From positions 32,374,022-32,438,021 of the forward strand of contig OX438749.1 of the NCBI GenBank assembly GCA_949316235.1: a stretch of 64,000 nt of DNA. Direction: 5' to 3'. Of this stretch, positions 1-64,000 are shown in pieces. The translations under genes were made by a program, and so were the position numbers. Position 1 is the stretch's first letter, and every line of letters starts with the position of its first letter. The stretch comes from Oegoconia quadripuncta (lineage: Eukaryota; Arthropoda; Insecta; Lepidoptera; Autostichidae). Below the pieces are notes generated by a model, which did no database searches, was not told the origin of the DNA, and saw only the letters and a program-made list of their open reading frames with translations.

Positions 1-45
1 AATTTTGTATGGAAAATATCAGTGTCCAGCAGGGGCCAACTATCG

Positions 46-295
46 TATTAATAAATCGATCTTGAGATTGAGATCGCGTCTAAGACCCGTATTAATAAAT
101 CAATCTGAATAGAAGTCTTGAGGCTGTATCAACCGAGATGCGTCTTAAGCAGTTGACGCTATCTAAAGTTCAGTGTTAATTTATAAACCAATCTTGAGGT
201 CTACTCGGCTGAGATCACTTCTCAAGTAATCGCCTCAGCGGCGAATGAATGATAGTCTTGAGTTTCGTTTATTAATACGCGCACCTCTCAAGTGA
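46..295. repeat. MITE (TAATAAACC family), 5' part
   Basis: Left portion of a roughly 300-bp element whose ends carry the inverted motif GGCCCGTATTAATAAACC (here GACCCGTATTAATAAATC from about 83). A complete copy lies at 60669-60964 and an inverted one at 40619-40952. Bases 46-80 repeat part of the terminal motif. The element stops near 295 and resumes at 1670, so it was split by a later retroelement insertion. Confidence 0.7.
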
Positions 296-517
296 ATAGG
301 TACAATAGAATAGAATAGAATAGAATTTTATTGTAAAACTATGTACAGGAGATGTTAATCTTATTTTTGACACAACAGCTTGTCCATTTCGGACGTACAA
401 TAATTTAAAAGAAAAGCATCGCATTAAAATTAGGTATATCAAATATTATTAAAACAATGTCATTAAAACTGTCACCACATCAACACAGAACATTAACATA
501 GTACAAGGATCAGTATA

Positions 518-1553
518 CAGGGCGTCCCACGGCTATGCCACATGGAGGGAAAGTACCTTGAATTTTGTAGATGGAACATTTTACTGAAAGAAGACATTAT
601 TTTAATTTAAAAAACAATTTAAACTGCATTCATAGATTTTTAAATAAGTACATGGTTGAACCGGGAATCGAACCATTTATTTATAAAAAAAAATTACCAT
701 GTAGCTTTATCATACCGATCGAAAGGCTTCATCATAAGGATTATTTTTTGCTAAATAACATATTGTCAGAAATAAAAGGAAGACCATGAATTTTAACATT
801 AGATGTTCAATTTTGTTCAGAAAAATGAAAAGCTGACATTGCCGTAAGGACATACAACTGACATTATCATTACTATAATTACCCACTCGAGAAGTATGCA
901 TCATTTCCCTATTATAATTTAAGTTCATGATAAAATGATAAAGAGATACGTAATTAGTAAGTAGGACTATCTCAATGAACATTTTCTTTCCTGGATCGGG
1001 ACAAATGGACGAAAAAATGGCCGCCGAGATCCCCAGATCTAACCCCGTTAGATTTTTTTTATGGGGTTATGTAAAAAATTTACTTTACAAGAACCAGTGT
1101 CAAAGTGTCCACGAGCTACAAACTGAACTTCGACGTATTATTCTAAATATCTACCACAACATGATCAAAAAATCGACAGGGAGCGAAATAATCAAAAGAG
1201 TGCGACTTTGTATTGAACAAGATGGGACTCATTTTGAGCATTTGATAAATTTGATTAATTTTGTATTAAAAATGTTAAAATTCATGGTCTTCCTTTTATT
1301 TCTGACAATATGTTATTTAGCAAAAAATAATCCTTATGATGAAGCCTTTCGATCGGTATGATAAAGCTACATGGTAATTTTTTTTTATAAATAAATGGTT
1401 CGATTCCCGGTTCAACCATGTACTTATTTAAAAATCTATGAATGCAGTTTAAATTGTTTTTTAAATTAAAATAATGTCTTCTTTCAGTAAAATGTTCCAT
1501 CTACAAAATTCAAGGTACTTTCCCTCCATGTGGCATAGCCGTGGGACGCCCTG
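518..1553 (+). mobile_element. Tc1/mariner-like element with 283-bp terminal inverted repeats
   Basis: The element begins CAGGGCGTCCCACGGC and ends in the exact inverse, flanked on both sides by TA (516-517 and 1554-1555), the target duplication of the IS630-Tc1-mariner superfamily. The inverted repeats occupy 518-800 and 1271-1553 and read identically wherever I compared them; both encode the same meaningless 72-residue frame. The roughly 470-bp centre retains only the C-terminal end of a transposase. It is a nonautonomous, recently homogenised or young copy nested in a retroelement fragment that itself sits in a MITE. Confidence 0.9.
975..1270 (+). pseudogene. transposase C-terminal remnant (Tc1/mariner, DDE_3 type)
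   Basis: The open frame holds PRSNPVRFFLWGYVKNLLY followed by a tail ending CIEQDGTHFEHL. This is the block after the last catalytic acidic residue in insect mariner-like transposases, normally PPRSPDLTPLDFFLWGYVK. The PDL triplet that carries the third acidic residue is missing here, and the N-terminal helix-turn-helix and first two catalytic residues are absent. The frame then runs into the right inverted repeat. Not a functional enzyme. Confidence 0.8.
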
Positions 1554-1669
1554 TATATTCCTAAACTATTCTTCTATATTATAAAAAACTTTACATAGCA
1601 ACAATTCCTTCAGCTTTTTTTTAAACTGAATGCCTACTAATTCCTTAATGTATTCTGGTAAATGGTTGT

Positions 1670-1778
1670 GTACTGCTCGAGTATGCACGTGCTTTTCAGG
1701 TCTCAAGTTAGGTTTATTAATCAACACGTTTACTGACACCGGTCACAAGACTGTTCTCAATCTTGAGAATACGGGCCT
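1670..1778. repeat. MITE (TAATAAACC family), 3' part
   Basis: Continues the element interrupted at 295: the internal sequence GTACTGCTCGAGTATG through to the terminal ACGGGCCT, followed by TA. It matches the right half of the intact copy at 60669-60964. Confidence 0.7.
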
Positions 1779-1780
1779 TA

Positions 1781-2373
1781 GTTTCAATACTATTTTTTTG
1801 ATACTGTTAATATGCAACAGATTCTCAAGTGTCAAATTAAGGCGATCTCAATCTTGAAAATGTTTATAGTGTGTCCATGAACGTGTTAAAAGAGCACGTA
1901 GCTTTGCGCATTTATGTAATTTTTTTTGGTCAGCTACTTTATTTTTTTTTTCTTTTCGGGCGTGCGTGGTGGCCATCTTGCTGCCAAATATTTTTAATAG
2001 CGTAACGGATCGATGTTGGATAGGATCAGGTAACAAGAAAAAAATTACGAACAACAAAGACATTTATTCCCTTACATTACATTTATAACACAGACTCTTT
2101 GGTAGACTTAATCTAAAATCTTACAGACTATAGTTTATCATACTATAATGGTTACCCAATAATTTTATAACTGAGCAAAATTTAGACAGAACCTTATATC
2201 GAAAAGTATATTTACATTGAGCATAAAAAAGAGGGGGGCGAGGCAACGATCATTTACTGTGCGATGCCAATTAAGGTGGATCCCTTAGATATTAGATTAT
2301 ACCGTGTTCCCGGGCCAGAACTAGTTGATATCTAGGTTCTTAAAATTACGGAAGCCTTCCCCACCACCCCTCT
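1781..2373. other. noncoding stretch, nothing recognised
   Basis: No credible exon, RNA gene or complete repeat. Short minus-strand frames here are low-complexity and lack coding character. Confidence 0.5.
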
Positions 2374-3465
2374 TTAAGTTATTTACATAAAAATGATTTT
2401 ATTTGATTAATGATTTTATCCTCAATCATTGATTGATGATAAAATCATTAATGGCGTCGATCGACTCACTTGGCACACACTTACTTACCCTAAAATTGAA
2501 CCAGTTGAGACATTTCAGTCCGATGACTTCATTCAGAAATGTATTCATTTATTTCTTTCTTTGTTTTAAGTTATTTACATAAAAAATATTTTATTTGATT
2601 AATGATTTTATCCTCAATCATTGATTGATGATAAAATCATTAATGGCGTCGATCGACTCACTTGGCACACACTTACTTACCCTAAAATTGAACCAGTTGA
2701 GACATTTCAGTCCGATGACTTCATTCAGAAATGTATTCATTTATTTCTTTCTTTGTTTTAAGTTATTTACATAAAAAATATTTTATTTGATTAATGATTT
2801 TATCCTCAATCATTGATTGATGATAAAATCATTAATGGCGTCGATCGACTCACTTGGCACACACTTACTTACCCTAAAATTGAACCAGTTGAGACATTTC
2901 AGTCCGATGACTTCGTTCAGAAATGTATTCATTTATTTCTGTCTTTGTTTTAAGTTATTTACATAAAAAATATTTTATTTGATTAATGATTTTATCCTCA
3001 ATCAATGATTGATGATACAATCATTATTGGCGTCGATCGACTCACTTGGCACACACTTACTTACCCTAAAATAGAACTAGTTGAAACATTTCAGTCCGAT
3101 GACTTCGTTCAGAAATGTACTCATTTATTTCTTTCTTTGTTTTAAGTTATTTACATAAAAATTATTTTATTTGATTAATGATTTTATCCTCAATCAATGA
3201 TTGATGATACAATCATTATTGGCGTCGATCGACTCACTTGGCACACACTTACTTACCCTAAAATAGAACCAGTTGAAACATTTCAGTCCGATGACTTCGT
3301 TCAGAAATGTACTCATTTATTTCTTTCTTTGTTTTAAGTTATTTACATAAAAATTATTTTATTTGATTAATGATTTTATCCTCAATCAAAGTTGCCGATC
3401 GACTCTCTTGGCCCACACTTACTTACTAATAGAACCAGTTGTGACATGACATTACAGTTTTTTTT
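2374..3465. repeat. 192-bp tandem array, five units plus a partial
   Basis: The string TTAAGTTATTTACAT recurs at 2374, 2566, 2758, 2950, 3142 and 3334, an exact 192-bp period. Units 1-3 contain a near-perfect hairpin with stem TTAATGATTTTATC and its complement. In units 4 and 5 one arm has mutated to a GATACAATCATTATT form. The last unit is cut short near 3390. The units lack coding potential and look like satellite or tandemly amplified MITE sequence. Confidence 0.9.
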
Positions 3466-3704
3466 TATTTATTTATTTAGCGGCATTGGCAACAAAGCCA
3501 TTAGCCGAAATCATGGCACTAAATTAAATAATACAAAATATGGAACTCACAAAACTAAAACAAACTAAACTACGAAAACAAAACAAAATACTTTTCAAAA
3601 AAACAAATAAAAAGGAGAGAGAAAAGAAAAAAAAACTATGCCTAAATTGCCTACTATATATACATATGACATTTCAGTCCGGCGACTTCGTTCAGTATTC
3701 ATTT

Positions 3705-3898
3705 GTTTCTTTGTAAAGAAACTGTTTAGTCGCCACTTCGACACATAAACAATTAATACAATAACAGAACACTCAGATAAGTGTCGCAGCAACGAAAGGT
3801 AACGACTCAGCTTTATGATGAGCTTATAAGAGCTCAGCGCTGGTTTACTGTCGCGCCCAGAGCAGACGAGTTACCGTCGCTTGTTGCATAAAACAGGA
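3705..3898. repeat. dispersed repeat, copy 1
   Basis: About 190 bp nearly identical to 7527-7715, sharing TCGCCACTTCGACACATA and AGAGCTCAGCGCTGGTTTAC. Likely the 3' end of a retroelement, because related but diverged segments occur at 7795-7908 and 38205-38300. Confidence 0.7.
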
Positions 3899-6111
3899 CA
3901 TTCCTGTTAAAGCAATAAGAATGCGCTATGTATATTAAATTTTCAAATAAAATTTTAAGTTAAAATTTTCACAAATGATTAACTAAATCGATTCTAATGA
4001 AACTTTATAGGGATAACTAGAATACATAGATATATAGTATCGAATTTAAAAGAATATATTGCATTTTTTTCTGTTACTATGGAAAACTTAAAATCGCTCC
4101 AATTTAGCTTCAATACTCTTTTCGAAAATGTACTGTACTAACTTTTAAGTACGTGCTTTAAGCGTATAAAGTTTCATTAGAAACGGTTTTACTTATTTCA
4201 AAAAAAATTGTATGGAATACCGTTCAATTTTTTTTTATCTTATTTGAAGAACTTAGTCATTTTAATGACCATGTCGCTCCGTAATGACGTGGATATTTAT
4301 GCCCTGTTATTTACACAGACTCTTAACTAATTTATATAATTATTTGGTCATTTCTGATATAGCGAATGCCAATACAATATTACACCCCCCAACAGATTGA
4401 AGTAGGTTCGGGATAAACCCTCTTAATTGGTTAAATATTAACCTTATTATTTTTAATTACACTTCCAGTGTAAGCTGGCCGCGCGACGCTATCGGAAATG
4501 AGAACCCCGCGAGATCAGCTTAAACTGGAAGAGTTAAACCGGGCCTTCTGCTCCAAAAAATAACAAAACTCGCGTCTCAAGGCCATTTTTTCTGATGCTG
4601 TTTTAATATGCAACAGATTCTCAAGCGTCAACTTGAGGCCATGTCAATCTTGAGAACTGTTTATTAATACGGGCCTTAAAGTTATAAGATATTATTAAAT
4701 AATATAAATAAATAATTGTTATTCATATATTAAGTGATGCGCCCCTTAAAAAATGATTGTGAAAAGAATATGGGCCCTACAGGTTTATTGTTTTTTTCAA
4801 AATCATAATCGAATAAATAATCGAATTAACGCGTCGGTTAATTGTGTCAAACGGTCGCGTTTGTAGCTTATTCCACATAATTACATCATTAAATGAAATA
4901 AAGAAAACTTGGAGAAAATTTGAGTTCCAAATAAATTTCGCATGATATCAACCCTACGAATCCCGCTAGTCGCATATCAAAAATATGCCGGTGCGGGCGT
5001 GTTTGAAAAAAAAATTGAACTTTTTACCTATGCCAATACCTTCTATTTCACTTACCTAATATTACCTACCTACCTACCTAATTATGTAAAAAAACTCATC
5101 CAGTATAATTAAAATATATTTCTACTTCCAAATTATTCTGTCCATAACCTCGAGTTAACAAACTAAATACTATATCTTTTCACTTTCCTGTCATATTTTA
5201 TTTGTACCTACCTACGTAGAATTGAAATTTTAAAAGAACATTTATTTTCGCGGTCTATGCTACGAAACTTCAAAATCCTTAGAAATATACAACCTTACAA
5301 TATTCGATAAAAAAAATTTCAGTCAAACCAGCTGAATTCCACATGAGTATATTCTTAAATCACCGATGTGCTTCAATTTATATTAGACATGTGTCAGAAA
5401 TTTTTTCTTGGCATCTACTTAATTATGTACATTTTTAACAATTCAATTCAATCATTCATAGACATAGAAAATTTTTATTCAGGGCCACAATCAATACATT
5501 GTACAGACCATAATAAATATAATTATTATTATACAGGAAGAAATCTTAGAATAATGCACAATATAATTGTAGCAGTGAAAGGGCTTGCTGGCTCATTCGT
5601 AAAGTTGGCACTAATATTACTGTTTTAATTGTCACCTGGAAGCGCCATTTTCAACTATAAAACAATAAAAGCGGGTGTACAATGACAAAGTAACGTCAGA
5701 TTTTGCGATCACTAAGTTAAAACCTGTACATGTCACTTTGTGTACATGTTTTTTCTTCTTCATTATTACTTCGTATGTATGAGAGACCAAGTAACTAATA
5801 CATAAAATACGTATTTAATTATTGTCTTGATTTTCACCGTTATGAATAAACAAGCAGCTTCCACATTTTGGTAGTGATTTAGTAGAAGTTGCGCATGCAC
5901 ATGGGTATCCACGGTAGATGTACCATGGATCACTTCACTATTCACTATCATAGGCCAAATAAATATCGTCGTCATATCTTACATGGAGGTTGCATTGAAT
6001 GAACAACGAAAATACCTCACACATTAGGAAGGAAAATATGAACGCGGAGCATTACTTTTCTTGAAAATGAACTCCTTGTATTAAAGTTCTAGAAGCAATA
6101 ATTGAATTTTA
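3899..6111. other. noncoding region with MITE debris
   Basis: Contains the right end of a TAATAAACC-family MITE (about 4600-4676) and a fragment of the ATAGGGCATATTAGGTAAGT MITE (about 4850-5070, with CGAATCCCGC and TTTCACTTACCTAATAT). A roughly 70-bp imperfect hairpin at 4464-4535 pairs CTTCCAGTGTAAGCTG with CAGCTTAAACTGGAAG. The rest is AT-rich and unrecognised. Confidence 0.5.
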
Positions 6112-6408
6112 ACCGCGTCCATTGTTCAATATAAACAACATAGGGTTTACGGAGGTCACGGGTTTGATTGCCAGTGGGGTACATGTTCAATACTAGGTTA
6201 TTTTATATGCCGCCTAGCTAACTACCACCATCTTATCTAAGTCTGCCGCTAAAACAGAAATGTTAATAGCATTGTAAGTTCCGGTTGTCATAGATAAGAT
6301 AGCTAGTCCCGCAAATAAGATGGGGTTTTCGGATCAGTACACTCGGCCTCATCTCACTTAACATCAGTGTTTGAGGTCAAGTGCTAACCCGCTGTGCATA
6401 AAAAAAAA
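6112..6408 (+). mobile_element. tRNA-derived SINE (family 1)
   Basis: About 300 bp ending in an A run. It matches the better-preserved copy at 25040-25376, with the GGTTTACG head, a degenerate B box (GGGTTTGATTGCC) and the CTACCACCATCTTATCTAA body. The B box is mutated compared with the consensus GGTTCGATCC. Confidence 0.8.
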
Positions 6409-6493
6409 CTAGTTTATGGCCTCGGAATCTTGTTCTTCAGTCTTTTCTTTACAACTCCGCTTATACGTTTCCAAAGCGCATTTCTCCATATTA

Positions 6494-7359
6494 TCACACC
6501 GTAATTCCGCTTTGCTTTTCCATAGGGATCTTACTATGTAATATTTTTCTAAATATCTCATGCCTATGTTCCTTTTTCTCAGCGTAATGACGGTTTAAAT
6601 GTCTTATAAACTTGGACTGCTTAAAAGTTCTCTGACATATGTCGCATTTGAAATTTGACGAATATTTCAGATTGACACGATGGCTTATGTATAATAACTT
6701 GGTGAATGTTAAGTTACAATGATCGCATGTATATTTCTTTTCATTCACGTGGGTAAGCAGGTGATTGGTCAAACTGTAATCACTGGCAAATTGTTGAGGG
6801 CACCTATCGCACTTAAATTTAAATTTCACTGTTTTTATTATGTGCGCACTGATCATATGACGCTCCAAATGTTCTTTCCTATTAAAATCTTTCTTGCAAA
6901 TATCACATATGACTGTCAACTTTTTCCCGCGATGTGCCAAACTCCCGCCATGCGCCACTCTTCTGTGATACTCCAGCTTTGATATATCGTGAAACTTCTT
7001 TGGACAAGCGGCGCATGCGAATGTCAGCTCGGATTCGTGTGACTTATCAAGGCAATAGTATCTTTTATGGACGCTCATTGCTGATTCGCTGGCGAACTTA
7101 AAACCACACCATGCGCATGTGTTTGCCGCGATGGGTTTCTTTGTGCAATCAAAATCCACATGTCTAGTTAGGTATGAAAGCCTGGAAAATGTTTTTTTAC
7201 ACACAGGGCATGGATACCTGCTGTTTGCATGTTCTTCTTGTTTGTGGAGGGCCAAAGAGGAAGAATTTGGGAATGTAATGTAACATATTTGGCAGGCGCA
7301 CTGCGTGACCACGTTTTCTCCATCACCTTTATCTTGTGCTGATTGAGACGGTGTGTTGC
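6494..7359 (-). CDS. C2H2 zinc-finger protein, terminal exon
   Basis: Encodes 287 residues and a TGA stop. Fingers in order: CQICYITF, CPVCKKTF (C2HC-like), CAWCGFKF (C2HC-like), CAACPKKF, CDICKKDF, CDRCPQQF, CDHCNLTF and CDICQRTF. The seventh lacks proper histidine spacing (TKLLYISHRV) and is probably non-functional; fingers 4-6 and 8 are canonical. The exon start is set by the acceptor at 7361-7360, a pyrimidine tract then CTCTAG, which leaves two bases (GC) before the first codon, so the upstream intron is phase 1. There is no plausible initiator ATG, and a GTG at 7312 is internal. The donor at 10637 has the same phase and would create a GGC glycine codon. Likely a nuclear DNA-binding protein; target unknown. 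An RNA-binding or protein-binding role is also possible. Confidence 0.88.
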
Positions 7360-7526
7360 CTAGAGAAGGTAGAGAAAAAGATTGATTTATGAATTTATAA
7401 ATACAAAATGCTTTTTATTGCTAATAACAAAGTCACAACAATTATTCATGTATATAGATGTAGGTAACTATATCGGTATTTTTAATTAAAAATTATAAAA
7501 TATTATGTAGAATTAGGTTAGAAAGA

Positions 7527-7715
7527 AAGAAACTGTTTATTCGCCACTTCGACACATATATAACAATTGTTAGGCAAATAAAATAACAGAACACTCAGAT
7601 AAGTGTCGCAGCAGCGAAAGGGAAACGACTCAGCTATATGCTGAGCTTATAAGAGCTCAGCGCTGGTTTACTGTCGCACCCAGAGCAGACGAGTTACCGT
7701 CGCTAGTTGCATAAA
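7527..7715. repeat. dispersed repeat, copy 2, with a related fragment to 7908
   Basis: Near-identical to 3705-3898. Immediately downstream, 7795-7908 (GGAAGTGACTCAGCATTTGC) is a diverged relative that also matches 38205-38300. Confidence 0.65.
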
Positions 7716-8284
7716 GACAAGATTAAATAAATACATAAAGATACTTGTTATGTGACATAAAACCCGATAAATAATTTAGTTAGTAGTTATTGTTATTAGG
7801 CAAAAGGAAGTGACTCAGCATTTGCTTACTTGAGAACATGATCTCGAGTAGGGCTGGTTTTCAGTCACTCCCTTCTCCCTAAGATGCTGAGCGAGACCTA
7901 GTTGTGGAGGGCTTTCATTGGCATACGTATATAAAATTATGAAGTAATATTTTTACACAAATTACAAATATTTTTCTATTCTTATTTTCAGCAAAGTAAA
8001 GCAAGGTCTGATTTAAATTAATGTTTACTTGAAGTAAGAATTTGGAAAGAGATTTTAGATGCATGACCATATGACCAAAACTCGCCATCAGCAGCCTTGC
8101 ATCTCACATATGGCACGATTGTAGCAAACAGTTGACAGCCAACGTCGAGAGAGGTGAAGCATTTGCAGAATTATAGACATGCGACGCCATGAGAATTGCA
8201 AAAAAAGTCAAAAAAATGTCTCGCATGCAAAAACTACATAAAATTTCAACTTGCTATATTTTTTTAATAATATTATAAGGCCAA

Positions 8285-8500
8285 TATAATCTCGAGTTTA
8301 TACCGGATAAGTTTCTTCCCGTAGGGAAAAAAATAGGGCATGTAAGTGAAATAGGTATACTTAGGTAGTTTTTTTTTTCAAAACCATCATGGCGGTCGGA
8401 GATTAATTTGCGACTGGCGGGATTCGCAGGATTTCTATTGTGCGCAATTTATCTGGAACTCATATTGTCTCCAAGTTTTCTTTACTTATTTAATTTATTC
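8285..8500. repeat. fragment of ATAGGGCAT-family MITE
   Basis: Carries the terminal motif AATAGGGCATGTAAGTGAAATAG and the internal GCGACTGGCGGGATTCG. Nearly the same segment recurs at 48200-48430. A more complete element is at 48794-49228. It is followed by an ATTC tetramer run (8494-8538). Confidence 0.6.
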
Positions 8501-8693
8501 ATTCATTCATTCATTCATTCATTCATTCATTTATTCATTAAAAGATAACAAAGATCCAATGGGTTAGTATGTCTTATTGCAACTACGTTAGTAACATTAT
8601 AAAAATTAAAATAGATTAAAATAATTTTTGTCCTACGAAATTTGATTTCAGATACTAATCACCCGCTCTTCATTTGCCCATCAAACAGATTAC

Positions 8694-9058
8694 CTATTTA
8701 ATCTGCTTGATCAACAAATGAACGAAGTGATTTAGTATGGGAGAGTCGTATCTCTCCGCAACGGTCTTCAAGATGCTGTTGGTACTAACACGTACTCTTT
8801 CTAGTAGTGACGCCGTTATCTTGCGTATGATCGCGTGGAAACCGTCCGTACGCGCCTGAGCAAACATTTCTGACGCACTGCAAAAGCGAGGCAGGCCCAA
8901 CGGCACCCTAAAACCGTTGTTATATTGGACTCGCAGAACTTTAGCGACTTTTTGGTGTAGTTGGTCCACAGGTTGCCCGTGTATAAACTTTGACAATATG
9001 CTTTGAAAAGCGCGATTTTTACTTGGCCAGAACAACGAGCGAACCTGCGGGCCAACAT
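8694..9058 (-). pseudogene. LINE reverse-transcriptase C-terminal fragment
   Basis: Two overlapping minus frames together give LARRFARCSGQVKIALFKAY, then SEMFAQARTDGFHAIIRK, ending YDSPILNHFVHLL. This is the C-terminal tail of a non-LTR reverse transcriptase common in moth genomes. The change of frame near 8880 shows a frameshift; catalytic domains are absent. It lies inside the intron of the zinc-finger gene. Confidence 0.8.
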
Positions 9059-9129
9059 ATTACACTAACCGCCAGGGCCCTGCGTTCCCTCTCAATGTCA
9101 ATATGATCTTTCAGGTCAGCAGTAACTAA

Positions 9130-9330
9130 ATGTCCCAGGTATTAATTTAGTGATACAATTATGTGGAATTGGCTACAAACGCGACCGTCAAGTGACACAA
9201 TTAACGCTGTATTCGATGATGGTTTTGAAAAAAAAAAGTAAATCTACCTATGCCAATACCACAGAATTAATATAGTAGGTACTAACATACACCTATTTCA
9301 CTTACCTAATATGCCCTATTTTTTCCTTAG
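9130..9330. repeat. fragment of ATAGGGCAT-family MITE
   Basis: Ends with CACCTATTTCACTTACCTAATATGCCCTA-type sequence, split by a short insertion relative to the copy at 48794-49228. It also shares CCTATGCCAATACC with 5030. Confidence 0.55.
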
Positions 9331-9349
9331 GATAAACTAAGTCTAGTAG

Positions 9350-9905
9350 TTGACATATAGGTCGTAGCTCATTAGAGCCACCAGGCATTCACTCCGCACC
9401 GCCTCGCCTCGTGCGGTTAGTATTCTTTATATGGACTTATATGGGTATGCGCTCACTACATCAACTCCGTAGCGTCACCGGATCGCCTTAGTCGTAAGCC
9501 CTCCACGCGCGGACGGCGAGTGGACCACTCGGTGACAACTCGTTGCTCGCATGCTTACCTTGCGTTGACTACGCATTGCCAACGCGCGGGTCCCGAGTGG
9601 ACCGCGCGCTGCCCGCGAATGATTCACGCGAGGACGATACCTATACCTAGTGCCAATTGTTAGCAGACCACTCGAAAATTCGTAGACCGAGCGACGTCCA
9701 CTCGTTGACCACGCGGGGTCCACTGGTTGACGACACTAGGTCCGCTGGTTGACCGCGCGACGTTTATTGGTGATAACGCGGCGTCCACCCGTGGATCACC
9801 TGTATACAACGAGTGGACGCCGTGCGACGAGGCGGAGCGGAGTGGGTGCCGGGTGCGTCTAATGAGCTATGGCCTTGCTCTATGGGGTACGCGTTGCTTT
9901 TTGCA
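9350..9905. mobile_element. GC-rich foldback-like element with 20-22-bp internal word repeats
   Basis: The ends are inverted: GTAGCTCATTAGAGCCACC near 9364 against the complement of GGGTGCGTCTAATGAGCTAT near 9855-9880. The centre is strikingly GC-rich for this window. It consists of degenerate units such as GTCCACTCGTTGACCACGCG and GTCCGCTGGTTGACCGCGCG in one orientation, and GCGAGTGGACC in the other. No transposase. Open frames crossing it are by-products of high GC content. Confidence 0.6.
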
Positions 9906-10636
9906 TAAGAATTGCCCATTAAGGGTGGTCAGGGACTATCTAAAAGCCTGTAAGATTTTTCTTCCTTTGTTCACAGGCTTATTAGACATGATTTTTAGTA
10001 GAGATGGGCCGAACGTGGGTTTCACTGAATACGAATATTCGGCATAATTGATTCCTTTACGTAAACAATACAAGTAGAAATTAGAAATATGATTCATTTT
10101 TTGTTGAAATATTATAAGTTAATCATGCAACTCTTGATTAAAACAAAAACTTGCTTAATTTCTCACAATAAAGATCTGATTTTTTTAGAAGGTTCACTTT
10201 AGACTTTTAATTCTGTAAACACTTCAGCTCTGTCAGCTGATTAGGCATTAACCATTCGGGATAATCGCGATTCGTTGGCCAGAGGGCACAGATGTGTTCA
10301 TTACATTATACTTGGTTTACATTAAATGATTTTTGTACCGCCGTTATACTTAAGGTACCAGGACAATAGAAGCGTTACAATTCGTTCATATTACATTCGG
10401 TTCATAATGCATTTTGGGATACACTTCTTTTACACTGGTATAGATTGTCCGCGCGCAGCTATCAGTTCGAACTGTTCAATCATCCGACTGACAGGTATCA
10501 GCTTGGTAGCAGGTCAACAGAATTCAAACTAGAGTACGGTATGCTTGGTTCTACAATCGAACTCAATCGATTACCGTAAAAGAAAAAAGCTCTAATAAAT
10601 TTTTAAAAATAACAACAACCATTGAAAAATACTCAC

Positions 10637-13600
10637 CATTCTGATGTTCTACAATTTCTACATCGTTACGTCCATCCTTTGGTTCATTGGCTGTAGTGAT
10701 ATCAGAATCCTGTGTATTAATTTTAGAGTTTGCATTGTTAGTTTCATTATTTTTAAATAACATTTTATTTCGCAATTGTTTTGTAAATATGCCACTAGCG
10801 TATGTTTTTTTTCCGTTTTTAATACAAAAGGATTTACGTTTTCTATATTTTGGTTCCACCTGATTATTTCTGTGTGCATAATAATATGCTGTCGCATTCC
10901 TAACATTTAGACTACCTGCCTTATATTTGTTATTATAAGGGTGGATATATGTTTGTACACTATTGCTTGTTATATGTGTACTGGACACAGCATTTACCAT
11001 AACAGCGTGTGTCTTAGCATCATTGGCTGTATTGTTATTATTATAGTAGATGATTCCAGCAGGTGCACCACCAGCATTTAATCCTAGAGGAACAACATGT
11101 CTTTTAGTGTCCGTTATATTGTTGGTTCTATTAAAGTACACGTTGTAAGATTGTATTGTTGTAGATGTAAAATCAGCACTTATGTTAGCAGGTATAGCTT
11201 CAGGATTTGACTTGTTAGGTCCTAACATAATAGCTTGGATCGTATTTATATTATTTCTTTGCGTAACTTCAGCGGTTATATTTCCAGTAGATATGTTGCC
11301 AGCAGATTGAGTTATTATAGCCTTCAAGTTCTTTGATCCCAAGCTAACAGCTTGCGTTGAGGTGTTGGCTGAATTTTTGTTAGTATTAAAATACATTTCA
11401 TTTCTTTGTGGATCATCAGCTTTTATAACAACACTTCCATTAGATCCGATAATAATAGCTGGTGTAGTGATTGGGGTCGTATTTATGTTATTAATAAAAT
11501 TTATATTATTTCTTTGTGCACTATTAGAGCTTATATTTTTAATATCTCTTTTTTTGGCATTTATGTTGTTCGGTTCTAATGTAGCAGATTGTGTTGACGT
11601 TCTAGTTTTATTTTTTTTATTATTAAAATATTTTCGACTTTTTTGTGCGCCATGAGCAGATATGTGTCCAGCCTGTTTTGAATGTACGTTATCAGCATCA
11701 ACAGAATCTCTTTTAGTTGTATTGTTGTTACTATTAAATGCTTCAGAGGTTACAAAGGGTTCGCTAGCAGCATTACTATTAGTTATTTGTGCACAATCAG
11801 CAGGCGTGTTTCCAGCCGATATGTTTCCAGAATTTAATTTGTTTGATCGTAAAATAATAAATTCTTCCAAAGGATTCATTGTATTATTGTCATTATTGGA
11901 ATATACGTTATTTCTTTGTGTACAATGACCAACACTGCCAGCGTTTATTTTATTAAGCTCTAAAACAACTTGGCCATCTACTCCTGTCATACTGTTGTTG
12001 TTTACAAAGCTGGCGTTATTTATATTATTATTTAAATGCAGACTTTCCATTTTAACACAATCAGCAGATCTGTTACTTAAGATTAATTGTTTCTCTAATT
12101 GTGTAGTATTTAAATTATCACTAGATTTCTCATTGTTTTCATTTTTTTTATTTACTGTTTCATTACCATTAAAATGAGTTTTATTGACGTAGCTCTCATT
12201 ATTAGCAGCTACATTTCCAGTATTCACGTGGTCAAGATTTATATATGATTTGAAAGCATTTTCTTCGAACACCGTTACATATTGGTCACTGTTCACAAAT
12301 CTATTATTGTTTATATCATCATTTGAATACACATTATTTCCTTGTGAATTTTCAGCAATTACATTAATTGGTTCAATATGATGATAAACTTGTTGATTTC
12401 TTTCTGTTGCATTATCTACATTACTACCGTGTGTGTTTCCAGCCGATATGTTTCCAGAATTTAATTTGTTTGATCGTAAAATAATAAATTCTTCCAAAGG
12501 ATTCGTTGTATTATTGTCATTATTGGAATATACATTATTTCTTTGTGTACAATGACCAACATTGCCATCGTTTATTTTATTAAGCTCTAAAACAACTTGG
12601 CCACCTACTCCTGTCATACTGTTGTTGTTTACAAAGCTGGCGTTATTTATATTATTATTTAAATGCAGACTTTCCATTTGAACGCAATCAGCAGATCTGT
12701 TACTTAATAATCTTGCGTTATTTATATTATTATTTAAATGCAAACTTTCCAATTGAACGCAATCAGCGGATCTGTTACTTAAGATCAATTGTTTCTCTAA
12801 TTGTATTGTATTTAAATTATCACTAGATTTCTCATTGTTTTCAATTTTTTTATTTACTGTTTCATTGCCATTAAAATGAGTGTCATTGATGTAGCTTTCA
12901 TTATTAGCAGCTACATTTCCAGCATTCACGTAGTCAAGATTTATATATGATTTGAAAGTATTGTCTTCGAACACGGTTACATATTGGTCACTATTCACAA
13001 AACTATTATTGTTTATATCATCATTTAAATACACATTATTTCCTTGTGAATATTCAGCATTTACATTAATTGGTTCAATATGATGATAAACTTGTTGATT
13101 TCTTTCTGTTGCATTATCTACATTACTACGTGTATGATCGTAATCAATACAATTATTTAAATTATCATTGTAATACAATTCATTTCCATGTGTTTGATGT
13201 GTTATACTGCCAGCGTTCATATTATCATTGTAATAAAAGTCATGTCCTTGTAATTTATCTGTTATATGGCCAGTGTTCATAATATCATTGTCTTGTATTT
13301 GATCCGTTATACTACCAGCGATGATATTATAATTTTCTTGTGTTTGATCTGTTATACGACCAGCATTCATATTATCATTTTCTTGCGTTTGATCTGTTAT
13401 ACTGCCAGCGATGATAACATCCTCGTAATAATTTCCTTGTGTTTGATCTGTAATACTACCAGCGTTCATATTATAATTTTCTTGTGTTTGAACTGTTGTA
13501 CTGCCAGCGTTCATATTATCATTTTCTTGTATTTGATCTGTTATGCTATCAGCGTTTATATTATCATTTTCTTGTATTTGATCTGTTATGCTATCAGCAT

Positions 13601-15007
13601 TCATATTCTCATTTTCTTGTGATTGATTTTTTATGTCGCTAGAGTTCATATTATTATTGCAATACAATTGCTTTCCTTGTAATTGCTCTGTTATACTGCC
13701 AGTGTTCATATCATTTTCTTGTGTTTGATCTGTAACACTGCCAGCATCCATATCATCATTTTCTTGTGTTTGATCTGTAACACTGCCAGCATCCATATCA
13801 TCATTTTCTTGTGTTTGATCTGTAACACTGCCAGCATCCATATCATCATTTTCTTGTGTTTGATCTGTTGTACTGTCAGCGTTCATATTATCATTTTCTT
13901 GTGTTTGATCTGATGTACAGCTAGAGTCCATAGTATTATTGTAATATAATTCAAATCCTTCTAATTGATCTGTTATACTGCCATCGATCATAACATCCTC
14001 GTAATAATTTTCTTGTGTTTGATCTGTAAAACTGCCAGCATCCATATCATCATTTTCTTGTGTTTGATCTGTTGTACTGCCAGCATTCATATTATCATCT
14101 TCTTGTATTTGATCTGTTATACTACCAGCGATCATAATATCCTTGTAATAATTTCCTGGTGTTTGATCTGTTATACTGCCAGCGTTCATATTATCATTTT
14201 CTTGTGTTTGATCTGTTATACCGCTAGAGTTCATATTATTATTGTAATACAATTCATTTCCTTGTAATTGATCTGTTATACTGGCAGCGATCATAACATC
14301 ATCGTAAATATTTCCTTGTGTTTGATCAATTATACTGCCAGCTTTCATATTATCATTGTCTGGTGTTTGATAAATTATACCGCTGGAGTTTATATTATTA
14401 TTGTAACAAAATTCATTTCCTTGTATTGTATCTGTTATACTGTCAGCATTCATATTATTATACAAATAGTATTCATTTCCTTGTGTATTATCTGTTGTTA
14501 TACTGTTAGCGTTTAAAGTATCTTGTCCCGTATATGCACTCCCCACAGAAATATTAAAATTACTCGATTTCTCATCATTATTAATACAAGAATTTTGGAG
14601 TTCATTATTCAAGGTTTTATTTATTTCTGTATAATCTGAAATTATGTTAGCATAGCATTCGTTTATATTCAAGTCACTATCCGCCATAGAAACATCTTCT
14701 GAACATGTATTTGTAATAATTTCCGTCGTATCTGTCAATATTGATGTTAACTGTTCTAGGTCATATTTTTGAGTTCTCATGTCTTCTGTTGATTGTGGCA
14801 TATTAATGTTCAGTTCTGAAATATGAACTTGTTCAATATTAGTATGTTCCAAATATGAGCGGTCTATGTGTTGCTCTGTTCGTTCTGAGATTTTATCTGT
14901 TATAGACCAGTCGCAAACATCAGAGGCACAAAATCGCGCTCCTTGGTGCACACTGCAGTCTAAGTTATGTAAAAATTCTGTGCAAAAAATTTGAGTTTTT
15001 GATGAAT
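10637..15007 (-). CDS. giant Asn-rich exon of the zinc-finger gene
   Basis: 1456 uninterrupted codons with two leading bases and one trailing base, so phase 1 at both ends. The acceptor is a nine-T run then CAG (15010-15008); the donor is GTGAGT at 10636. The first residues read SSKTQIFCTEFLHNLDCS. The next about 150 residues are acidic and mixed. Residues about 180-600 are short tandem repeats (SITDQTQENDNMNAG type). Residues about 620-1070 hold two copies of a 210-230-residue block. The C-terminal 350 residues are Asn/Thr-rich, with a basic patch (KYRKRKSFCIKNGKK). No known domain seen. Asn and Asp/Ser richness suggests a disordered scaffold preceding the zinc fingers. The length and absence of stops make coding certain; the function is unknown. 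Confidence 0.85.
11806..13131 (-). repeat. intragenic tandem duplication, two about 625-700-bp blocks
   Basis: Blocks 11806-12430 and 12431-13131 encode near-identical runs beginning SNVDNATERNQQVYHHIEPI and ending IILRSNKLNSGNISAGNT. The offset at matching points is 627 bp. The upstream block has an additional internal 25-codon duplication (LLSNRSADCVQMESLHLNNN). All differences keep the reading frame. Confidence 0.9.
13195..14460 (-). repeat. coding minisatellite, 45-bp core unit
   Basis: Tandem 15-codon units (ENDDMDAGSVTDQTQ). Three nearly perfect copies lie at about 13715-13860, interspersed with longer variants containing YYEDVMIAGSITD or ELYYNNNMNSSGITD. Unit lengths are multiples of three. 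Copy number is likely to vary between alleles. Confidence 0.9.
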
Positions 15008-15175
15008 CTGAAAAAAAAATATCATGCTACATTGTACTCATTACTTGCGTCAATAGAAAAAGGCTATACTGTATAGAACTGGACAGTAATTTGGAATAAA
15101 TTATACATTCAATAATAAATGTATAACTCACATACACTTTGGAAATGTCAATGTTATTTTAATTGTACGTTACGG

Positions 15176-15430
15176 ATTGGTACTTGACCTCAATCACACC
15201 TGATGTTAAGTGAAGATGAGGTCGAAGGTGGAAGCGTACTAACCCGGAAACCCCAACACATTTGGGGGGACTGGCTATCTTATCTCTGAAAACCTGAACA
15301 CAACAATGCTTGGCGGCAGATTTAGATAAGATGGTGGTAGCTAGCCAGGCGGACATTTAAAATGCCCTACCACCAACCAAACCTCGAATCGTAAACCCAA
15401 TGTTGTTTACATTGAGCCACGGAGGCGGTT
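15176..15430 (-). mobile_element. tRNA-derived SINE (family 1), internally deleted
   Basis: Minus-oriented copy. The body is conserved, but the B-box region is missing between AACC and TCGAATCGTAAACCC, and a short deletion removes ATTAACATTACTG relative to 45883-46210. Confidence 0.8.
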
Positions 15431-15594
15431 AAAACTTATTTTTTATGTATATGTCATTATTAGTCAAGCTACCTCCCATAACAGTTTGATTCACTATTTC
15501 TGGGACACCTTGTATAGTATACAGAATATGCATAACATAATTAAAACCGAAAACGTGATTTGAAACATCTATACTAGTAAATTAATCAAAATGA

Positions 15595-15904
15595 AAATCA
15601 AAAAATGCTTTATTTTGTAGGTACACAGGGTACACTTAAAATGAGTCAGATTTTTCATTTTTAAAGCTACTGCTTGTTCAAAAGGCAATTTTCCCCAGAG
15701 AAGAACAAGCAAGAAACTCGAGAGGTCGCTCTTTTTAAAAAATGGTTTTTATATTACAAAATTATTATTTTATATTATAATATTTCATTATTAACTGTGA
15801 AATAGCCTGGTTATACGAACGGGCTGGTTATGTCCATGATTGTTTATCATCTAAATAATCTGATATTTTATAATATGCTTTCTTAACAAGTTTCTGTTTT
15901 ATAA
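15595..15904 (-). repeat. LINE 3' end
   Basis: Starts with the complement of a poly(A) tail (AAAATGCTTTATTTTGTAGG) and contains AAGAACAAGCAAGAAACTCG and CGAACGGGCTGG. The same 3' region occurs at 17405-17760, 47225-47515 and, on the plus strand, 28240-28530. Confidence 0.75.
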
Positions 15905-16540
15905 TATCTTTAAATTACTGTTACTATATGTATTGTGGCGATTAAATAAATTTAGCAGTGAAAAAGTTGCTCTACAGGCTTATCATGGATATGTATGTTC
16001 TTTGTTTAGGTATGGTATTATTCTGTGGGGCAATGCCTGCCAAGTAAATAGAGTGTTTATTGCACAAAAACAATGTGTAAGAGCTATATGCGATGTTAGT
16101 GCTCGGACATCCTGCAGACCACTCTTCAAGAAATTATAATTACTTACAGTGCCGTGCATATATATACATGAGATATGTGTATTTGTAAAAGTTCACCCAG
16201 ATCTATTTCAAAGGCGAAAAGAAAATTGTAAATTTAATGTCAGGTACCCCGACCGATTGATGTTACCCAGTATTAACACCACGTTATGTAGTAAAAATAA
16301 CTATGTAATGGCTATTAAAATATATAATAGGCTAGATACCCAAATAAAAATTTTACATTTGAACCTTTTTAAAAGTAAATTAAAAGAATGGTTAATTCAG
16401 AATTGCTTTTACTCGTTGGACGAATATTATAAAGGTAAAAATATGATTGACCAGAAAAATAAGAAGTAGATATTCTTTCCATCAGGTGAGATTGTAGTCA
16501 AACGCGAAACCAGTTTTTAATAAAAAAAAAAAAAAAAAAA
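15905..16540 (+). pseudogene. LINE reverse-transcriptase C-terminal fragment with poly(A)
   Basis: Two frames: one with YHGYVCSLFRYGIILWGNAC and QKQCVRAICDV, the other with IHEICVFVKVHPDLFQRR and IYNRLDTQIKILHLNLFKSK. Together they are the C-terminal thumb and tail of a Jockey/CR1-like ORF2 broken by a frameshift near 16138. It ends in CGAAACCAGTTTTTAAT plus an 18-A run, a 3' end shared with 30965-31042 and 62540-62600. Confidence 0.8.
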
Positions 16541-17404
16541 GTTAAATGACTTATTATAATGGGAACTAATAATATAATTTTATGTAAAAACAATACTAAT
16601 ACAATAGTAATAATAGATATAACATTAAGTAATAATGTTGCATGCCAGACGCTGGCGAACTGTGTGATACTTAACATTATATATTATATTTAAGACCGTT
16701 ATTGTTACCACATTTCGAGCGAAATAAATTTATATTTCTATACTCTCTTCTTCTTCTTCTTATTTTTGAGGATGGCAACCGTCAACCTCATTGTCGAGGG
16801 ACATTACTGCCAGTTTCGAGTGAAAATTTTTATTTATCTTATTTCTTCAGTTTATAGGTCAGTCTCAATCAAAACAAGTAATTCGTCGTATACAGAGTCT
16901 AGTCACGGTCAAGTCATTCTTCAGTAAAGTGGCAGAATGCTTTACAAAAGATTTTGGCGGCTTCTTGTGGGAACCCGAAAGCTCCGTTACGCACTTTAAT
17001 TTACACTTCCCTTCACCTGTACACCAACACTAACGTTTGCTGCACAATATTCTGCCATTATTAAGCTTCAAAAGTTAGAATGCACAAATTTTAAGACTTA
17101 TAAAGAAAAATGCTACTTCACTCGCCGAGTTCCCGCCAAAAAGCCTATACTCTCTAATATTAGTAAAGGGTTTCTCATTAAGAGCGCTCAAACATTGAAC
17201 TAAAATAAACTGTATAAGTCATTATTACCACAATTTTTATTTTTATTTTAAGGACTCTCGATGGCATTATGCGTAGAATATAATTTCAGTCAAATTTTGG
17301 ACGGCATCTTCGCATAAATGAGTCGCAATGTCACAAAGAACGCGGGTTATGTCAATGTTAAAAAATCTTTATTTTGTAGGGTACACTTAAAATTGTTTTT
17401 ACAG
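16541..17404. other. noncoding, nothing recognised
   Basis: AT-rich with a short TCT triplet run at 16741-16760. No gene, RNA or repeat family identified. Confidence 0.5.
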
Positions 17405-17760
17405 CTTTAAAAAAAAAAATCAAAAAATGCTTTATTTTGTAGGTACACTTAAAATAGTCAGATTTTACATTTTTAAAGCTACTGCTTGTTCAAAAGGCAA
17501 TTTTCCCCTGAGAAGAACAAGCAAGAAACTCGAGAGGTCGCTCTTTTTAAAAAAAGGTTTTTATATTACAAAATTATTATTTTATATTATAATATTTCAT
17601 TATTAATTGTGAAATAGCCTGGTTATGCGAACGGGCTGGTTATGTCCATGATTGTTTATCATCTAAATAATCTGATATTTTATAATATGCTTTCTTAATA
17701 AGTTTCTGTTTTATAGTATCTTTAAACTAATGCTTGTTTAAAAAGCAAAGCAACAAGCAA
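17405..17760 (-). repeat. LINE 3' end, second copy
   Basis: About 95% similar by eye to 15595-15904, including AAGAACAAGCAAGAAACTCG. A third, shorter piece (18010-18130) with GTGAAATAGCCTAGCATGCG follows a small insertion. Confidence 0.7.
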
Positions 17761-17824
17761 GAAACTCGAACTTGCTCCACTTTTAAAACTGGTTTATATA
17801 TTACAGAAAGCCAGAATTGCAATT

Positions 17825-18010
17825 GTGAAAAAAAAATGGGCCAGGAGGAGGAGGTATTGGACAGTAGGCGCGGCAGAGGTAGGCCCAAAAAGCGATGAAC
17901 GCGATGAGCTTGTTACTTTTAGCGTGGAGTGGGGAGATATTGCGCTGGACAGAGACATGTGTCATAAAATAGCAGAGGCCTTTGCCCAAGAGAGGGACAA
18001 ACCATGCTAA
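17825..18010 (+). pseudogene. RTE-like LINE C-terminal fragment
   Basis: A 61-residue frame with EVGPKSDERDELVTF and WGDIALDRDMCHKIAEAFAQ. It resembles the very C-terminal tail of RTE-type ORF2 proteins (a W...A.DR..W...AEAFA.Q pattern). It is flanked by an A run at 18010. Confidence 0.5.
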
Positions 18011-18289
18011 TAAAAAAAAATGTGAAATAGCCTAGCATGCGAACAAGCTGGTTATGTCCAAGGATGATTATCATCTAAATAGTCTGATGCTTTCTCAATA
18101 AGTTTCCGTTTTGTAGTATCTATTAATTTATTGAAAGGAAGATTTCGTTATATCAACCGGAACCTTATTGAAAAAACGATGCTTCTGCCTCTGAATGAAT
18201 GACGAAGCCCTCGGAATGAATGACTGCTTTTGCGGAGTCAACTTACATGAACTGCAAGTTAATCACTATTTTTCCTAAATGATGCTGTA

Positions 18290-18860
18290 TTTTTTTTGAC
18301 AAATTAGAATTTCAAAAATGTACTGTGACGAAAAGGTTAAAATATTATACATACTCTTTAAAATTATTTCTAAGTGACACTGTAGGTTTCAATTGGTAAA
18401 TTGCACGAACGGCTCGTTTCTGTAAAACAAAATCTGTATTTATATCCGCGACATTTCCCCACAGCAGGATACCGTAAGACATAAGGCTAAAGAAAAAACT
18501 AAAATATGCTAATCTAGCAGTATTAAGTAATAAATTATTTACTGTAAATCATTCTACTATTTGAGAAATAGCATTGTTCACATCGTCAGTTTAATTTTTG
18601 CCTATTTACTTTAAACAATACGGAGGTATCGTCAGCAAACAATACTATTTTATGTTTATTCTTTTATAAGGCTTGGCAAGTCATTTATATTAACCAAAAA
18701 CAATAATTCCGAAGAACCAAAAATAGTCTTTAAGCGCTCAACATCTGCATCGGTTGTCGACATTAGATTGTTATTGTGAAATAAGTCGACAATTGATTTA
18801 TTATAATTTTAAAAAATATTTCACTAAGAGTCGGTAGTATTGATATAGGGCTACAATTAG
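18290..18860 (-). pseudogene. LINE reverse-transcriptase fragment, decayed
   Basis: The minus strand encodes SYGILLWGNVADIN and LQKRAVRAIY around 18420-18500, the same segment seen on the plus strand at 27815-27900. Frames are broken and the sequence is heavily decayed. Confidence 0.65.
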
Positions 18861-19866
18861 GTTTAAAGATACTTTATTCTCATAAAAGACAAGTGTCACT
18901 TACATGAGAAGAAAACATAGAATTTAATGATAGTCATTCGCACCGCACATTTCACCCAAGTTATTGTAAGAAATAAAGAGAACACACCACAACACTTGAT
19001 AACATTAAGTTCACTTATTCTCAGTTAGATGAGATAATATGCTGAGCCAATTGGAGTCTAAATGGATTAAACGAGTTATTTTTATTTTTAATTGATGAAG
19101 GTAACTTATTATAAAGTTCTGCTCCCATATTTGTAAACATTTGCTCACGGTAATTTGTTCTGAATTGTGGGAACGCAATGTAGCCAGCTCGTCTTGAGCT
19201 GCGTTTAGACGCATTTTTTGCTTGAATGAATAAATTATTGTGTGAATGTTTCCATTTAATATTTTTCGGATAAGAATGCATGTGTAATAAGAATATAGCT
19301 GTTTTATGTTCATTAAATTAGTTTCTTAATATACTTTGGCAGTCGATGTTGAGTAGGGATAATGAAATAACATTTTAATTAGCTTATTTTGGATTGTTTG
19401 ACTGCAGCCAGTCACAGAGAGTGTTTAGGTCTTCCTGAGCCATTTCAACAATACTGTGTATTGAGGATCCAAAGTAGAATAGACATGTATCATCCGCATA
19501 TAAAGTTATGTGACCATGTAATCCCAAGTCATTGATATCATTGACATAGATCAGGAACAGTAATGGACCCAAAATTGAACCCTGAGGGACTCTGAAAGTT
19601 ATGAAGCGCGTGTCACTTTGGTGCTCATTAATTTTTACTACTTGCTGCCTATTCTTGAGGTACGATTCAAATATGCTCAATGCACTACCAGTAATGCCAA
19701 TCATTTTAAGCTTTTTTATTAAAAGATTATGACTGACTGTGTCAAATGCCTTTTTGAGATCAATAAATATACCCAATACAATTTTTCTGTTATCAATGTT
19801 CTGTCTAATCTTAGTAATAAAGTCTACTGTTGCCGCCAGAGTTAATACTTTATAAGTTAATACCAA
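18861..19866 (-). pseudogene. non-LTR retrotransposon reverse transcriptase, 5'-truncated
   Basis: The 160-residue frame holds core RT blocks: FIDLKKAFDTVSH, VPQGSILGPLLFLIYVND and the catalytic YADDT. A second frame (19021-19281) carries the C-terminal tail RRAGYIAFPQFRTNYREQMF and ELYNKLPSSIKN. The 3' UTR (AAGATACTTTATTCTC, complement of the tail) ends near 18861. The endonuclease and ORF1 are missing and frames are disrupted. CR1/Jockey-like; the exact clade is not resolvable by eye. A sister 3' fragment is at 32645-33735. Confidence 0.88.
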
Positions 19867-20269
19867 AAGTAATCTTTTGGTTCTAAAGGCTAAATTTTAA
19901 GAATTTCTACAAATTAGAGGGGTCTGTATATACTAATAAACCGTGAAGGTTGGCGGTTTTTTCTTGTAAAAATATTTCGATTTTTACAAGATTGTTTTAA
20001 GATGTCTATGGGACTTATATATGATGAAATTCAAAAAGAAAGTCACCATTTTGTTTAAGTAGCAATTCAGTGAGTAAGGGACATGAATTCAAAGATTTTG
20101 TAGTCAATATTGGTATATTGGTAAAGAATTTTTCATAAGCGTCTGTAATTTCTAATTGTGTAATTAAAATTGAATCATTAATTTTTAGTCGCGTATCAGT
20201 GTTATGAGTCTTGACTTTTCCAGTTCGCTATTTATAACTTTCCAAGTCGTCTATACTTTGTACGCGCCG

Positions 20270-20880
20270 TTCTTTATTTTATTTTTTTATAGAATTTGCT
20301 TTTGCTGTAGCACATTCGCTTGAATGTTTGAAGTTTTTGATTTTGAGGTCAGAATTTTGGACTTCTAACGTCGAAATGTGTTTATTTGCCTCGCATAGAT
20401 CCTTGTATTGTAGTTGGCCTTCAGGGCGGCAATTGTCTGTGGTTTGTCTGCATAGACCAGAGATTTCACATAGCCCCACAGAAAGCAGTCGACCGGTGTT
20501 AAATCACACTAGCTCATGCGCACGACGCGGAATGGACTGCCTAGGGTTTTCTCGCACCCTGTCCCGAACGGCAACAATATTCTCTAACGATCTCGCGTTT
20601 CTTTGATGTATAGGCACTTCTTCACCGACCCGGTTGTGTCAAATTATTCATTAAACGACAGATTATGGTATCTGCAGGAGGGTCATGAATGCCAGAAATT
20701 GGAAGCAACGTACGGAACGTTAGGCAAACAGAGCACTGATTTCGATTGTAAATTTTAACAATTTCTACAAGTTGTTGAAGCTTGTAGCGTGCAATGGTGA
20801 CATGTCTTCCCGTCAAATTTCACAGCTATCGCTTTACCAAGATGGCCGCTATACACCGTCAAAGTTCGAGCGTCCCAATG
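20270..20880 (-). pseudogene. internally deleted mariner transposase
   Basis: The minus strand gives an N-terminal helix-turn-helix segment (VEIVKIYNRNQCSVCLTFR) and the linker HQRNARSLENIVAVRDRVRE, then IPRRAHEL. Almost directly after that comes the C-terminal block FLWGYVKSLVYADKPQTIAA. The whole catalytic centre, with its acidic triad, is deleted and one frameshift separates the pieces. It is followed by ACGTTAGAAGTCCAAAATTC, not transposase-like. Confidence 0.75.
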
Positions 20881-20883
20881 GAA

Positions 20884-21310
20884 AACCCTTTACTATGGAA
20901 TGATTAGTGGCATATGAAAAATATACATAAGGAATAACAATGGACTCAATATGCTACCCTGTGGCACTCCAAAGTAAACAGCCCTGGGCCTGCAGTCTCG
21001 ACATAGATAGCGATCGTTATGTTATCGAATTCGGTCGCTAAGTCCTAACAATGTTATTTTAATTGGAGAATTAGAGTCTTTAGTATCAAAATATCGGTTT
21101 CCATTGAAACTACGATTTAGGCTTCCATCAAAAACCGATATGATTATGAACACTAGGTATAACATTTAGAATAAGATCGTTAGGAGTTAACGACCGAAAT
21201 CGGTTGCTATCTATGTCGAGACTGCGAGCCCAGTATTCAGAAAATTACTTGAGATATTTTTGTCTTGTTGTTTAGATAAGAATTAATTAGATTTACGCGT
21301 TGCTTCCACG
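20884..21310 (-). pseudogene. reverse-transcriptase fragment at 3' edge of cassette block 3
   Basis: The minus strand contains GVPQGSILSPLLFL-like coding (GGAGTGCCACAGGGTAGCAT at about 20951-20970), interrupted by a MITE at 20986-21231. Equivalent fragments close blocks 2 (39230-39420) and 1 (51180-51480). Confidence 0.7.
20986..21231. mobile_element. 246-bp MITE
   Basis: Ends GGGCCTGCAGTCTCGACATA and its near-inverse (TATGTCGAGACTGCGAGCCC), with imperfect inverted repeats extending about 70 bp (CGGTCGCTAAGTCCTAAC). Absent from the equivalent positions near 39345 and 51295, so inserted after block duplication. Confidence 0.75.
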
Positions 21311-21810
21311 CGTTGCGTTGACGTTGAGTCAAGTCAAAAAAAACCACAGAGTCCAGTCTTCGACTCTACGTATCCAGACGAAGATCGCTCCATCTGCTAC
21401 TTTCTTATCTCATGTGACATTTTTGAGTTTTATGTTTAATTTTGTACTGGTAGTTTAATGTTAAGTAACTTTTCATTATTCGTGTGTGATTTTGATTTAT
21501 TGTAAAATAATGAAGGCTGAGTTCAAAATTATACACACCATTGATATGTTTATCGGTGTCATTGGAATTTCAGCGCAATCGCTCCAGTAGCTTATTTGTA
21601 ATCATGGTAAACAGCACAATAGCATTATACATATTTCGATGATTATGTAATTTTAAGTATTTAAAAAAGAACTTGGTTTTAAAACTTTTTTATTTTAATT
21701 CTTTTTCAGTTTATCTGTTTAATTTTGTACTGGTAGTGTATTGTTAAGTAACTTTTTATTATTCGTGTGTGACTGGTTTCAAAATCATATAATTTCAAAA
21801 TTATACATAC

Positions 21811-21970
21811 CATTAGTATGTTTATCGGTGTCATTGGAAACTATCCAATTTAACAACTTGGAAGGTAACACACCGTCATTAGTTTCCTCCGTGATCCCTT
21901 GAATAATTTCCATATTGTTATCCGTGGCATTAGCTTCATTGGACTTCTCTCTAATGTCAAACTCATCGAG
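21811..21970 (-). CDS. cassette exon B7
   Basis: 160 bp (3n+1), acceptor TTGTTTTAG, donor GTATGT after AATG. Translation begins LDEFDIREKSNEANATDNN and ends IVSNDTDKHTN plus one base. It is the 3'-most B exon. Its phase-1 donor fits both A exons and the giant exon acceptor at 15007, where G plus AT would make Asp. Acidic, no known domain. Confidence 0.55.
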
Positions 21971-22073
21971 CTAAAACAATACTTTAATTAATATAAGGGC
22001 AGAATTTCCCCAATTTAGACTTAGCAAGGTTAGCACATCTTTTGTGGTATACAGCATATTTACAATAAAATAC

Positions 22074-22502
22074 CAGGGGACCAATCGCGCTATTTTACAA
22101 CGTTTTTACCGTTCGAACGGAACGTTTTTGGTTTTGGTTTAGTTTTAGTTTAGCTGGTGTAAAAAATGATATCGCGCTTTTTATTGTGAACGATTATATC
22201 GTTGATGCGACCAAAGTAAAACCAAACCCAAAATGTTTAGAGCTAACCACGAGTATTAAAAAAAAGCAAAGTTAAATTATCAAGTCAAGAGTACCCTAAA
22301 CTGACGAGCATGTATGAACAACCTTAAGAGAGTGAAGGAAGCAGAAGAGGTGTGTCAGGATCGTAGCAAGTGGAAGTCTGTGGTCTCTGCGTACCTCTAC
22401 GGGAAACAGGCGTGACATTATGTATGTTTAAAAAAAAACAGTTTAATTTCCGTTAAAATTATTAGGGCGATTATCTTCAAACTTAGCGCGATTGGCCCCC
22501 AG
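22074..22502. mobile_element. MITE with nested LINE tail
   Basis: Inverted ends CAGGGGACCAATCGCGCTA and the complement of TAGCGCGATTGGCCCCCAG. Inside, 22320-22430 reads as an RTE-type ORF2 tail on the plus strand (EEVCQDRSKWKSVVSAYLYG, then stop). It lies in the intron between A7 and B7. Confidence 0.65.
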
Positions 22503-22801
22503 AACATGTCATACATGTTACTAATGTGTTAGCTGAATTCTTGTAATAACATTGTAGAGATGAAAAAAAATAAAAGATATTCTGTTGTTACGGAATTTCT
22601 TGTTGCTTATTCTCCCTAACCATAACACCTTGCGAAGCGATGTAGTTTTAAAAATAGCATATTCAGTTCAATAAGTGATATTTTTGTACCTTATATTGAA
22701 TAAAATATATTTGACTTTTTCTACTGGACTTTACCAAATACGTAAAATACGTTTGCATTTCCATTAATTTCCTCAGAGATGAGTATTCCAAATTGACTTA
22801 C

Positions 22802-23001
22802 AAGTCCTTCAAAAACATCTTCAGTAAGAGAATTTTCAGTATTATTTTGAAGTCTCGTCACCGCCGCCGCCGTTGGAACACTATTAATGACTGTGGAGTT
22901 CTCGTAATTTAATTCTTCTCTAGACTTCCGCGTGTCTTTTTCACTGGTTATATTCCTATGAAAAATAGAAGCATCCGGGTCTGAGGCTTGAGTTTTAATT
23001 G
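22802..23001 (-). CDS. cassette exon A7
   Basis: 200 bp (3n+2), acceptor TTTGCCTACAG, donor GTAAGTC after GGACTT. Codes KTQASDPDASIFHRNITSE, SREELNYENSTVINSVPT, then LQNNTENSLTEDVFEGL. It has a codon-neutral (GCG)n insertion giving AAA after VPT. The longer open frame that continues past the donor to a stop (22721) is conserved only because the intron was copied with the exon. Confidence 0.6.
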
Positions 23002-23578
23002 CTGTAGGCAAATAATACATGTTTCGTCATTAAAATGCAGGGTAGCAGATTAAAAAGTATAAGCAATTTACATTTTTTCCATATAATTCTAAAACACATA
23101 AAAACTTGAGGCGTTATAAAAACGTTTTGTACAATAACGCCTCAAGCTTTTATGTGTTTTAGAATTATGTGGGAAACTTGTATATTGCTTATTCCTTCTA
23201 ATATGCTACACTCACCTAAAATAATCAAAAATAATCGCGTGAAGGATTTACTTTCAAAAGTGGCGCCGACTTTGAAAGATATTTTTTCATATAATAGAAA
23301 TAATAATAAACAGTGAACATAGAATATTGATTGAGACATACAACTGTTCCAATAAAATTATTTTTTACTTGGTTAGTGGCTGATTCAGTGAAGTAGATTC
23401 ATTTTTGTTAAGAAGTATTTTAGTTAGGTACCTATATAAGCTTGCTTTAATTTTTTTTCCTTTTCAGTTTTATCTGTTTAATTTTGTACTGGTTATTGTT
23501 AAATAATTTTGTATTATTCATCATGTCTCATAATTTATATTGTTAAATAATGAAAGTTAAGTTCAAAATTAAACACAC

Positions 23579-23729
23579 CATTGGTATGCTTATCGGTGTC
23601 ATTGGAAAACTTCAATTTTAAAAACTGGTAAATTAACATATAGTCGTCAGTTTCTTCCGTGATCGTCTCCATATTATTATCGGCTGCATTAGCTTCTATG
23701 GACTTCTCTCTAATGTCAAACCCATCATG
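23579..23729 (-). CDS. cassette exon B6
   Basis: 151 bp (3n+1). Acceptor GTTGTTTCAG, donor GTGTGT after AATG. Codes HDGFDIREKSIEANAADNN ... FSNDTDKHTN. Three codons shorter than B7 (the IIQG region is missing), frame kept. Confidence 0.6.
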
Positions 23730-23809
23730 CTGAAACAACACCTTAATTAATATAAGGGCAATAGATAAACGTTTATTCGTTTCTCCAGCCACACACATAC
23801 ATTTAATAA

Positions 23810-24190
23810 TATTTATAAGTAATTAATACAAAAGTAGTACACATAATTTAGACTACAGTACAGTAATAAAAACCAGATCAAGGTAGCTTAACCTTAGTAT
23901 GTACTAAGTCGGCACTTTTGCTGAGGAAGCACGCAAGTTTAAATATGTAGACAGCATTTTACAAAACATGGCAATAAAAACAGAATATATAAATGTACAA
24001 ACAAAACATAGGCATAAAAAGTATGTGTGTGCTGCAGTGGTACAAATGGGCCATAGCTCAGTGTCGGATTGCTCAAGAGCAAATCACTGATTTTCAGCTA
24101 TTACCCTTAAAGAGGGAGACGGAGTACAATATTCCTAAGTAACCCTAAGTACAAATTAACATTAATGTTATATTAGTAGTAAGTTTCAGG
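23810..24190. repeat. intronic insertion between A6 and B6
   Basis: Sequence absent from the other cassette copies. It contains CAGTGTCGGATTGCTCAAGAG and CTTAAAGAGGGAGACGGAG, reminiscent of the retroelement tails at 7795 and 38205. Family uncertain. Confidence 0.4.
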
Positions 24191-24656
24191 TTATAGCCCT
24201 TTAGCCAGGTGGGCGGCTGACTTAAGAGGGTTCTGATTTATTTCTTATGTAAAATGTAAGAGTAAATTAAACTACAAGCTTAGCATGAGTTCACAATCAT
24301 GTTGAGTCGGCGCTGATGGTATTGTGCTGAATGGCGAATATGTAAATGAATAAAAAAAAATATTAACATTTCAAGTACACCAAAACAACTACGCAACGCC
24401 TGCAATAAGTGACGGCGCATATATAGATATAGTCGCTCGCGCGACACCTGGCTGAAAGAGGCAGTCTCCCAATTAGTAATAAATAGACCATTTTGTTAAA
24501 CGATGCAACGATTAAGGGTAGCAACCCTTAATCATTACATTGTTTACAGTTAGGTCAGTTTAACTTGCTTTGCTACTGGACTTAACTAAATACGTAAAAT
24601 ACGTTTGCATTTACATTGATATCCTCAGAGACATGGAGTATTCCAGAATTACTTAC

Positions 24657-24850
24657 ATATTCTTGAATTACATCTTCAGTTAGAGAACTTTCACTATAAT
24701 TTTGAAGACTCGTCACCTCCGTTGGAACATTATCTATTGCTGTGGAGTTCTGGTGATTTAAGTCTTCTTTAGACTTCTGCACATCATTTTCAGTCGTTAT
24801 ATTCCTACAATCGTTAGAAGTTTTCGTGTCGGAGGCTTGAGTTTTAATTT
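24657..24850 (-). CDS. cassette exon A6
   Basis: 194 bp (3n+2). Acceptor TTTGCCTACAG, donor GTAAGT after GAATAT. Codes KTQASDTKTSNDCRNITTEN, KEDLNHQNSTAIDNVPTEV, then ESSLTEDVIQEY. All splice signals intact. Confidence 0.6.
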
Positions 24851-25039
24851 CTGTAGGCAAATAATACAAATATCGCCATTAAAATATAGTGTAGCAGATT
24901 AAAAAGTATAAACAATTTACATTTTTTCCATATAATTCTAAAATACATAAAAGCTTGAGGCGTTATAAAAATTGTTTTGTACAATTAAAAACATTACCTA
25001 CGTTATAATAACGCCTATAGCTTTTATGTATTTTAGCAT

Positions 25040-25376
25040 CCGCCGACTCCGTGGCTCAAAGTAAACAACATTGGGTTTACGAATCGGAGGTCGCGGGTTC
25101 GATCCCCAGCGGGGTACATGTTAAAGTACTCGGTTTGGTTGGTGTAGGGCATTTTAAATGTCCGTACGCTACCACCATCTTATCTAAATCTGCCGCCAAG
25201 CAGCAATGTTAATAGCATTGTTGTGTTCCGGTTATCAGAGATAAGGTAGCCAGTCTCCCAAATGTGTTGGGGTTTCCGGGTCAGTACGCTTCCGCCTTCG
25301 ACCTCATCTTCATTTAACATCAGGTGTGGTTGAGGTCAAGTACCAACCCGTCGTGCATAAAAAAAAAGAAAAAGAA
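25040..25376 (+). mobile_element. tRNA-derived SINE (family 1), best-preserved copy
   Basis: The head has an A-box-like TGGCTCAAAGTA and a perfect B box GGTTCGATCCC about 45 bp downstream, the RNA polymerase III promoter layout. Then follow the conserved body and an A-rich tail. It lies in the intron between B5 and A6 (antisense to the host gene). Confidence 0.88.
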
Positions 25377-26087
25377 ACCTACTTGACTTATCAACCACTA
25401 CAGAGTAAAAAATAATATTATTGAAATGGTCGTATGTCTCAATCAGTTATTTTCTGTGTTCACTGTCGTAATTATTGTTCTTTCTATTATAATAAAAAAA
25501 AATATCTTTCGAAGTCTGCCTATACAATTGAAAATAAATGGTTTCACATTATAATCACTGTTACCCACTGGCGACGACATCGAAATATATTATTTCATAT
25601 ACTAGAAATAATAATAATTACGACAGTGCACTTACTAATTAACTGATTGAGGGATACGAGCGTTATTATTTTTTTTCTTGAAGTGGCTGCTTCAGTTAAT
25701 TCCGCTATTTTTTATTTTTCACTTTTAAGTATTAGCTCCTTACCTATGAAATTGGCATTTTGTATGAAGAATTATAGTTTTTTTTTTGTTAAAGATTATT
25801 TTAGTTACGTATAAGCTCGGTTTAATGATTTTTTTTTAATTTAATTTCTTTTTCAGTATCATCTATTTAAATTTGTAACGGTAGTTCATTATTAACTTTT
25901 TATTATTGGTATGTGACTTTGTTTTATATTTTTATTTGTTTGTAAACGCTTTATTTTACTTCATGATACATCCATTAATAAATTAAATTTAAAATGAAGT
26001 ACAAAGGCGGATTTAACCCATAAAGGGATCTCTTCTAGTCAACCTATATTCTTAAATAATGAAGGTTAAGATCAAAATTAAACAAAC

Positions 26088-26244
26088 CATTGGTATGCTT
26101 ATCGGTGTCATTAGAAAATATCCATTTAAAAAACTTGGAATGAAACATATCCTCCATTTTTTCACTGTCCCCTTGTATCGTCTCCATATCATTATCTGCT
26201 GCGTTCGCTTCTTTGGACTTCTTTCTATTGTCAAAGCTATCGTG
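26088..26244 (-). CDS. cassette exon B5
   Basis: 157 bp (3n+1). Acceptor TATTGTTTCAG, donor GTTTGT (the weakest of the seven, still GT) after AATG. Codes HDSFDNRKKSKEANAADND ... FSNDTDKHTN. Confidence 0.58.
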
Positions 26245-26527
26245 CTGAAACAATACCTTGATTAATATAAGGCAAAAAAGGCTTAAATTTACCAAGTGGT
26301 TATAACCCTTCCCTTTGCTAGGACGGCTGACTTAGACGGTTCTGATTTATTTCTTCCAGCAGATGTAAAAGGAAAGAGTAAATCAAATTACAGGCTTAGC
26401 ATGATTTCACAATGATGTTGAGTCAGTTCCTATGATTTGGTGCTGAACGGCGAATATGTAAATGAATAAAAAAAAAAATTAACATTTCAACTACACGAAA
26501 ACAAATAATCCTAACTACGCAACGCCT

Positions 26528-26815
26528 TTTTTTTTAACGAGGGGAAATGCATTTACGCTTTCGACCCCGTTGTGGGGCTCCCCATTCCAAAAACAGGTGC
26601 AGTCCTACCCACTAAAACCCCCCGGTGTTCCTCCACTCGCACCAAAGCGGGGCGTGGCCACTGGTACCCCGCGGTAATCGTATCCCTCGTATCGTATGGG
26701 TATCGTAACCCTCCTACAGGCTGGAGCAGGGAGGAATCTCCTGGTCCAGCCACGTCAAGAAGGCGCGTGGGAACACCACGCGCGCCTTCTCGCGAGGTCT
26801 GCGTGTGGGCGGTGA
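26528..26815 (-). repeat. GC-rich retroelement 3' end
   Basis: Starts with a T run and reads on the minus strand as a GC-rich tail with EEHRGVLVGRT. It is inserted in the A5-B5 intron: the flanking sequence GTGACTAAGTGACGGC is shared by uninterrupted copies at 24410 and 51900. Likely the 3' end of a non-LTR element. Confidence 0.55.
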
Positions 26816-27234
26816 CTAAGTGACGGCTAAACATGACAAGTGTACCCTAGAAACATAAGGTATAGTCGCTCGTACGACACCTGGCTGAGGAAAGAGGCTG
26901 CTTGTAATAAATAGACCAATAAGTTAAAACAATGTAACGAGTATTTTTAATATATGTACTGATGATGGCATATTTCCTGATCTAATGAAACACAGTAAAG
27001 TCATACCTTTATTTAAAGCCAGTATGTTGTACCCCTCTAATTTTAGACTTTATAAATACCACCGGCACTCAGTAAATTCTTTGAAAAAATCAGTTCTCGA
27101 CTTAGGTATTTTACAACTAATGTAATATAATGAAGAATTTTCGGATTTGGATATTTTTCATCTGAGTCGTAATCAGTTCAAATCAGCAGTATTGAAAGCA
27201 CTGACATAATTGTGCACACATACACTCAACTCTA

Positions 27235-27237
<3 letters not shown>

Positions 27238-27318
<81 letters not shown>
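27238..27318. repeat. (AC)n microsatellite
   Basis: About 80 bp of pure AC dinucleotide repeat. Confidence 0.98.
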
Positions 27319-27320
<2 letters not shown>

Positions 27321-27519
27321 GCATATACTACTCTATACATTTTCTCTCTTCCTTACACCCACAAACACAACAATTTGATGTCTCAATAGTTAAGGTAACA
27401 AATTAAGCTATGTATAAACTTAATGAGATCTATTTTGGCTTCTAAATGTATAATTTATATTTTAAATTTGTAATAATGGATGTGATTTCAAATAAATCAT
27501 TAAATAAAAATAAAATAAG

Positions 27520-28530
27520 CAATTCGGTTTTACTAGGGGCCGCTCGGCAACCGAAGAATGAGAGAAAACTAAATGTGTTAAATTTGTATTGCCTAAATGT
27601 CAGGGAGGTATCTATAAATATAATGATAAAAAATGTCACTCCAGATGTCGATTCTACTGTATTTTTGAGCATTACTATGGACGCCAAATTACAATGGGGT
27701 TCTCATATCCATAAATAACGAAGAGGCTCAGCTCTGAAGCGTAGGCAGTCAAAAAAATTTGACAAATATCGGACGTAAACACTGCTAGATTAGTTGTTTT
27801 TAGCTATTTCCATAGCCTGATGTCTTACGGTGTCCATGCTGTGGGGAAATGTCGCGGATATAAATACAATCATTGTTTTACAGAAGCGAGCCGTTAGCGC
27901 AATTTTTTAAATTGACATAAAAATTATAGCATCGCATTTAAGGGAAATAGTGATAAACATATACATATTATTTGAATATAAAACTTAAAAAAGATAGATA
28001 TTAAGAGTATAACATCCTAACCTTTTCGTCACAGTACATTTTTGAAAATCTAATATGTCAAACAAAAATATAGCATCATTTAGGAAAAATAGTGATAAAC
28101 CTGAAGTCAATACAAGAAATAAAGATAAACTTGCAGGTCATGTAGGTAAGCAGACTCCGCAAAATCAGTAATTCATTCAAAGGGCTATGCATACGTTTTT
28201 TCAATGAGGTTCCCAATGATGTACAAAATCTTCCACTCAATAAACTTAAAGATTCTATAAAACATAAACTTATTAAGAAAGCATATTGGAAAATATCAGG
28301 CTATTTGGATGATAATCAACCATGGACGTAACCAGCTCGTTCGCATGTCAGGCTATTACACAATTAATAATGAAATATTATTGAACCTTTTTGTAATATA
28401 AAAACCTGTTTTAAAAAGGAGCAACCCCTCGAATTTCTTACTTGTTCTTTTCAGGGCAAAAGTATTTCAAGTGTACTATTTCAAGTGTACCCTGTGTATC
28501 TATAAAATAAAGCATTTTTGACTTTGATTT
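27520..28530 (+). pseudogene. LINE ORF2 C-terminal part and 3' UTR
   Basis: Successive broken frames: VFLSITMDAKLQWGSHIHK (about 27660-27715), a SYGVHAVGKC segment at 27820-27860, then KLIKKAYWKISGYLDDNQPW (about 28265-28325). The 3' UTR ends in TAAAGCATTTTTGACTTTGATT. It is the plus-oriented counterpart of the 3' ends at 15595 and 47225. Confidence 0.78.
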
Positions 28531-28648
28531 TGATTAAGGGTATCTCAGTTACATCAGTTTAAGATGGTTAGCTATTAGACTTAACTAAATACGTAAAACA
28601 CGTTTGCAGTTCCACATCAAAGATATGGAGTATTCCAAAATTACTTAC

Positions 28649-28850
28649 ATATCCTTGAAATATATCCTCAGTAAGAGAACTTTCATTATCACTTTGAAGG
28701 CTCGTCACCTCCGCTGGAACATGATTTATGGTTGTGGACTTCTGGTGATTTAAGTCTTCTGCAGACTTAGTCACCTCCGTTGGAACACCATTCATATCTG
28801 TGGAGTTCTGATAATTTAACCCTTTCATTCTTATTAAATGAAAAAACACC
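28649..28850 (-). pseudogene. cassette exon A5, 5'-truncated
   Basis: The 3' half is intact, with LNYQNSTDMNGVPTEVTK and SSLTEDIFQGY before the GTAAGT donor at 28648. The 5' part (KTQASDP...NIT) and the CCTACAG acceptor are absent; beyond about 28830 the sequence is unrelated. It contains an internal partial duplication (NST..NGVPTEV / STTINHVPAEV). It may be a dead exon or use an unrecognised 5' boundary. Confidence 0.55.
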
Positions 28851-30284
28851 ATAGAACTCACAAATCTTAACAATGGTTGATATAATATTTGTGACCTCAT
28901 TTACAGGTTTTCGTATGTGTCTTATAAGACGCTATATATATTCATCATTCACTATAGTGAAGATTGTTTAAATAATGTTTTATGGATAAATAAACTGAAG
29001 AAAAAATATTAGAATAGAATAGAATAGAATAGAATACATTTATTCGTCGACCATGACACAAGTCACTTAACCTACATTATACACATACAATATGGGTTGG
29101 TATACAGTTAAAAGTAATATCGGAGACGTGACCCATATCAGGGGCAACGAAATGGTCCAGACTCAGCATGTGCTGTGGGTAGACACCCGCAGCGCTGTTC
29201 ATTCTGCCAGAACCATTGAGATACTCGTATTAAACAAATATTGTCCGTTATGGCATTATTATCTAAAATATATGTTAAGTAAGTACTTAAATAAATGATT
29301 GTTCATTTATTTATACAAAGTTTATACAAAAAGCTAAATTTTTCTATATCTCTGATGCAATTTATTGGATAATTAACTTCAACACTGTTCTAGGGCTAGT
29401 TTTGGAGATAGAGTTTAAGTAACATATATTTTAGATAACGCGATAAGGAAAAGATTTGTTTAAACATTATACCAACCATTGGGTTACATTGATAATATTG
29501 TAACAGTTTATTGGATAATTAAATTCGAAGAAAAATGAAGAAAAGAAAAAGTAGTTTTAAGTAGGCTTTCAGGAAAAACATAATTATTATATAACATTAT
29601 TATTATATTATTATTATTTATTATTAATACATAACATGCAAGAAAACTGATTTTGAGGTCTCTGAAAGTGTAGTTGTGTGTGAATGCATGTGAGTGCATC
29701 GTTTTGTATATGTGATGGCGGGCTGTAATTCATATATACGTCATACCTGAGTGATATGCATGGCTGATAAAAATAGGTTAAATCATGAAAAAAGGTTATT
29801 ACAAAATTAGTGACTACCTGAATGACAAAAACGCTTGGTATACTTCGCCCAGCTACCAAAAATTATAAAATTGTATCAGTTTTATATAAATAAAAAGAAA
29901 AGAAAATGATCCTGTGGGTTTCTTGCGCCGCTTCTTTTCCCACAGATGATTTCCCTTTCCGAAGCGGTGGTAGCTCGGCCATACTGACTGACCGAAAAAT
30001 GCTTAGCCCTATTTTTATTTCCAATAGATTTAAATTGACATTCAACAAATGATATCATGTATCTTACGTTGAAATAAATGCTTGAAGTTTGAAGTTTGAT
30101 ATTGTGATCAGGTTAGCGGAAGATGACTGTATGAACTGGACAATTCGACAAATCTATTTAATAACTTGAATTAGAGTTTCTGTTTGACCACATTCTTTAC
30201 ATATATATTTATTTAGGTGATTTATTTATTTTATTAAAATTAGTTTACCGTGCACGCTACCTACATGTCATGTGCATAATGCTT
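28850..30284. other. noncoding, mostly unrecognised
   Basis: Holds a GAATA pentamer tail at 29008-29036 of a minus-oriented retroelement starting near 29040. The remainder is AT-rich with no exon-like signal that I can support. Confidence 0.45.
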
Positions 30285-30425
30285 CTTAACCCAAAGGTTG
30301 CCTGGAAGAGATCGCTTTTAGTGATAAGGCCGCCAAATTGTACTATCCCCTTTTTCTTATTTGTTTGTATGCTTCTTATTGTTGTACAATAAAGAATATT
30401 TTGTTTTGTTTGTTTGTTTGTTACT
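30285..30425 (+). repeat. retroelement 3' end with TTGTTTG tail
   Basis: CCCAAAGGTTGCCTGGAAGA and GCTTTTAGTGATAAGGCCGCC, then AATAAAGAATATTTTG with a TTTG repeat tail. Homologous to 62645-62800, which has a TTGA tail. Confidence 0.65.
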
Positions 30426-30442
30426 ATGCAACCACATCTTAA

Positions 30443-30560
30443 CCTTTGACACGTTAACTGCCGCGACTTAGTAACTTATTAGTAATCTGTGCCGCGACGC
30501 AGACACAATTGAAAATCAATTGTTTTCCGGTCACCGGTGACCGGCGTGGCGCTCAAAGGC
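30443..30560. mobile_element. short piggyBac-like MITE
   Basis: Flanked by TTAA (30439-30442 and 30561-30564). Termini are CCTTTGACACG and the complement of CGCTCAAAGGC, with a palindrome GGTCACCGGTGACC near the right end. TTAA target duplication and CCTTTG ends fit the piggyBac superfamily. Confidence 0.7.
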
Positions 30561-30629
30561 TTAAATTAAATTTCTTGTTAGCCCAGTAAGGATACTAACA
30601 AAGTAACACTTTTAATTTCCTATAATCTT

Positions 30630-31006
30630 AAAGGCCGTAATTTTTTGCTCATGGATAGAGTACCTATGAGTGATAGAATAAAAATGTTATCTAAAAAATT
30701 GGTAGCTTGCGTTAGATATTCCACCGTCCCCTTTCCATCTTCGGACAACCAGGCGCGGGGGGGGCTTTCCATCCATATGTTGTCAACATACCGAACATCC
30801 GCACTAAGCTCTTTGCTTCGTCATTTATAATGCGGACTGCTAAGGTATGGAACTCACTGCCCGCGTCGGTTTTTCCCGACACTTACAACCTTGGGATCTT
30901 CAAGTCTAGAGTGAATAGGCATTTACTGGGTGCGCGTGATACATCTTCGGCTACATCGTCACTTTCCATCAGGTGAGATTGTAGCCAAACGCGAAACCAG
31001 TTTTTA

Positions 31007-31042
<36 letters not shown>
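30630..31042 (+). pseudogene. LINE ORF2 C-terminal tail with long poly(A)
   Basis: The tail frame reads WNSLPASVFPDTYNLGIFKS then RVNRHLLGARDTSSA, typical of Jockey-like ORF2 ends. It finishes with CGAAACCAGTTTTTAAT and an A run of about 30. The upstream part is broken. Confidence 0.8.
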
Positions 31043-31365
31043 TATTGTATAGGTATTTAGTAATAATATTTATTTATTTATTTAGGCTCACCAACAGAGT
31101 ACATACATTGCATCTTACAAAATCATTTACACTAAAATTTTCTGGCACGAACTCCAATTACAGATGAGCACAACACTCAAATGCATGCAGTACAATAACA
31201 CTATAAGCTATAGGCATATAATTTTAAACTATGAAAAAGAATTTTGAAAGTATCTTAAGTAATAAATAAGTGTGGGTAGGTTAAATAAAATATTTTAAAA
31301 ATTTTACTTACTTATACCTATATAATACATAGACTATTACATTAAAATTACTACAGTTTTCATTA

Positions 31366-31490
31366 AATAAATAAATAAATAAATATCCTTGGACATACAC
31401 ACAGCGCCATCTAGTTCCACTTTAAGCAACTATAGGCTTGTGTTGTGGATACCAGATGGTTGATATACTACATAAATACATTATTTTTAT
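31366..31490 (-). mobile_element. tRNA-derived SINE (family 2), 3' half
   Basis: ATAAATATCCTTGGACATAC and CAGCGCCATCTAGTTCCACT through GATGGTTGATATACTACATA. Truncated before the tRNA head. Confidence 0.75.
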
Positions 31491-31558
31491 TTCATTGTGT
31501 CGGAGAATATACCTAGAACTCCTGTAATTATTTAAAAAAAAAATCGATCAAGAATTTC

Positions 31559-31975
31559 TTTAGGTCCTTACCTACCTATGAAATTGAGAATGAATTTCAT
31601 TAAGACTGTTTTCTCCATACAAATATTTTTGATTTTTTTTTTGGGAACGACAAATCCAAATTTAGCTAAACTTTGTGTGTATTATCGGATATATATAAAA
31701 ATTAAGTATAGGCAGCGTTAATTTTTAAAAGTAAACGCTTTATAAAAGTTTCACGCGAATCTAACAAATAAGCACATGAAAAGAGCTCTGTTCAAATTTT
31801 TTTTATTACGTGATTTAGCCCAGAAATTAAAAAATATTTCATGTGAAACCTTGAAATAATATTCCATTTTCCAAATAAAAAACAAATATGGATATAGCTT
31901 TGAAAATCGCAGGAATTGGTACATATGATTGATTAACGATGAAAAAAAATTTCGTAGGTAAGGTATACCCAGTAT
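31559..31975. mobile_element. MITE (GGTCCTTACCTATGAAATTG family)
   Basis: Both ends carry GGTCCTTACCTA / TAGGTAAGG-type inverted termini. The internal TGTGTGTATTATCGGATA and AAAAGAGCTCTGTTCAAATT match 43058-43478 and 57060-57482 in reverse orientation. Confidence 0.7.
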
Positions 31976-32194
31976 TTATGAAAAATTTCACCAAGGGCAA
32001 ATATCACGACACAATATACTATTTTAAGTAAATATAAAATTGCCATTGATTATTTTTTTATGTTTTAAGTGGTCTTGGCATGTTCTACAACGCAATGAAG
32101 TTCACAATGGTAACTTTAATTTAATATTGTAGATTTTATATTTAAATACCTGTGGTACAGAATGGTTAGAAAATATTTTTATTCAATTACAACT

Positions 32195-32475
32195 ATATGC
32201 TCTGACGCTGGTACCAAACGATAAACGAGCGATCTGTCTGTCGATTACGTCTAACTTTATAAGTAATAAAATTTAGGATTTATGTGTCTGTTTCTAAATT
32301 ATTTGAAAAATTTAGTTAGCAAGTTCTCTAATTTATTTGGGATATTTCTAATTTATTCCAGTGAAATCTAATTCTTTGTCAATAAATATTTTAAACTGCT
32401 AAAACTCCACAACGACTTCATTGAATTGAGAATTACAATCCAAAAATCAATTACGTACAGATGTATTACTCAGTT
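32195..32475. repeat. dispersed repeat
   Basis: Matches 47740-48000 (GACGCTGGTACCAAACGATAA, AAACTGCTAAAACTCCA, ATTACGTACAGATGTAT). Family unknown. Confidence 0.6.
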
Positions 32476-32644
32476 TTAAGAAATTATTGAAAAAAAAAAA
32501 CAAAATACGCCACGGAAATTATTTATATTTAGACCACTTTTTGCGAGGCTCAAGAAAATAAATTCTATAAGATATTTAAATGTACCTTCCTTATTTAAAC
32601 AATAAAGCGTATTTGATTGATTGATTGATTAAAAGAATATTCGT

Positions 32645-33735
32645 TATCGGTTTAAAGATACTTTATTCTCATTAAAGGCAATGTCACTTACATGAGAAAA
32701 GATGTAACTTACTAAAAGACAGTGTTGTTCACCCGCACAGATCAGACGATTGTAATAATACACTGAGCGTCCAGTAATTAGTAGGTATTAGATTGCCCGT
32801 CCGTAGTGCACTTTAAAAGAGAATCCCTCAAACAAAACCAATATCAAATATATGTTGGGGTAACTTATGCTTGAAATTATTAAAATGTTCTGTACTTCTA
32901 ATTTGTGACGGTAAGTTATTAAAAAGTTGCGCTCTCTCGTAGGTGATCATTCGTTTGACGTAGTTCGTTCGAATCTTTGGTACTATGACGTAGCTTTCAA
33001 TTTCAAATATTTTTAGATATCAAACATAAACTACCCTGCTAAGGCACAAAAATTAAATTTAAAATGCATGCACATAAATATACGGATTACTTAATTAATT
33101 ACAACTACAAAACAATGTAACACTTAAATGTCTTCAATAATTATATCTTTACATTCATATTTATTTATATATGTATTATGGATGGATGGATGGAGTTATG
33201 GATGTTTTCATTTATAATAAGTATTTATTTACCAAAAGAAATGTATTTATGTACTTAGTATATCAACCATCTGGTATCCACAACACAAGCCTATAGTTAA
33301 TTGCTTACTGTGGAACTAGATGGCGCTGTGTGTATGTCCAAGGATATTTATTTATTTATTTATTATTTATGTATACATATATATATTTGCAAAAGGGCCA
33401 GAGTGAACTATTTTTAGGCAAGAGAATGGTAGTGCTAGTCTATTGTAAGGTAAGTGGGTCGAGAAAATTAGGGTAAAAGGTGGATATTCTTCTTTACAAA
33501 GACTTTCTAGCCCGCCTTGTGGAGCGTTTAGACGATTGCCTGTGGTGAGTAAATGATATTGATGTGTGGATTGATTTCGTTAGTATTTTCCTAATGAGGA
33601 TGCAGATGCAATAGCTATATAATTGTTTTATATTCATTAGGTAGGTTGCTTTGTAAACTGTAGTGGATGGTGTTAGGTGGGGATAGTGAAATAATATTTA
33701 AATTATGTTATTTTGGATTATTTGCAGATCGGTTA
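32645..33735 (-). pseudogene. LINE C-terminal and 3' UTR fragment with nested SINE
   Basis: 32645-33000 matches the 3' UTR and tail of the RT element at 18861-19866 (AAGATACTTTATTCTCAT). 33490-33735 matches its C-terminal coding end (TTATTTTGGATTATTTGCAG). Between them is unrelated sequence including a family-2 SINE. Confidence 0.65.
33176..33369 (+). mobile_element. tRNA-derived SINE (family 2), 3' half
   Basis: TATATCAACCATCTGGTATC, CTAGATGGCGCTGTGTGTATG and AGGATATTTATTTATTTATT tail. The tRNA-like head is missing and replaced by a GATG run. Confidence 0.75.
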
Positions 33736-33739
33736 AACT

Positions 33740-34430
33740 GGTCTTGCGTGCATTGTCCCATATTTCCACGAGATATAATGCCCCTGCCACACACTCGACG
33801 AGTGGTATGGGAAGTAACGAGGAAAGGAGGCAGAGACGTAGTGTAGCAACGTTACTCGTCATGCCGCACATCATGCTCCTCGTCATGCCCACCGCTCCCT
33901 ATTTTGTCGGTTTTTTGGGCGCGAGTCAAAGGACGGGCAATGCGAACGCGAGTGGCTGGCCACATAATCGCGCCGACGCAGTCGGCATCGAGCGCTCACG
34001 CAGGAAGCACTCGTCATTTTTTAATAGAATGAATAGATGTCATCCACCATCTTCGTTGGCGAGGGCGACGACGACTACGTATATTTCTTTGAATGACATT
34101 GATATAATTAGCTATACTAAAAATGCATAGCGCGCACGCTGCCACTGTTTCAACGTCCATGGTATAGCAAAGGCAAATAACTAAGTGCGGAGCGTTGCGA
34201 TTAATTGCACGAGTAGAGCAGTATGTGGGCATAGAGGGCAACATCGCGGCAACAAAGCGGGCAACAGGAGCAAAGCGATGAGCAGCGCGAGGAGCATAGT
34301 GTGGCAGGCGTATAAGAGATGTGATTTTGTTAATGAGTTATATACTGTCATTTTCACCTTTCGGGGGAGGGAACGCGCAATGCCGCGTAATGAACCCATT
34401 AGCGACGACAGTTTTTTCTTAAGATGATCA
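33740..34430. other. GC-rich anonymous segment
   Basis: Markedly GC-richer than the surroundings, with many CGCG and GAGCG strings. Open frames on both strands overlap and look like composition artefacts. Probably an unclassified transposon interior; no termini identified. Confidence 0.4.
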
Positions 34431-34445
34431 ATACCTAGCTTCCAT

Positions 34446-35350
34446 GTTAATTGACCACATGGACTTATTATTCAAACAGGACTGAGTAGTCGCCGCTGAA
34501 AAACGAGCCGAGCAGGATGTATAACGTAGAGGCCGTTTGTCTCTGTCTAACTTATTAAAGATATGTTGCAACCACCATAGGATTCACTTGGGCAAGTATA
34601 AACGCAACACTTTTTCATCATTTTACTCCTTTTACTTGTTATAATACTTATAATATAACAAATACTTTAAAAAACTTTTAATGCAAAGAAAATTCAAAAT
34701 CACACCGAACCATCACCGAACCGCCATGACATGACATGCTTTTCAGGGTTACCATAAAAATAACAAAATCGAAATAAAAATGTATGTTTTCTGTTTGATT
34801 TAAGAATATATGAAAAGAAATTAATGCGAATGTTATTTGTTTATTTATAATTGTTAAAATAACATAAAAATATAAGTGTTTCAATGTAATTTTTGAGTAG
34901 CCAAAACTGTTGATCATAATCATTTTTTTTGCTGGCAAGATGTAAGAACGAGACACACGGCCTCCGTTATTTCTATCTCTCTCGGCTCGGATTTGCCTTT
35001 GTGTATGGTGCATCCAATTTAATACCTTATTGCGTTGACATAGTGATCATTTTCCTAAATGATTCTTTTGATAGTTATCAGTCCTGTTTGAATAATAAGT
35101 CCATGATTGACCATCAATTTGAAGTCGTAGATATTTTTCTACAAAAGTCCTATTTATGATTCTACAAAAACAATTCTACGACACCTATTTGAACTCGTAA
35201 ACAGTTGATGTAATTAATTGTTGACAAAATAATTTGTTTGATCTAATGAACCAATGATATAACAAATTATTGATATAATAAATGGTTGACCTGTTACACT
35301 GTTGACCTATTGGTGTTGATATAATGAAAGTTGATCTAAAGAATGTTAAT
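34446..35350. mobile_element. foldback-like element with word repeats
   Basis: An inverted pair: GGACTTATTATTCAAACAGG at 34461-34480 and its complement at 35083-35102. The right arm 35195-35350 is a string of degenerate 12-15-bp words (GTTGATATAATGAA, GTTGATCTAAAGAA, GTTGACCTGTTACA). It shares TGTTATATCA.TGGTTCATTAGA (complement near 35240-35265) with the element at 42444-42801. Confidence 0.5.
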
Positions 35351-35423
35351 TTTAGGTACCAATCCTGCGAATACCAGCAAGCACACATTTCGTACAATAT
35401 AAAGTGACAGCACTATACAATAT

Positions 35424-36082
35424 ATAAAAAAGGATTAAAAAAAAAACGACTTCAAAAAACCCGGAAAAAATAATTTAATTAAACTACTGCAATAATAATA
35501 ACTGAAAAGTATGAAATAATAAACCAGAGCAGAATGTTCTTTATAGATAGATATACACTATTATATATAATGAGAATACAATACAATTTATATGCTATAC
35601 AATAATAGTTAGGTATAATAATGAAATTAAAAATATATACAATAGGTACTTTTTGAAGTCGGTGCCTGCCTAGCCTATAAAATACACAATCAACAAAACA
35701 GTAAAAATACGCCCCGAATACAGAACCTCCTCCTTTTTTGAAGTCGGTTAACAAAGGAATTTTCATACAATTTAAATATTCAATTAATTAAGCTATTACT
35801 GTTTACTTTCATTAGATTGTATATTTTATAGGCTACGCAGGCACCGACTTCAAAAAGTACCTATTGTATATATTTTTAATTTCATTATTATACCTAACTA
35901 TTATTGTATAGTATATAAATTGTATTGTATTCTCATTATATATAATAGTGTACATCTATCTATAAAGAACATTCTGCTCTGGTTTATTATTTCATACTTT
36001 TCAGTTATTATTATTGCAGTAGTTTAATTAAATTATTTTTTCCGGGTTTTTTGAAGTCGTTTTTTTTTAAATCCTTTTTTAT
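35424..36082. mobile_element. 659-bp foldback element with about 268-bp arms
   Basis: Left arm 35424-35692 and right arm 35815-36082 are near-perfect inverted copies (TAAAAAAGGATT, CGACTTCAAAAAACCCGG, GAGCAGAATGTTCTTTATAG). The 120-bp spacer includes CCTCCTCCTTTTTTGAAGTC, a motif that recurs at 36490, 36733 and 37190. No transposase inside. Confidence 0.85.
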
Positions 36083-36130
36083 TTAATTCTTTTTAGTGTC
36101 TGGTCAGACATTACAAAATAATAAAATATA

Positions 36131-36463
36131 TTGAAATTGACCAATATGGGCAGGCCTACGAAAGGTGCTGCCGGTTTAAAGAACTGTCGGTCAAAAGGAA
36201 CCGAAACTGAAAGGGTACTACGGCTTGAAAAAAAAGCCTCACGGAACGCAATTTCGCGTTCCCAGGAGACGCCCGAAGCTTGCCGAGTACGTCTAATAGC
36301 TATGAAAGATTACGTTAAATCACGTATTCGCCAGGAAACTCCCGAACAGAACGAGCATAGACTCGGTCTTATTCACGACCGGCTTGCCGAGGAGTTCGCT
36401 AAGCAGCGTGAGCGCAGGCATGGCCTTATAATCATGAAAACCGGCCTAAAAATCTTGGACTAA
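36131..36463 (+). CDS. small Arg/Glu-rich ORF, transposon-associated
   Basis: A 110-codon plus-strand frame with an ATG (MKLTN, alternatively MGRPTKGAAGLKN). It is highly charged, with repeated units SRSQETPEACRVRL and RIRQETPEQNEHRL. Such R.ETPE.R...L repeats occur in the N-terminal region of some Helitron-type and other transposon proteins. The ORF lies among recurring TTTTTTGAAGTCGGTTA motifs, so it is more likely an element remnant than a host gene. No enzymatic domain. Confidence 0.45.
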   Translation: MKLTNMGRPTKGAAGLKNCRSKGTETERVLRLEKKASRNAISRSQETPEACRVRLIAMKDYVKSRIRQETPEQNEHRLGLIHDRLAEEFAKQRERRHGLIIMKTGLKILD

Positions 36464-37215
36464 TCGATGTACATACATAAAGATTACAGAACCCCCCTTT
36501 TTTGAAGTTGGTTAAACAAAGTTATTAGTATTTATCCGTGGTTGCTAATCTCCCTGATAATTTTTGTGCGATGGCGAACCTTCTCGCTCCTACAGGTTAG
36601 ATGGGCAGTTCGGGTGTACCAGCTCGACCTGATGATCTTCGATTTATCATATTTATTGTTGATAATTACACCGACGTAAGTCGGCTTCAAAATCTCGGAC
36701 TAATCGATGTACATACATAAAGAATACAGAACCTCCTCCTTTTTAGAAGTCGGTTAAAAAAAGTTATTAGTATTTGTCCGTGGTTGCTAATCTCCCTGAT
36801 AATTTTTGTGCGATGGCGACCTTCTCGCTCCTACAGGTTAGATGGGCAGTTCGGGTGTACCAGCTGGACCTGATGATCTTCGATTTGTCATATTTATTGC
36901 TGATAATCACACCGACCTTCTCTACACTTTTTCCATACAAACCCAAACTATATCTACTTAGTTTCCCTGTGTAAAAACTACAAAATCGTCTAAATATGTA
37001 ATGCCATTCTGATGTTTACCATGATTACACAAAAACTACTGGACCAATTGCGCTGAAATTACAATGGGACCAACTCGACGGTATCCCCATTCATTTACAA
37101 ATGGAACCATGTGAATCAACCGCCAAATCTCGGAGATATCGGTGTACATACATAAAAAAAAAAAAAAAAATACGCCTCGAATACAGAACCTCCTCCTTTT
37201 TTGAAGTCGTTTAAA
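36464..37215. repeat. 242-bp tandem duplication and GAAGTCGG motifs
   Basis: GTTATTAGTATTT..TCCGTGG at 36521 recurs at 36763 (period 242), followed by about 150 bp of near-identity. Copies of CTAATCGATGTACATACATA (36460, 36701) and CCTCCTTTTT.GAAGTCG close each unit. It looks like the decayed interior of one mobile element together with the flanking foldback. Confidence 0.65.
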
Positions 37216-37351
37216 AATACTTTATTATACAACAGAATAGGAAATACAGTTAAAGCAAGTGGTGAGAGTAGACAGTACATATTTTATTAAAAAATCATGT
37301 AGGTAAATTCAATATAAAGAGAGACATACGTAATTATAATATATGTAACAA

Positions 37352-38114
37352 TAGTATAAGATCCGGCAATAGAAATATATACCCTCATCTGTTATTCGAC
37401 GATAACAAAATTAATATGTTAGTTAATGAATATATTAATACATTGAAAATGGGTTGCCTAGCTAAATCGCGGGCCAAACGGTTAATTAATGTAAATCCAA
37501 ATTAATTGTTTTTCAATTAACTTCCCCGATTTGTTATTTATAAAAATCAACTATTATCTGAAAGAACATAACATAAGGAACTGGAAAAATATAGGTTGCC
37601 TACTTTCCCTTCAGCATAACTATGGAGTTGTCATGTATAAACATGCGAGTAAGCGTTATTAACATACCCTCATCAGTTATTTAATTGATTTTTTTTTTAA
37701 ATTAAACGTTATTTTATTCTCTTTCTAACAGTATAAGGTTGCCTCAGTAAAAGTTTGTCACATGCACGGTTGCTGTGATTTTAGATGTGAAGTTTTGAGC
37801 GCAAGCGCGGAGAGTGACAGAGAGCGTTGCACGCACTTCTCCTTAGTTATACTGAAGGGAAAGTAGGCAACCTATATTTTTCCAGTTCCTTATGTTATGT
37901 TCTTTCAGATAATGGTCGATTTTTATAAATAACAAATCGGGGAAGTTAATTGAAAAACAATTAATTTGGATTTACATTAATTAACCGTTTGGCCCGCGAT
38001 TTAGCTAGGCAACCCATTTTCAATGTATTAATATATTCATTAACTAACATATTAATTTTGTTATCGTCGAATAACAGATGAGGGTATATATTTCTATTGC
38101 CGGATCTTATACTA
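37352..38114. mobile_element. 763-bp foldback element, CAA target duplication
   Basis: Arms 37352-37614 and 37852-38114 (263 bp each) are inverted copies with few mismatches, starting TAGTATAAGATCCGGC. The 3-bp target CAA is duplicated at 37349-37351 and 38115-38117. The paralogous block retains the empty site, CGTAACAAGGACAAGC, with a single CAA at 49756-49758. The 237-bp spacer has no transposase. Confidence 0.92.
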
Positions 38115-38117
38115 CAA

Positions 38118-39229
38118 GGACAAGCTTCTGGGTGCACAAATTAGGTTAACGAACATACTAAAAGCTAACATGTATCAACATGTAACTGCTGTTTTATGTT
38201 GAAAACCTAAGTGAGAGAGGGGTTGCGCTGAAAACCAGCGCTGTCAATTGCCATAAGACATATTGGCAGCAAATGCTGACGCCCAATCCCTTTGCCACAA
38301 ATACATACATTTAAATAAGGAAAATGTTATACCTACGAAATTTTCTGTATTTGTTGGCAATAAATACTTTTCTTTCTTCTTTCTTTCTTCTTTCTTTCTT
38401 CTTTCAACTTTCCCTTTTTGGATGTATTAGTTAAGTATAATAAATAAATATCTTTGCACATACTCACAGCGCCATCTAGTTCTACACTAAGCAACTAGGC
38501 TTGTATTATAGATACCAGATGGTTGATAAACTACACAAAATCCATTTTTTTTTGTAAATAAATACATAATATAAATGAAAAACATCCATAACTCGAGAAC
38601 ACAATATTTTGCAGAAAAACTTTTGTATGCCAATTGGCAGTTCACACAGCTCTGTCTATTCTGTCTGAGGCATCACTCTACTGTATCCCACCTGTATATC
38701 ACGAATATTCGTATTTGATTGGATTCGGAAAATTGAGGACATTTAAATCGTAATAATGATTGTGCAGTAAAACAATAAGTAAACGGATGTCCTATATTAC
38801 AATCAATGAAACAAATGAACCCATGGTTAATATCAATAAGTAATAATAATATTTTAAATTGGTAATTTACGATATTTAATGACATTATTTAATAGTTATA
38901 GGTAAACCTAAATGACATTTCGTTACTTGGTTAAGCTTATTGTCCACTATATGAGTGATCCATCTCATGTTTCTGTCAATTTATTAAGAATTTGTTGTAT
39001 CTGTTACATCAACTACATCCCAAATCATTGTTTAAAATGATAAGCCACCTTGTCTTATTTCAAAATTAGTTACTTATTCTTTTCACGGGTAATTACTAAA
39101 TGGTTTAGTTGGAACAACTAAATTAGGGATTCTTTCTTTTTTTTTATAATAATAAAAAAAATAATATCATGAATTCCACAGCAGTAAATTAATGCCACTT
39201 CTATTGCTGCTGCTGAATGTTACTGTACT
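38118..39229. repeat. 3' flank of cassette block 2, duplicated at 49759-51060
   Basis: Shared strings in order: GGACAAGCTTC.GGGTGCA, CTTTTTGGATGTATTAGTTA, GCCAATTGGCA, AAACGGATGTCCTAT, AGTTGGAACAACTAAATTAG. Copy 2 carries a family-2 SINE (38440-38603) and retro tail 38205-38300; copy 1 carries other insertions. No coding signal. Confidence 0.75.
38440..38603 (-). mobile_element. tRNA-derived SINE (family 2), 3' part
   Basis: CAGCGCCATCTAGTTCTACA, GATACCAGATGGTTGATAAA, AAAACATCCATAACTCG. Absent at the matching position in the block-1 copy (near 49845). Confidence 0.75.
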
Positions 39230-39480
39230 CTCATCAGGAAATAGTACCATCGAGTGAATGGTGGCATATGGAAAATCATTGATATAAATAAGGAATAACA
39301 ATGGACTTAACATGCTACCCTGTGGCACTCCAATGTGGACAGCCCTAGATTTAGAAAATTATTTGAGGAATCTTTGTCTTATTAGTTAGGTAAGAATTAG
39401 TATGAGATTTAATACGTTGCCTCAAAGTCAAGTCAAAAACCATAGACCCCAGTCTTGGGCTCTACACATTCATACGCAGA
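39230..39480 (-). pseudogene. reverse-transcriptase fragment at 3' edge of block 2
   Basis: The minus strand carries GGAGTGCCACAGGGTAGCAT, coding for the GVPQGS-like RT motif, followed by a LLFLIYINDF-like stretch. Matches 51180-51480 and 20884-21310. Confidence 0.7.
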
Positions 39481-39619
39481 TCGCTCCATATACTACTTTC
39501 TTATCCCATGTGATACCTATTTTTTTTTTCAGTTTCATCTGTTTAATTTTGTACTGGTAGTTTATTGTTAAGTATTAATAACTTTTTATTATTCGTGTGT
39601 GATTTTGGTCTATTATTAA

Positions 39620-39913
39620 CCTTTAACTACTCGCGTGGGGTTCATTTGGACCCCACTGCATATTCAAAGTGGTGTCATTCCTCGAATTTTGTAACAATCC
39701 TAACTTCCTAAAACGCTCGTTAACTCATACATAATTCACTGCGTATTCTAGAGTTAGTTTGATGTGTCTGGAGAGTGGACTTTATTGACGGTGAGATTTT
39801 TGTTGAACCATTGCAAAAACGTATGAAGCGAAGTATGGAAATTGAAAATTTGTAGTACAAGTAGATTCGTTTTCATTTTGAAAGTGGGGCCCATAAGAAC
39901 CCCACGATAAGGT
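39620..39913. mobile_element. 294-bp piggyBac-like MITE
   Basis: TTAA at 39616-39619 and 39914-39917. Termini CCTTTAACTACTCGCGTGGG and the complement of CCCCACGATAAGG. It sits in the intron 3' of B4, immediately beside a SINE. Confidence 0.75.
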
Positions 39914-39916
39914 TTA

Positions 39917-40190
39917 AATAATAATAATAAATATCCTTAGACATACACACAGCGCCATCTACTTCCACAGTAAGCAACTATAGGCTTGTGTTGTGAATAC
40001 TAAATGGTTGATATACTACATAAATACACTTTTTTTTGGAAATAAATACTTATTATAAATGAAAAACATCCATAACTCGGGTACACATGTCCGTATTCAT
40101 CACACAAACATATGCCCCTAGCGGGATTCGAACCCGCAACCTTTTGGTATAGCGGTCAGAGTTGCTAACCACTACACCAAACCGGTCGTT
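39917..40190 (-). mobile_element. tRNA-derived SINE (family 2), near full length
   Basis: Read on the minus strand: head with A box TGGTGTAGTGGT, B box GGTTCGAATCC, then the GATGGCGCTGTGTGTATG body and a TTATTATTA tail. It inserted 35 bp downstream of the B4 donor. Confidence 0.85.
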
Positions 40191-40224
40191 GAATAATGAA
40201 GGTTAAGTTCAAAATTATACACAC

Positions 40225-40378
40225 CATTCATATGTTTATCGGTCTCTTTGAAAGCAAGGGAATTTAAAAACGTAGAAATTAACGCATCGTAATCAATTTT
40301 TTCGGTGATCACTGGTATCATATCCATATCTGTTGCATTAGCTCCTTCGGAATTCTCTCTAATGTCAAACCCATTATG
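40225..40378 (-). CDS. cassette exon B4
   Basis: 154 bp (3n+1). Acceptor TATTGTTTCAG, donor GTGTGT after AATG. Codes HNGFDIRENSEGANATDMD ... ETDKHMN. The most diverged B at its centre (LISTFLNSLAF in place of LSKLFKRIVSN), frame kept. Confidence 0.58.
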
Positions 40379-40618
40379 CTGAAACAATACCTTAATTAGT
40401 ATAAGGGCAAAAGGATTAAATTTACCAGGTTGTTACAGCCCTCTCCCTTTGCCAGGAGACTGAATTATATTGCATAGGCTTAGCATGGTTTCACAATCAT
40501 GTTGCGTCGGCGCTGATCGTTTCGTTCTGAATGGCGAATTTGTAAGTGAATAAAAAAAATAATTATATATTTCAAGTACATCAAAACAACTAATCCTAAC
40601 CACGCAACACATGCACTA

Positions 40619-40952
40619 AGGCCCGTATTAATAAACCATTCTCAAGATTGAGAACAGTCTTGTGACCGGTCTCAAGTAAACGTGTTGATTAATAAACCTA
40701 ACTTGACACCTGACAAGCACGTGCACACTCAAGCAGTACTCACTTTAGAGGTGCGCGTATTAATAAACGAAACTAAAGACTATCATTCATTCGCCGCTGA
40801 GGCGAATACTTGAGAAGTGATCTCAGCTGAGTAGACCTCAAGATTGGTTTATAAATTAGCGTGGAGCTTGAGATAGCGTCAACTGCTTAATACGCATCTC
40901 TGTTGATACAGCCTCAAGACTTGTATTGAGATTGGTTTATTATTACGGGCCT
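40619..40952. mobile_element. MITE (TAATAAACC family), intact 334-bp copy
   Basis: Ends AGGCCCGTATTAATAAACC and inverse TGGTTTATTATTACGGGCCT. It interrupts the conserved intron sequence CACTAAGTGACGGCTAAAC, intact at 26815 and similar at 24410 and 51900. The target duplication is either TA or a TTA/TAA triplet. Confidence 0.85.
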
Positions 40953-41589
40953 TAGTGACGGCTAAACATGACAAGTGTACCCTAGAATAAATAAATAAAA
41001 AACCATTTATTTGACACAAAAGCACGTAACAGATCAGTAGCAGCCCTGACAACTAAACTAGGACCAACTGTGTTTCAGGAGTCAGTACCTTCCCGCATTC
41101 TTACGTATGAGGATCGTATTCATTCCACAAACATTAGGTATAGTCGCTCGCACGACATCTGGCTGAAGAAAGAGGCAGCTTGCCTTCACATTTATAAAAA
41201 ATAGACCATTTTGTTAAACAATGTAACGATTAACAGTTGCGCCGGTTTAACTTGGTTTGCTATTTAACTATTTAGTTATGTGCATATTGTTTTTAACGTA
41301 AATACGTTAAATATGCATTTCCATTAATATCTGGCTGAAGAAAGAGGCAGCTTGCTTTCACATTTAAGTATAATAAATAGTTTTGTTAAACAATGTAACG
41401 ATTAACAGTTGCGCCGGTTTAACTTGGTTTGCTATTTAACTATTTAGTTAAATTAACAGTTGCGCCGGTTTAACTGGGTTTGCTATTTAACTATTTAGTT
41501 AAATAAATGCATATTTAACGTATTTACGTTAAATATGCATTTCCATTAATATCATCATCAGAGATATGGAGTATTCTAAAATTACTTAC

Positions 41590-41780
41590 ATATCCTTGAA
41601 ATAAATCTTCAGTTAGAGAATTTTCACTATTATTTTGAAGTCTCGTCACAGTCGTTGGAACATTATTTATGACTGTGGAGTTCTGGTGATTTAAGTTTTC
41701 TGTAGACTTCTGGGTGTCATTTTCACCGGTTATATTTCTATAAACGGTAGTGTCCGGTTCTGAGGCTTGAGTTTTCATTG
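41590..41780 (-). CDS. cassette exon A4
   Basis: 191 bp (3n+2). Acceptor TTACCTGCAG, donor GTAAGT after GGATAT. Codes MKTQASEPDTTVYRNITGEN, STENLNHQNSTVINNVPT, NNSENSLTEDLFQGY. It is close to the inferred consensus. The intron just 3' has a triplicated GCGCCGGTTTAACT..GGTTTGC segment (41231-41490). Confidence 0.62.
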
Positions 41781-42089
41781 CTGCAGGTAAATTATACAGG
41801 GTTAGTCATTGAAATAATTGTAGCAGACAAAGGTATAAACAATATTAATTTTTTCCACGCAATTCTAAAATAATTCAAGCTTGATTCGTTATAAGAACGT
41901 TTTGTACAATTTGTAATCATGGTGAACAGCAGAATAGCATTAATATTTCGACGATTAACTATGTAGTTTTAGTATTTTTGTTTTCTTTTTAATTTTATTT
42001 CTTTTTCAGTTTATCTGTTTAATTTTGTACTGGCAGTGTGTTGTTAAGTAACTTTTTATTATTCGTGTGTGATTTTGGTTTATTGTTAA

Positions 42090-42443
42090 ATAATAATAAA
42101 TATCTTTGCACATACACATAGCACCATCTAGTTCCACACTAAGCAACTAGGCTTGTATTATGGATAACAGATGGTTGATAAACTACACAAATACATTTTT
42201 TTTTTGTAAATAAATATATAAATAAAAATTGTATAATTAATTAATACTAGTTAGTTTTAATTAGATATAATTCGTTAAATTTTGCATTCTCAAAAGGCAG
42301 AATGTAATGGGCCTTATTTTTAATATGAAAACACCCTTGTGTACCTATATTCTGGCAAAATAAATAATTTTTATCCATAACTCGGGATCATATGTCTGTA
42401 TTCATCATACAAACACATGCCCCTAGCGGGATTCGAGCCCGCT
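42090..42443 (-). mobile_element. tRNA-derived SINE (family 2), split by foldback
   Basis: The body (CATAGCACCATCTAGTTCCA ... AAACACATGCCCCTAGCGGG) runs to the B-box region, is broken at 42443 and continues with 42802-42826 (ATTCGAGCCCGCTACCTTTT). The tRNA head beyond that is missing. Confidence 0.8.
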
Positions 42444-42801
42444 CAATGTAAGACTTAACTGCGACAAACACTATTGCGAAAGACTGAACTGCGACAGTGC
42501 CGAACTGCGACAGATCTGATCTGTGAAAGACTTAACTGCGACAGGACTGTTATATCAATGGTTCATTAGAACGGAGCGATTTGTTTGTTAATTAGGTTAG
42601 GTTAGGTTGGAAACATGCGAAACAAGAAAGAGAAACAACAACACCAGAACCGAATCGCTCCGTTCTAATGAACCATTGATATAACAGTCCTGTCGCAGTT
42701 AAGTCTTTCGCAGTTCAGATCTGTCGCAGTTCGGCACTGTCGCAGTTCCATCTTTCGCAGTTCAGTCTTTCGGAATATTGTTTGTCACAGTTAAGTCTTA
42801 C
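42444..42801. mobile_element. foldback element with AACTGCGACAG words
   Basis: Imperfect inverted arms of about 140 bp start TGTAAGACTTAACTGCGACA. Each arm is a string of 11-13-bp words (AACTGCGACAG, AACTGCGAAAG) and ends in GGTTCATTAGAACGGAGCGA. Target ATTCGAGCCCGCT is duplicated at 42431-42443 and 42802-42814 (12-13 bp, longer than in most DNA transposons). The loop contains three TTAGG repeats at 42593. Confidence 0.85.
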
Positions 42802-42872
42802 ATTCGAGCCCGCTACCTTTTGTTATTTTTAATTATGTTATTAATGAAGGTTAAAATCAAAATTATACATAC

Positions 42873-43032
42873 CATTGGTATGTTTATCGGTGTCATTGGA
42901 AACTATCCGTTTTACCAGCTTGGAAAGTGGCATATCGTCATCACTTTCTTCCGTGATTCCTTGTTCCGTCTCCACATAACTACCTGCTGCATTACCTTCT
43001 TTGGACTTCTCTCTACTGCAAAACCCATCACG
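42873..43032 (-). CDS. cassette exon B3
   Basis: 160 bp (3n+1). Acceptor TATTGTTTCAG, donor GTATGT after AATG. Codes RDGFCSREKSKEGNAAGSY, GITEESDDDMPLSKLVKR, then VSNDTDKHTN. A MITE begins only 25 bp upstream of the acceptor, leaving the TTGTTTCAG intact. Confidence 0.6.
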
Positions 43033-43056
43033 CTGAAACAATACCTTAATTAATAT

Positions 43057-43478
43057 TGGGTCTTTACCTATGAAATTGGAGTTTTTCTTTCTTCGTTAAT
43101 CATATGTACCAATTCCTGCGATTTTCAAAGCTATATCCAAATTTGTTTTTAATTTGGAAAATGGAATATTATTTCAAGGTGTCACATGAAATATTTTTTT
43201 GAATTTCTGGGCTAAATCACATAATAAGAAAAATTTGAACAGAGCTCTTTTCATGTGCTTCCCATAATCATTTCTTAGATTCGCTGAAACTTTTATAAAG
43301 CGGTTACTTTTAAAAATTAACGCTGCCTATACTTAACTTAATGTTATCCGATAATACACACAAAGTTTAGCTAAATTTGGATTTGCCGTTCCCAAAAAAA
43401 AAATCAAAAATGTTTGTACGGAGAAAACAGTCTTAATGAAATTCTTCATACAAAACGCCAATTTCATAGGTAAGGACC
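43057..43478. mobile_element. MITE (GGTCCTTACCTATGAAATTG family)
   Basis: Termini GGGTCTTTACCTATGAAATT and the complement of CAATTTCATAGGTAAGGACC. Flanked by TAATAT on both sides (43051-43056, 43479-43484), matching the uninterrupted intron sequence TTAATTAATATAAGGGC of the other cassettes. Confidence 0.85.
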
Positions 43479-43932
43479 TAATATAAGGGCAAAAGGCTTC
43501 AATTTACCAAGTGGATATACCTCTTTAGCCAGGAGACAGCCACGGTTGAATTAAGAGGATTCTCATTTATTTCTTCCAGCAGATGTAATAGGAGTAAAGA
43601 GTTAGTGAAACTACAGGCTTTGCATGACTTCACAATCATGTTAAGTCGGCGCTGATCGTTTGGTGTTGAACGGCGAATTAATTAACATTTCAAATGCATT
43701 TTAAGGCATTTAAATGCAAAAAAACAATTAATCTTAACTAATCAACGCCTGTACTTAGTGAAGGGTAAACATGACTGTACTCAATGTTCGTATTCATCCC
43801 ACAAACATTAGGTATAGTCGCTCGCGTGACACCTGACTGAAGAACCCAATTAGTAATAAATAGACTAGTTTGTTAAAACAATGTAACAATGTAAAGTGGC
43901 TCAGTTACGTCAGTTAAGCTGATTGATGCGAG

Positions 43933-44699
43933 CAGAGGTGTGACTTATCTAAGATACAAGTATCTGAAATACAGATATAAGATGCAAGATACGTATTTTC
44001 ATTTTGTATCTAAAATACTTTTTAAAAAATCATTTTGTATCTTGTATTTAAATATATTTTGTTTGGTATCTTAGTATTTTATAAATACTTTTTCTGATAA
44101 AATACTTTTAGTAATATATTAGTAGAAATATATAAAATAAATGCGTAAAATTGAGCATGTCATTATTAGTCCAACATCACATTGGTAGATGGCGACTCTT
44201 TCTTTGCACTGCACTGGCCTGTATCTATACAAGATGTGGCAAATGCACAAGTCGTGCGAGCCAAACAATTAAAAAAAAAAAACTTAAATGTAATTTCATT
44301 TGAGAAGATGACCGCCTTTTTGTATATATTACATTACATTAAGTTATTTACGAATAATTCGTAAATAACTTAATGTTAAGTTATTTACATACGTAAATAA
44401 CATTAAGTTATTTACGAATAAATCGTGTTATGTTATGTAACGTGTGTGTTATGTTATCGTGTTATGCTCGTGTTATGTCAATTAAGAAAAATAAACTTAG
44501 AATTCATTAAAATAAAATCTTGTTTTCTTACAAAAGTATTTGTATCTTAAGAAGTATTTAGAAGATACGTATTTGGTATTTAGTATTTCAGATACTATTC
44601 TCGAAAGTATTTTGTATCTGGTATCTGAAATACTTTATTTAAAAGTATCTTGCATTTTGTATTGCAGATACTTTGTACAGGGTATTTTGTACATCTCTG
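43933..44699. mobile_element. nonautonomous hAT-like element
   Basis: Ends CAGAGGTGTGACTTATC and the complement of GTACATCTCTG, with an 8-bp target duplication GATGCGAG at 43925-43932 and 44700-44707, as expected for hAT. The interior is rich in AAGTATCT/AGATACTT strings and has an inner palindrome TTATTTACGAATAATTCGTA. It interrupts a LINE fragment. Confidence 0.9.
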
Positions 44700-44707
44700 G
44701 ATGCGAG

Positions 44708-44872
44708 TGCGGAATCTCCCCACAGACAATGGAACACGTATTGTCTTGCCCCGAGTGTCCTGACAGCTGCACCTTTGACGACCTCCGTGAACTTAGCCAC
44801 TCTAACAGTGCTGTTAGAGTGGCTAAGTTTTGGTCCAATAAAATTTGAAACTTGCCTCGACACGAAAAGAAG
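44708..44872 (+). pseudogene. LINE ORF2 C-terminal zinc-knuckle tail
   Basis: The frame reads CECGISPQTMEHVLSCPECP ... VRVAKFWSNKI and stop. This is the Cys-rich end of a Jockey-like ORF2. Rejoining across the hAT element at GATGCGAG, the fragment begins near 43921. Confidence 0.75.
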
Positions 44873-44924
44873 AAGCTGGTTTGCTACTGGACTTAACTAA
44901 ATACGTAAAATACGTTTGCATATC

Positions 44925-45598
44925 CTTTAGAAATCTTTATTGTTTTTAAATGTGGTGGATACAGATCGTGCTTCTATTTGTAATATATACAATATATAGT
45001 AACCCGGCATACAATGCTACCGGCTCGGTCCACTCGTGGAGTAGTACCTTATCGTTACCGATAAAACGGCGCGCGTTCGCAGCACTAGCTTAGCTACATC
45101 CCTATTGCGAGCTTTTCGAAAAGGCGGGCTGTCACTTCGTTTTTGATCTGTCACGCAACTGTTCTAACTTTTCTTGGTAATTTGTAAAAACTGCGAAACA
45201 AATTAGGATTAAGCTGAGCTGTGTCGAAGACTCCATATTAAACGTGTTATCTAGTGAGAAACAACTTTCATTCGACGCTGGCCTACCCTAAAAATAATAA
45301 AAGTCCGTATTAAAATTGTGTCACTATTAAATTTGGAAATATTCAATTTCTACATAATAATATTATTATTGTCATACATATCACCATGTCACTTTAACTA
45401 ATTATCATTTAATTAATAAGCTCTTTAATCGAATAGAAGCATTTATGCTTCCGAGCCCAGCCTTTATACGTTGGCGGAATAATTTTTGTGGGAGTTTTTG
45501 GAATTCTTGCGGCAAGGCATTAAATGCACGTACACACATAGCAGCTGAACTTTTTAGATATAAAGTAGTTTTACACTGCGTTTCATAAACTAGTTTAT
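44925..45598 (-). repeat. retroelement insertion in the intron 3' of A3
   Basis: Separates GTAAAATACGTTTGCAT from TTTCATTAATATCC, which are contiguous in other cassettes. 45440-45598 on the minus strand reads RAFNALPQEFQKLPQKL, a LINE C-terminal tail. 44925-45440 is not recognised. Confidence 0.55.
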
Positions 45599-45882
45599 CT
45601 GGGTATCTTGTACTTCTGGAGCATACATCTCGATTTCATTAATATCCGCAGAGATATAGAGTATTCCAAAATTACTTACATATCCTTGAAATACATTTTT
45701 AGTTGTTACTACTATATCACTATTGTTTTGAAGTCTCGTGACCTCCGTTGGAGCATTGTTTATGGCTGGGGTGTTCCGGCAATTTGAGTCTACTGTAGAC
45801 TTGGACACGTCCTTTGGAACACCATTCGTATCTGTGGAGTTATGATAATTTAACACTTCTCTAAATTTAATTTTCACTGTTT

Positions 45883-46210
45883 TTTTTTATTCACGACGAG
45901 TTGGTACTTGACCTCAATCACACCTGATGTTAAGTGAAGATGAGGTCGAAGGTGGAAGCGTACTGACCCGGAAACCCCAACACATTTGGGGGACTGGCTA
46001 TCTTATCTCTGACAACCGGAACACAACAATGCTATTAACATTACTGCTTGGCGGCAGATTTAGATAAGACGGTGGTAGCTAGCCAGGCAGACATTTAAAA
46101 TGCCCTACCACCAACCAAACCGAGTACTTGAACATGTGCCCCGCTGGGGATCGAACCCGCGACCTCCGAATCGTAAACCCAATGTTGTTTACATTGAGCC
46201 ACGGAGGCGG
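45883..46210 (-). mobile_element. tRNA-derived SINE (family 1), full length
   Basis: T-run tail at 45885, full body and intact B box (complement GGTTCGATCCCC at about 46145-46158). Head GCCTCCGTGGCTCAATGTAA at 46190-46209. Confidence 0.88.
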
Positions 46211-46235
46211 TCAAAAACAATATTTCGGCGGTTTT

Positions 46236-46449
46236 AAATAATAATAAATATTTCGGACACTTACACCAATCATTAAGGCCCAAACTAAGCAAAGCTTGTA
46301 CTAGCTAGATACTTATATTTAAATTAACCAATGACTCGGGAATAAATGTTCGTACTCAAAACACAAATATTTACCCTTCGCGGGATTCGAACCCGCAACC
46401 TTCTGTTTCGCTGACATGGTCACTATCCACTACACCAATCGGTCGGTCG
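46236..46449 (-). mobile_element. tRNA-derived SINE (family 2)
   Basis: Minus-strand head with GATTGGTGTAGTGGATAGTG (A box) and GCGGGTTCGAATCCCGCG (B box). The body is diverged and shortened. Confidence 0.8.
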
Positions 46450-46555
46450 GTTATATTTCTTTAAACGATATAAGTTTCCGGGCTCGAATTATAATTGCTG
46501 TAGGTAAATAATACAAGTTTTATGTCTATGACAAATAGACGCGTGACATCTTTTT

Positions 46556-47055
46556 GGGTCGTTCGTCATCTCGCACGAAATATTCTCGCACGCTCGTGCG
46601 ACTTGGCACCATTAGATTTTTCCTAATATTTTTGTCGTCAACTCGCACGACCATGAAAATCTGAGGTAACTATGTACAGTCAGCTACGAAAAGCCTTTTT
46701 AAAACGTTTATGAGGGCTTTCGCAAAATACAAGTGCACACTAGCGCCACTGGTACTATAAAATCAAATCAAATATCGAAATTCTGTTCTATCCACTGCCT
46801 AGAGAATTACCGACATTGCATTGTACTAAATCTTGATAGTTTCTAATAGTACAGTTAAGTAGAAATATCAATTAAAAAAAAAACGGCGTAGAAATTTTTG
46901 TTTGCCACGTAAAAAAATGTTGGTTTTAATATTTTTTTTACCTGGCTGTACTTTGTACGTGCGTGCGAGTTGCCAACAAAAATATTAGGTAAAATCGAAT
47001 GGTGCCAAGTCGCACGATCGTGCGAGACTTTTTCGTGCGAGATGACGAACAACCC
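46556..47055. mobile_element. 500-bp MITE with about 95-bp inverted repeats
   Basis: Left end GGGTCGTTCGTCATCTCGCA; the right end is its inverse with a T for C change. Arms share GTGCGACTTGGCACCATT. TCTTTTT flanks both sides (7 bp). Located in the intron upstream of A3. Confidence 0.8.
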
Positions 47056-47224
47056 GTCTTTTTGGGGCAGCCATTCTAATACGTTAGTACCTACTAGTTT
47101 AATAGGCTCCACTGAAAACCAGAGTTGTAGTCGTTTTTCTCCTCTCGACTACAACAAATGCTGAGATGGGGACCTGATTTGATACCACTTTGCGACACCG
47201 AAAATTAGCTACAGCATAAAAAAA

Positions 47225-47515
47225 AAAAACAAAAATCAAAAAATGCTTTATTTTGTAGGTACACAGGGTACACTTAAAATAGTCAGATTTTACATTTTTT
47301 AAGCTACTGCTTGATCAAAAGCCACTTTTCCCCTGAGAAGAACAAGGAAGAAACTCGAGAGGTTGCTCTTTTTTTAAAAAAGGTTTTTATGTTACAAATT
47401 ATTAATTATTATTTTATATTATAATATTTCATTATTAATTGTGAAATAGCCTGGTTAGGCGAACGGGCTGTTCATGTCCATGAATGTTTATCATCTAAAT
47501 AATATACTTATATTG
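47225..47515 (-). repeat. LINE 3' end, third copy
   Basis: AAAATGCTTTATTTTGTAGG to GTTTATCATCTAAATAAT, matching 15595-15904. Confidence 0.75.
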
Positions 47516-47739
47516 ATGTGTCGCTAAATGGATCAAATAAAGTACCTATTCTTATTATTCTTATTCTTTATAGAGAGCCTAGCTCGTGAAGTGCGACAGT
47601 ATAGCCATTGCGATATGTTCGATAATTATTACGACCAAAAGAGAGAAGTAGGTCTTGATATATATATTTTTATGCACAACAGCTTAGCATTTATATATAC
47701 CTCAATCATCAATTTATTGACACTAAGAATTGACGGAAA

Positions 47740-48050
47740 AATGTGCACTGACGCTGGTACCAAGCGATAAACGAGCGGTTATATTGATGTGTCGATTACT
47801 TTTAACTTTATAAGTAAAAAAAAATGTTTTTTTTTTGTGTCTGGTTTCTAATTTCTTTGGACAAAATTCTAATTTAGTTAGTTCTCTACTTTTTTCGAGG
47901 CAACTCCAATTTAGCAATAAATATTTTTAAACTGCTAAAACTCCAAAACGACTACATTAAATTGTAACCAATTACGTACAGATGTATACTCAGTGTGCTT
48001 GTTTAGGTATGTTATTTCATTTTAAGAAATATCTAGTATAATTTCTGACG
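47740..48050. repeat. dispersed repeat
   Basis: Same family as 32195-32475. The segment 47520-47740 before it is unrecognised. Confidence 0.55.
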
Positions 48051-48446
48051 CATTGTTTTTTTTTTCCGTTTTTGTATAATCACACGAATCTTGTTTATTT
48101 TCATTATATAGGCTCATTTATTTCATTCAAAAATGTCGCGCATGCAAAAACTACAAAAAGTTTCAACTTGCTATATTTTTTTTTATAATATTATTTAAGG
48201 CCACTATAATCTCGTTGCCCGCGAAACCAACCAGAACATACCGGATAAGTTTTTCCCGTAGGGAAAAAATAGGGCATATTAGGTAAGTGAAATATGTATA
48301 GGTAGTTTTTTTTTTTTCAAAACCATCATCAAAGCACGCGGCGGTCGGAGATTGATTTGCGACTGGCGGGACTCGTAGGATTCCTATTATGCCAAATTTA
48401 TTTGAACTCATATGTTCTCCAAGTTTTCATACATATTTGTAATAGG

Positions 48447-48770
48447 TATATTGTGACACCTGTTTATTTTGAAACTTGTATGTTTTAACATTTACACATG
48501 CTGTTACTTTTTCATTTTGGCACTTGGGTTATTTTCACACTTACGTATTTGAACATCTGTAGGTACATTTTGACACCTATTTATTTTGAAACTTGTACGT
48601 TTTAACACTTGCACTTGCTGTCGCTTTTGCATTTTGGCACTTGGTTATATTTACAGTTACGTATTTAAACGTCTGTAAATTTTGACCCCTATTCATTTCG
48701 ACACTCGCACTTTATGACCATTAAACAATTCGTCCACTGGACATTTTGTCACGTTGACGACTTAGTCCCG
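48447..48770. repeat. degenerate TTTTGACACTT word array
   Basis: A string of about 14-16-bp words (TTTTGACACCT, TTTTGAAACTTG, TTTTAACACTTG, TTTTGGCACTTG). About 120 bp (48449-48569) is itself tandemly duplicated at 48571-48690. Confidence 0.7.
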
Positions 48771-48793
48771 GAATGATTTAATTTAATGATGTT

Positions 48794-49228
48794 ATAGGGC
48801 ATATTAGGTAAGTGAGATAGAAGGTATCTACGCCATAACCTAGTTTAATTATTTTTTTCGAAACTATAATTGATTAAAGCGTTATGTAATTTGATGATCG
48901 CGTTTCTAGCCTATTCCACATAATATAATCATTAAATTAAATAAATAAAGGAAATTTGGAGAAAATATGAGTGCCCAATAAATTTCGCATTTTTTTTTTT
49001 TTTAATATGAGAGGGCGGCAAACGAGCATGCGGGTCACCTGATGGAAAGCAATCACCGCCGCCCATGGACACCCGCAACACCAAAAGGGTCACAGATGCG
49101 TTGCATGATAGGAAACCTTCGAATCCCGCCAGTCGCATATCAATCTCGGGCCGGCCTGTGCGTTTTTAGAAAAAAAAAACTACCTATGCCAATAATTCCT
49201 ATATCAATTACCTATTATGCCCTATTTT
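48794..49228. mobile_element. MITE (ATAGGGCATATTAGGTAAGT family) with nested SINE
   Basis: Inverted ends ATAGGGCATATTAGGTAAGT and TTACCTATTATGCCCTAT. A minus-oriented family-3 SINE (T run 48991-49003, then GGGCGGCAAACGAGCATGCG to GTCACAGATGCGTTGC near 49108) interrupts it at GCAT. Confidence 0.75.
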
Positions 49229-49654
49229 TTTTTCTTACGGTAAAAAACGCATCTGAAGTATTCATAGACATTTACACATACCTTCACACACACCAAACAC
49301 TCAACAGGTACTTACCAACTTATAAATTAGTATATTCAGATGTAACTAACTTTTTTGTGTAACATTTAATTGTCCCTCCAAGTACCTATACTATATAAAT
49401 TATAAAATAACACAAATTATAAAATTGTCTGGCTTTTTGTACTTATATTGCTTGTTGTGAATTGTTTCTGTGTACCTTGTATTTCTGTCAGCGAATAAAG
49501 TTATTCTATTCTATGTTTTATTACTTTAGGAAAACCTTTAATTGGCTAATGTTAAGGTAAACCAATTGTAATATTTTTATTTTTATTAAGGTTTGCTAAA
49601 TAAAATAAAATAAAAAATAAAACAAAGTTTAATGCACAATAGAAAAAAAAAATA
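49229..49654. other. noncoding, retro tail only
   Basis: A plus-oriented tail ending GCGAATAAAGTTATTCTATT at about 49490-49513 is the only recognisable item. Confidence 0.45.
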
Positions 49655-51060
49655 CAAAAATTGGTAAGAGTAGACAGTACATGTTTTATTAAAAAATCAT
49701 ATAGGCAAATTAAATATAAAGAGAGAGACACATAATTATATATATATACACGTAACAAGGACAAGCTTCCGGGTGCATACACTAAGTTAACGAAAATACT
49801 AAAAGCTAACATGATATCAACTTTTCCTTTTTGGATGTATTAGTTAAGATTGTGGTCAAACGCGAATCCAGTCAATCATAAAAAAAAAGTATAATACTTT
49901 GTAGAAAAACTGTTTTGTATGCCAATTGGCAATTCACAGAGCTCTGTCTATTCTGTCTGTAGCATCACTCTATTGCATCCCACCTGTATACCGTGTAACG
50001 GATGTCCTATTTTACAATTAATGAAACAAATCAACCCATGGTAATGTCAATGAGTAGGTAATAATAATATTTTATATTAGTAATTTACCATATTTAGGCT
50101 CTGTTTCACCTACTGATAAAAATCCGGACAGTCTATCCAGAAGTTATCTCACAGATAACATACACATTTCTGTTTCACCACTGTCGGTTAGTGTCAGATG
50201 TCAACTGGCAGATAAAGTGTCATATATCATAACAGTTAGTTCAAGTGGTTGATATTTTTTTATCTGACGGATAATTGCCCACTATATGAGTGCGCCATCT
50301 CATGTTTCTGTCAATTTGGGGAAGACTTGAGAATTTGTTGTGTTTCAAAATCGTTGTTTAAAATGAGATCTTGTCTTATTTCAAAATTAGTTACTTATTC
50401 TTGTCACAGGTAAATAGTTTAGTTGGAACAACTAAATTAGAGATTCATTCTTTATTAAAATCTATTTCAATCAATTCCATACAAGAATTACATTTTTACT
50501 AAACTACGTTATTATTTCGTATTAAATTAAAATTAAATAAAAATTAAAAGCTAACTCTAAAATTAACTAAAATTATACATAATATTTTATGCATAACATA
50601 ATTAGAAAAAAATTGAGTTTACGATTCAGAGGTCGCAGGTTCGATCACCAGCGGGGTACATGTTTAAGTACTCTGTTTGGTTGGTGGTAGAGCATTTTAA
50701 ATAACCGCCTGGCTAGCTACCACCATCTTGTCTAAATCTGCCGCCAAGCAGCAATGTTAATAGCATTGTTGTGTTCCGGTTGTCAGAGATAAGATAGCCA
50801 GTCCCCCCAATGTGTTGGGGTTTCCGGGTCAGTACGCTTCCACCATCGACCTCATCTTCATTTAACATCAGGTGTGATTGAGGTCAAGTACCAACCCTTT
50901 GTTCATAAAAAAAAAACAATTCATACAAGAATTACATTTTTACTAAACTACGTTATTATTACGTATTAAATAAAAATTAAAAGCTAACCCTAAAATTAAC
51001 TAAAATTATACAGAATATGCATAACATAATTAGAAAAAAAAAGAAACATTATTTGAAATA
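49655..51060. repeat. 3' flank of cassette block 1, with SINE and 125-bp direct repeat
   Basis: Paralogous to 37255-39180. It carries the empty site of the 763-bp foldback at 49756-49758. 50472-50608 and 50926-51045 are near-identical direct repeats (TACAAGAATTACATTTTTAC ... ATGCATAACATAATTAG) flanking the SINE at 50612-50917. Confidence 0.75.
50612..50917 (+). mobile_element. tRNA-derived SINE (family 1)
   Basis: Starts inside the tRNA head (GAGTTTACGATTCAGAGGTC), B box mutated to GGTTCGATCACC, full body, A-run tail. Confidence 0.85.
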
Positions 51061-51179
51061 TCTATAGTAATAAATTAAAGCCATTTCTATTACTACTGCT
51101 GAATGTTACTATACTCTCATCAGTAAATAGTACCATCTTTAGTACCAGTAGTGATAAGTTTTATCCTACGAAATAAATA

Positions 51180-51480
51180 TATTTTTGATTTCGATTTCAT
51201 TGAGTGATTAGTGGCATATGGAAAGTCATTGATATAAATAAGGAATAACAATGGACTTAACACACTACCCTGTGGTACTCCAAAGTAGACAGTACTGGAT
51301 TCAAAAAATTATTTCAGTAATATTTGTCTAAATTGGTTGTGTAAGAATTAGAATGAGATTTAATACGTTGCCTCAAAGTAGGTAAAAAAAACCACAGAGC
51401 CCAGTCTTCGACTCTACGTATCCAGACACAGATCGCTCCATCTAGCGGGAGCCTACTTTCTTGTCCCATGTGATATTTTT
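51180..51480 (-). pseudogene. reverse-transcriptase fragment at 3' edge of block 1
   Basis: The minus strand encodes a GVPQGSVLSPLLFLIYINDF-like stretch at about 51225-51285, preceded by WIRRVEDWALWFF. Matches the block-2 and block-3 edges. Confidence 0.7.
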
Positions 51481-51597
51481 CTTTTTCAGTTTCATCTGTT
51501 TCATTTTGTACTGGTAGTTTATTGTTTAGTAACTTTTTATTATTCGTGTGTGATTTTGGTTTATGGCTAAATAATGAAGTTAAGTTCAAAATCATAC

Positions 51598-51745
51598 CAT
51601 TGATATGTTTATCGATGTTATTGGAACCTAGGGATTTTAACAATACGGAAAGTGGCACATCTTCTTCATCTTCTTCCGTGATCTCAACATCATTATATGC
51701 TGCTTTAGCTTTTTTGGGCTTCTTTCTAATGTCAAACCCCTTATG
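51598..51745 (-). CDS. cassette exon B2
   Basis: 148 bp (3n+1), the shortest B. Acceptor TATTGTTTCAG, donor GTATGA after AATG. Codes HKGFDIRKKPKKAKAAYND, EITEEDEEDVPLSVLLKS, then NNIDKHIN. More basic at the N side and more acidic centrally than its siblings. Confidence 0.6.
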
Positions 51746-52183
51746 CTGAAACAATATCTTAATTAATATAAAGGCAAAAGGCCCTTTAGCCAGGCGGACG
51801 GTTGACTTAACAGGGTTCTGATTTATTTCTTCCAGCATGTAATAGGTTTAAGTGAAACTACAGGCTTTGCAATTCTAACTGCTCACCGCTTGTTCTATAA
51901 GTGACGGCTAAACATTACTAGTGTAGTATACTACAGTAGTATACTACTGTATTCATCCCACTAATGTATACATCCCACAAACATTCGGTATAGTGGCTCG
52001 CGCGACACCTGGCTGCAGAACGAGGCAGCTTGTCTTCACATTTGTAATAAATAGACCATTTTGTTAAACAATGTAACAATTAACAGTTACGTCAATTTAA
52101 GTTGGTTGCTATTGGACTTAACTAAATACGTTTGCACTTCCATTAATATCCTGAGAAATATGGAGTATACCAAAATTACTTAC

Positions 52184-52374
52184 ATATCCTTGAAATACTA
52201 TTTTATTTTGAAGTCTCGTTACGCGCGCCGTTGGAACATTATTTATGGCTGTGGACTTCAGGTGATTTAAGTTCCTAGTAGACTTCTGCATGTTATTTGA
52301 TTTTGATTTATTTTTACTGGTTTTATTTCTATAAATGGTATAAGATTCCGGGTCTGAGGCTTGAGTTTTCAATG
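52184..52374 (-). CDS. cassette exon A2
   Basis: 191 bp (3n+2). Acceptor TTACCTACAG, donor GTAAGT after GGATAT. Codes LKTQASDPESYTIYRNKTSK, NLNHLKSTAINNVPT, VTRLQNKIVFQGY. It has a codon-sized KSKSN insertion and loses the SENSLTED segment, frame kept. Confidence 0.6.
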
Positions 52375-52992
52375 CTGTAGGTAAATAATACAGGTATAGT
52401 CATTAAAACATAGTGTAGTAGATTAAAAAGTATAAACAATTTACATTTTTTCAACATAATTCTAAAATACAGAAAGCTTGAGGTTTATAAAAACTGTTTG
52501 GTACAATTAACAGCATGTTTTTTCAACAACAATTTAATCTGCTATTAAAAGCAAATTAAAAGGTATAAACATACAAATTTTTTCTACTTAAATCCGAAAT
52601 AAATAAAAGCTTGAGGCGTTCTAAAAACGTTTCGTACAATTAACAATATTATCTACGTTATAATATGGCCTCATAATACGTTATAATAACAATAAGCTCG
52701 AGGCGTCTCTTCCTCCTGGACACGATTTGCCATGGCCAACGTGGAAATCCTCAAATCGTTTGATCAAGTTTCGAGATTGCACATTGTATAATATTGATAT
52801 TTAATGTCTATAACTTGCTCAACTGTTAAGTATTTTTAAAATAATTCGTTTTAAAAATAATTTTTAATTTAATTGCTTTTTCAGTTTCACCTATTTATTT
52901 TGTACAGGTAGTGCATTGTTAAGTAACTTTTTATTATTCGTGTGTGACTGGTTTATATTGTTAAAGAAGGTTAAGTTTAAAATTATACATAC

Positions 52993-53149
52993 CATTAGTA
53001 TGTTTATCGGTGTTATTGGAAACTATGCGTTTAAACAACTTGGAAAGGAACATATCGTCATCAATTTCCGTAAGCCATTGAATCATCTCCATATCATTAT
53101 TTGCTGCATTAGCATCTTTGCACTTCTCTCTAATGTCAAACCCATCATG
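52993..53149 (-). CDS. cassette exon B1
   Basis: 157 bp (3n+1). Acceptor TATTGTTTCAG, donor GTATGT after AATG. Codes HDGFDIREKCKDANAANND, LTEIDDDMFLSKLFKRIV, then SNNTDKHTN. Confidence 0.6.
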
Positions 53150-53371
53150 CTGAAACAATACGTCAATTAATATAAGGGCAAAAGGCTTAAATTTGCCAAT
53201 TGGTTATAGCCCTTTAGCCAGGAGGCAGCCCTGGCTGATTTAAGAGGGTTCTGAACTTCTGATATATATCTTCCAGCAGATGTAATAGGTAAGAGCAAGT
53301 AAACTTTGCATGATTTAAATCGGCGTTGATCGTTTCGTTTAGTTAGTCGTACATAATCTAAAATTACTTAC

Positions 53372-53568
53372 ATATCCTTGAAATACATCTTTAGTTGTTA
53401 CTACTATTTCACTATTGTTTTGAAGTCTCGTCACCTCCGTTGGAACACCAATCATATCTGTAGAGGTATGGTGATATAACTCTCCTCTTGACTTCTGCTT
53501 ATCATTTTCGCTGGTTATATTTCTATAATCGTTAGAAGTCTCGGGGTCTTGGGCTTGTGTTGTAATTG
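53372..53568 (-). pseudogene. cassette exon A1, acceptor AG mutated
   Basis: 197 bp (3n+2), open, coding TTQAQDPETSNDYRNITSEN, GVPTEVTRLQNNSE and DVFQGY with the GTAAGT donor. The position of the acceptor reads CCTACAC rather than CCTACAG, so the canonical AG is lost. Another AG after a pyrimidine tract (CTTTCTTTTCTTTACAG, 53591) would give the wrong phase. It is the 5'-most exon I can find; it may be dead or use a non-canonical start. Confidence 0.55.
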
Positions 53569-53590
53569 GTGTAGGTAAATAATACAGGTT

Positions 53591-53785
53591 GCTGTAAAGA
53601 AAAGAAAGAAAGCAAGAAAACATTTATTCAGCTTACAATGGGCATGTACATACATGAAAGGCCGGCAACGCATCTGTGACCCTTTTGGTGTTGCGGGTGT
53701 CCATGGGCGGCGGTGATTACTTTCCATCAGGTGACCCGCATGCTCGTTTGCCGCTCTCTCATAAAAAAAAAAAAAAAAAAAAAAA
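53591..53785 (+). mobile_element. SINE/retro tail (family 3)
   Basis: GGCCGGCAACGCATCTGTGA, GCGGGTGTCCATGGGCGGCG and TGCTCGTTTGCCGC, then an A run of about 23. A near-repeat of the A-exon upstream sequence (GTAG.TAAATAATACAG.TT) lies on both sides (53571 and 53826). Confidence 0.7.
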
Positions 53786-54394
53786 TGAAAATTTTAAGAA
53801 TAAAAATATAATAAATATATTATTCTGTAGATAAATAATACAGATTTTGTCATGGAAATGTAATGCACTAACAGATAGTTATAATTTTAAAACATCATGC
53901 CATAGGTATAATTATCGCTCAAGACAAGAACGAGCAAGAAACTTTGGGGTTGCTCAAATCAAAATCAAAAATATTTTATTCAATGTAGGACACAAAAATA
54001 TCACTGATTGAAAGTCAACATGTTACTTTTTAAAACTACATCGCTTCACAAGGTGAAGGGAGAAGAAGCGACAAGATTCCCCGTAACAACATATCTTTTA
54101 AATTAGTTTCCATCTTTACAATAATATTACATTTTATAATACATATTACAAAACGAAATCAATCAATATAAGCGTAGTTAACAACCAGACAACCAGCTAG
54201 CACCAAACCTCCTTGTCGCCTAAATAATCGTCTATCCTGTAATGACCCTTTTTACACAGTTTTTTAACACAACGGGTTAGCACCTCAATGGCAGCAGTTT
54301 TTTAAATGTGACATTTGAATTTCTACTCTGTTAAACTCAATATATGTTCTGGTATTTTATTGTAAAAGCGTATGCTCTGTCCTACAAAAGATGT
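53786..54394. other. noncoding, nothing recognised
   Basis: No exon with a donor in the phase needed to feed A1 could be identified. Confidence 0.4.
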
Positions 54395-54620
54395 GCTAAC
54401 CTTGTTAAGTCTAAATTGTTACAATATCTGCGGCTCTACCCCACAGTAGTATACCTTAAGACATAATACTATGAAAGTAGCTGAAATAAATGAGCCTCGC
54501 TATTTTAATGTCAGTAAGTTGTCTAATCTTACGAACAGCATAAGCAGCTGAACTGAGCCTGCTCGTAAGTGTCTCAACATGCGACCCTCGATCGACCTCT
54601 CAATATGATTCACTATTTAA
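54395..54620 (-). pseudogene. LINE reverse-transcriptase fragment
   Basis: The minus strand reads a decayed YGILLWG segment (CTACTGTGGGGTAGAGCC), related to 18420-18500. Confidence 0.55.
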
Positions 54621-55599
54621 CTTAGGTTGTTTTCCCCCTGCCTTACATTAGGGAAAGAAAACTGAATACATTAGGTTTTCTTGGCATTTAGAACTAAATT
54701 GTTCACAGTAAACCAGTTTGAAACCCGTGAAAGAGTATTGTTTACTCAATATCATTCGACCCTCTGTTTATTTTGAATATAAATGAAGTGTCTCTTTTTA
54801 AAAAAATATTTATACAATTTATGATTCGACAAGAAAATATTATACTGGATGTTGTCGAGCAGTTCGTGTCCATGCATTTTTATCATCTAAAAATAGACAA
54901 AAATTTTATAATATTCTCCGGCACACGGTTTCCGTGTATTTTGAATGTCTACCAGAGCCTTATTATAATCGCGTATACACTGTCCCTCGATTGACTTTGT
55001 GTAATCGACGGATATGCACAGCAAAGTTTATTTTTATTTATTTATAAGAAAACCAACGGCGTTATATTTTGTTTAAACAAGGTATTAGAGTATACATAAT
55101 GTATACTTTAACATGCATTGTTTTTTTTTTTTTTTTTTTTTTTTAATTAGAATGGGATCGCTCTTGACCTTAATCTGGACTAATGTCGAGATAAGGTCTA
55201 CGATGGAACGAGCTCAATATTCTCAATAGGACAGCGAATAACAGGTTTTCCTTAATTTGACAGATAGCAATCAGAATTGGCATCGTCCTAAGTTACAGTT
55301 AAGATTAAGTACCTACATGAGTTGGTTGTGAATCTATAAACATAGTTGAACATTATACAATAATAGATTATAAATACCCAAAATTCTCCTATTATTGTCC
55401 AAAAATAAATTTACAAGTACCCCAATATACGGTGAGGTAAGGTAGGTAGGTATGGTCTACTCTCTGCCGGTTCACCACAACTAATATTATAACAAGTAAT
55501 TTATATCTTGTATTTACATTATTTCACTACGTTTCCTAAACAAATATCTACAGATTCTTTCTAACTTAAGCGATACCAAGGTTAGTATATTGATTTCTA
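54621..55599. other. noncoding with T run
   Basis: A T run at about 55119-55143 marks the tail of a minus-oriented element (GGGATCGCTCTTGACC..). Otherwise nothing. Confidence 0.4.
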
Positions 55600-55800
55600 T
55601 AAATTTATTATTCAGAGACACTCTGGAGCCGAACTTGTAGATCGCACGAACCGCTATCTACTGCAGAACAAAAATATAATTTATGTCCGCAGCATTTTCC
55701 TATAACAGGATTCTATATGTATATCACAGCCTATGAAAATAGCTGAGGTAAGCCACTCGGTGTTCATATACTGACATGGACACCGTGAGGCGAGTAAAAA
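55600..55800 (-). pseudogene. LINE reverse-transcriptase fragment
   Basis: Minus-strand CGGTTCGTGCGATCTACAAG and TGCTGCGGACATAAATTATA match the region upstream of YGI.LWG in the other LINE fragments. Frames destroyed. Confidence 0.5.
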
Positions 55801-55840
55801 ACGAAGAGTTGGAACTTGTGGACACTATTTCTAAATATTA

Positions 55841-56690
55841 TGTTGAATAAACGACTACAACGGGGTCCACATATATGTTGTCGCAAAGTGCAGTGGTCGC
55901 TATTAAAAAACTCCGTTATTAACTGTAATAACGGTGTTTTTAAATAGCGAACACTGCAGTACAGAAGACTTTGTGACATTATGTTGAATAAACGACTACA
56001 ACGGGGTCCACATATGTTGTCGCAAAGTGCAGTGTTCGCTATTAAAAAACACCGTTATTAACTGTAATAACGGTTTGTAATAGTGAACACTGCAGTACTG
56101 AAGACTTTGTGACATTATGTTGAATAAAGGACTACAACTGTAGTGGTAGAGCCACGCTGTAAGCTATTAGCTTGCAGCATGAATGGGCCGGCTCGACCGG
56201 GGAAGTACCACCCTCTCGCAGAAGACCGACGTCTGAGTAGTGGCATTTTGCCACTGCGCTTCGTCCGGTGAGCGAGGGCGCCGGAGGCCCACCTTCCAGT
56301 CTCTCTCCAGAATGATAGCGGTATTTAAAGAGTTAGTACCCCAGGAGGGTACCAGCACTGCTGGAGAATCCCTCATCGCTCAGGCTGCCCTACTTATTCT
56401 GGGGTGGACACCTTCCTCAAAGGCCGGCAACGCATCGGTGACCCTTTTGGTGTTGCGGGTGCCCATGGGCGGCGGTGATTGCTTTCCATCATCATCAGGT
56501 GACCCGCATGCTAGTTTGCCGCCCACTCATATAAAAAAAAAAAAAAAAAAAAAAAAACAACGGGGTCCACGTATGTTGTCGCAAAGTGCAGTGTTCGCTA
56601 TTAAAAGACACCGTTATTAACTGTAATAACGGTGCTTTTTTAATAGTGAACACTGCAGTACTGAAGACTGCGACTGTGGGCCGCGTGGGT
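55841..56690. repeat. about 140-bp tandem hairpin units interrupted by a SINE
   Basis: TGTTGAATAAACGACTACAA recurs at 55841, 55982 and 56118 (periods 141 and 136). Each unit holds a long hairpin: GCAGTGTTCGCTATTAAAAA pairs with its complement, with inner stem CACCGTTATTA-ACTG-TAATAACGGTG. The third unit is split by the SINE at 56131-56548 and resumes with CAACGGGGTCCACGTATG. Confidence 0.88.
56131..56548 (+). mobile_element. SINE/retroelement (family 3), longest copy
   Basis: About 415 bp: GTAGTGGTAGAGCCACGCTG at the 5' end, a GC-rich body, and the same 3' end as 53591-53785 with a long A run. No tRNA B box identified. Confidence 0.75.
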
Positions 56691-56869
56691 CAAACATGGT
56701 TTTAAAAAAAAAAATTAAACTATCTGTTCCAAAAATTTCTATTTCACATACATAATTTATATTTTTTTCCTTACGTAAAAATCTCATCCGATATATTTGG
56801 TTTTTTTTTTTTTTATGCATAACGGGTTAGTACATTGGTTCGTTTATTGACATTAGCTATTTATAACGA

Positions 56870-57050
56870 ACTAGCTTTCCGCTCGCGGCTTCGCTTTATC
56901 GGAATAAAAAATATCCTATGTCTCAGTCCACGGTATATTCTACCTATGTACTAAATTTCATCCAAATCCGTTCAGCCGTTTCGCCGTGATTGAGCAACAA
57001 ACAAATAACAAACATCGAAACTTTCGCATTTATAACATTAGTTAGATTAA
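56870..57050 (+). repeat. RTE-type 3' UTR fragment
   Basis: CCGCTCGCGGCTTCGCTTTA, AAATTTCATCCAAATCCGTT, CAGCCGTTTCGCCGTGATTG and AAACTTTCGCATTTATAACA are hallmark strings of a widespread insect RTE LINE 3' region. Confidence 0.75.
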
Positions 57051-57059
57051 TAAATATTG

Positions 57060-57482
57060 CCCAAGTTTTGGGTCACGAAATTGGATTTTTTTTTCTTCGT
57101 TAATCAATCATATGTACCAATTCCTACGATTTTCAAAGCTATATCCAAATTTGTTTTTTATATGGGAAAATGGAATATTATTTCAAGGTTTCACGTGAAA
57201 TATTTTTTAATTTCTGAGCTAAATCACATAATAAAAAAAATTGAACAGAGCTCTTTTCATATGCTTCCCATAATCATTTCTTAGATTCGCTGAAACTTTT
57301 ATAAAGCGGTTACTTTTAAAAATTAACGCTGCCTATACTTAACTTAATGTTATCCGATAATACACATAAAGTTTAGCTAAATTTGAATTTGCCGTTCCCA
57401 AAAAAATTACAAAAATGTTTGTATAGAGAAAACAGTCTTAATGAAATTCTTTACAAAACGCCAATTTCATAGGTAAGGACCT
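57060..57482. mobile_element. MITE (GGTCCTTACCTATGAAATTG family), left end worn
   Basis: The right end CCAATTTCATAGGTAAGGACC is intact. The interior aligns with 43058-43478 in the same orientation. Confidence 0.75.
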
Positions 57483-59459
57483 GATACATATTATGTTAGT
57501 TAAAAAGCATGTGATATATTTTACCATCTGTCCTATGACATTAATATTTGTATGCCTATACTGGTTGATCACAGAAATCAAAGAAATACCTGTTACCACA
57601 ATAAATAATTAATCACAATATTAATTTACACTAACAAATTATTATTTGATTGATTGTTTATCTGTTGTGTCTAATGAGGTGTAAGCTTTAAAGATTTAAT
57701 AAAGTGCTGTAAATTTGGTAACAATTGCTAAAAATGAAGCGTTTGTAAGAAACGCAAGTACTAAGTACTAAATAAAGTAATGTTGAACGAGGTTTCTTTA
57801 AAAAAAAGCTCAATTGATGGGTACTTCTTTAAATTCAAAACATTTATTTATTAAATAAATTATCGTTACAAAATATTAGTTCCCATTTTTATTTCTCAAG
57901 CAATGCAGCCCGACGACATTTTCAGCTAAAACACATGCATGCCTAACTGTAACATGTTTAGTTTTTTATCCATCAATAAGTGACCTGTGTTTAACAAAAG
58001 ACTACCTAATTAAATATCAGTTGGTATTTATATTAAGATATAAATTAAAAATTTGGTTTTCTAAAAAAATCTACACTAAGCGCTCGATTTTTGTCTAGCT
58101 AAGCTAATTTGTGAGAGGCCTTTGCCCAGCAGTGGGACACTGTGGGCTCTTAATAATAATAAGCTAATTTTGTACCGTATTTTCCCTGGGCTACATGACA
58201 TATCGTTTGTACTGTTATATGTAATTTTTTGGTGGGAAAATTGTTGGGCTTCCATATTAAAGGTTTCATTCCGAATGGTTTACCTTGTAATTGAAAATTT
58301 TTACATTAAATTCTACTATGGTTAAGTTGTTCACCAGTAAACAGGAATTACAGACGAAAAAAAAAATTTATACATCATAATAGACAATAATTCCAATATG
58401 CTAGTGTTACAGTTTTCATTGATTATTAATTAATAATGTAATAGTACCAATTTTATTGTAATTTAATGAAAACATTACCCATTCAGTTTTAAGGGTAACC
58501 ATTGTCAGTAACATAATAAGAATCTTTACATATCTCTTGCTCTGTAAGTAGTCACTTACTTCCCTGAATGCCGGGGTGTATGGATATCATTACAGCATAG
58601 GTTTCAAAACCTACCATGTAATGTTAGCATTACAGCATAGGTTTTGGAATTTGAAAAAAGAACTGTCATACTCATACTGCAAGAAGAATTTTATAAAGTT
58701 AATTTTTTTTTCTCGGTATCGAGACAATTTATATTAGAATTTATGAAGATTTTATTTTAAATATCGAACTATTTATTTCGCAGTCACATCGTATGTTAGT
58801 TGAAATCGATTTAAAAATCAAACTGGCCAGCACGATTTGACGCGCTTGCGTGCCATAATTTTAATTAAATACACATGTTTCTCTTTAATAAATGTTCATA
58901 GAAACCTGCTTTCTTGTTTTTACTTACCTCACAATCGATATGTAAAGCAGAGTGTTTATCTCGGGTGTAAGCATCAATTGCATACTCGGGCTAATTAGCG
59001 CCCACGCTGCGCTCGGGCGCCAAAAACCTCGTATGCAATTGATGTCATACAGCCCTTGGTTAACAATCTACTATTAATTAGCATAAGTTTGGTATTGTTT
59101 TCTGTATAAGAATTTGTAATAATGCTGTTGATAAAATAAAATAAAATTGACATATCTTTTATAATTACATTGATATCAACAGAGTGTACTGGTAGCTGTT
59201 GTATTTCTTTTATGCAATCGGACATAACTGGATTTTAAAACAACTATTCCATTTTTGGTGTACCAGTTAAGTATTTGTTTGTTTGTAAACGCTTTATTGT
59301 ACTTCATATGATAAATTAAATGTAATTTTAAATTAAGTACAAAGGCGGACTTATCCCATAAAGGGATCTCTTCCAGCTACCTTGGTAAATATAAAAGAAC
59401 ACATTGACTGGGCGTACAAAAAGCTAAACATTTTCATTAAAACTATGAATCTATATTTG
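57483..59459. other. noncoding, largely unrecognised
   Basis: Contains an RTE-like ORF2 end at 58105-58155 (GAGGCCTTTGCCCAGCAGTG). A perfect 14-bp stem CATCAATTGCATAC / GTATGCAATTGATG at about 58972-59045 encloses GC-rich inverted GGCGCC sequence. No exon supported. Confidence 0.45.
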
Positions 59460-60433
59460 TATATAATATAAAGATAAAGATAAAGATAGCCTTTATTTCT
59501 GGCAGAGTTACACATTTTTACATATTGGCATGCACAATTACTTTTGCTTATTTTTATTATTATTATTTTCACATTAAATTATTATTATTACATATTAAAT
59601 TGTTATTATTTCAAATTAAAAATTTTACTTATATCAATCGAATTCATACAAATTAATTTCCGCAAATTACATTTCTATAAGTACAATTATTGTTATTATT
59701 AAATTTAATTGATTGAAAATCTTTAAATTTAGCAGCTCCATATTTCTTCTCCATCAGTAACCCCAGCAGTTTGTCTTCCGACATAGGCCTCCTCTAAGAC
59801 TTTCCACTCCTTTCTGTCTTGTGCCTTCCTCGTCCAACATGCTCCTGCGACCCTTTTAATATCGTCCACCCACCTTCGCATCTGTCTCCCTCTTCTTCTC
59901 TTGTCCTCTCTAGGGTACCAGTATGTGACTTTTTGTGACCATTTATTTGTTCCTCTAATCATATGTCCCGTCCATCTCCATTTCGTTTTATGTATTACGT
60001 AGGTTATTGGGGTGATTTTGGTTTTTTGTCTTATATCTGTAAGTTTTACCCTGTCTCTTAACTTAACACCCACCATACTCCTTTGCATTGCATTTTGGCA
60101 CACTTCCAGTTTTCTTAAGTTTTTCTTAGTTAGGGCCCACGTTTGGCATCCGTATGAAAGGCATGGTGTTATACACGTGTCCAGTACTTTGCCTTTCTGA
60201 GCGGGAGAAATATCCTTGTTCTTCATTATCTCTTTCAGTGACCAATACCTTTTCCAAGTGTTGCATATTCTTTTATCGATCTCCCTATCCATCTGGTCTG
60301 TCGGAGATATGGTTTGTCCCAAGTACTCGTAACTGTCCACGTACTCTATAGTAGTATTGTTCTTCAGTGTTATTGTTTCTTTCTGACCATTTGTCAATAG
60401 TTTAGTCTTTGTCAAATTCATTGTTAACCCCAC
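59460..60433 (-). pseudogene. RTE-clade LINE, ORF2 C-terminal 234 residues and 3' UTR
   Basis: The open minus frame 60433-59729 reads NLTKTKLLTNG, YEYLGQTISPTDQMDREIDK, CLSYGCQTWALTKKNLRKLE, QKTKITPITYVIHKTKWRWT, then RRRGRQMRRWVDDIKRVAG and a TGA stop. This is the post-catalytic part of an RTE-type endonuclease-reverse transcriptase. The YADD core and endonuclease are absent (5' truncated at 60433), but this stretch is unbroken, which suggests a young insertion. The 3' UTR continues to about 59460. Confidence 0.9.
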
Positions 60434-60668
60434 TTTTTCACTTTCTGTGGCTAATTGGTCCAGGTATATATTACATTATATATTATATACAATACTACAT
60501 ATTATATATTGTAGTATTACTATAAGTTACTTTATTATTCGGTTATCTTTTCTTATTTGTTTTATTATTCATTGTAGTATTTTTCCATTTGCACACAATT
60601 TGCTGCTAAACCCCATATTTACTCAGTTTCCTACTGCAATGCTCAGTTTCACTGGAAGAGATCTCTTA
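60434..60668. other. short noncoding gap
   Basis: TATA-rich repeat-like sequence (ATTATATATTATATAC), nothing identifiable. Confidence 0.4.
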
Positions 60669-60964
60669 GGCCCGTATTAATAAACCAATCTCAATACAAG
60701 TCTTGAGGCTGTATCAACCGAGATGCATCTTAAGTAGTTGACGCTATCTCAAGCTCCGTGCTAATTTATAAACCAATCTTGAGGTCTACTCTGCTGAGAT
60801 CACTTCTCAAGTATTAGTTTATTAATATGCGCACCTCTCAAGTGAGTACTGCTTGAGTATGACGTGCTTTTCAGGTGTCAAGCTAGGTTTATTAATCAAC
60901 ACGTTTACTTGAGACCGGTCACAAGACTGTTCTCTATCTTGAGAATGGTTTATTAATACAGGCC
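60669..60964. mobile_element. MITE (TAATAAACC family), intact 296-bp copy
   Basis: Ends GGCCCGTATTAATAAACC and the inverse TGGTTTATTAATACAGGCC, with TTA on both sides (60666-60668 and 60965-60967). The flanks TCTC and GAGA make the restored target palindromic. Confidence 0.88.
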
Positions 60965-61136
60965 TTAAGAGACATAACTCCACCTTTGTGCAAGACTTAT
61001 TTTTTGTACTCTGTTCTATGTAATTTTTTGGTGCAATAAAGAATATATAATAGTATGTAGAAAAACTGTTTTGTATGCCAACGCTTTTACAATAACATTC
61101 CGGAAAATATATATACATACATGTAGTCACATCCTT

Positions 61137-61345
61137 TATCCCATCTTGTCAGAGATATCCCAAACTAAAGCATCTCCTACAACCGACAGACGTGGCAGAC
61201 CGCGAAAACGGTGGAGAGACGAGCTTGACAGTTTTAATAAGGGATGGTTTGTGCTCGCCAAGAACAAAAACCACTGAAAACAGATGAGGGAGGCCTTTGC
61301 CCACCAGTGGGACACTATGGGCTCTAAATAATAATAAAGCATTTG
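61137..61345 (+). pseudogene. RTE-like LINE ORF2 end
   Basis: Frame RGRPRKRWRDELDSFNKGWF, then KNKNHWKQMREAFAHQWDTM and stop in a TAATAATAATAA tail. It is the extreme C-terminus typical of insect RTE elements. Confidence 0.8.
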
Positions 61346-61566
61346 CGCGTTCCAAACATTAAACTCATCACCGTTGAAATATGCTGGTCTTTAGATGTTT
61401 TGTGGTGGAAATCCCTTAGTTGCCTTTTACGAGACCCACGGGAAGAGAACCACACAGATACAGAAGATAATTTAAATTCAAAGTTATCGTGAAGCAGAGG
61501 CTCAATGCAAAGAGTTACTATAGAATTACTGATTACTTCGAAGACAATACAACTTATCGGCGACAT
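61346..61566 (-). pseudogene. LINE fragment
   Basis: The minus frame contains WFSSRGSRKRQLRDFHHKTS, a string seen in lepidopteran LINE-related repeats. Isolated, no catalytic motifs. Confidence 0.45.
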
Positions 61567-61721
61567 TTAGAATGTATCAGTTCTGACTTAAAAGAGCAAC
61601 CATTGAGTTTCTTGCTCTTTCAGCGCTTGCGCTTACAGCGTTGTGAATGAGCAGTAAATATAAGTTTAAAAATGTTGACGATTTCAAGTGATACTTTGTG
61701 ACCTATAAAATAAAGAACTAG

Positions 61722-62060
61722 CCAGGTGGACATTCAAAATGACCACCAATCAAGCTACTACCATCTTATCTAAGTCTGCCGCTAAACAGCAATGTTAATA
61801 GCATTGTTGTGTTACGATTGTCAGGGATAAGATAGCCAGTCCCCCAAATAAGATGGGGTTTCCTGGTTAGTACTCTTCCACCTTCGGCCTCATCTTCACT
61901 TAACGCCAGGTGTGATTGAGGTCAAGTGCTAACACGTCGTACATAAAAATATCTTATCCTTGACAACCGTAACACAACAATGCTATTAACATTGCTGCTT
62001 GGCAGCAGACTTAGATAAGATGGTGGTTGCTAGCCAGGTGGACATTCAAATTGTCCATCA
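61722..62060. mobile_element. inverted pair of family-1 SINE pieces
   Basis: 61722-61947 (plus) and 61950-62060 (minus) are body segments of the same SINE in head-to-head inverse orientation (AGATAAGATAGCCAGTCCCC; ATCTTATCCTTGACAACCG). Both lack the tRNA head. Confidence 0.8.
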
Positions 62061-62159
62061 ATTATTGATAATCTTCATAATCACAAATATCAATATCTCC
62101 TAATGTTTTTTATTTCTAAATACCAAATAGTAACTATAAGTTTGATACGGACTCAGAAC

Positions 62160-62600
62160 TGTGGAATGACGTGCCATGAGACTCATAGGTGATAATTCGA
62201 TGACTGCTGAATTGCAGAGTCTTGAACACCATCGCGAAGTCGCCTGTCTTTCAATTTTTTACAGGATGCATTTCAGGGAGTGTGCGTTGGAATTACATAA
62301 TGTTATTCCACCGTCGCCCTTCCACCTTCAGACCACTAGCCGTGGGGAGGGATTCCACCTGTATGTAGTTAATATACCGAACATTCGCACTAAGAAGTTC
62401 GACTCTTCATTCATCAAACAGCTATGGCATGGAACCCCTTCCAGCTTCAGTATTTCCTGAATCCTACAACCTTGGATTCTTCTAGAGCAGAGTGAATAGG
62501 TATTTACCGGGATCACCTGCTTCATCTTCGACCACATCGTCACTTTCCATCAGGTGAGATTGTAGACAAACACGAATACAGTTAAACATAAAAAAAAGAA
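62160..62600 (+). pseudogene. Jockey-like LINE ORF2 C-terminal tail
   Basis: The frame has LQSLEHHREVACLSIFYRMH, ALELHNVIPPSPFH and VVNIPNIRTKKFDSSF, then shifts. The 3' end CTTTCCATCAGGTGAGATTG with an A-rich tail equals those at 16475 and 30965. Confidence 0.85.
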
Positions 62601-62644
62601 GAATCATTGGTGCACAAACCTACTTCCTTCATCCCGTTCTATTT

Positions 62645-62800
62645 TTTTCTCTACCCAAAGGTTGTCTGGTAGAAATCGCTTAATAGCGATAAGACCGCCT
62701 GGTTGTACAATTATTATTTTCTTTTGAAGCTACATTTAAGAAGTGTATTGTAAAATTTTGTGCAATAAAGTGTACTTGATTGATTGATTGATTGAATAAA
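62645..62800 (+). repeat. retroelement 3' end with TTGA tail
   Basis: CCCAAAGGTTGTCTGGTAGA, GCGATAAGACCGCCTGG and AATAAAGTGTACTTGATTGA with four TTGA repeats. Related to 30285-30425. Confidence 0.7.
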
Positions 62801-64000
62801 AAACTGTTTGTTCTGTATTCTGAGGCTATGCATGCATGAATGTTAATTGGAGACATTAGGCCCATGTAGTACGAAAGCCCAAGGATTTTTTAAAGTTCTA
62901 TATATGTCTATACACTTATATGAGATCTCTAGTGATAAAAGAGAATAGTAACAACTTCGGCAGCATATTAGCATTGCTATACAATGAGGTAACGATGCCA
63001 GTCTTTTGGGCACCCACCCATATGGGTACCATATGGTAGGAACTCAAACACGTTTTTTACTTATCATAATCAAAAATTTTACTGTCTTTGTAAATAGCTC
63101 CTTTTATATATATTACTTTTAATATCTTATTTTTATTGTCCATATATTATTATCATGTATCTTGTAATTAAAAATGATGGTCACAAAAATTACATTTTAG
63201 GTAATATTTATTCCGTGTCTTGGGAGCCACACCTGGAGCAGTCCTAATTATTGACACTGCTCGAATAACGAATCTAATTTAGTAAAATAATTCACTCACT
63301 TGGATTTCGCAGACTTATATTTCCTCCTTGTTAGCGGCGGAGGAAATCCTCCTCCATTTTATCCGTTTTCTCATTTGTGTTTTAATTTTAAAGCATACAA
63401 ACTGGCCTATATTTAAATTAGTGTAATATAAATAATGTAAAGTTCGGAAATAATGTAGGAGTCATTATATATGAGATGGCGGATGTTTAGTTAATTGTGC
63501 CATTAGGTGGAACTAGCACAGGTTTTATTCAACAACAAAATCAATCAATAACTGAGTCTATATGCATAAACAATAATATATAAACAAACCAGAAACTAGA
63601 TAGATATGGCAAAGCACCTACGAACCCGGCAGCCCGCCCAGTAGCCGGGTCGTAATAAAATAAAACGTCAATCACATTGACATGACAATCTAATTATTTT
63701 TCTTATTTTTTTTTGTAGCTTGGCGACGAGCAGTGCGTTCAGTCTCTGCCAGGACTTATTTGAGTATGCGTTATATTGCATGCAATACACGTTTTGAAGA
63801 CATTCAACTTTAAAACACAGTTGCTTTGTCTATGTACCTGGATGATATTATTATGCTCAGGGGTTCTCTAGTTTCAATTGTCATCGAACGTGACATAGGC
63901 TGCGAATAAAATAAATTTTCATTGGCCCCGATTACGTTTAAGGCAGGGCTTGGAACTGATTAATTTTACTATGTAACCTTAACCCTTTGAATAAAGGTTG
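62801..64000. other. noncoding, nothing firmly recognised
   Basis: A pyrimidine tract ending GTAG at about 63718 precedes CTTGGCGACGAGCAGTGCG. This could be a plus-strand splice acceptor or the junction of an LTR with a primer-binding site; neither can be decided here. Confidence 0.35.

Follow-up and report, generated by a model that had tools for sequence, protein, structure and literature searches.

The window analysed here is a stretch of 64,000 nucleotides from the lepidopteran Oegoconia quadripuncta (assembly GCA_949316235.1, contig OX438749.1, positions 32,374,022 to 32,438,021). Its minus strand carries seven A exons (KTQ type, KTQASDP..; phase 1 to 0) and seven B exons (HDG type, HDGFDIREK..; phase 0 to 1) in the strict alternation that a preliminary description of the sequence had reported. 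Overlooked in that description were a giant Asn-rich exon and a C2H2 zinc-finger exon downstream (Table 1); the in-phase run of the array into these exons indicates that it belongs, as the upstream portion, to a C2H2 zinc-finger gene.

Table 1. Exons and complementary intronic elements in the window
Feature	Position	Strand	Remarks
Exon A1 (KTQ type)	53372..53568	-	197 nt from homologous start; acceptor AG lost (CAC); in-frame ATG upstream at 53623
Exon B1 (HDG type)	52993..53149	-	157 nt; TTTCAG / GTATGT
Second element copy upstream of A2	52550-52620	-	76%
Element upstream of A2	52412..52483	-	81% complementary to 73 nt of arm
Exon A2	52184..52374	-	191 nt, intact
Exon B2	51598..51745	-	148 nt; donor GTATGA
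Exon A3	45680..46498	-	Stops and SINE-like insertions in 5' part; 3' part 45831-45680 open
Exon B3	42873..43032	-	160 nt
Element upstream of A4	41830..41892	-	77% complementary to 64 nt of arm
Exon A4	41590..41780	-	191 nt, intact
Exon B4	40225..40378	-	154 nt
Exon A5	28649..28797	-	3' part only; 149 nt counted from internal ACAG
Exon B5	26088..26244	-	157 nt; donor GTTTGT
Partial second arm copy	25008..25039	-	32 nt, 88%, upstream of A6
Element upstream of A6	24888..24966	-	86% complementary to arm
Exon A6	24657..24850	-	194 nt, intact
Exon B6	23579..23729	-	151 nt
Inverted copy ('docking'-like arm)	23134..23212	-	79 nt; complementary to element upstream of A2, A4, A6 and A7
Element upstream of A7	23039..23117	-	86% complementary to arm
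Exon A7	22802..23001	-	200 nt, intact
Exon B7	21811..21970	-	160 nt; acceptor TTTTAG
Eighth B exon, fragment	21540..21566	-	SNDTDKHIN and donor region; weak profile match, E 0.17
Giant Asn-rich exon	10637..15007	-	4371 nt, phase 1 to 1; 45-bp coding repeats inside; in phase with array
C2H2 zinc-finger exon	6494..7359	-	Phase-1 acceptor; carries stop codon

The lengths previously claimed for the B exons agree with those in Table 1 and are 3n+1 in 7/7 copies, and the claimed splice sites are likewise present: B acceptors TTTCAG (6/7) or TTTTAG (1/7), B donors GT (7/7) and A donors GTAAGT (7/7). The preliminary description was too generous to the A exons: its five lengths for complete copies (197, 191, 191, 194 and 200 nt) are right, but A1 is not complete, its acceptor reading CAC rather than CAG, and A3 and A5 are without a normal 5' part, so that three of the seven A exons are damaged. 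With splice signals included, all seven B exons and four A exons are intact, and the fully intact cassettes are 2, 4, 6 and 7. Skipping a damaged A exon alone would break the frame. Within both A3, whose insertions we take to be SINEs, and A5, a portion of the A profile is matched two times, pointing to a partial duplication inside the exon; counted from an internal ACAG, which would be a candidate acceptor in both, they measure 152 nt and 149 nt, again 3n+2, with A3 in the right phase. The description of the repeat as acidic fits 7/7 B exons but only 4/5 A exons, A2 having 2 D/E against 12 K/R.

Codon-sized indels had been proposed for the exons, and across seven B and five A rows the distinct gap intervals are indeed multiples of three in 11/11 cases, compared with 16/61 in the four flanking stretches of 150 nt each (one-sided Fisher test, p = 4.3e-6, with every interval counted as independent). 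If the observed differences are placed at random, a stop-free outcome is obtained in 3/2000 simulations for the seven B copies and 17/2000 for five A copies; 5.8 (B) and 4.7 (A) stops are expected under such placement, and none is observed in the tested exons. In codon usage, 12/12 tested exons (7 B, 5 A) exceed the 90th percentile of a set of 400 non-coding windows free of stops. The dN/dS ratio, a check suggested with the preliminary description, amounts to 0.79 in B and 0.91 in A, and the bootstrap range takes in 1 in both cases, indicating that constraint falls on the open frame and the splice sites and not on the residues. As a frame test, dN/dS does not discriminate: computed over complete columns, the in-frame ratio is 0.87 (B) and 0.94 (A), but one of the wrong frames of A gives 0.54, so that the coding frame is not singled out. 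Frame constraint on the array, as originally suggested, is upheld by the gaps, the stop simulation and the codon usage, but constraint at the level of residues is not, dN/dS being near 1; the residues drift almost freely, as expected of a disordered linker, while the frame constraint is strong.

The unit encodes a repeat of about 115 residues, and its expansion by tandem duplication of exons, as first described, is borne out. Each cassette has been repeated together with some flanking intron. In favour of the one-gene reading given below, identity is 0.80-0.94 in the last 30 nt before the B exons versus 0.27-0.42 in the preceding 70 nt; against it, the intron directly upstream of A in copies 2, 4, 6 and 7 is approximately as conserved as the exon (0.796 versus 0.815). 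Matching histories of A and B were expected but did not emerge from a comparison of matrices, in which distances among B copies disagree with the distances that separate the 3' parts of the A copies (Mantel r = -0.28); the history thus departs from a simple succession of pair duplications. A single A-B pair was probably ancestral and later multiplied to seven.

Searches of the same genome with the A7 peptide and the B consensus place 7/7 and 7/7 of the matches listed within the array; at this sensitivity, the rest of the genome yields no further match. For a 563-residue composite, the A/B part has no protein match at E <= 10 among 7,995 scored candidates, a number set by a cap, in searches covering proteins of approximately 310-1,660 residues; within those protein lengths, the repeat is as unrecognised as the preliminary description had it. 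Among viral contigs, profiles of A and B pick out 28 and 128 pattern-matching stretches, respectively, none of them a relative. Structure prediction, which had also been proposed as a check, returns models of low confidence (mean pLDDT 61.8 in B and 52.3 in A), on which values a confidently folded repeat domain is rejected. An RNA gene is rejected likewise, with no Rfam match at gathering scores and no tRNA. In open-access literature on exon duplication, the array is not named among the matches listed.

Joining the exons in silico in the order A2-B2-A4-B4-A6-B6-A7-B7-giant-zinc finger produces 2,208 codons with one stop, which is terminal. The C2H2 fingers (PF00096, E 1.3e-28, six stretches) are in frame with the array across the predicted splice join. 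Protein searches yield 8 matches with C2H2 domains among 149 candidates for the zinc-finger ORF, and 17 among 7,515 candidates for a 951-residue composite, with C2H2 domains in 17/17. We consider it probable (approximately 0.8) that the locus is one gene whose A-B modules have been multiplied in tandem and are spliced into the giant and zinc-finger exons. The array would then be the expanded upstream part of one minus-strand protein-coding gene, in which tandem copying took a single ancestral A-then-B module, in phase 1 at both its start and its end, to seven pairs, and inclusion or skipping of an intact module would leave the frame unshifted. The last module would splice in phase into the giant Asn-rich exon and this into the C2H2 zinc-finger exon; one mRNA presumably joins the modules, with the damaged cassettes 1, 3 and 5 skipped or used in shortened form. 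Disorder of the A/B stretch and DNA binding by the zinc fingers are both inferred. The product would be a DNA-binding zinc-finger factor whose disordered linker has grown through duplication of cassettes and, within the giant exon, through a coding minisatellite, and selection would act on the openness and spliceability of this linker, not on its exact sequence.

The nearest paralogous C2H2 gene, also missed by the preliminary description, is located on the plus strand at C8:32346302-32352933, tail-to-tail and about 28 kb away, with the same exon order and phases: A-like (191 nt, phase 1 to 0, GTAAGT), B-like (142 nt, phase 0 to 1, AATG/GTATAG), Asn-rich and zinc-finger. The starts of the two Asn-rich exons are related (tblastn 2.2e-8), and the zinc-finger exon is 38% identical in the aligned part. 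The paralog differs in its opposite orientation, in the length of its Asn-rich exon (about 1.73 kb versus 4.37 kb) and in possessing one A-like and one B-like exon, both hardly similar in sequence to the array exons. Neither was recovered by the A7 peptide and B consensus in searches of the genome, and in profile comparison the B-like exon gives a weak result (E 0.058, probability 0.9%). Shuffled sequences reach the paralog exon score in 2/2000 (B-like) and 152/2000 (A-like) cases, and the profile score in 16/1000 and 31/1000. A scan for signal, length and phase over about 204 kb of unique sequence on both strands, with templates set after the paralog exons had been seen, detects nine places in the array, one A-type and one B-type place in the paralog, and none elsewhere. 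Position, length and phase are the main grounds for homology of the A-like and B-like exons to those of the array.

As far as 82 kb, the sequence beyond the array yielded no first coding exon; for an ATG exon of at least 60 nt in a frame of at least 90 nt with a phase-1 donor (six hexamers), 53.6-82 kb yields 0 candidates. The upstream regions of the two paralogs give 26 matches in the array sense against 22, 29 and 32 in the other strand combinations down to the same E-value, the best having E 0.022 (transposon-like matches removed beforehand). A1 itself may be the first coding exon, by way of its in-frame ATG; the sequence around that ATG is presumably a transposon. An AAG 15 nt inside A1 is in phase, yet a poor acceptor. 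ZAD (zf-AD) C2H2 genes are insect zinc-finger genes that likewise have C2H2 fingers behind a long linker. The zf-AD domain is theirs, whereas none of the 61 PF07776 places listed in this genome falls on C8 near 32.4 Mb, and from the array up to 96 kb the minus strand contains no zf-AD-like C..C(30-60)C..C frame. A split or distant zf-AD domain may exist, the gene's first exon not having been found.

Other readings of the array are less likely. If the cassettes were once-coding duplicates now largely unused, in a gene that employs few or none, then the three damaged A exons, the dN/dS near 1 and the transposon-like sequence within A3 would be explained; such decay is unlikely in view of the 7/7 B and 4/7 A exons that are intact with their splice signals, the absence from the tested exons of the stops expected under random placement, and the open downstream exons. 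The copying of some flanking intron with each cassette would also suit seven small tandem two-exon genes in place of one gene, an idea that is scarcely credible and was rejected on the grounds that B ends in phase 1, fitting the next A or the giant exon, and that the paralog has the same order and phases; moreover, no start codon, stop codon or extra exon common to the units was noticed in an unsystematic look. Strict mutual exclusion as in Dscam, with exactly one A-B cassette per transcript, draws on cassettes that are homologous, phase-symmetric and 3n in sum, on their near-neutral residue change and on the complementary intronic elements, and is highly improbable given an arm placed inside rather than outside the array, ahead of the last cassette, and B exons that would be useless alone after damaged A exons.

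The same elements could instead serve regulated skipping, in which the arm before A7 would pair with the element of A6, A4 or A2 and loop out the intervening cassettes by a docker-selector logic, a discrete repeat number being chosen per transcript. The arm matches the elements of all four intact A exons (Table 1), with predicted duplexes of -87.4, -86.1, -60.0 and -62.5 kcal/mol for A7, A6, A4 and A2 (computed without a shuffled control) and local complementarity scores of 57, 57, 33 and 43, where the background reaches at most 16, 36, 36 and 18 (n=283); the first 150 alignment columns upstream of intact A exons are 0.73-0.90 identical, and those beyond 0.27-0.47. Duplication of one intronic stem-loop arm is proposed, in the available part of Ivanov and Pervouchine (PMC6071210), to yield a docker-selector-type arrangement such as this. 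We nevertheless judge regulated skipping very unlikely: A4 scores below its own background maximum, the arm is not unique, a partial second copy being present before A6, and the A7 arms form a local hairpin (-94.6 kcal/mol over a 231-nt stretch) that would compete. Because the element is no more conserved than the exons, it may be the mere edge of the duplicated block, and the complementarity a by-product of duplication. A length-setting device, in which the arm would pair with any copy of its complement and loop out zero, one or more A-B cassettes, is a similarly remote proposal. Like the docker-selector clusters of Dscam exon 6 and 14-3-3zeta, as far as these are covered in the available part of PMC6071210, the locus has one arm complementary to repeated elements (here near the intact A exons), but its arm is inside the array before the last cassette, and pairing would skip cassettes instead of choosing one.

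The preferred reading, one gene with modules multiplied in tandem, resembles tandem exon duplication as presented in the available part of Ivanov and Pervouchine 2022 (PMC9013439) in its homologous, phase-compatible exons and copied intron parts. By comparison with that account, the unit here is an exon pair, asymmetric singly (1-0 and 0-1) and symmetric (1-1) only jointly, and is present in seven copies in a probably disordered linker. By its sequence, the array would rank as a tandem exon array, with homologous exons on one strand in matching phases, 3/7 A exons being without a normal acceptor or 5' part, and it appears to be a striking instance of a known process, not a new kind of system.

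If the arm regulates cassette inclusion, the locus would offer a compact model for the control of repeat number by RNA structure, and a length-setting device, if real, would allow one zinc-finger gene to grade the length of the linker that separates its N terminus from its DNA-binding fingers. The locus shows how a probably disordered linker can grow when a two-exon module that is phase-symmetric is duplicated; the adjacent sister gene, which apparently has one pair, serves as a natural control. Frame and splice sites are kept while residues drift, which allows selection on length and openness to be told apart from selection acting on the sequence itself.

On the minus strand, two kinds of exon, A (starting KTQASDP) and B (starting HDGFDIREK), alternate strictly in seven copies each, numbered here in transcript order from A1 (at 53568) to B7 (at 21811). 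Analysis by tblastn and exact delimitation confirms this arrangement as given in the preliminary description, together with the lengths of the B exons (157, 148, 160, 154, 157, 151 and 160 nt; start phase 0, end phase 1) and of the five longer A exons (197, 191, 191, 194 and 200 nt; phase 1 to 0). Given these lengths and phases, the summed length of A and B is divisible by three and the pair has phase 1 at either end; to judge from the sequence, duplicating or skipping such a module leaves the frame unchanged. A1 (197 nt), previously counted as complete, is not: its acceptor AG is gone, reading CAC, and the closest AG upstream, 23 nt away, would be out of phase if used. A3 has stops and insertions (which we take to be SINE-like) within its 5' part, and A5 retains its 3' part alone; therefore, four of the seven cassettes (2, 4, 6 and 7) are intact. 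An internal ACAG is present in both A3 and A5, from which 152 and 149 nt (3n+2) are open. Past the A donors, no stop interrupts the frame for about 21-29 codons in six of the seven copies and for about 10 in A1 (..VSNFGILHISEDINGNANVFYVF). The window corresponds to C8:32374022-32438021 of the organism's own genome (622.6 Mb in 45 contigs). All seven matches listed there for the A7 peptide, and all seven for the B consensus, fall inside the array, these searches being blind to copies as diverged as the A-like and B-like exons of the paralog discussed below.

Two exons on the same strand lie 3' of the array: an Asn-rich giant exon of 4,371 nt, which has an acceptor in the phase required by B7, starts DSSKTQ and ends at a donor (AATG/GTGAGT) again in phase 1; and a zinc-finger exon, which encodes C2H2 fingers (PF00096, E 1.3e-28) and a stop codon. 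When joined, the four intact cassettes, the giant exon and the zinc-finger exon form a single 2,208-aa frame. This in-phase joining indicates that the array makes up the upstream portion of a gene for a zinc-finger protein, and we consider it likely (a probability of roughly 0.8) that the array modules are exons of one gene, lengthening the linker before the fingers. A search for the first exon from the array as far as 82 kb found none, and none of the 61 zf-AD domain matches listed in the genome is on C8 near 32.4 Mb.

Features of the array gene and its surroundings (window positions unless stated otherwise)
Feature	Position	Strand	Remarks
Eighth-B fragment	21566-21540	-	tblastn; profile E 0.17
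Giant exon	15007-10637	-	
45-bp coding minisatellite	13194-14412	-	in giant exon; units like NDNMNAGSITDQTQE
Larger block, two copies	11996-12295 and 12698-12997	-	in giant exon; 91%
Larger block, two copies	11806-12080 and 12433-12707	-	in giant exon; 97%
Zinc-finger exon	7359-6494	-	
Arm	23134-23212		
Tandem copies spaced 192 bp	2373-3440		five, 84-99% like reference; outside recognised genes
Inverted repeat, near-perfect	35421-36085		B4-A5 intron; 271 nt, 98%
Inverted repeat, near-perfect	37352-38114		B4-A5 intron; 276 nt, 99%
Microsatellite-like stretch, ~1 kb	~78555-79560 (L009, beyond window, 4555-5560)		repeating LYCTV; open in three frames of the minus strand
ORFs resembling, presumably, a fatty acyl-CoA reductase gene	~84.3-92.7 kb (L010, beyond window)	-	e.g. 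VLITGATGFMGKV; upstream neighbour
Tail-to-tail paralog	L023 4802-8912 (C8:32348823-32352933)	+	start of its Asn-rich exon resembles C2H2 finger (YCKPC...HCRVH); first Cys pair seemingly absent from array gene

Elsewhere in the genome, the zinc-finger exon is matched most closely, among the matches listed, at C8:32351944-32352399 (38% identity, E 4.8e-23), in a paralog about 28 kb from the array gene and in opposite orientation; the search returned at least 81 places at E <= 1e-5, itself counted, with 135 of 572 candidates scored. C2H2 zinc-finger ORFs cluster in this genome at C8 32.21-32.38 Mb and C9 3.45-4.17 Mb. The Asn-rich exon of the paralog (1,731 nt, or ~1.73 kb, versus 4,371 nt for the giant exon) begins with residues related to those of the giant exon (E 2.2e-8), which is second of 12 places in the reverse search (E 2.8e-5). 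Upstream are one A-like exon (191 nt, phase 1 to 0, GTAAGT) and one B-like exon (142 nt, phase 0 to 1, end AATG/GTATAG), whose likeness to A and B is faint: the global score was reached by 152 of 2000 shuffles (A) and 2 of 2000 (B), the profile score by 31 of 1000 and 16 of 1000, and a profile comparison of the B-like exon was weak. A scan by signal, length and phase over 164 kb plus 60 kb (20 kb shared), both strands, with settings picked when the paralog was already known, recovered three A and six B exons of the array, missing the intact A7 and B5, and gave a single A-type and a single B-type place in the paralog; it found no such places on the opposite strands or elsewhere in the 164 kb and 60 kb. 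A single A-B pair was probably ancestral and multiplied in the array gene.

The constraint on frame proposed in the preliminary description is upheld by the indels: in nucleotide alignments of seven B and five A exons, 11 of 11 distinct gap intervals are multiples of three, versus 16 of 61 in 150-nt flanks (p = 4.3e-6). Differences from the consensus, when placed at random, created a mean of 5.8 stops (B) and 4.7 (A), and 3 of 2000 (B) and 17 of 2000 (A) simulations were stop-free. Codon usage, with the giant and zinc-finger exons of the array gene and paralog as reference, places 12 of 12 exons above the 90th percentile for 400 non-coding windows free of stops. Identity within exons reaches 0.77 for B and 0.79 for A, versus 0.56-0.62 in flanks. 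By position, identity is 0.80-0.94 in the last 30 nt upstream of B, 0.60-0.94 in the first 20-30 nt 3' of donors and down to 0.21-0.47 in the remainder; upstream of A (five copies) it is 0.85-0.86 in the last 20 nt and 0.43-0.61 in the preceding 80 nt. For copies 2, 4, 6 and 7, about 147 columns upstream of A nearly equal the exon in similarity (0.796 and 0.815, respectively). The residues show little constraint: dN/dS is 0.79 for B (bootstrap 0.53-1.18) and 0.91 for A (0.63-1.33; 3' parts of A3 and A5 included), ranges that include 1, which speaks against simple purifying selection. Nor does dN/dS single out the frame, because in complete columns one wrong A frame scores lower (0.54 versus 0.94 in frame). 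Thus splice sites and frame are, on the evidence of the aligned copies, retained, and residues apparently nearly free. The suggested structure prediction gave low-confidence AlphaFold2 models (mean pLDDT 61.8 for B, 52.3 for A), in line with a disordered stretch but no proof of one.

The pattern of distances for the seven B copies does not match that for the 3' parts of the seven A copies (Mantel r = -0.28, reached by 4,120 of 5,040 permutations), indicating a star-like, recombined or converted set of copies and not a simple series; A3 and A5 have an internal partial duplication in common. The arm is complementary to an element upstream of A7, A6, A4 and A2 (86, 86, 77 and 81%), the four intact A exons. 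Three of these elements score higher than their background maxima, the exception being A4 (33 versus 36), and a partial arm copy of 32 nt also precedes A6. Duplication of a stem-loop arm leads to competing pairings, according to Ivanov and Pervouchine (PMC6071210); here, pairing of arm and element would loop out the cassettes in between. The complementarity is a lead for possible regulated cassette inclusion, and may equally be a mere by-product of duplication.

Searches of the protein collection, covering proteins of ~310-1,660 aa, turned up no relatives of A or B, and the array is not named in the open-access literature searched on exon duplication. Tandem exon duplication is itself well known (PMC9013439). 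A two-exon module repeated seven-fold in a zinc-finger gene, next to a neighbour with seemingly one pair, is not a new kind of event but a good new case.
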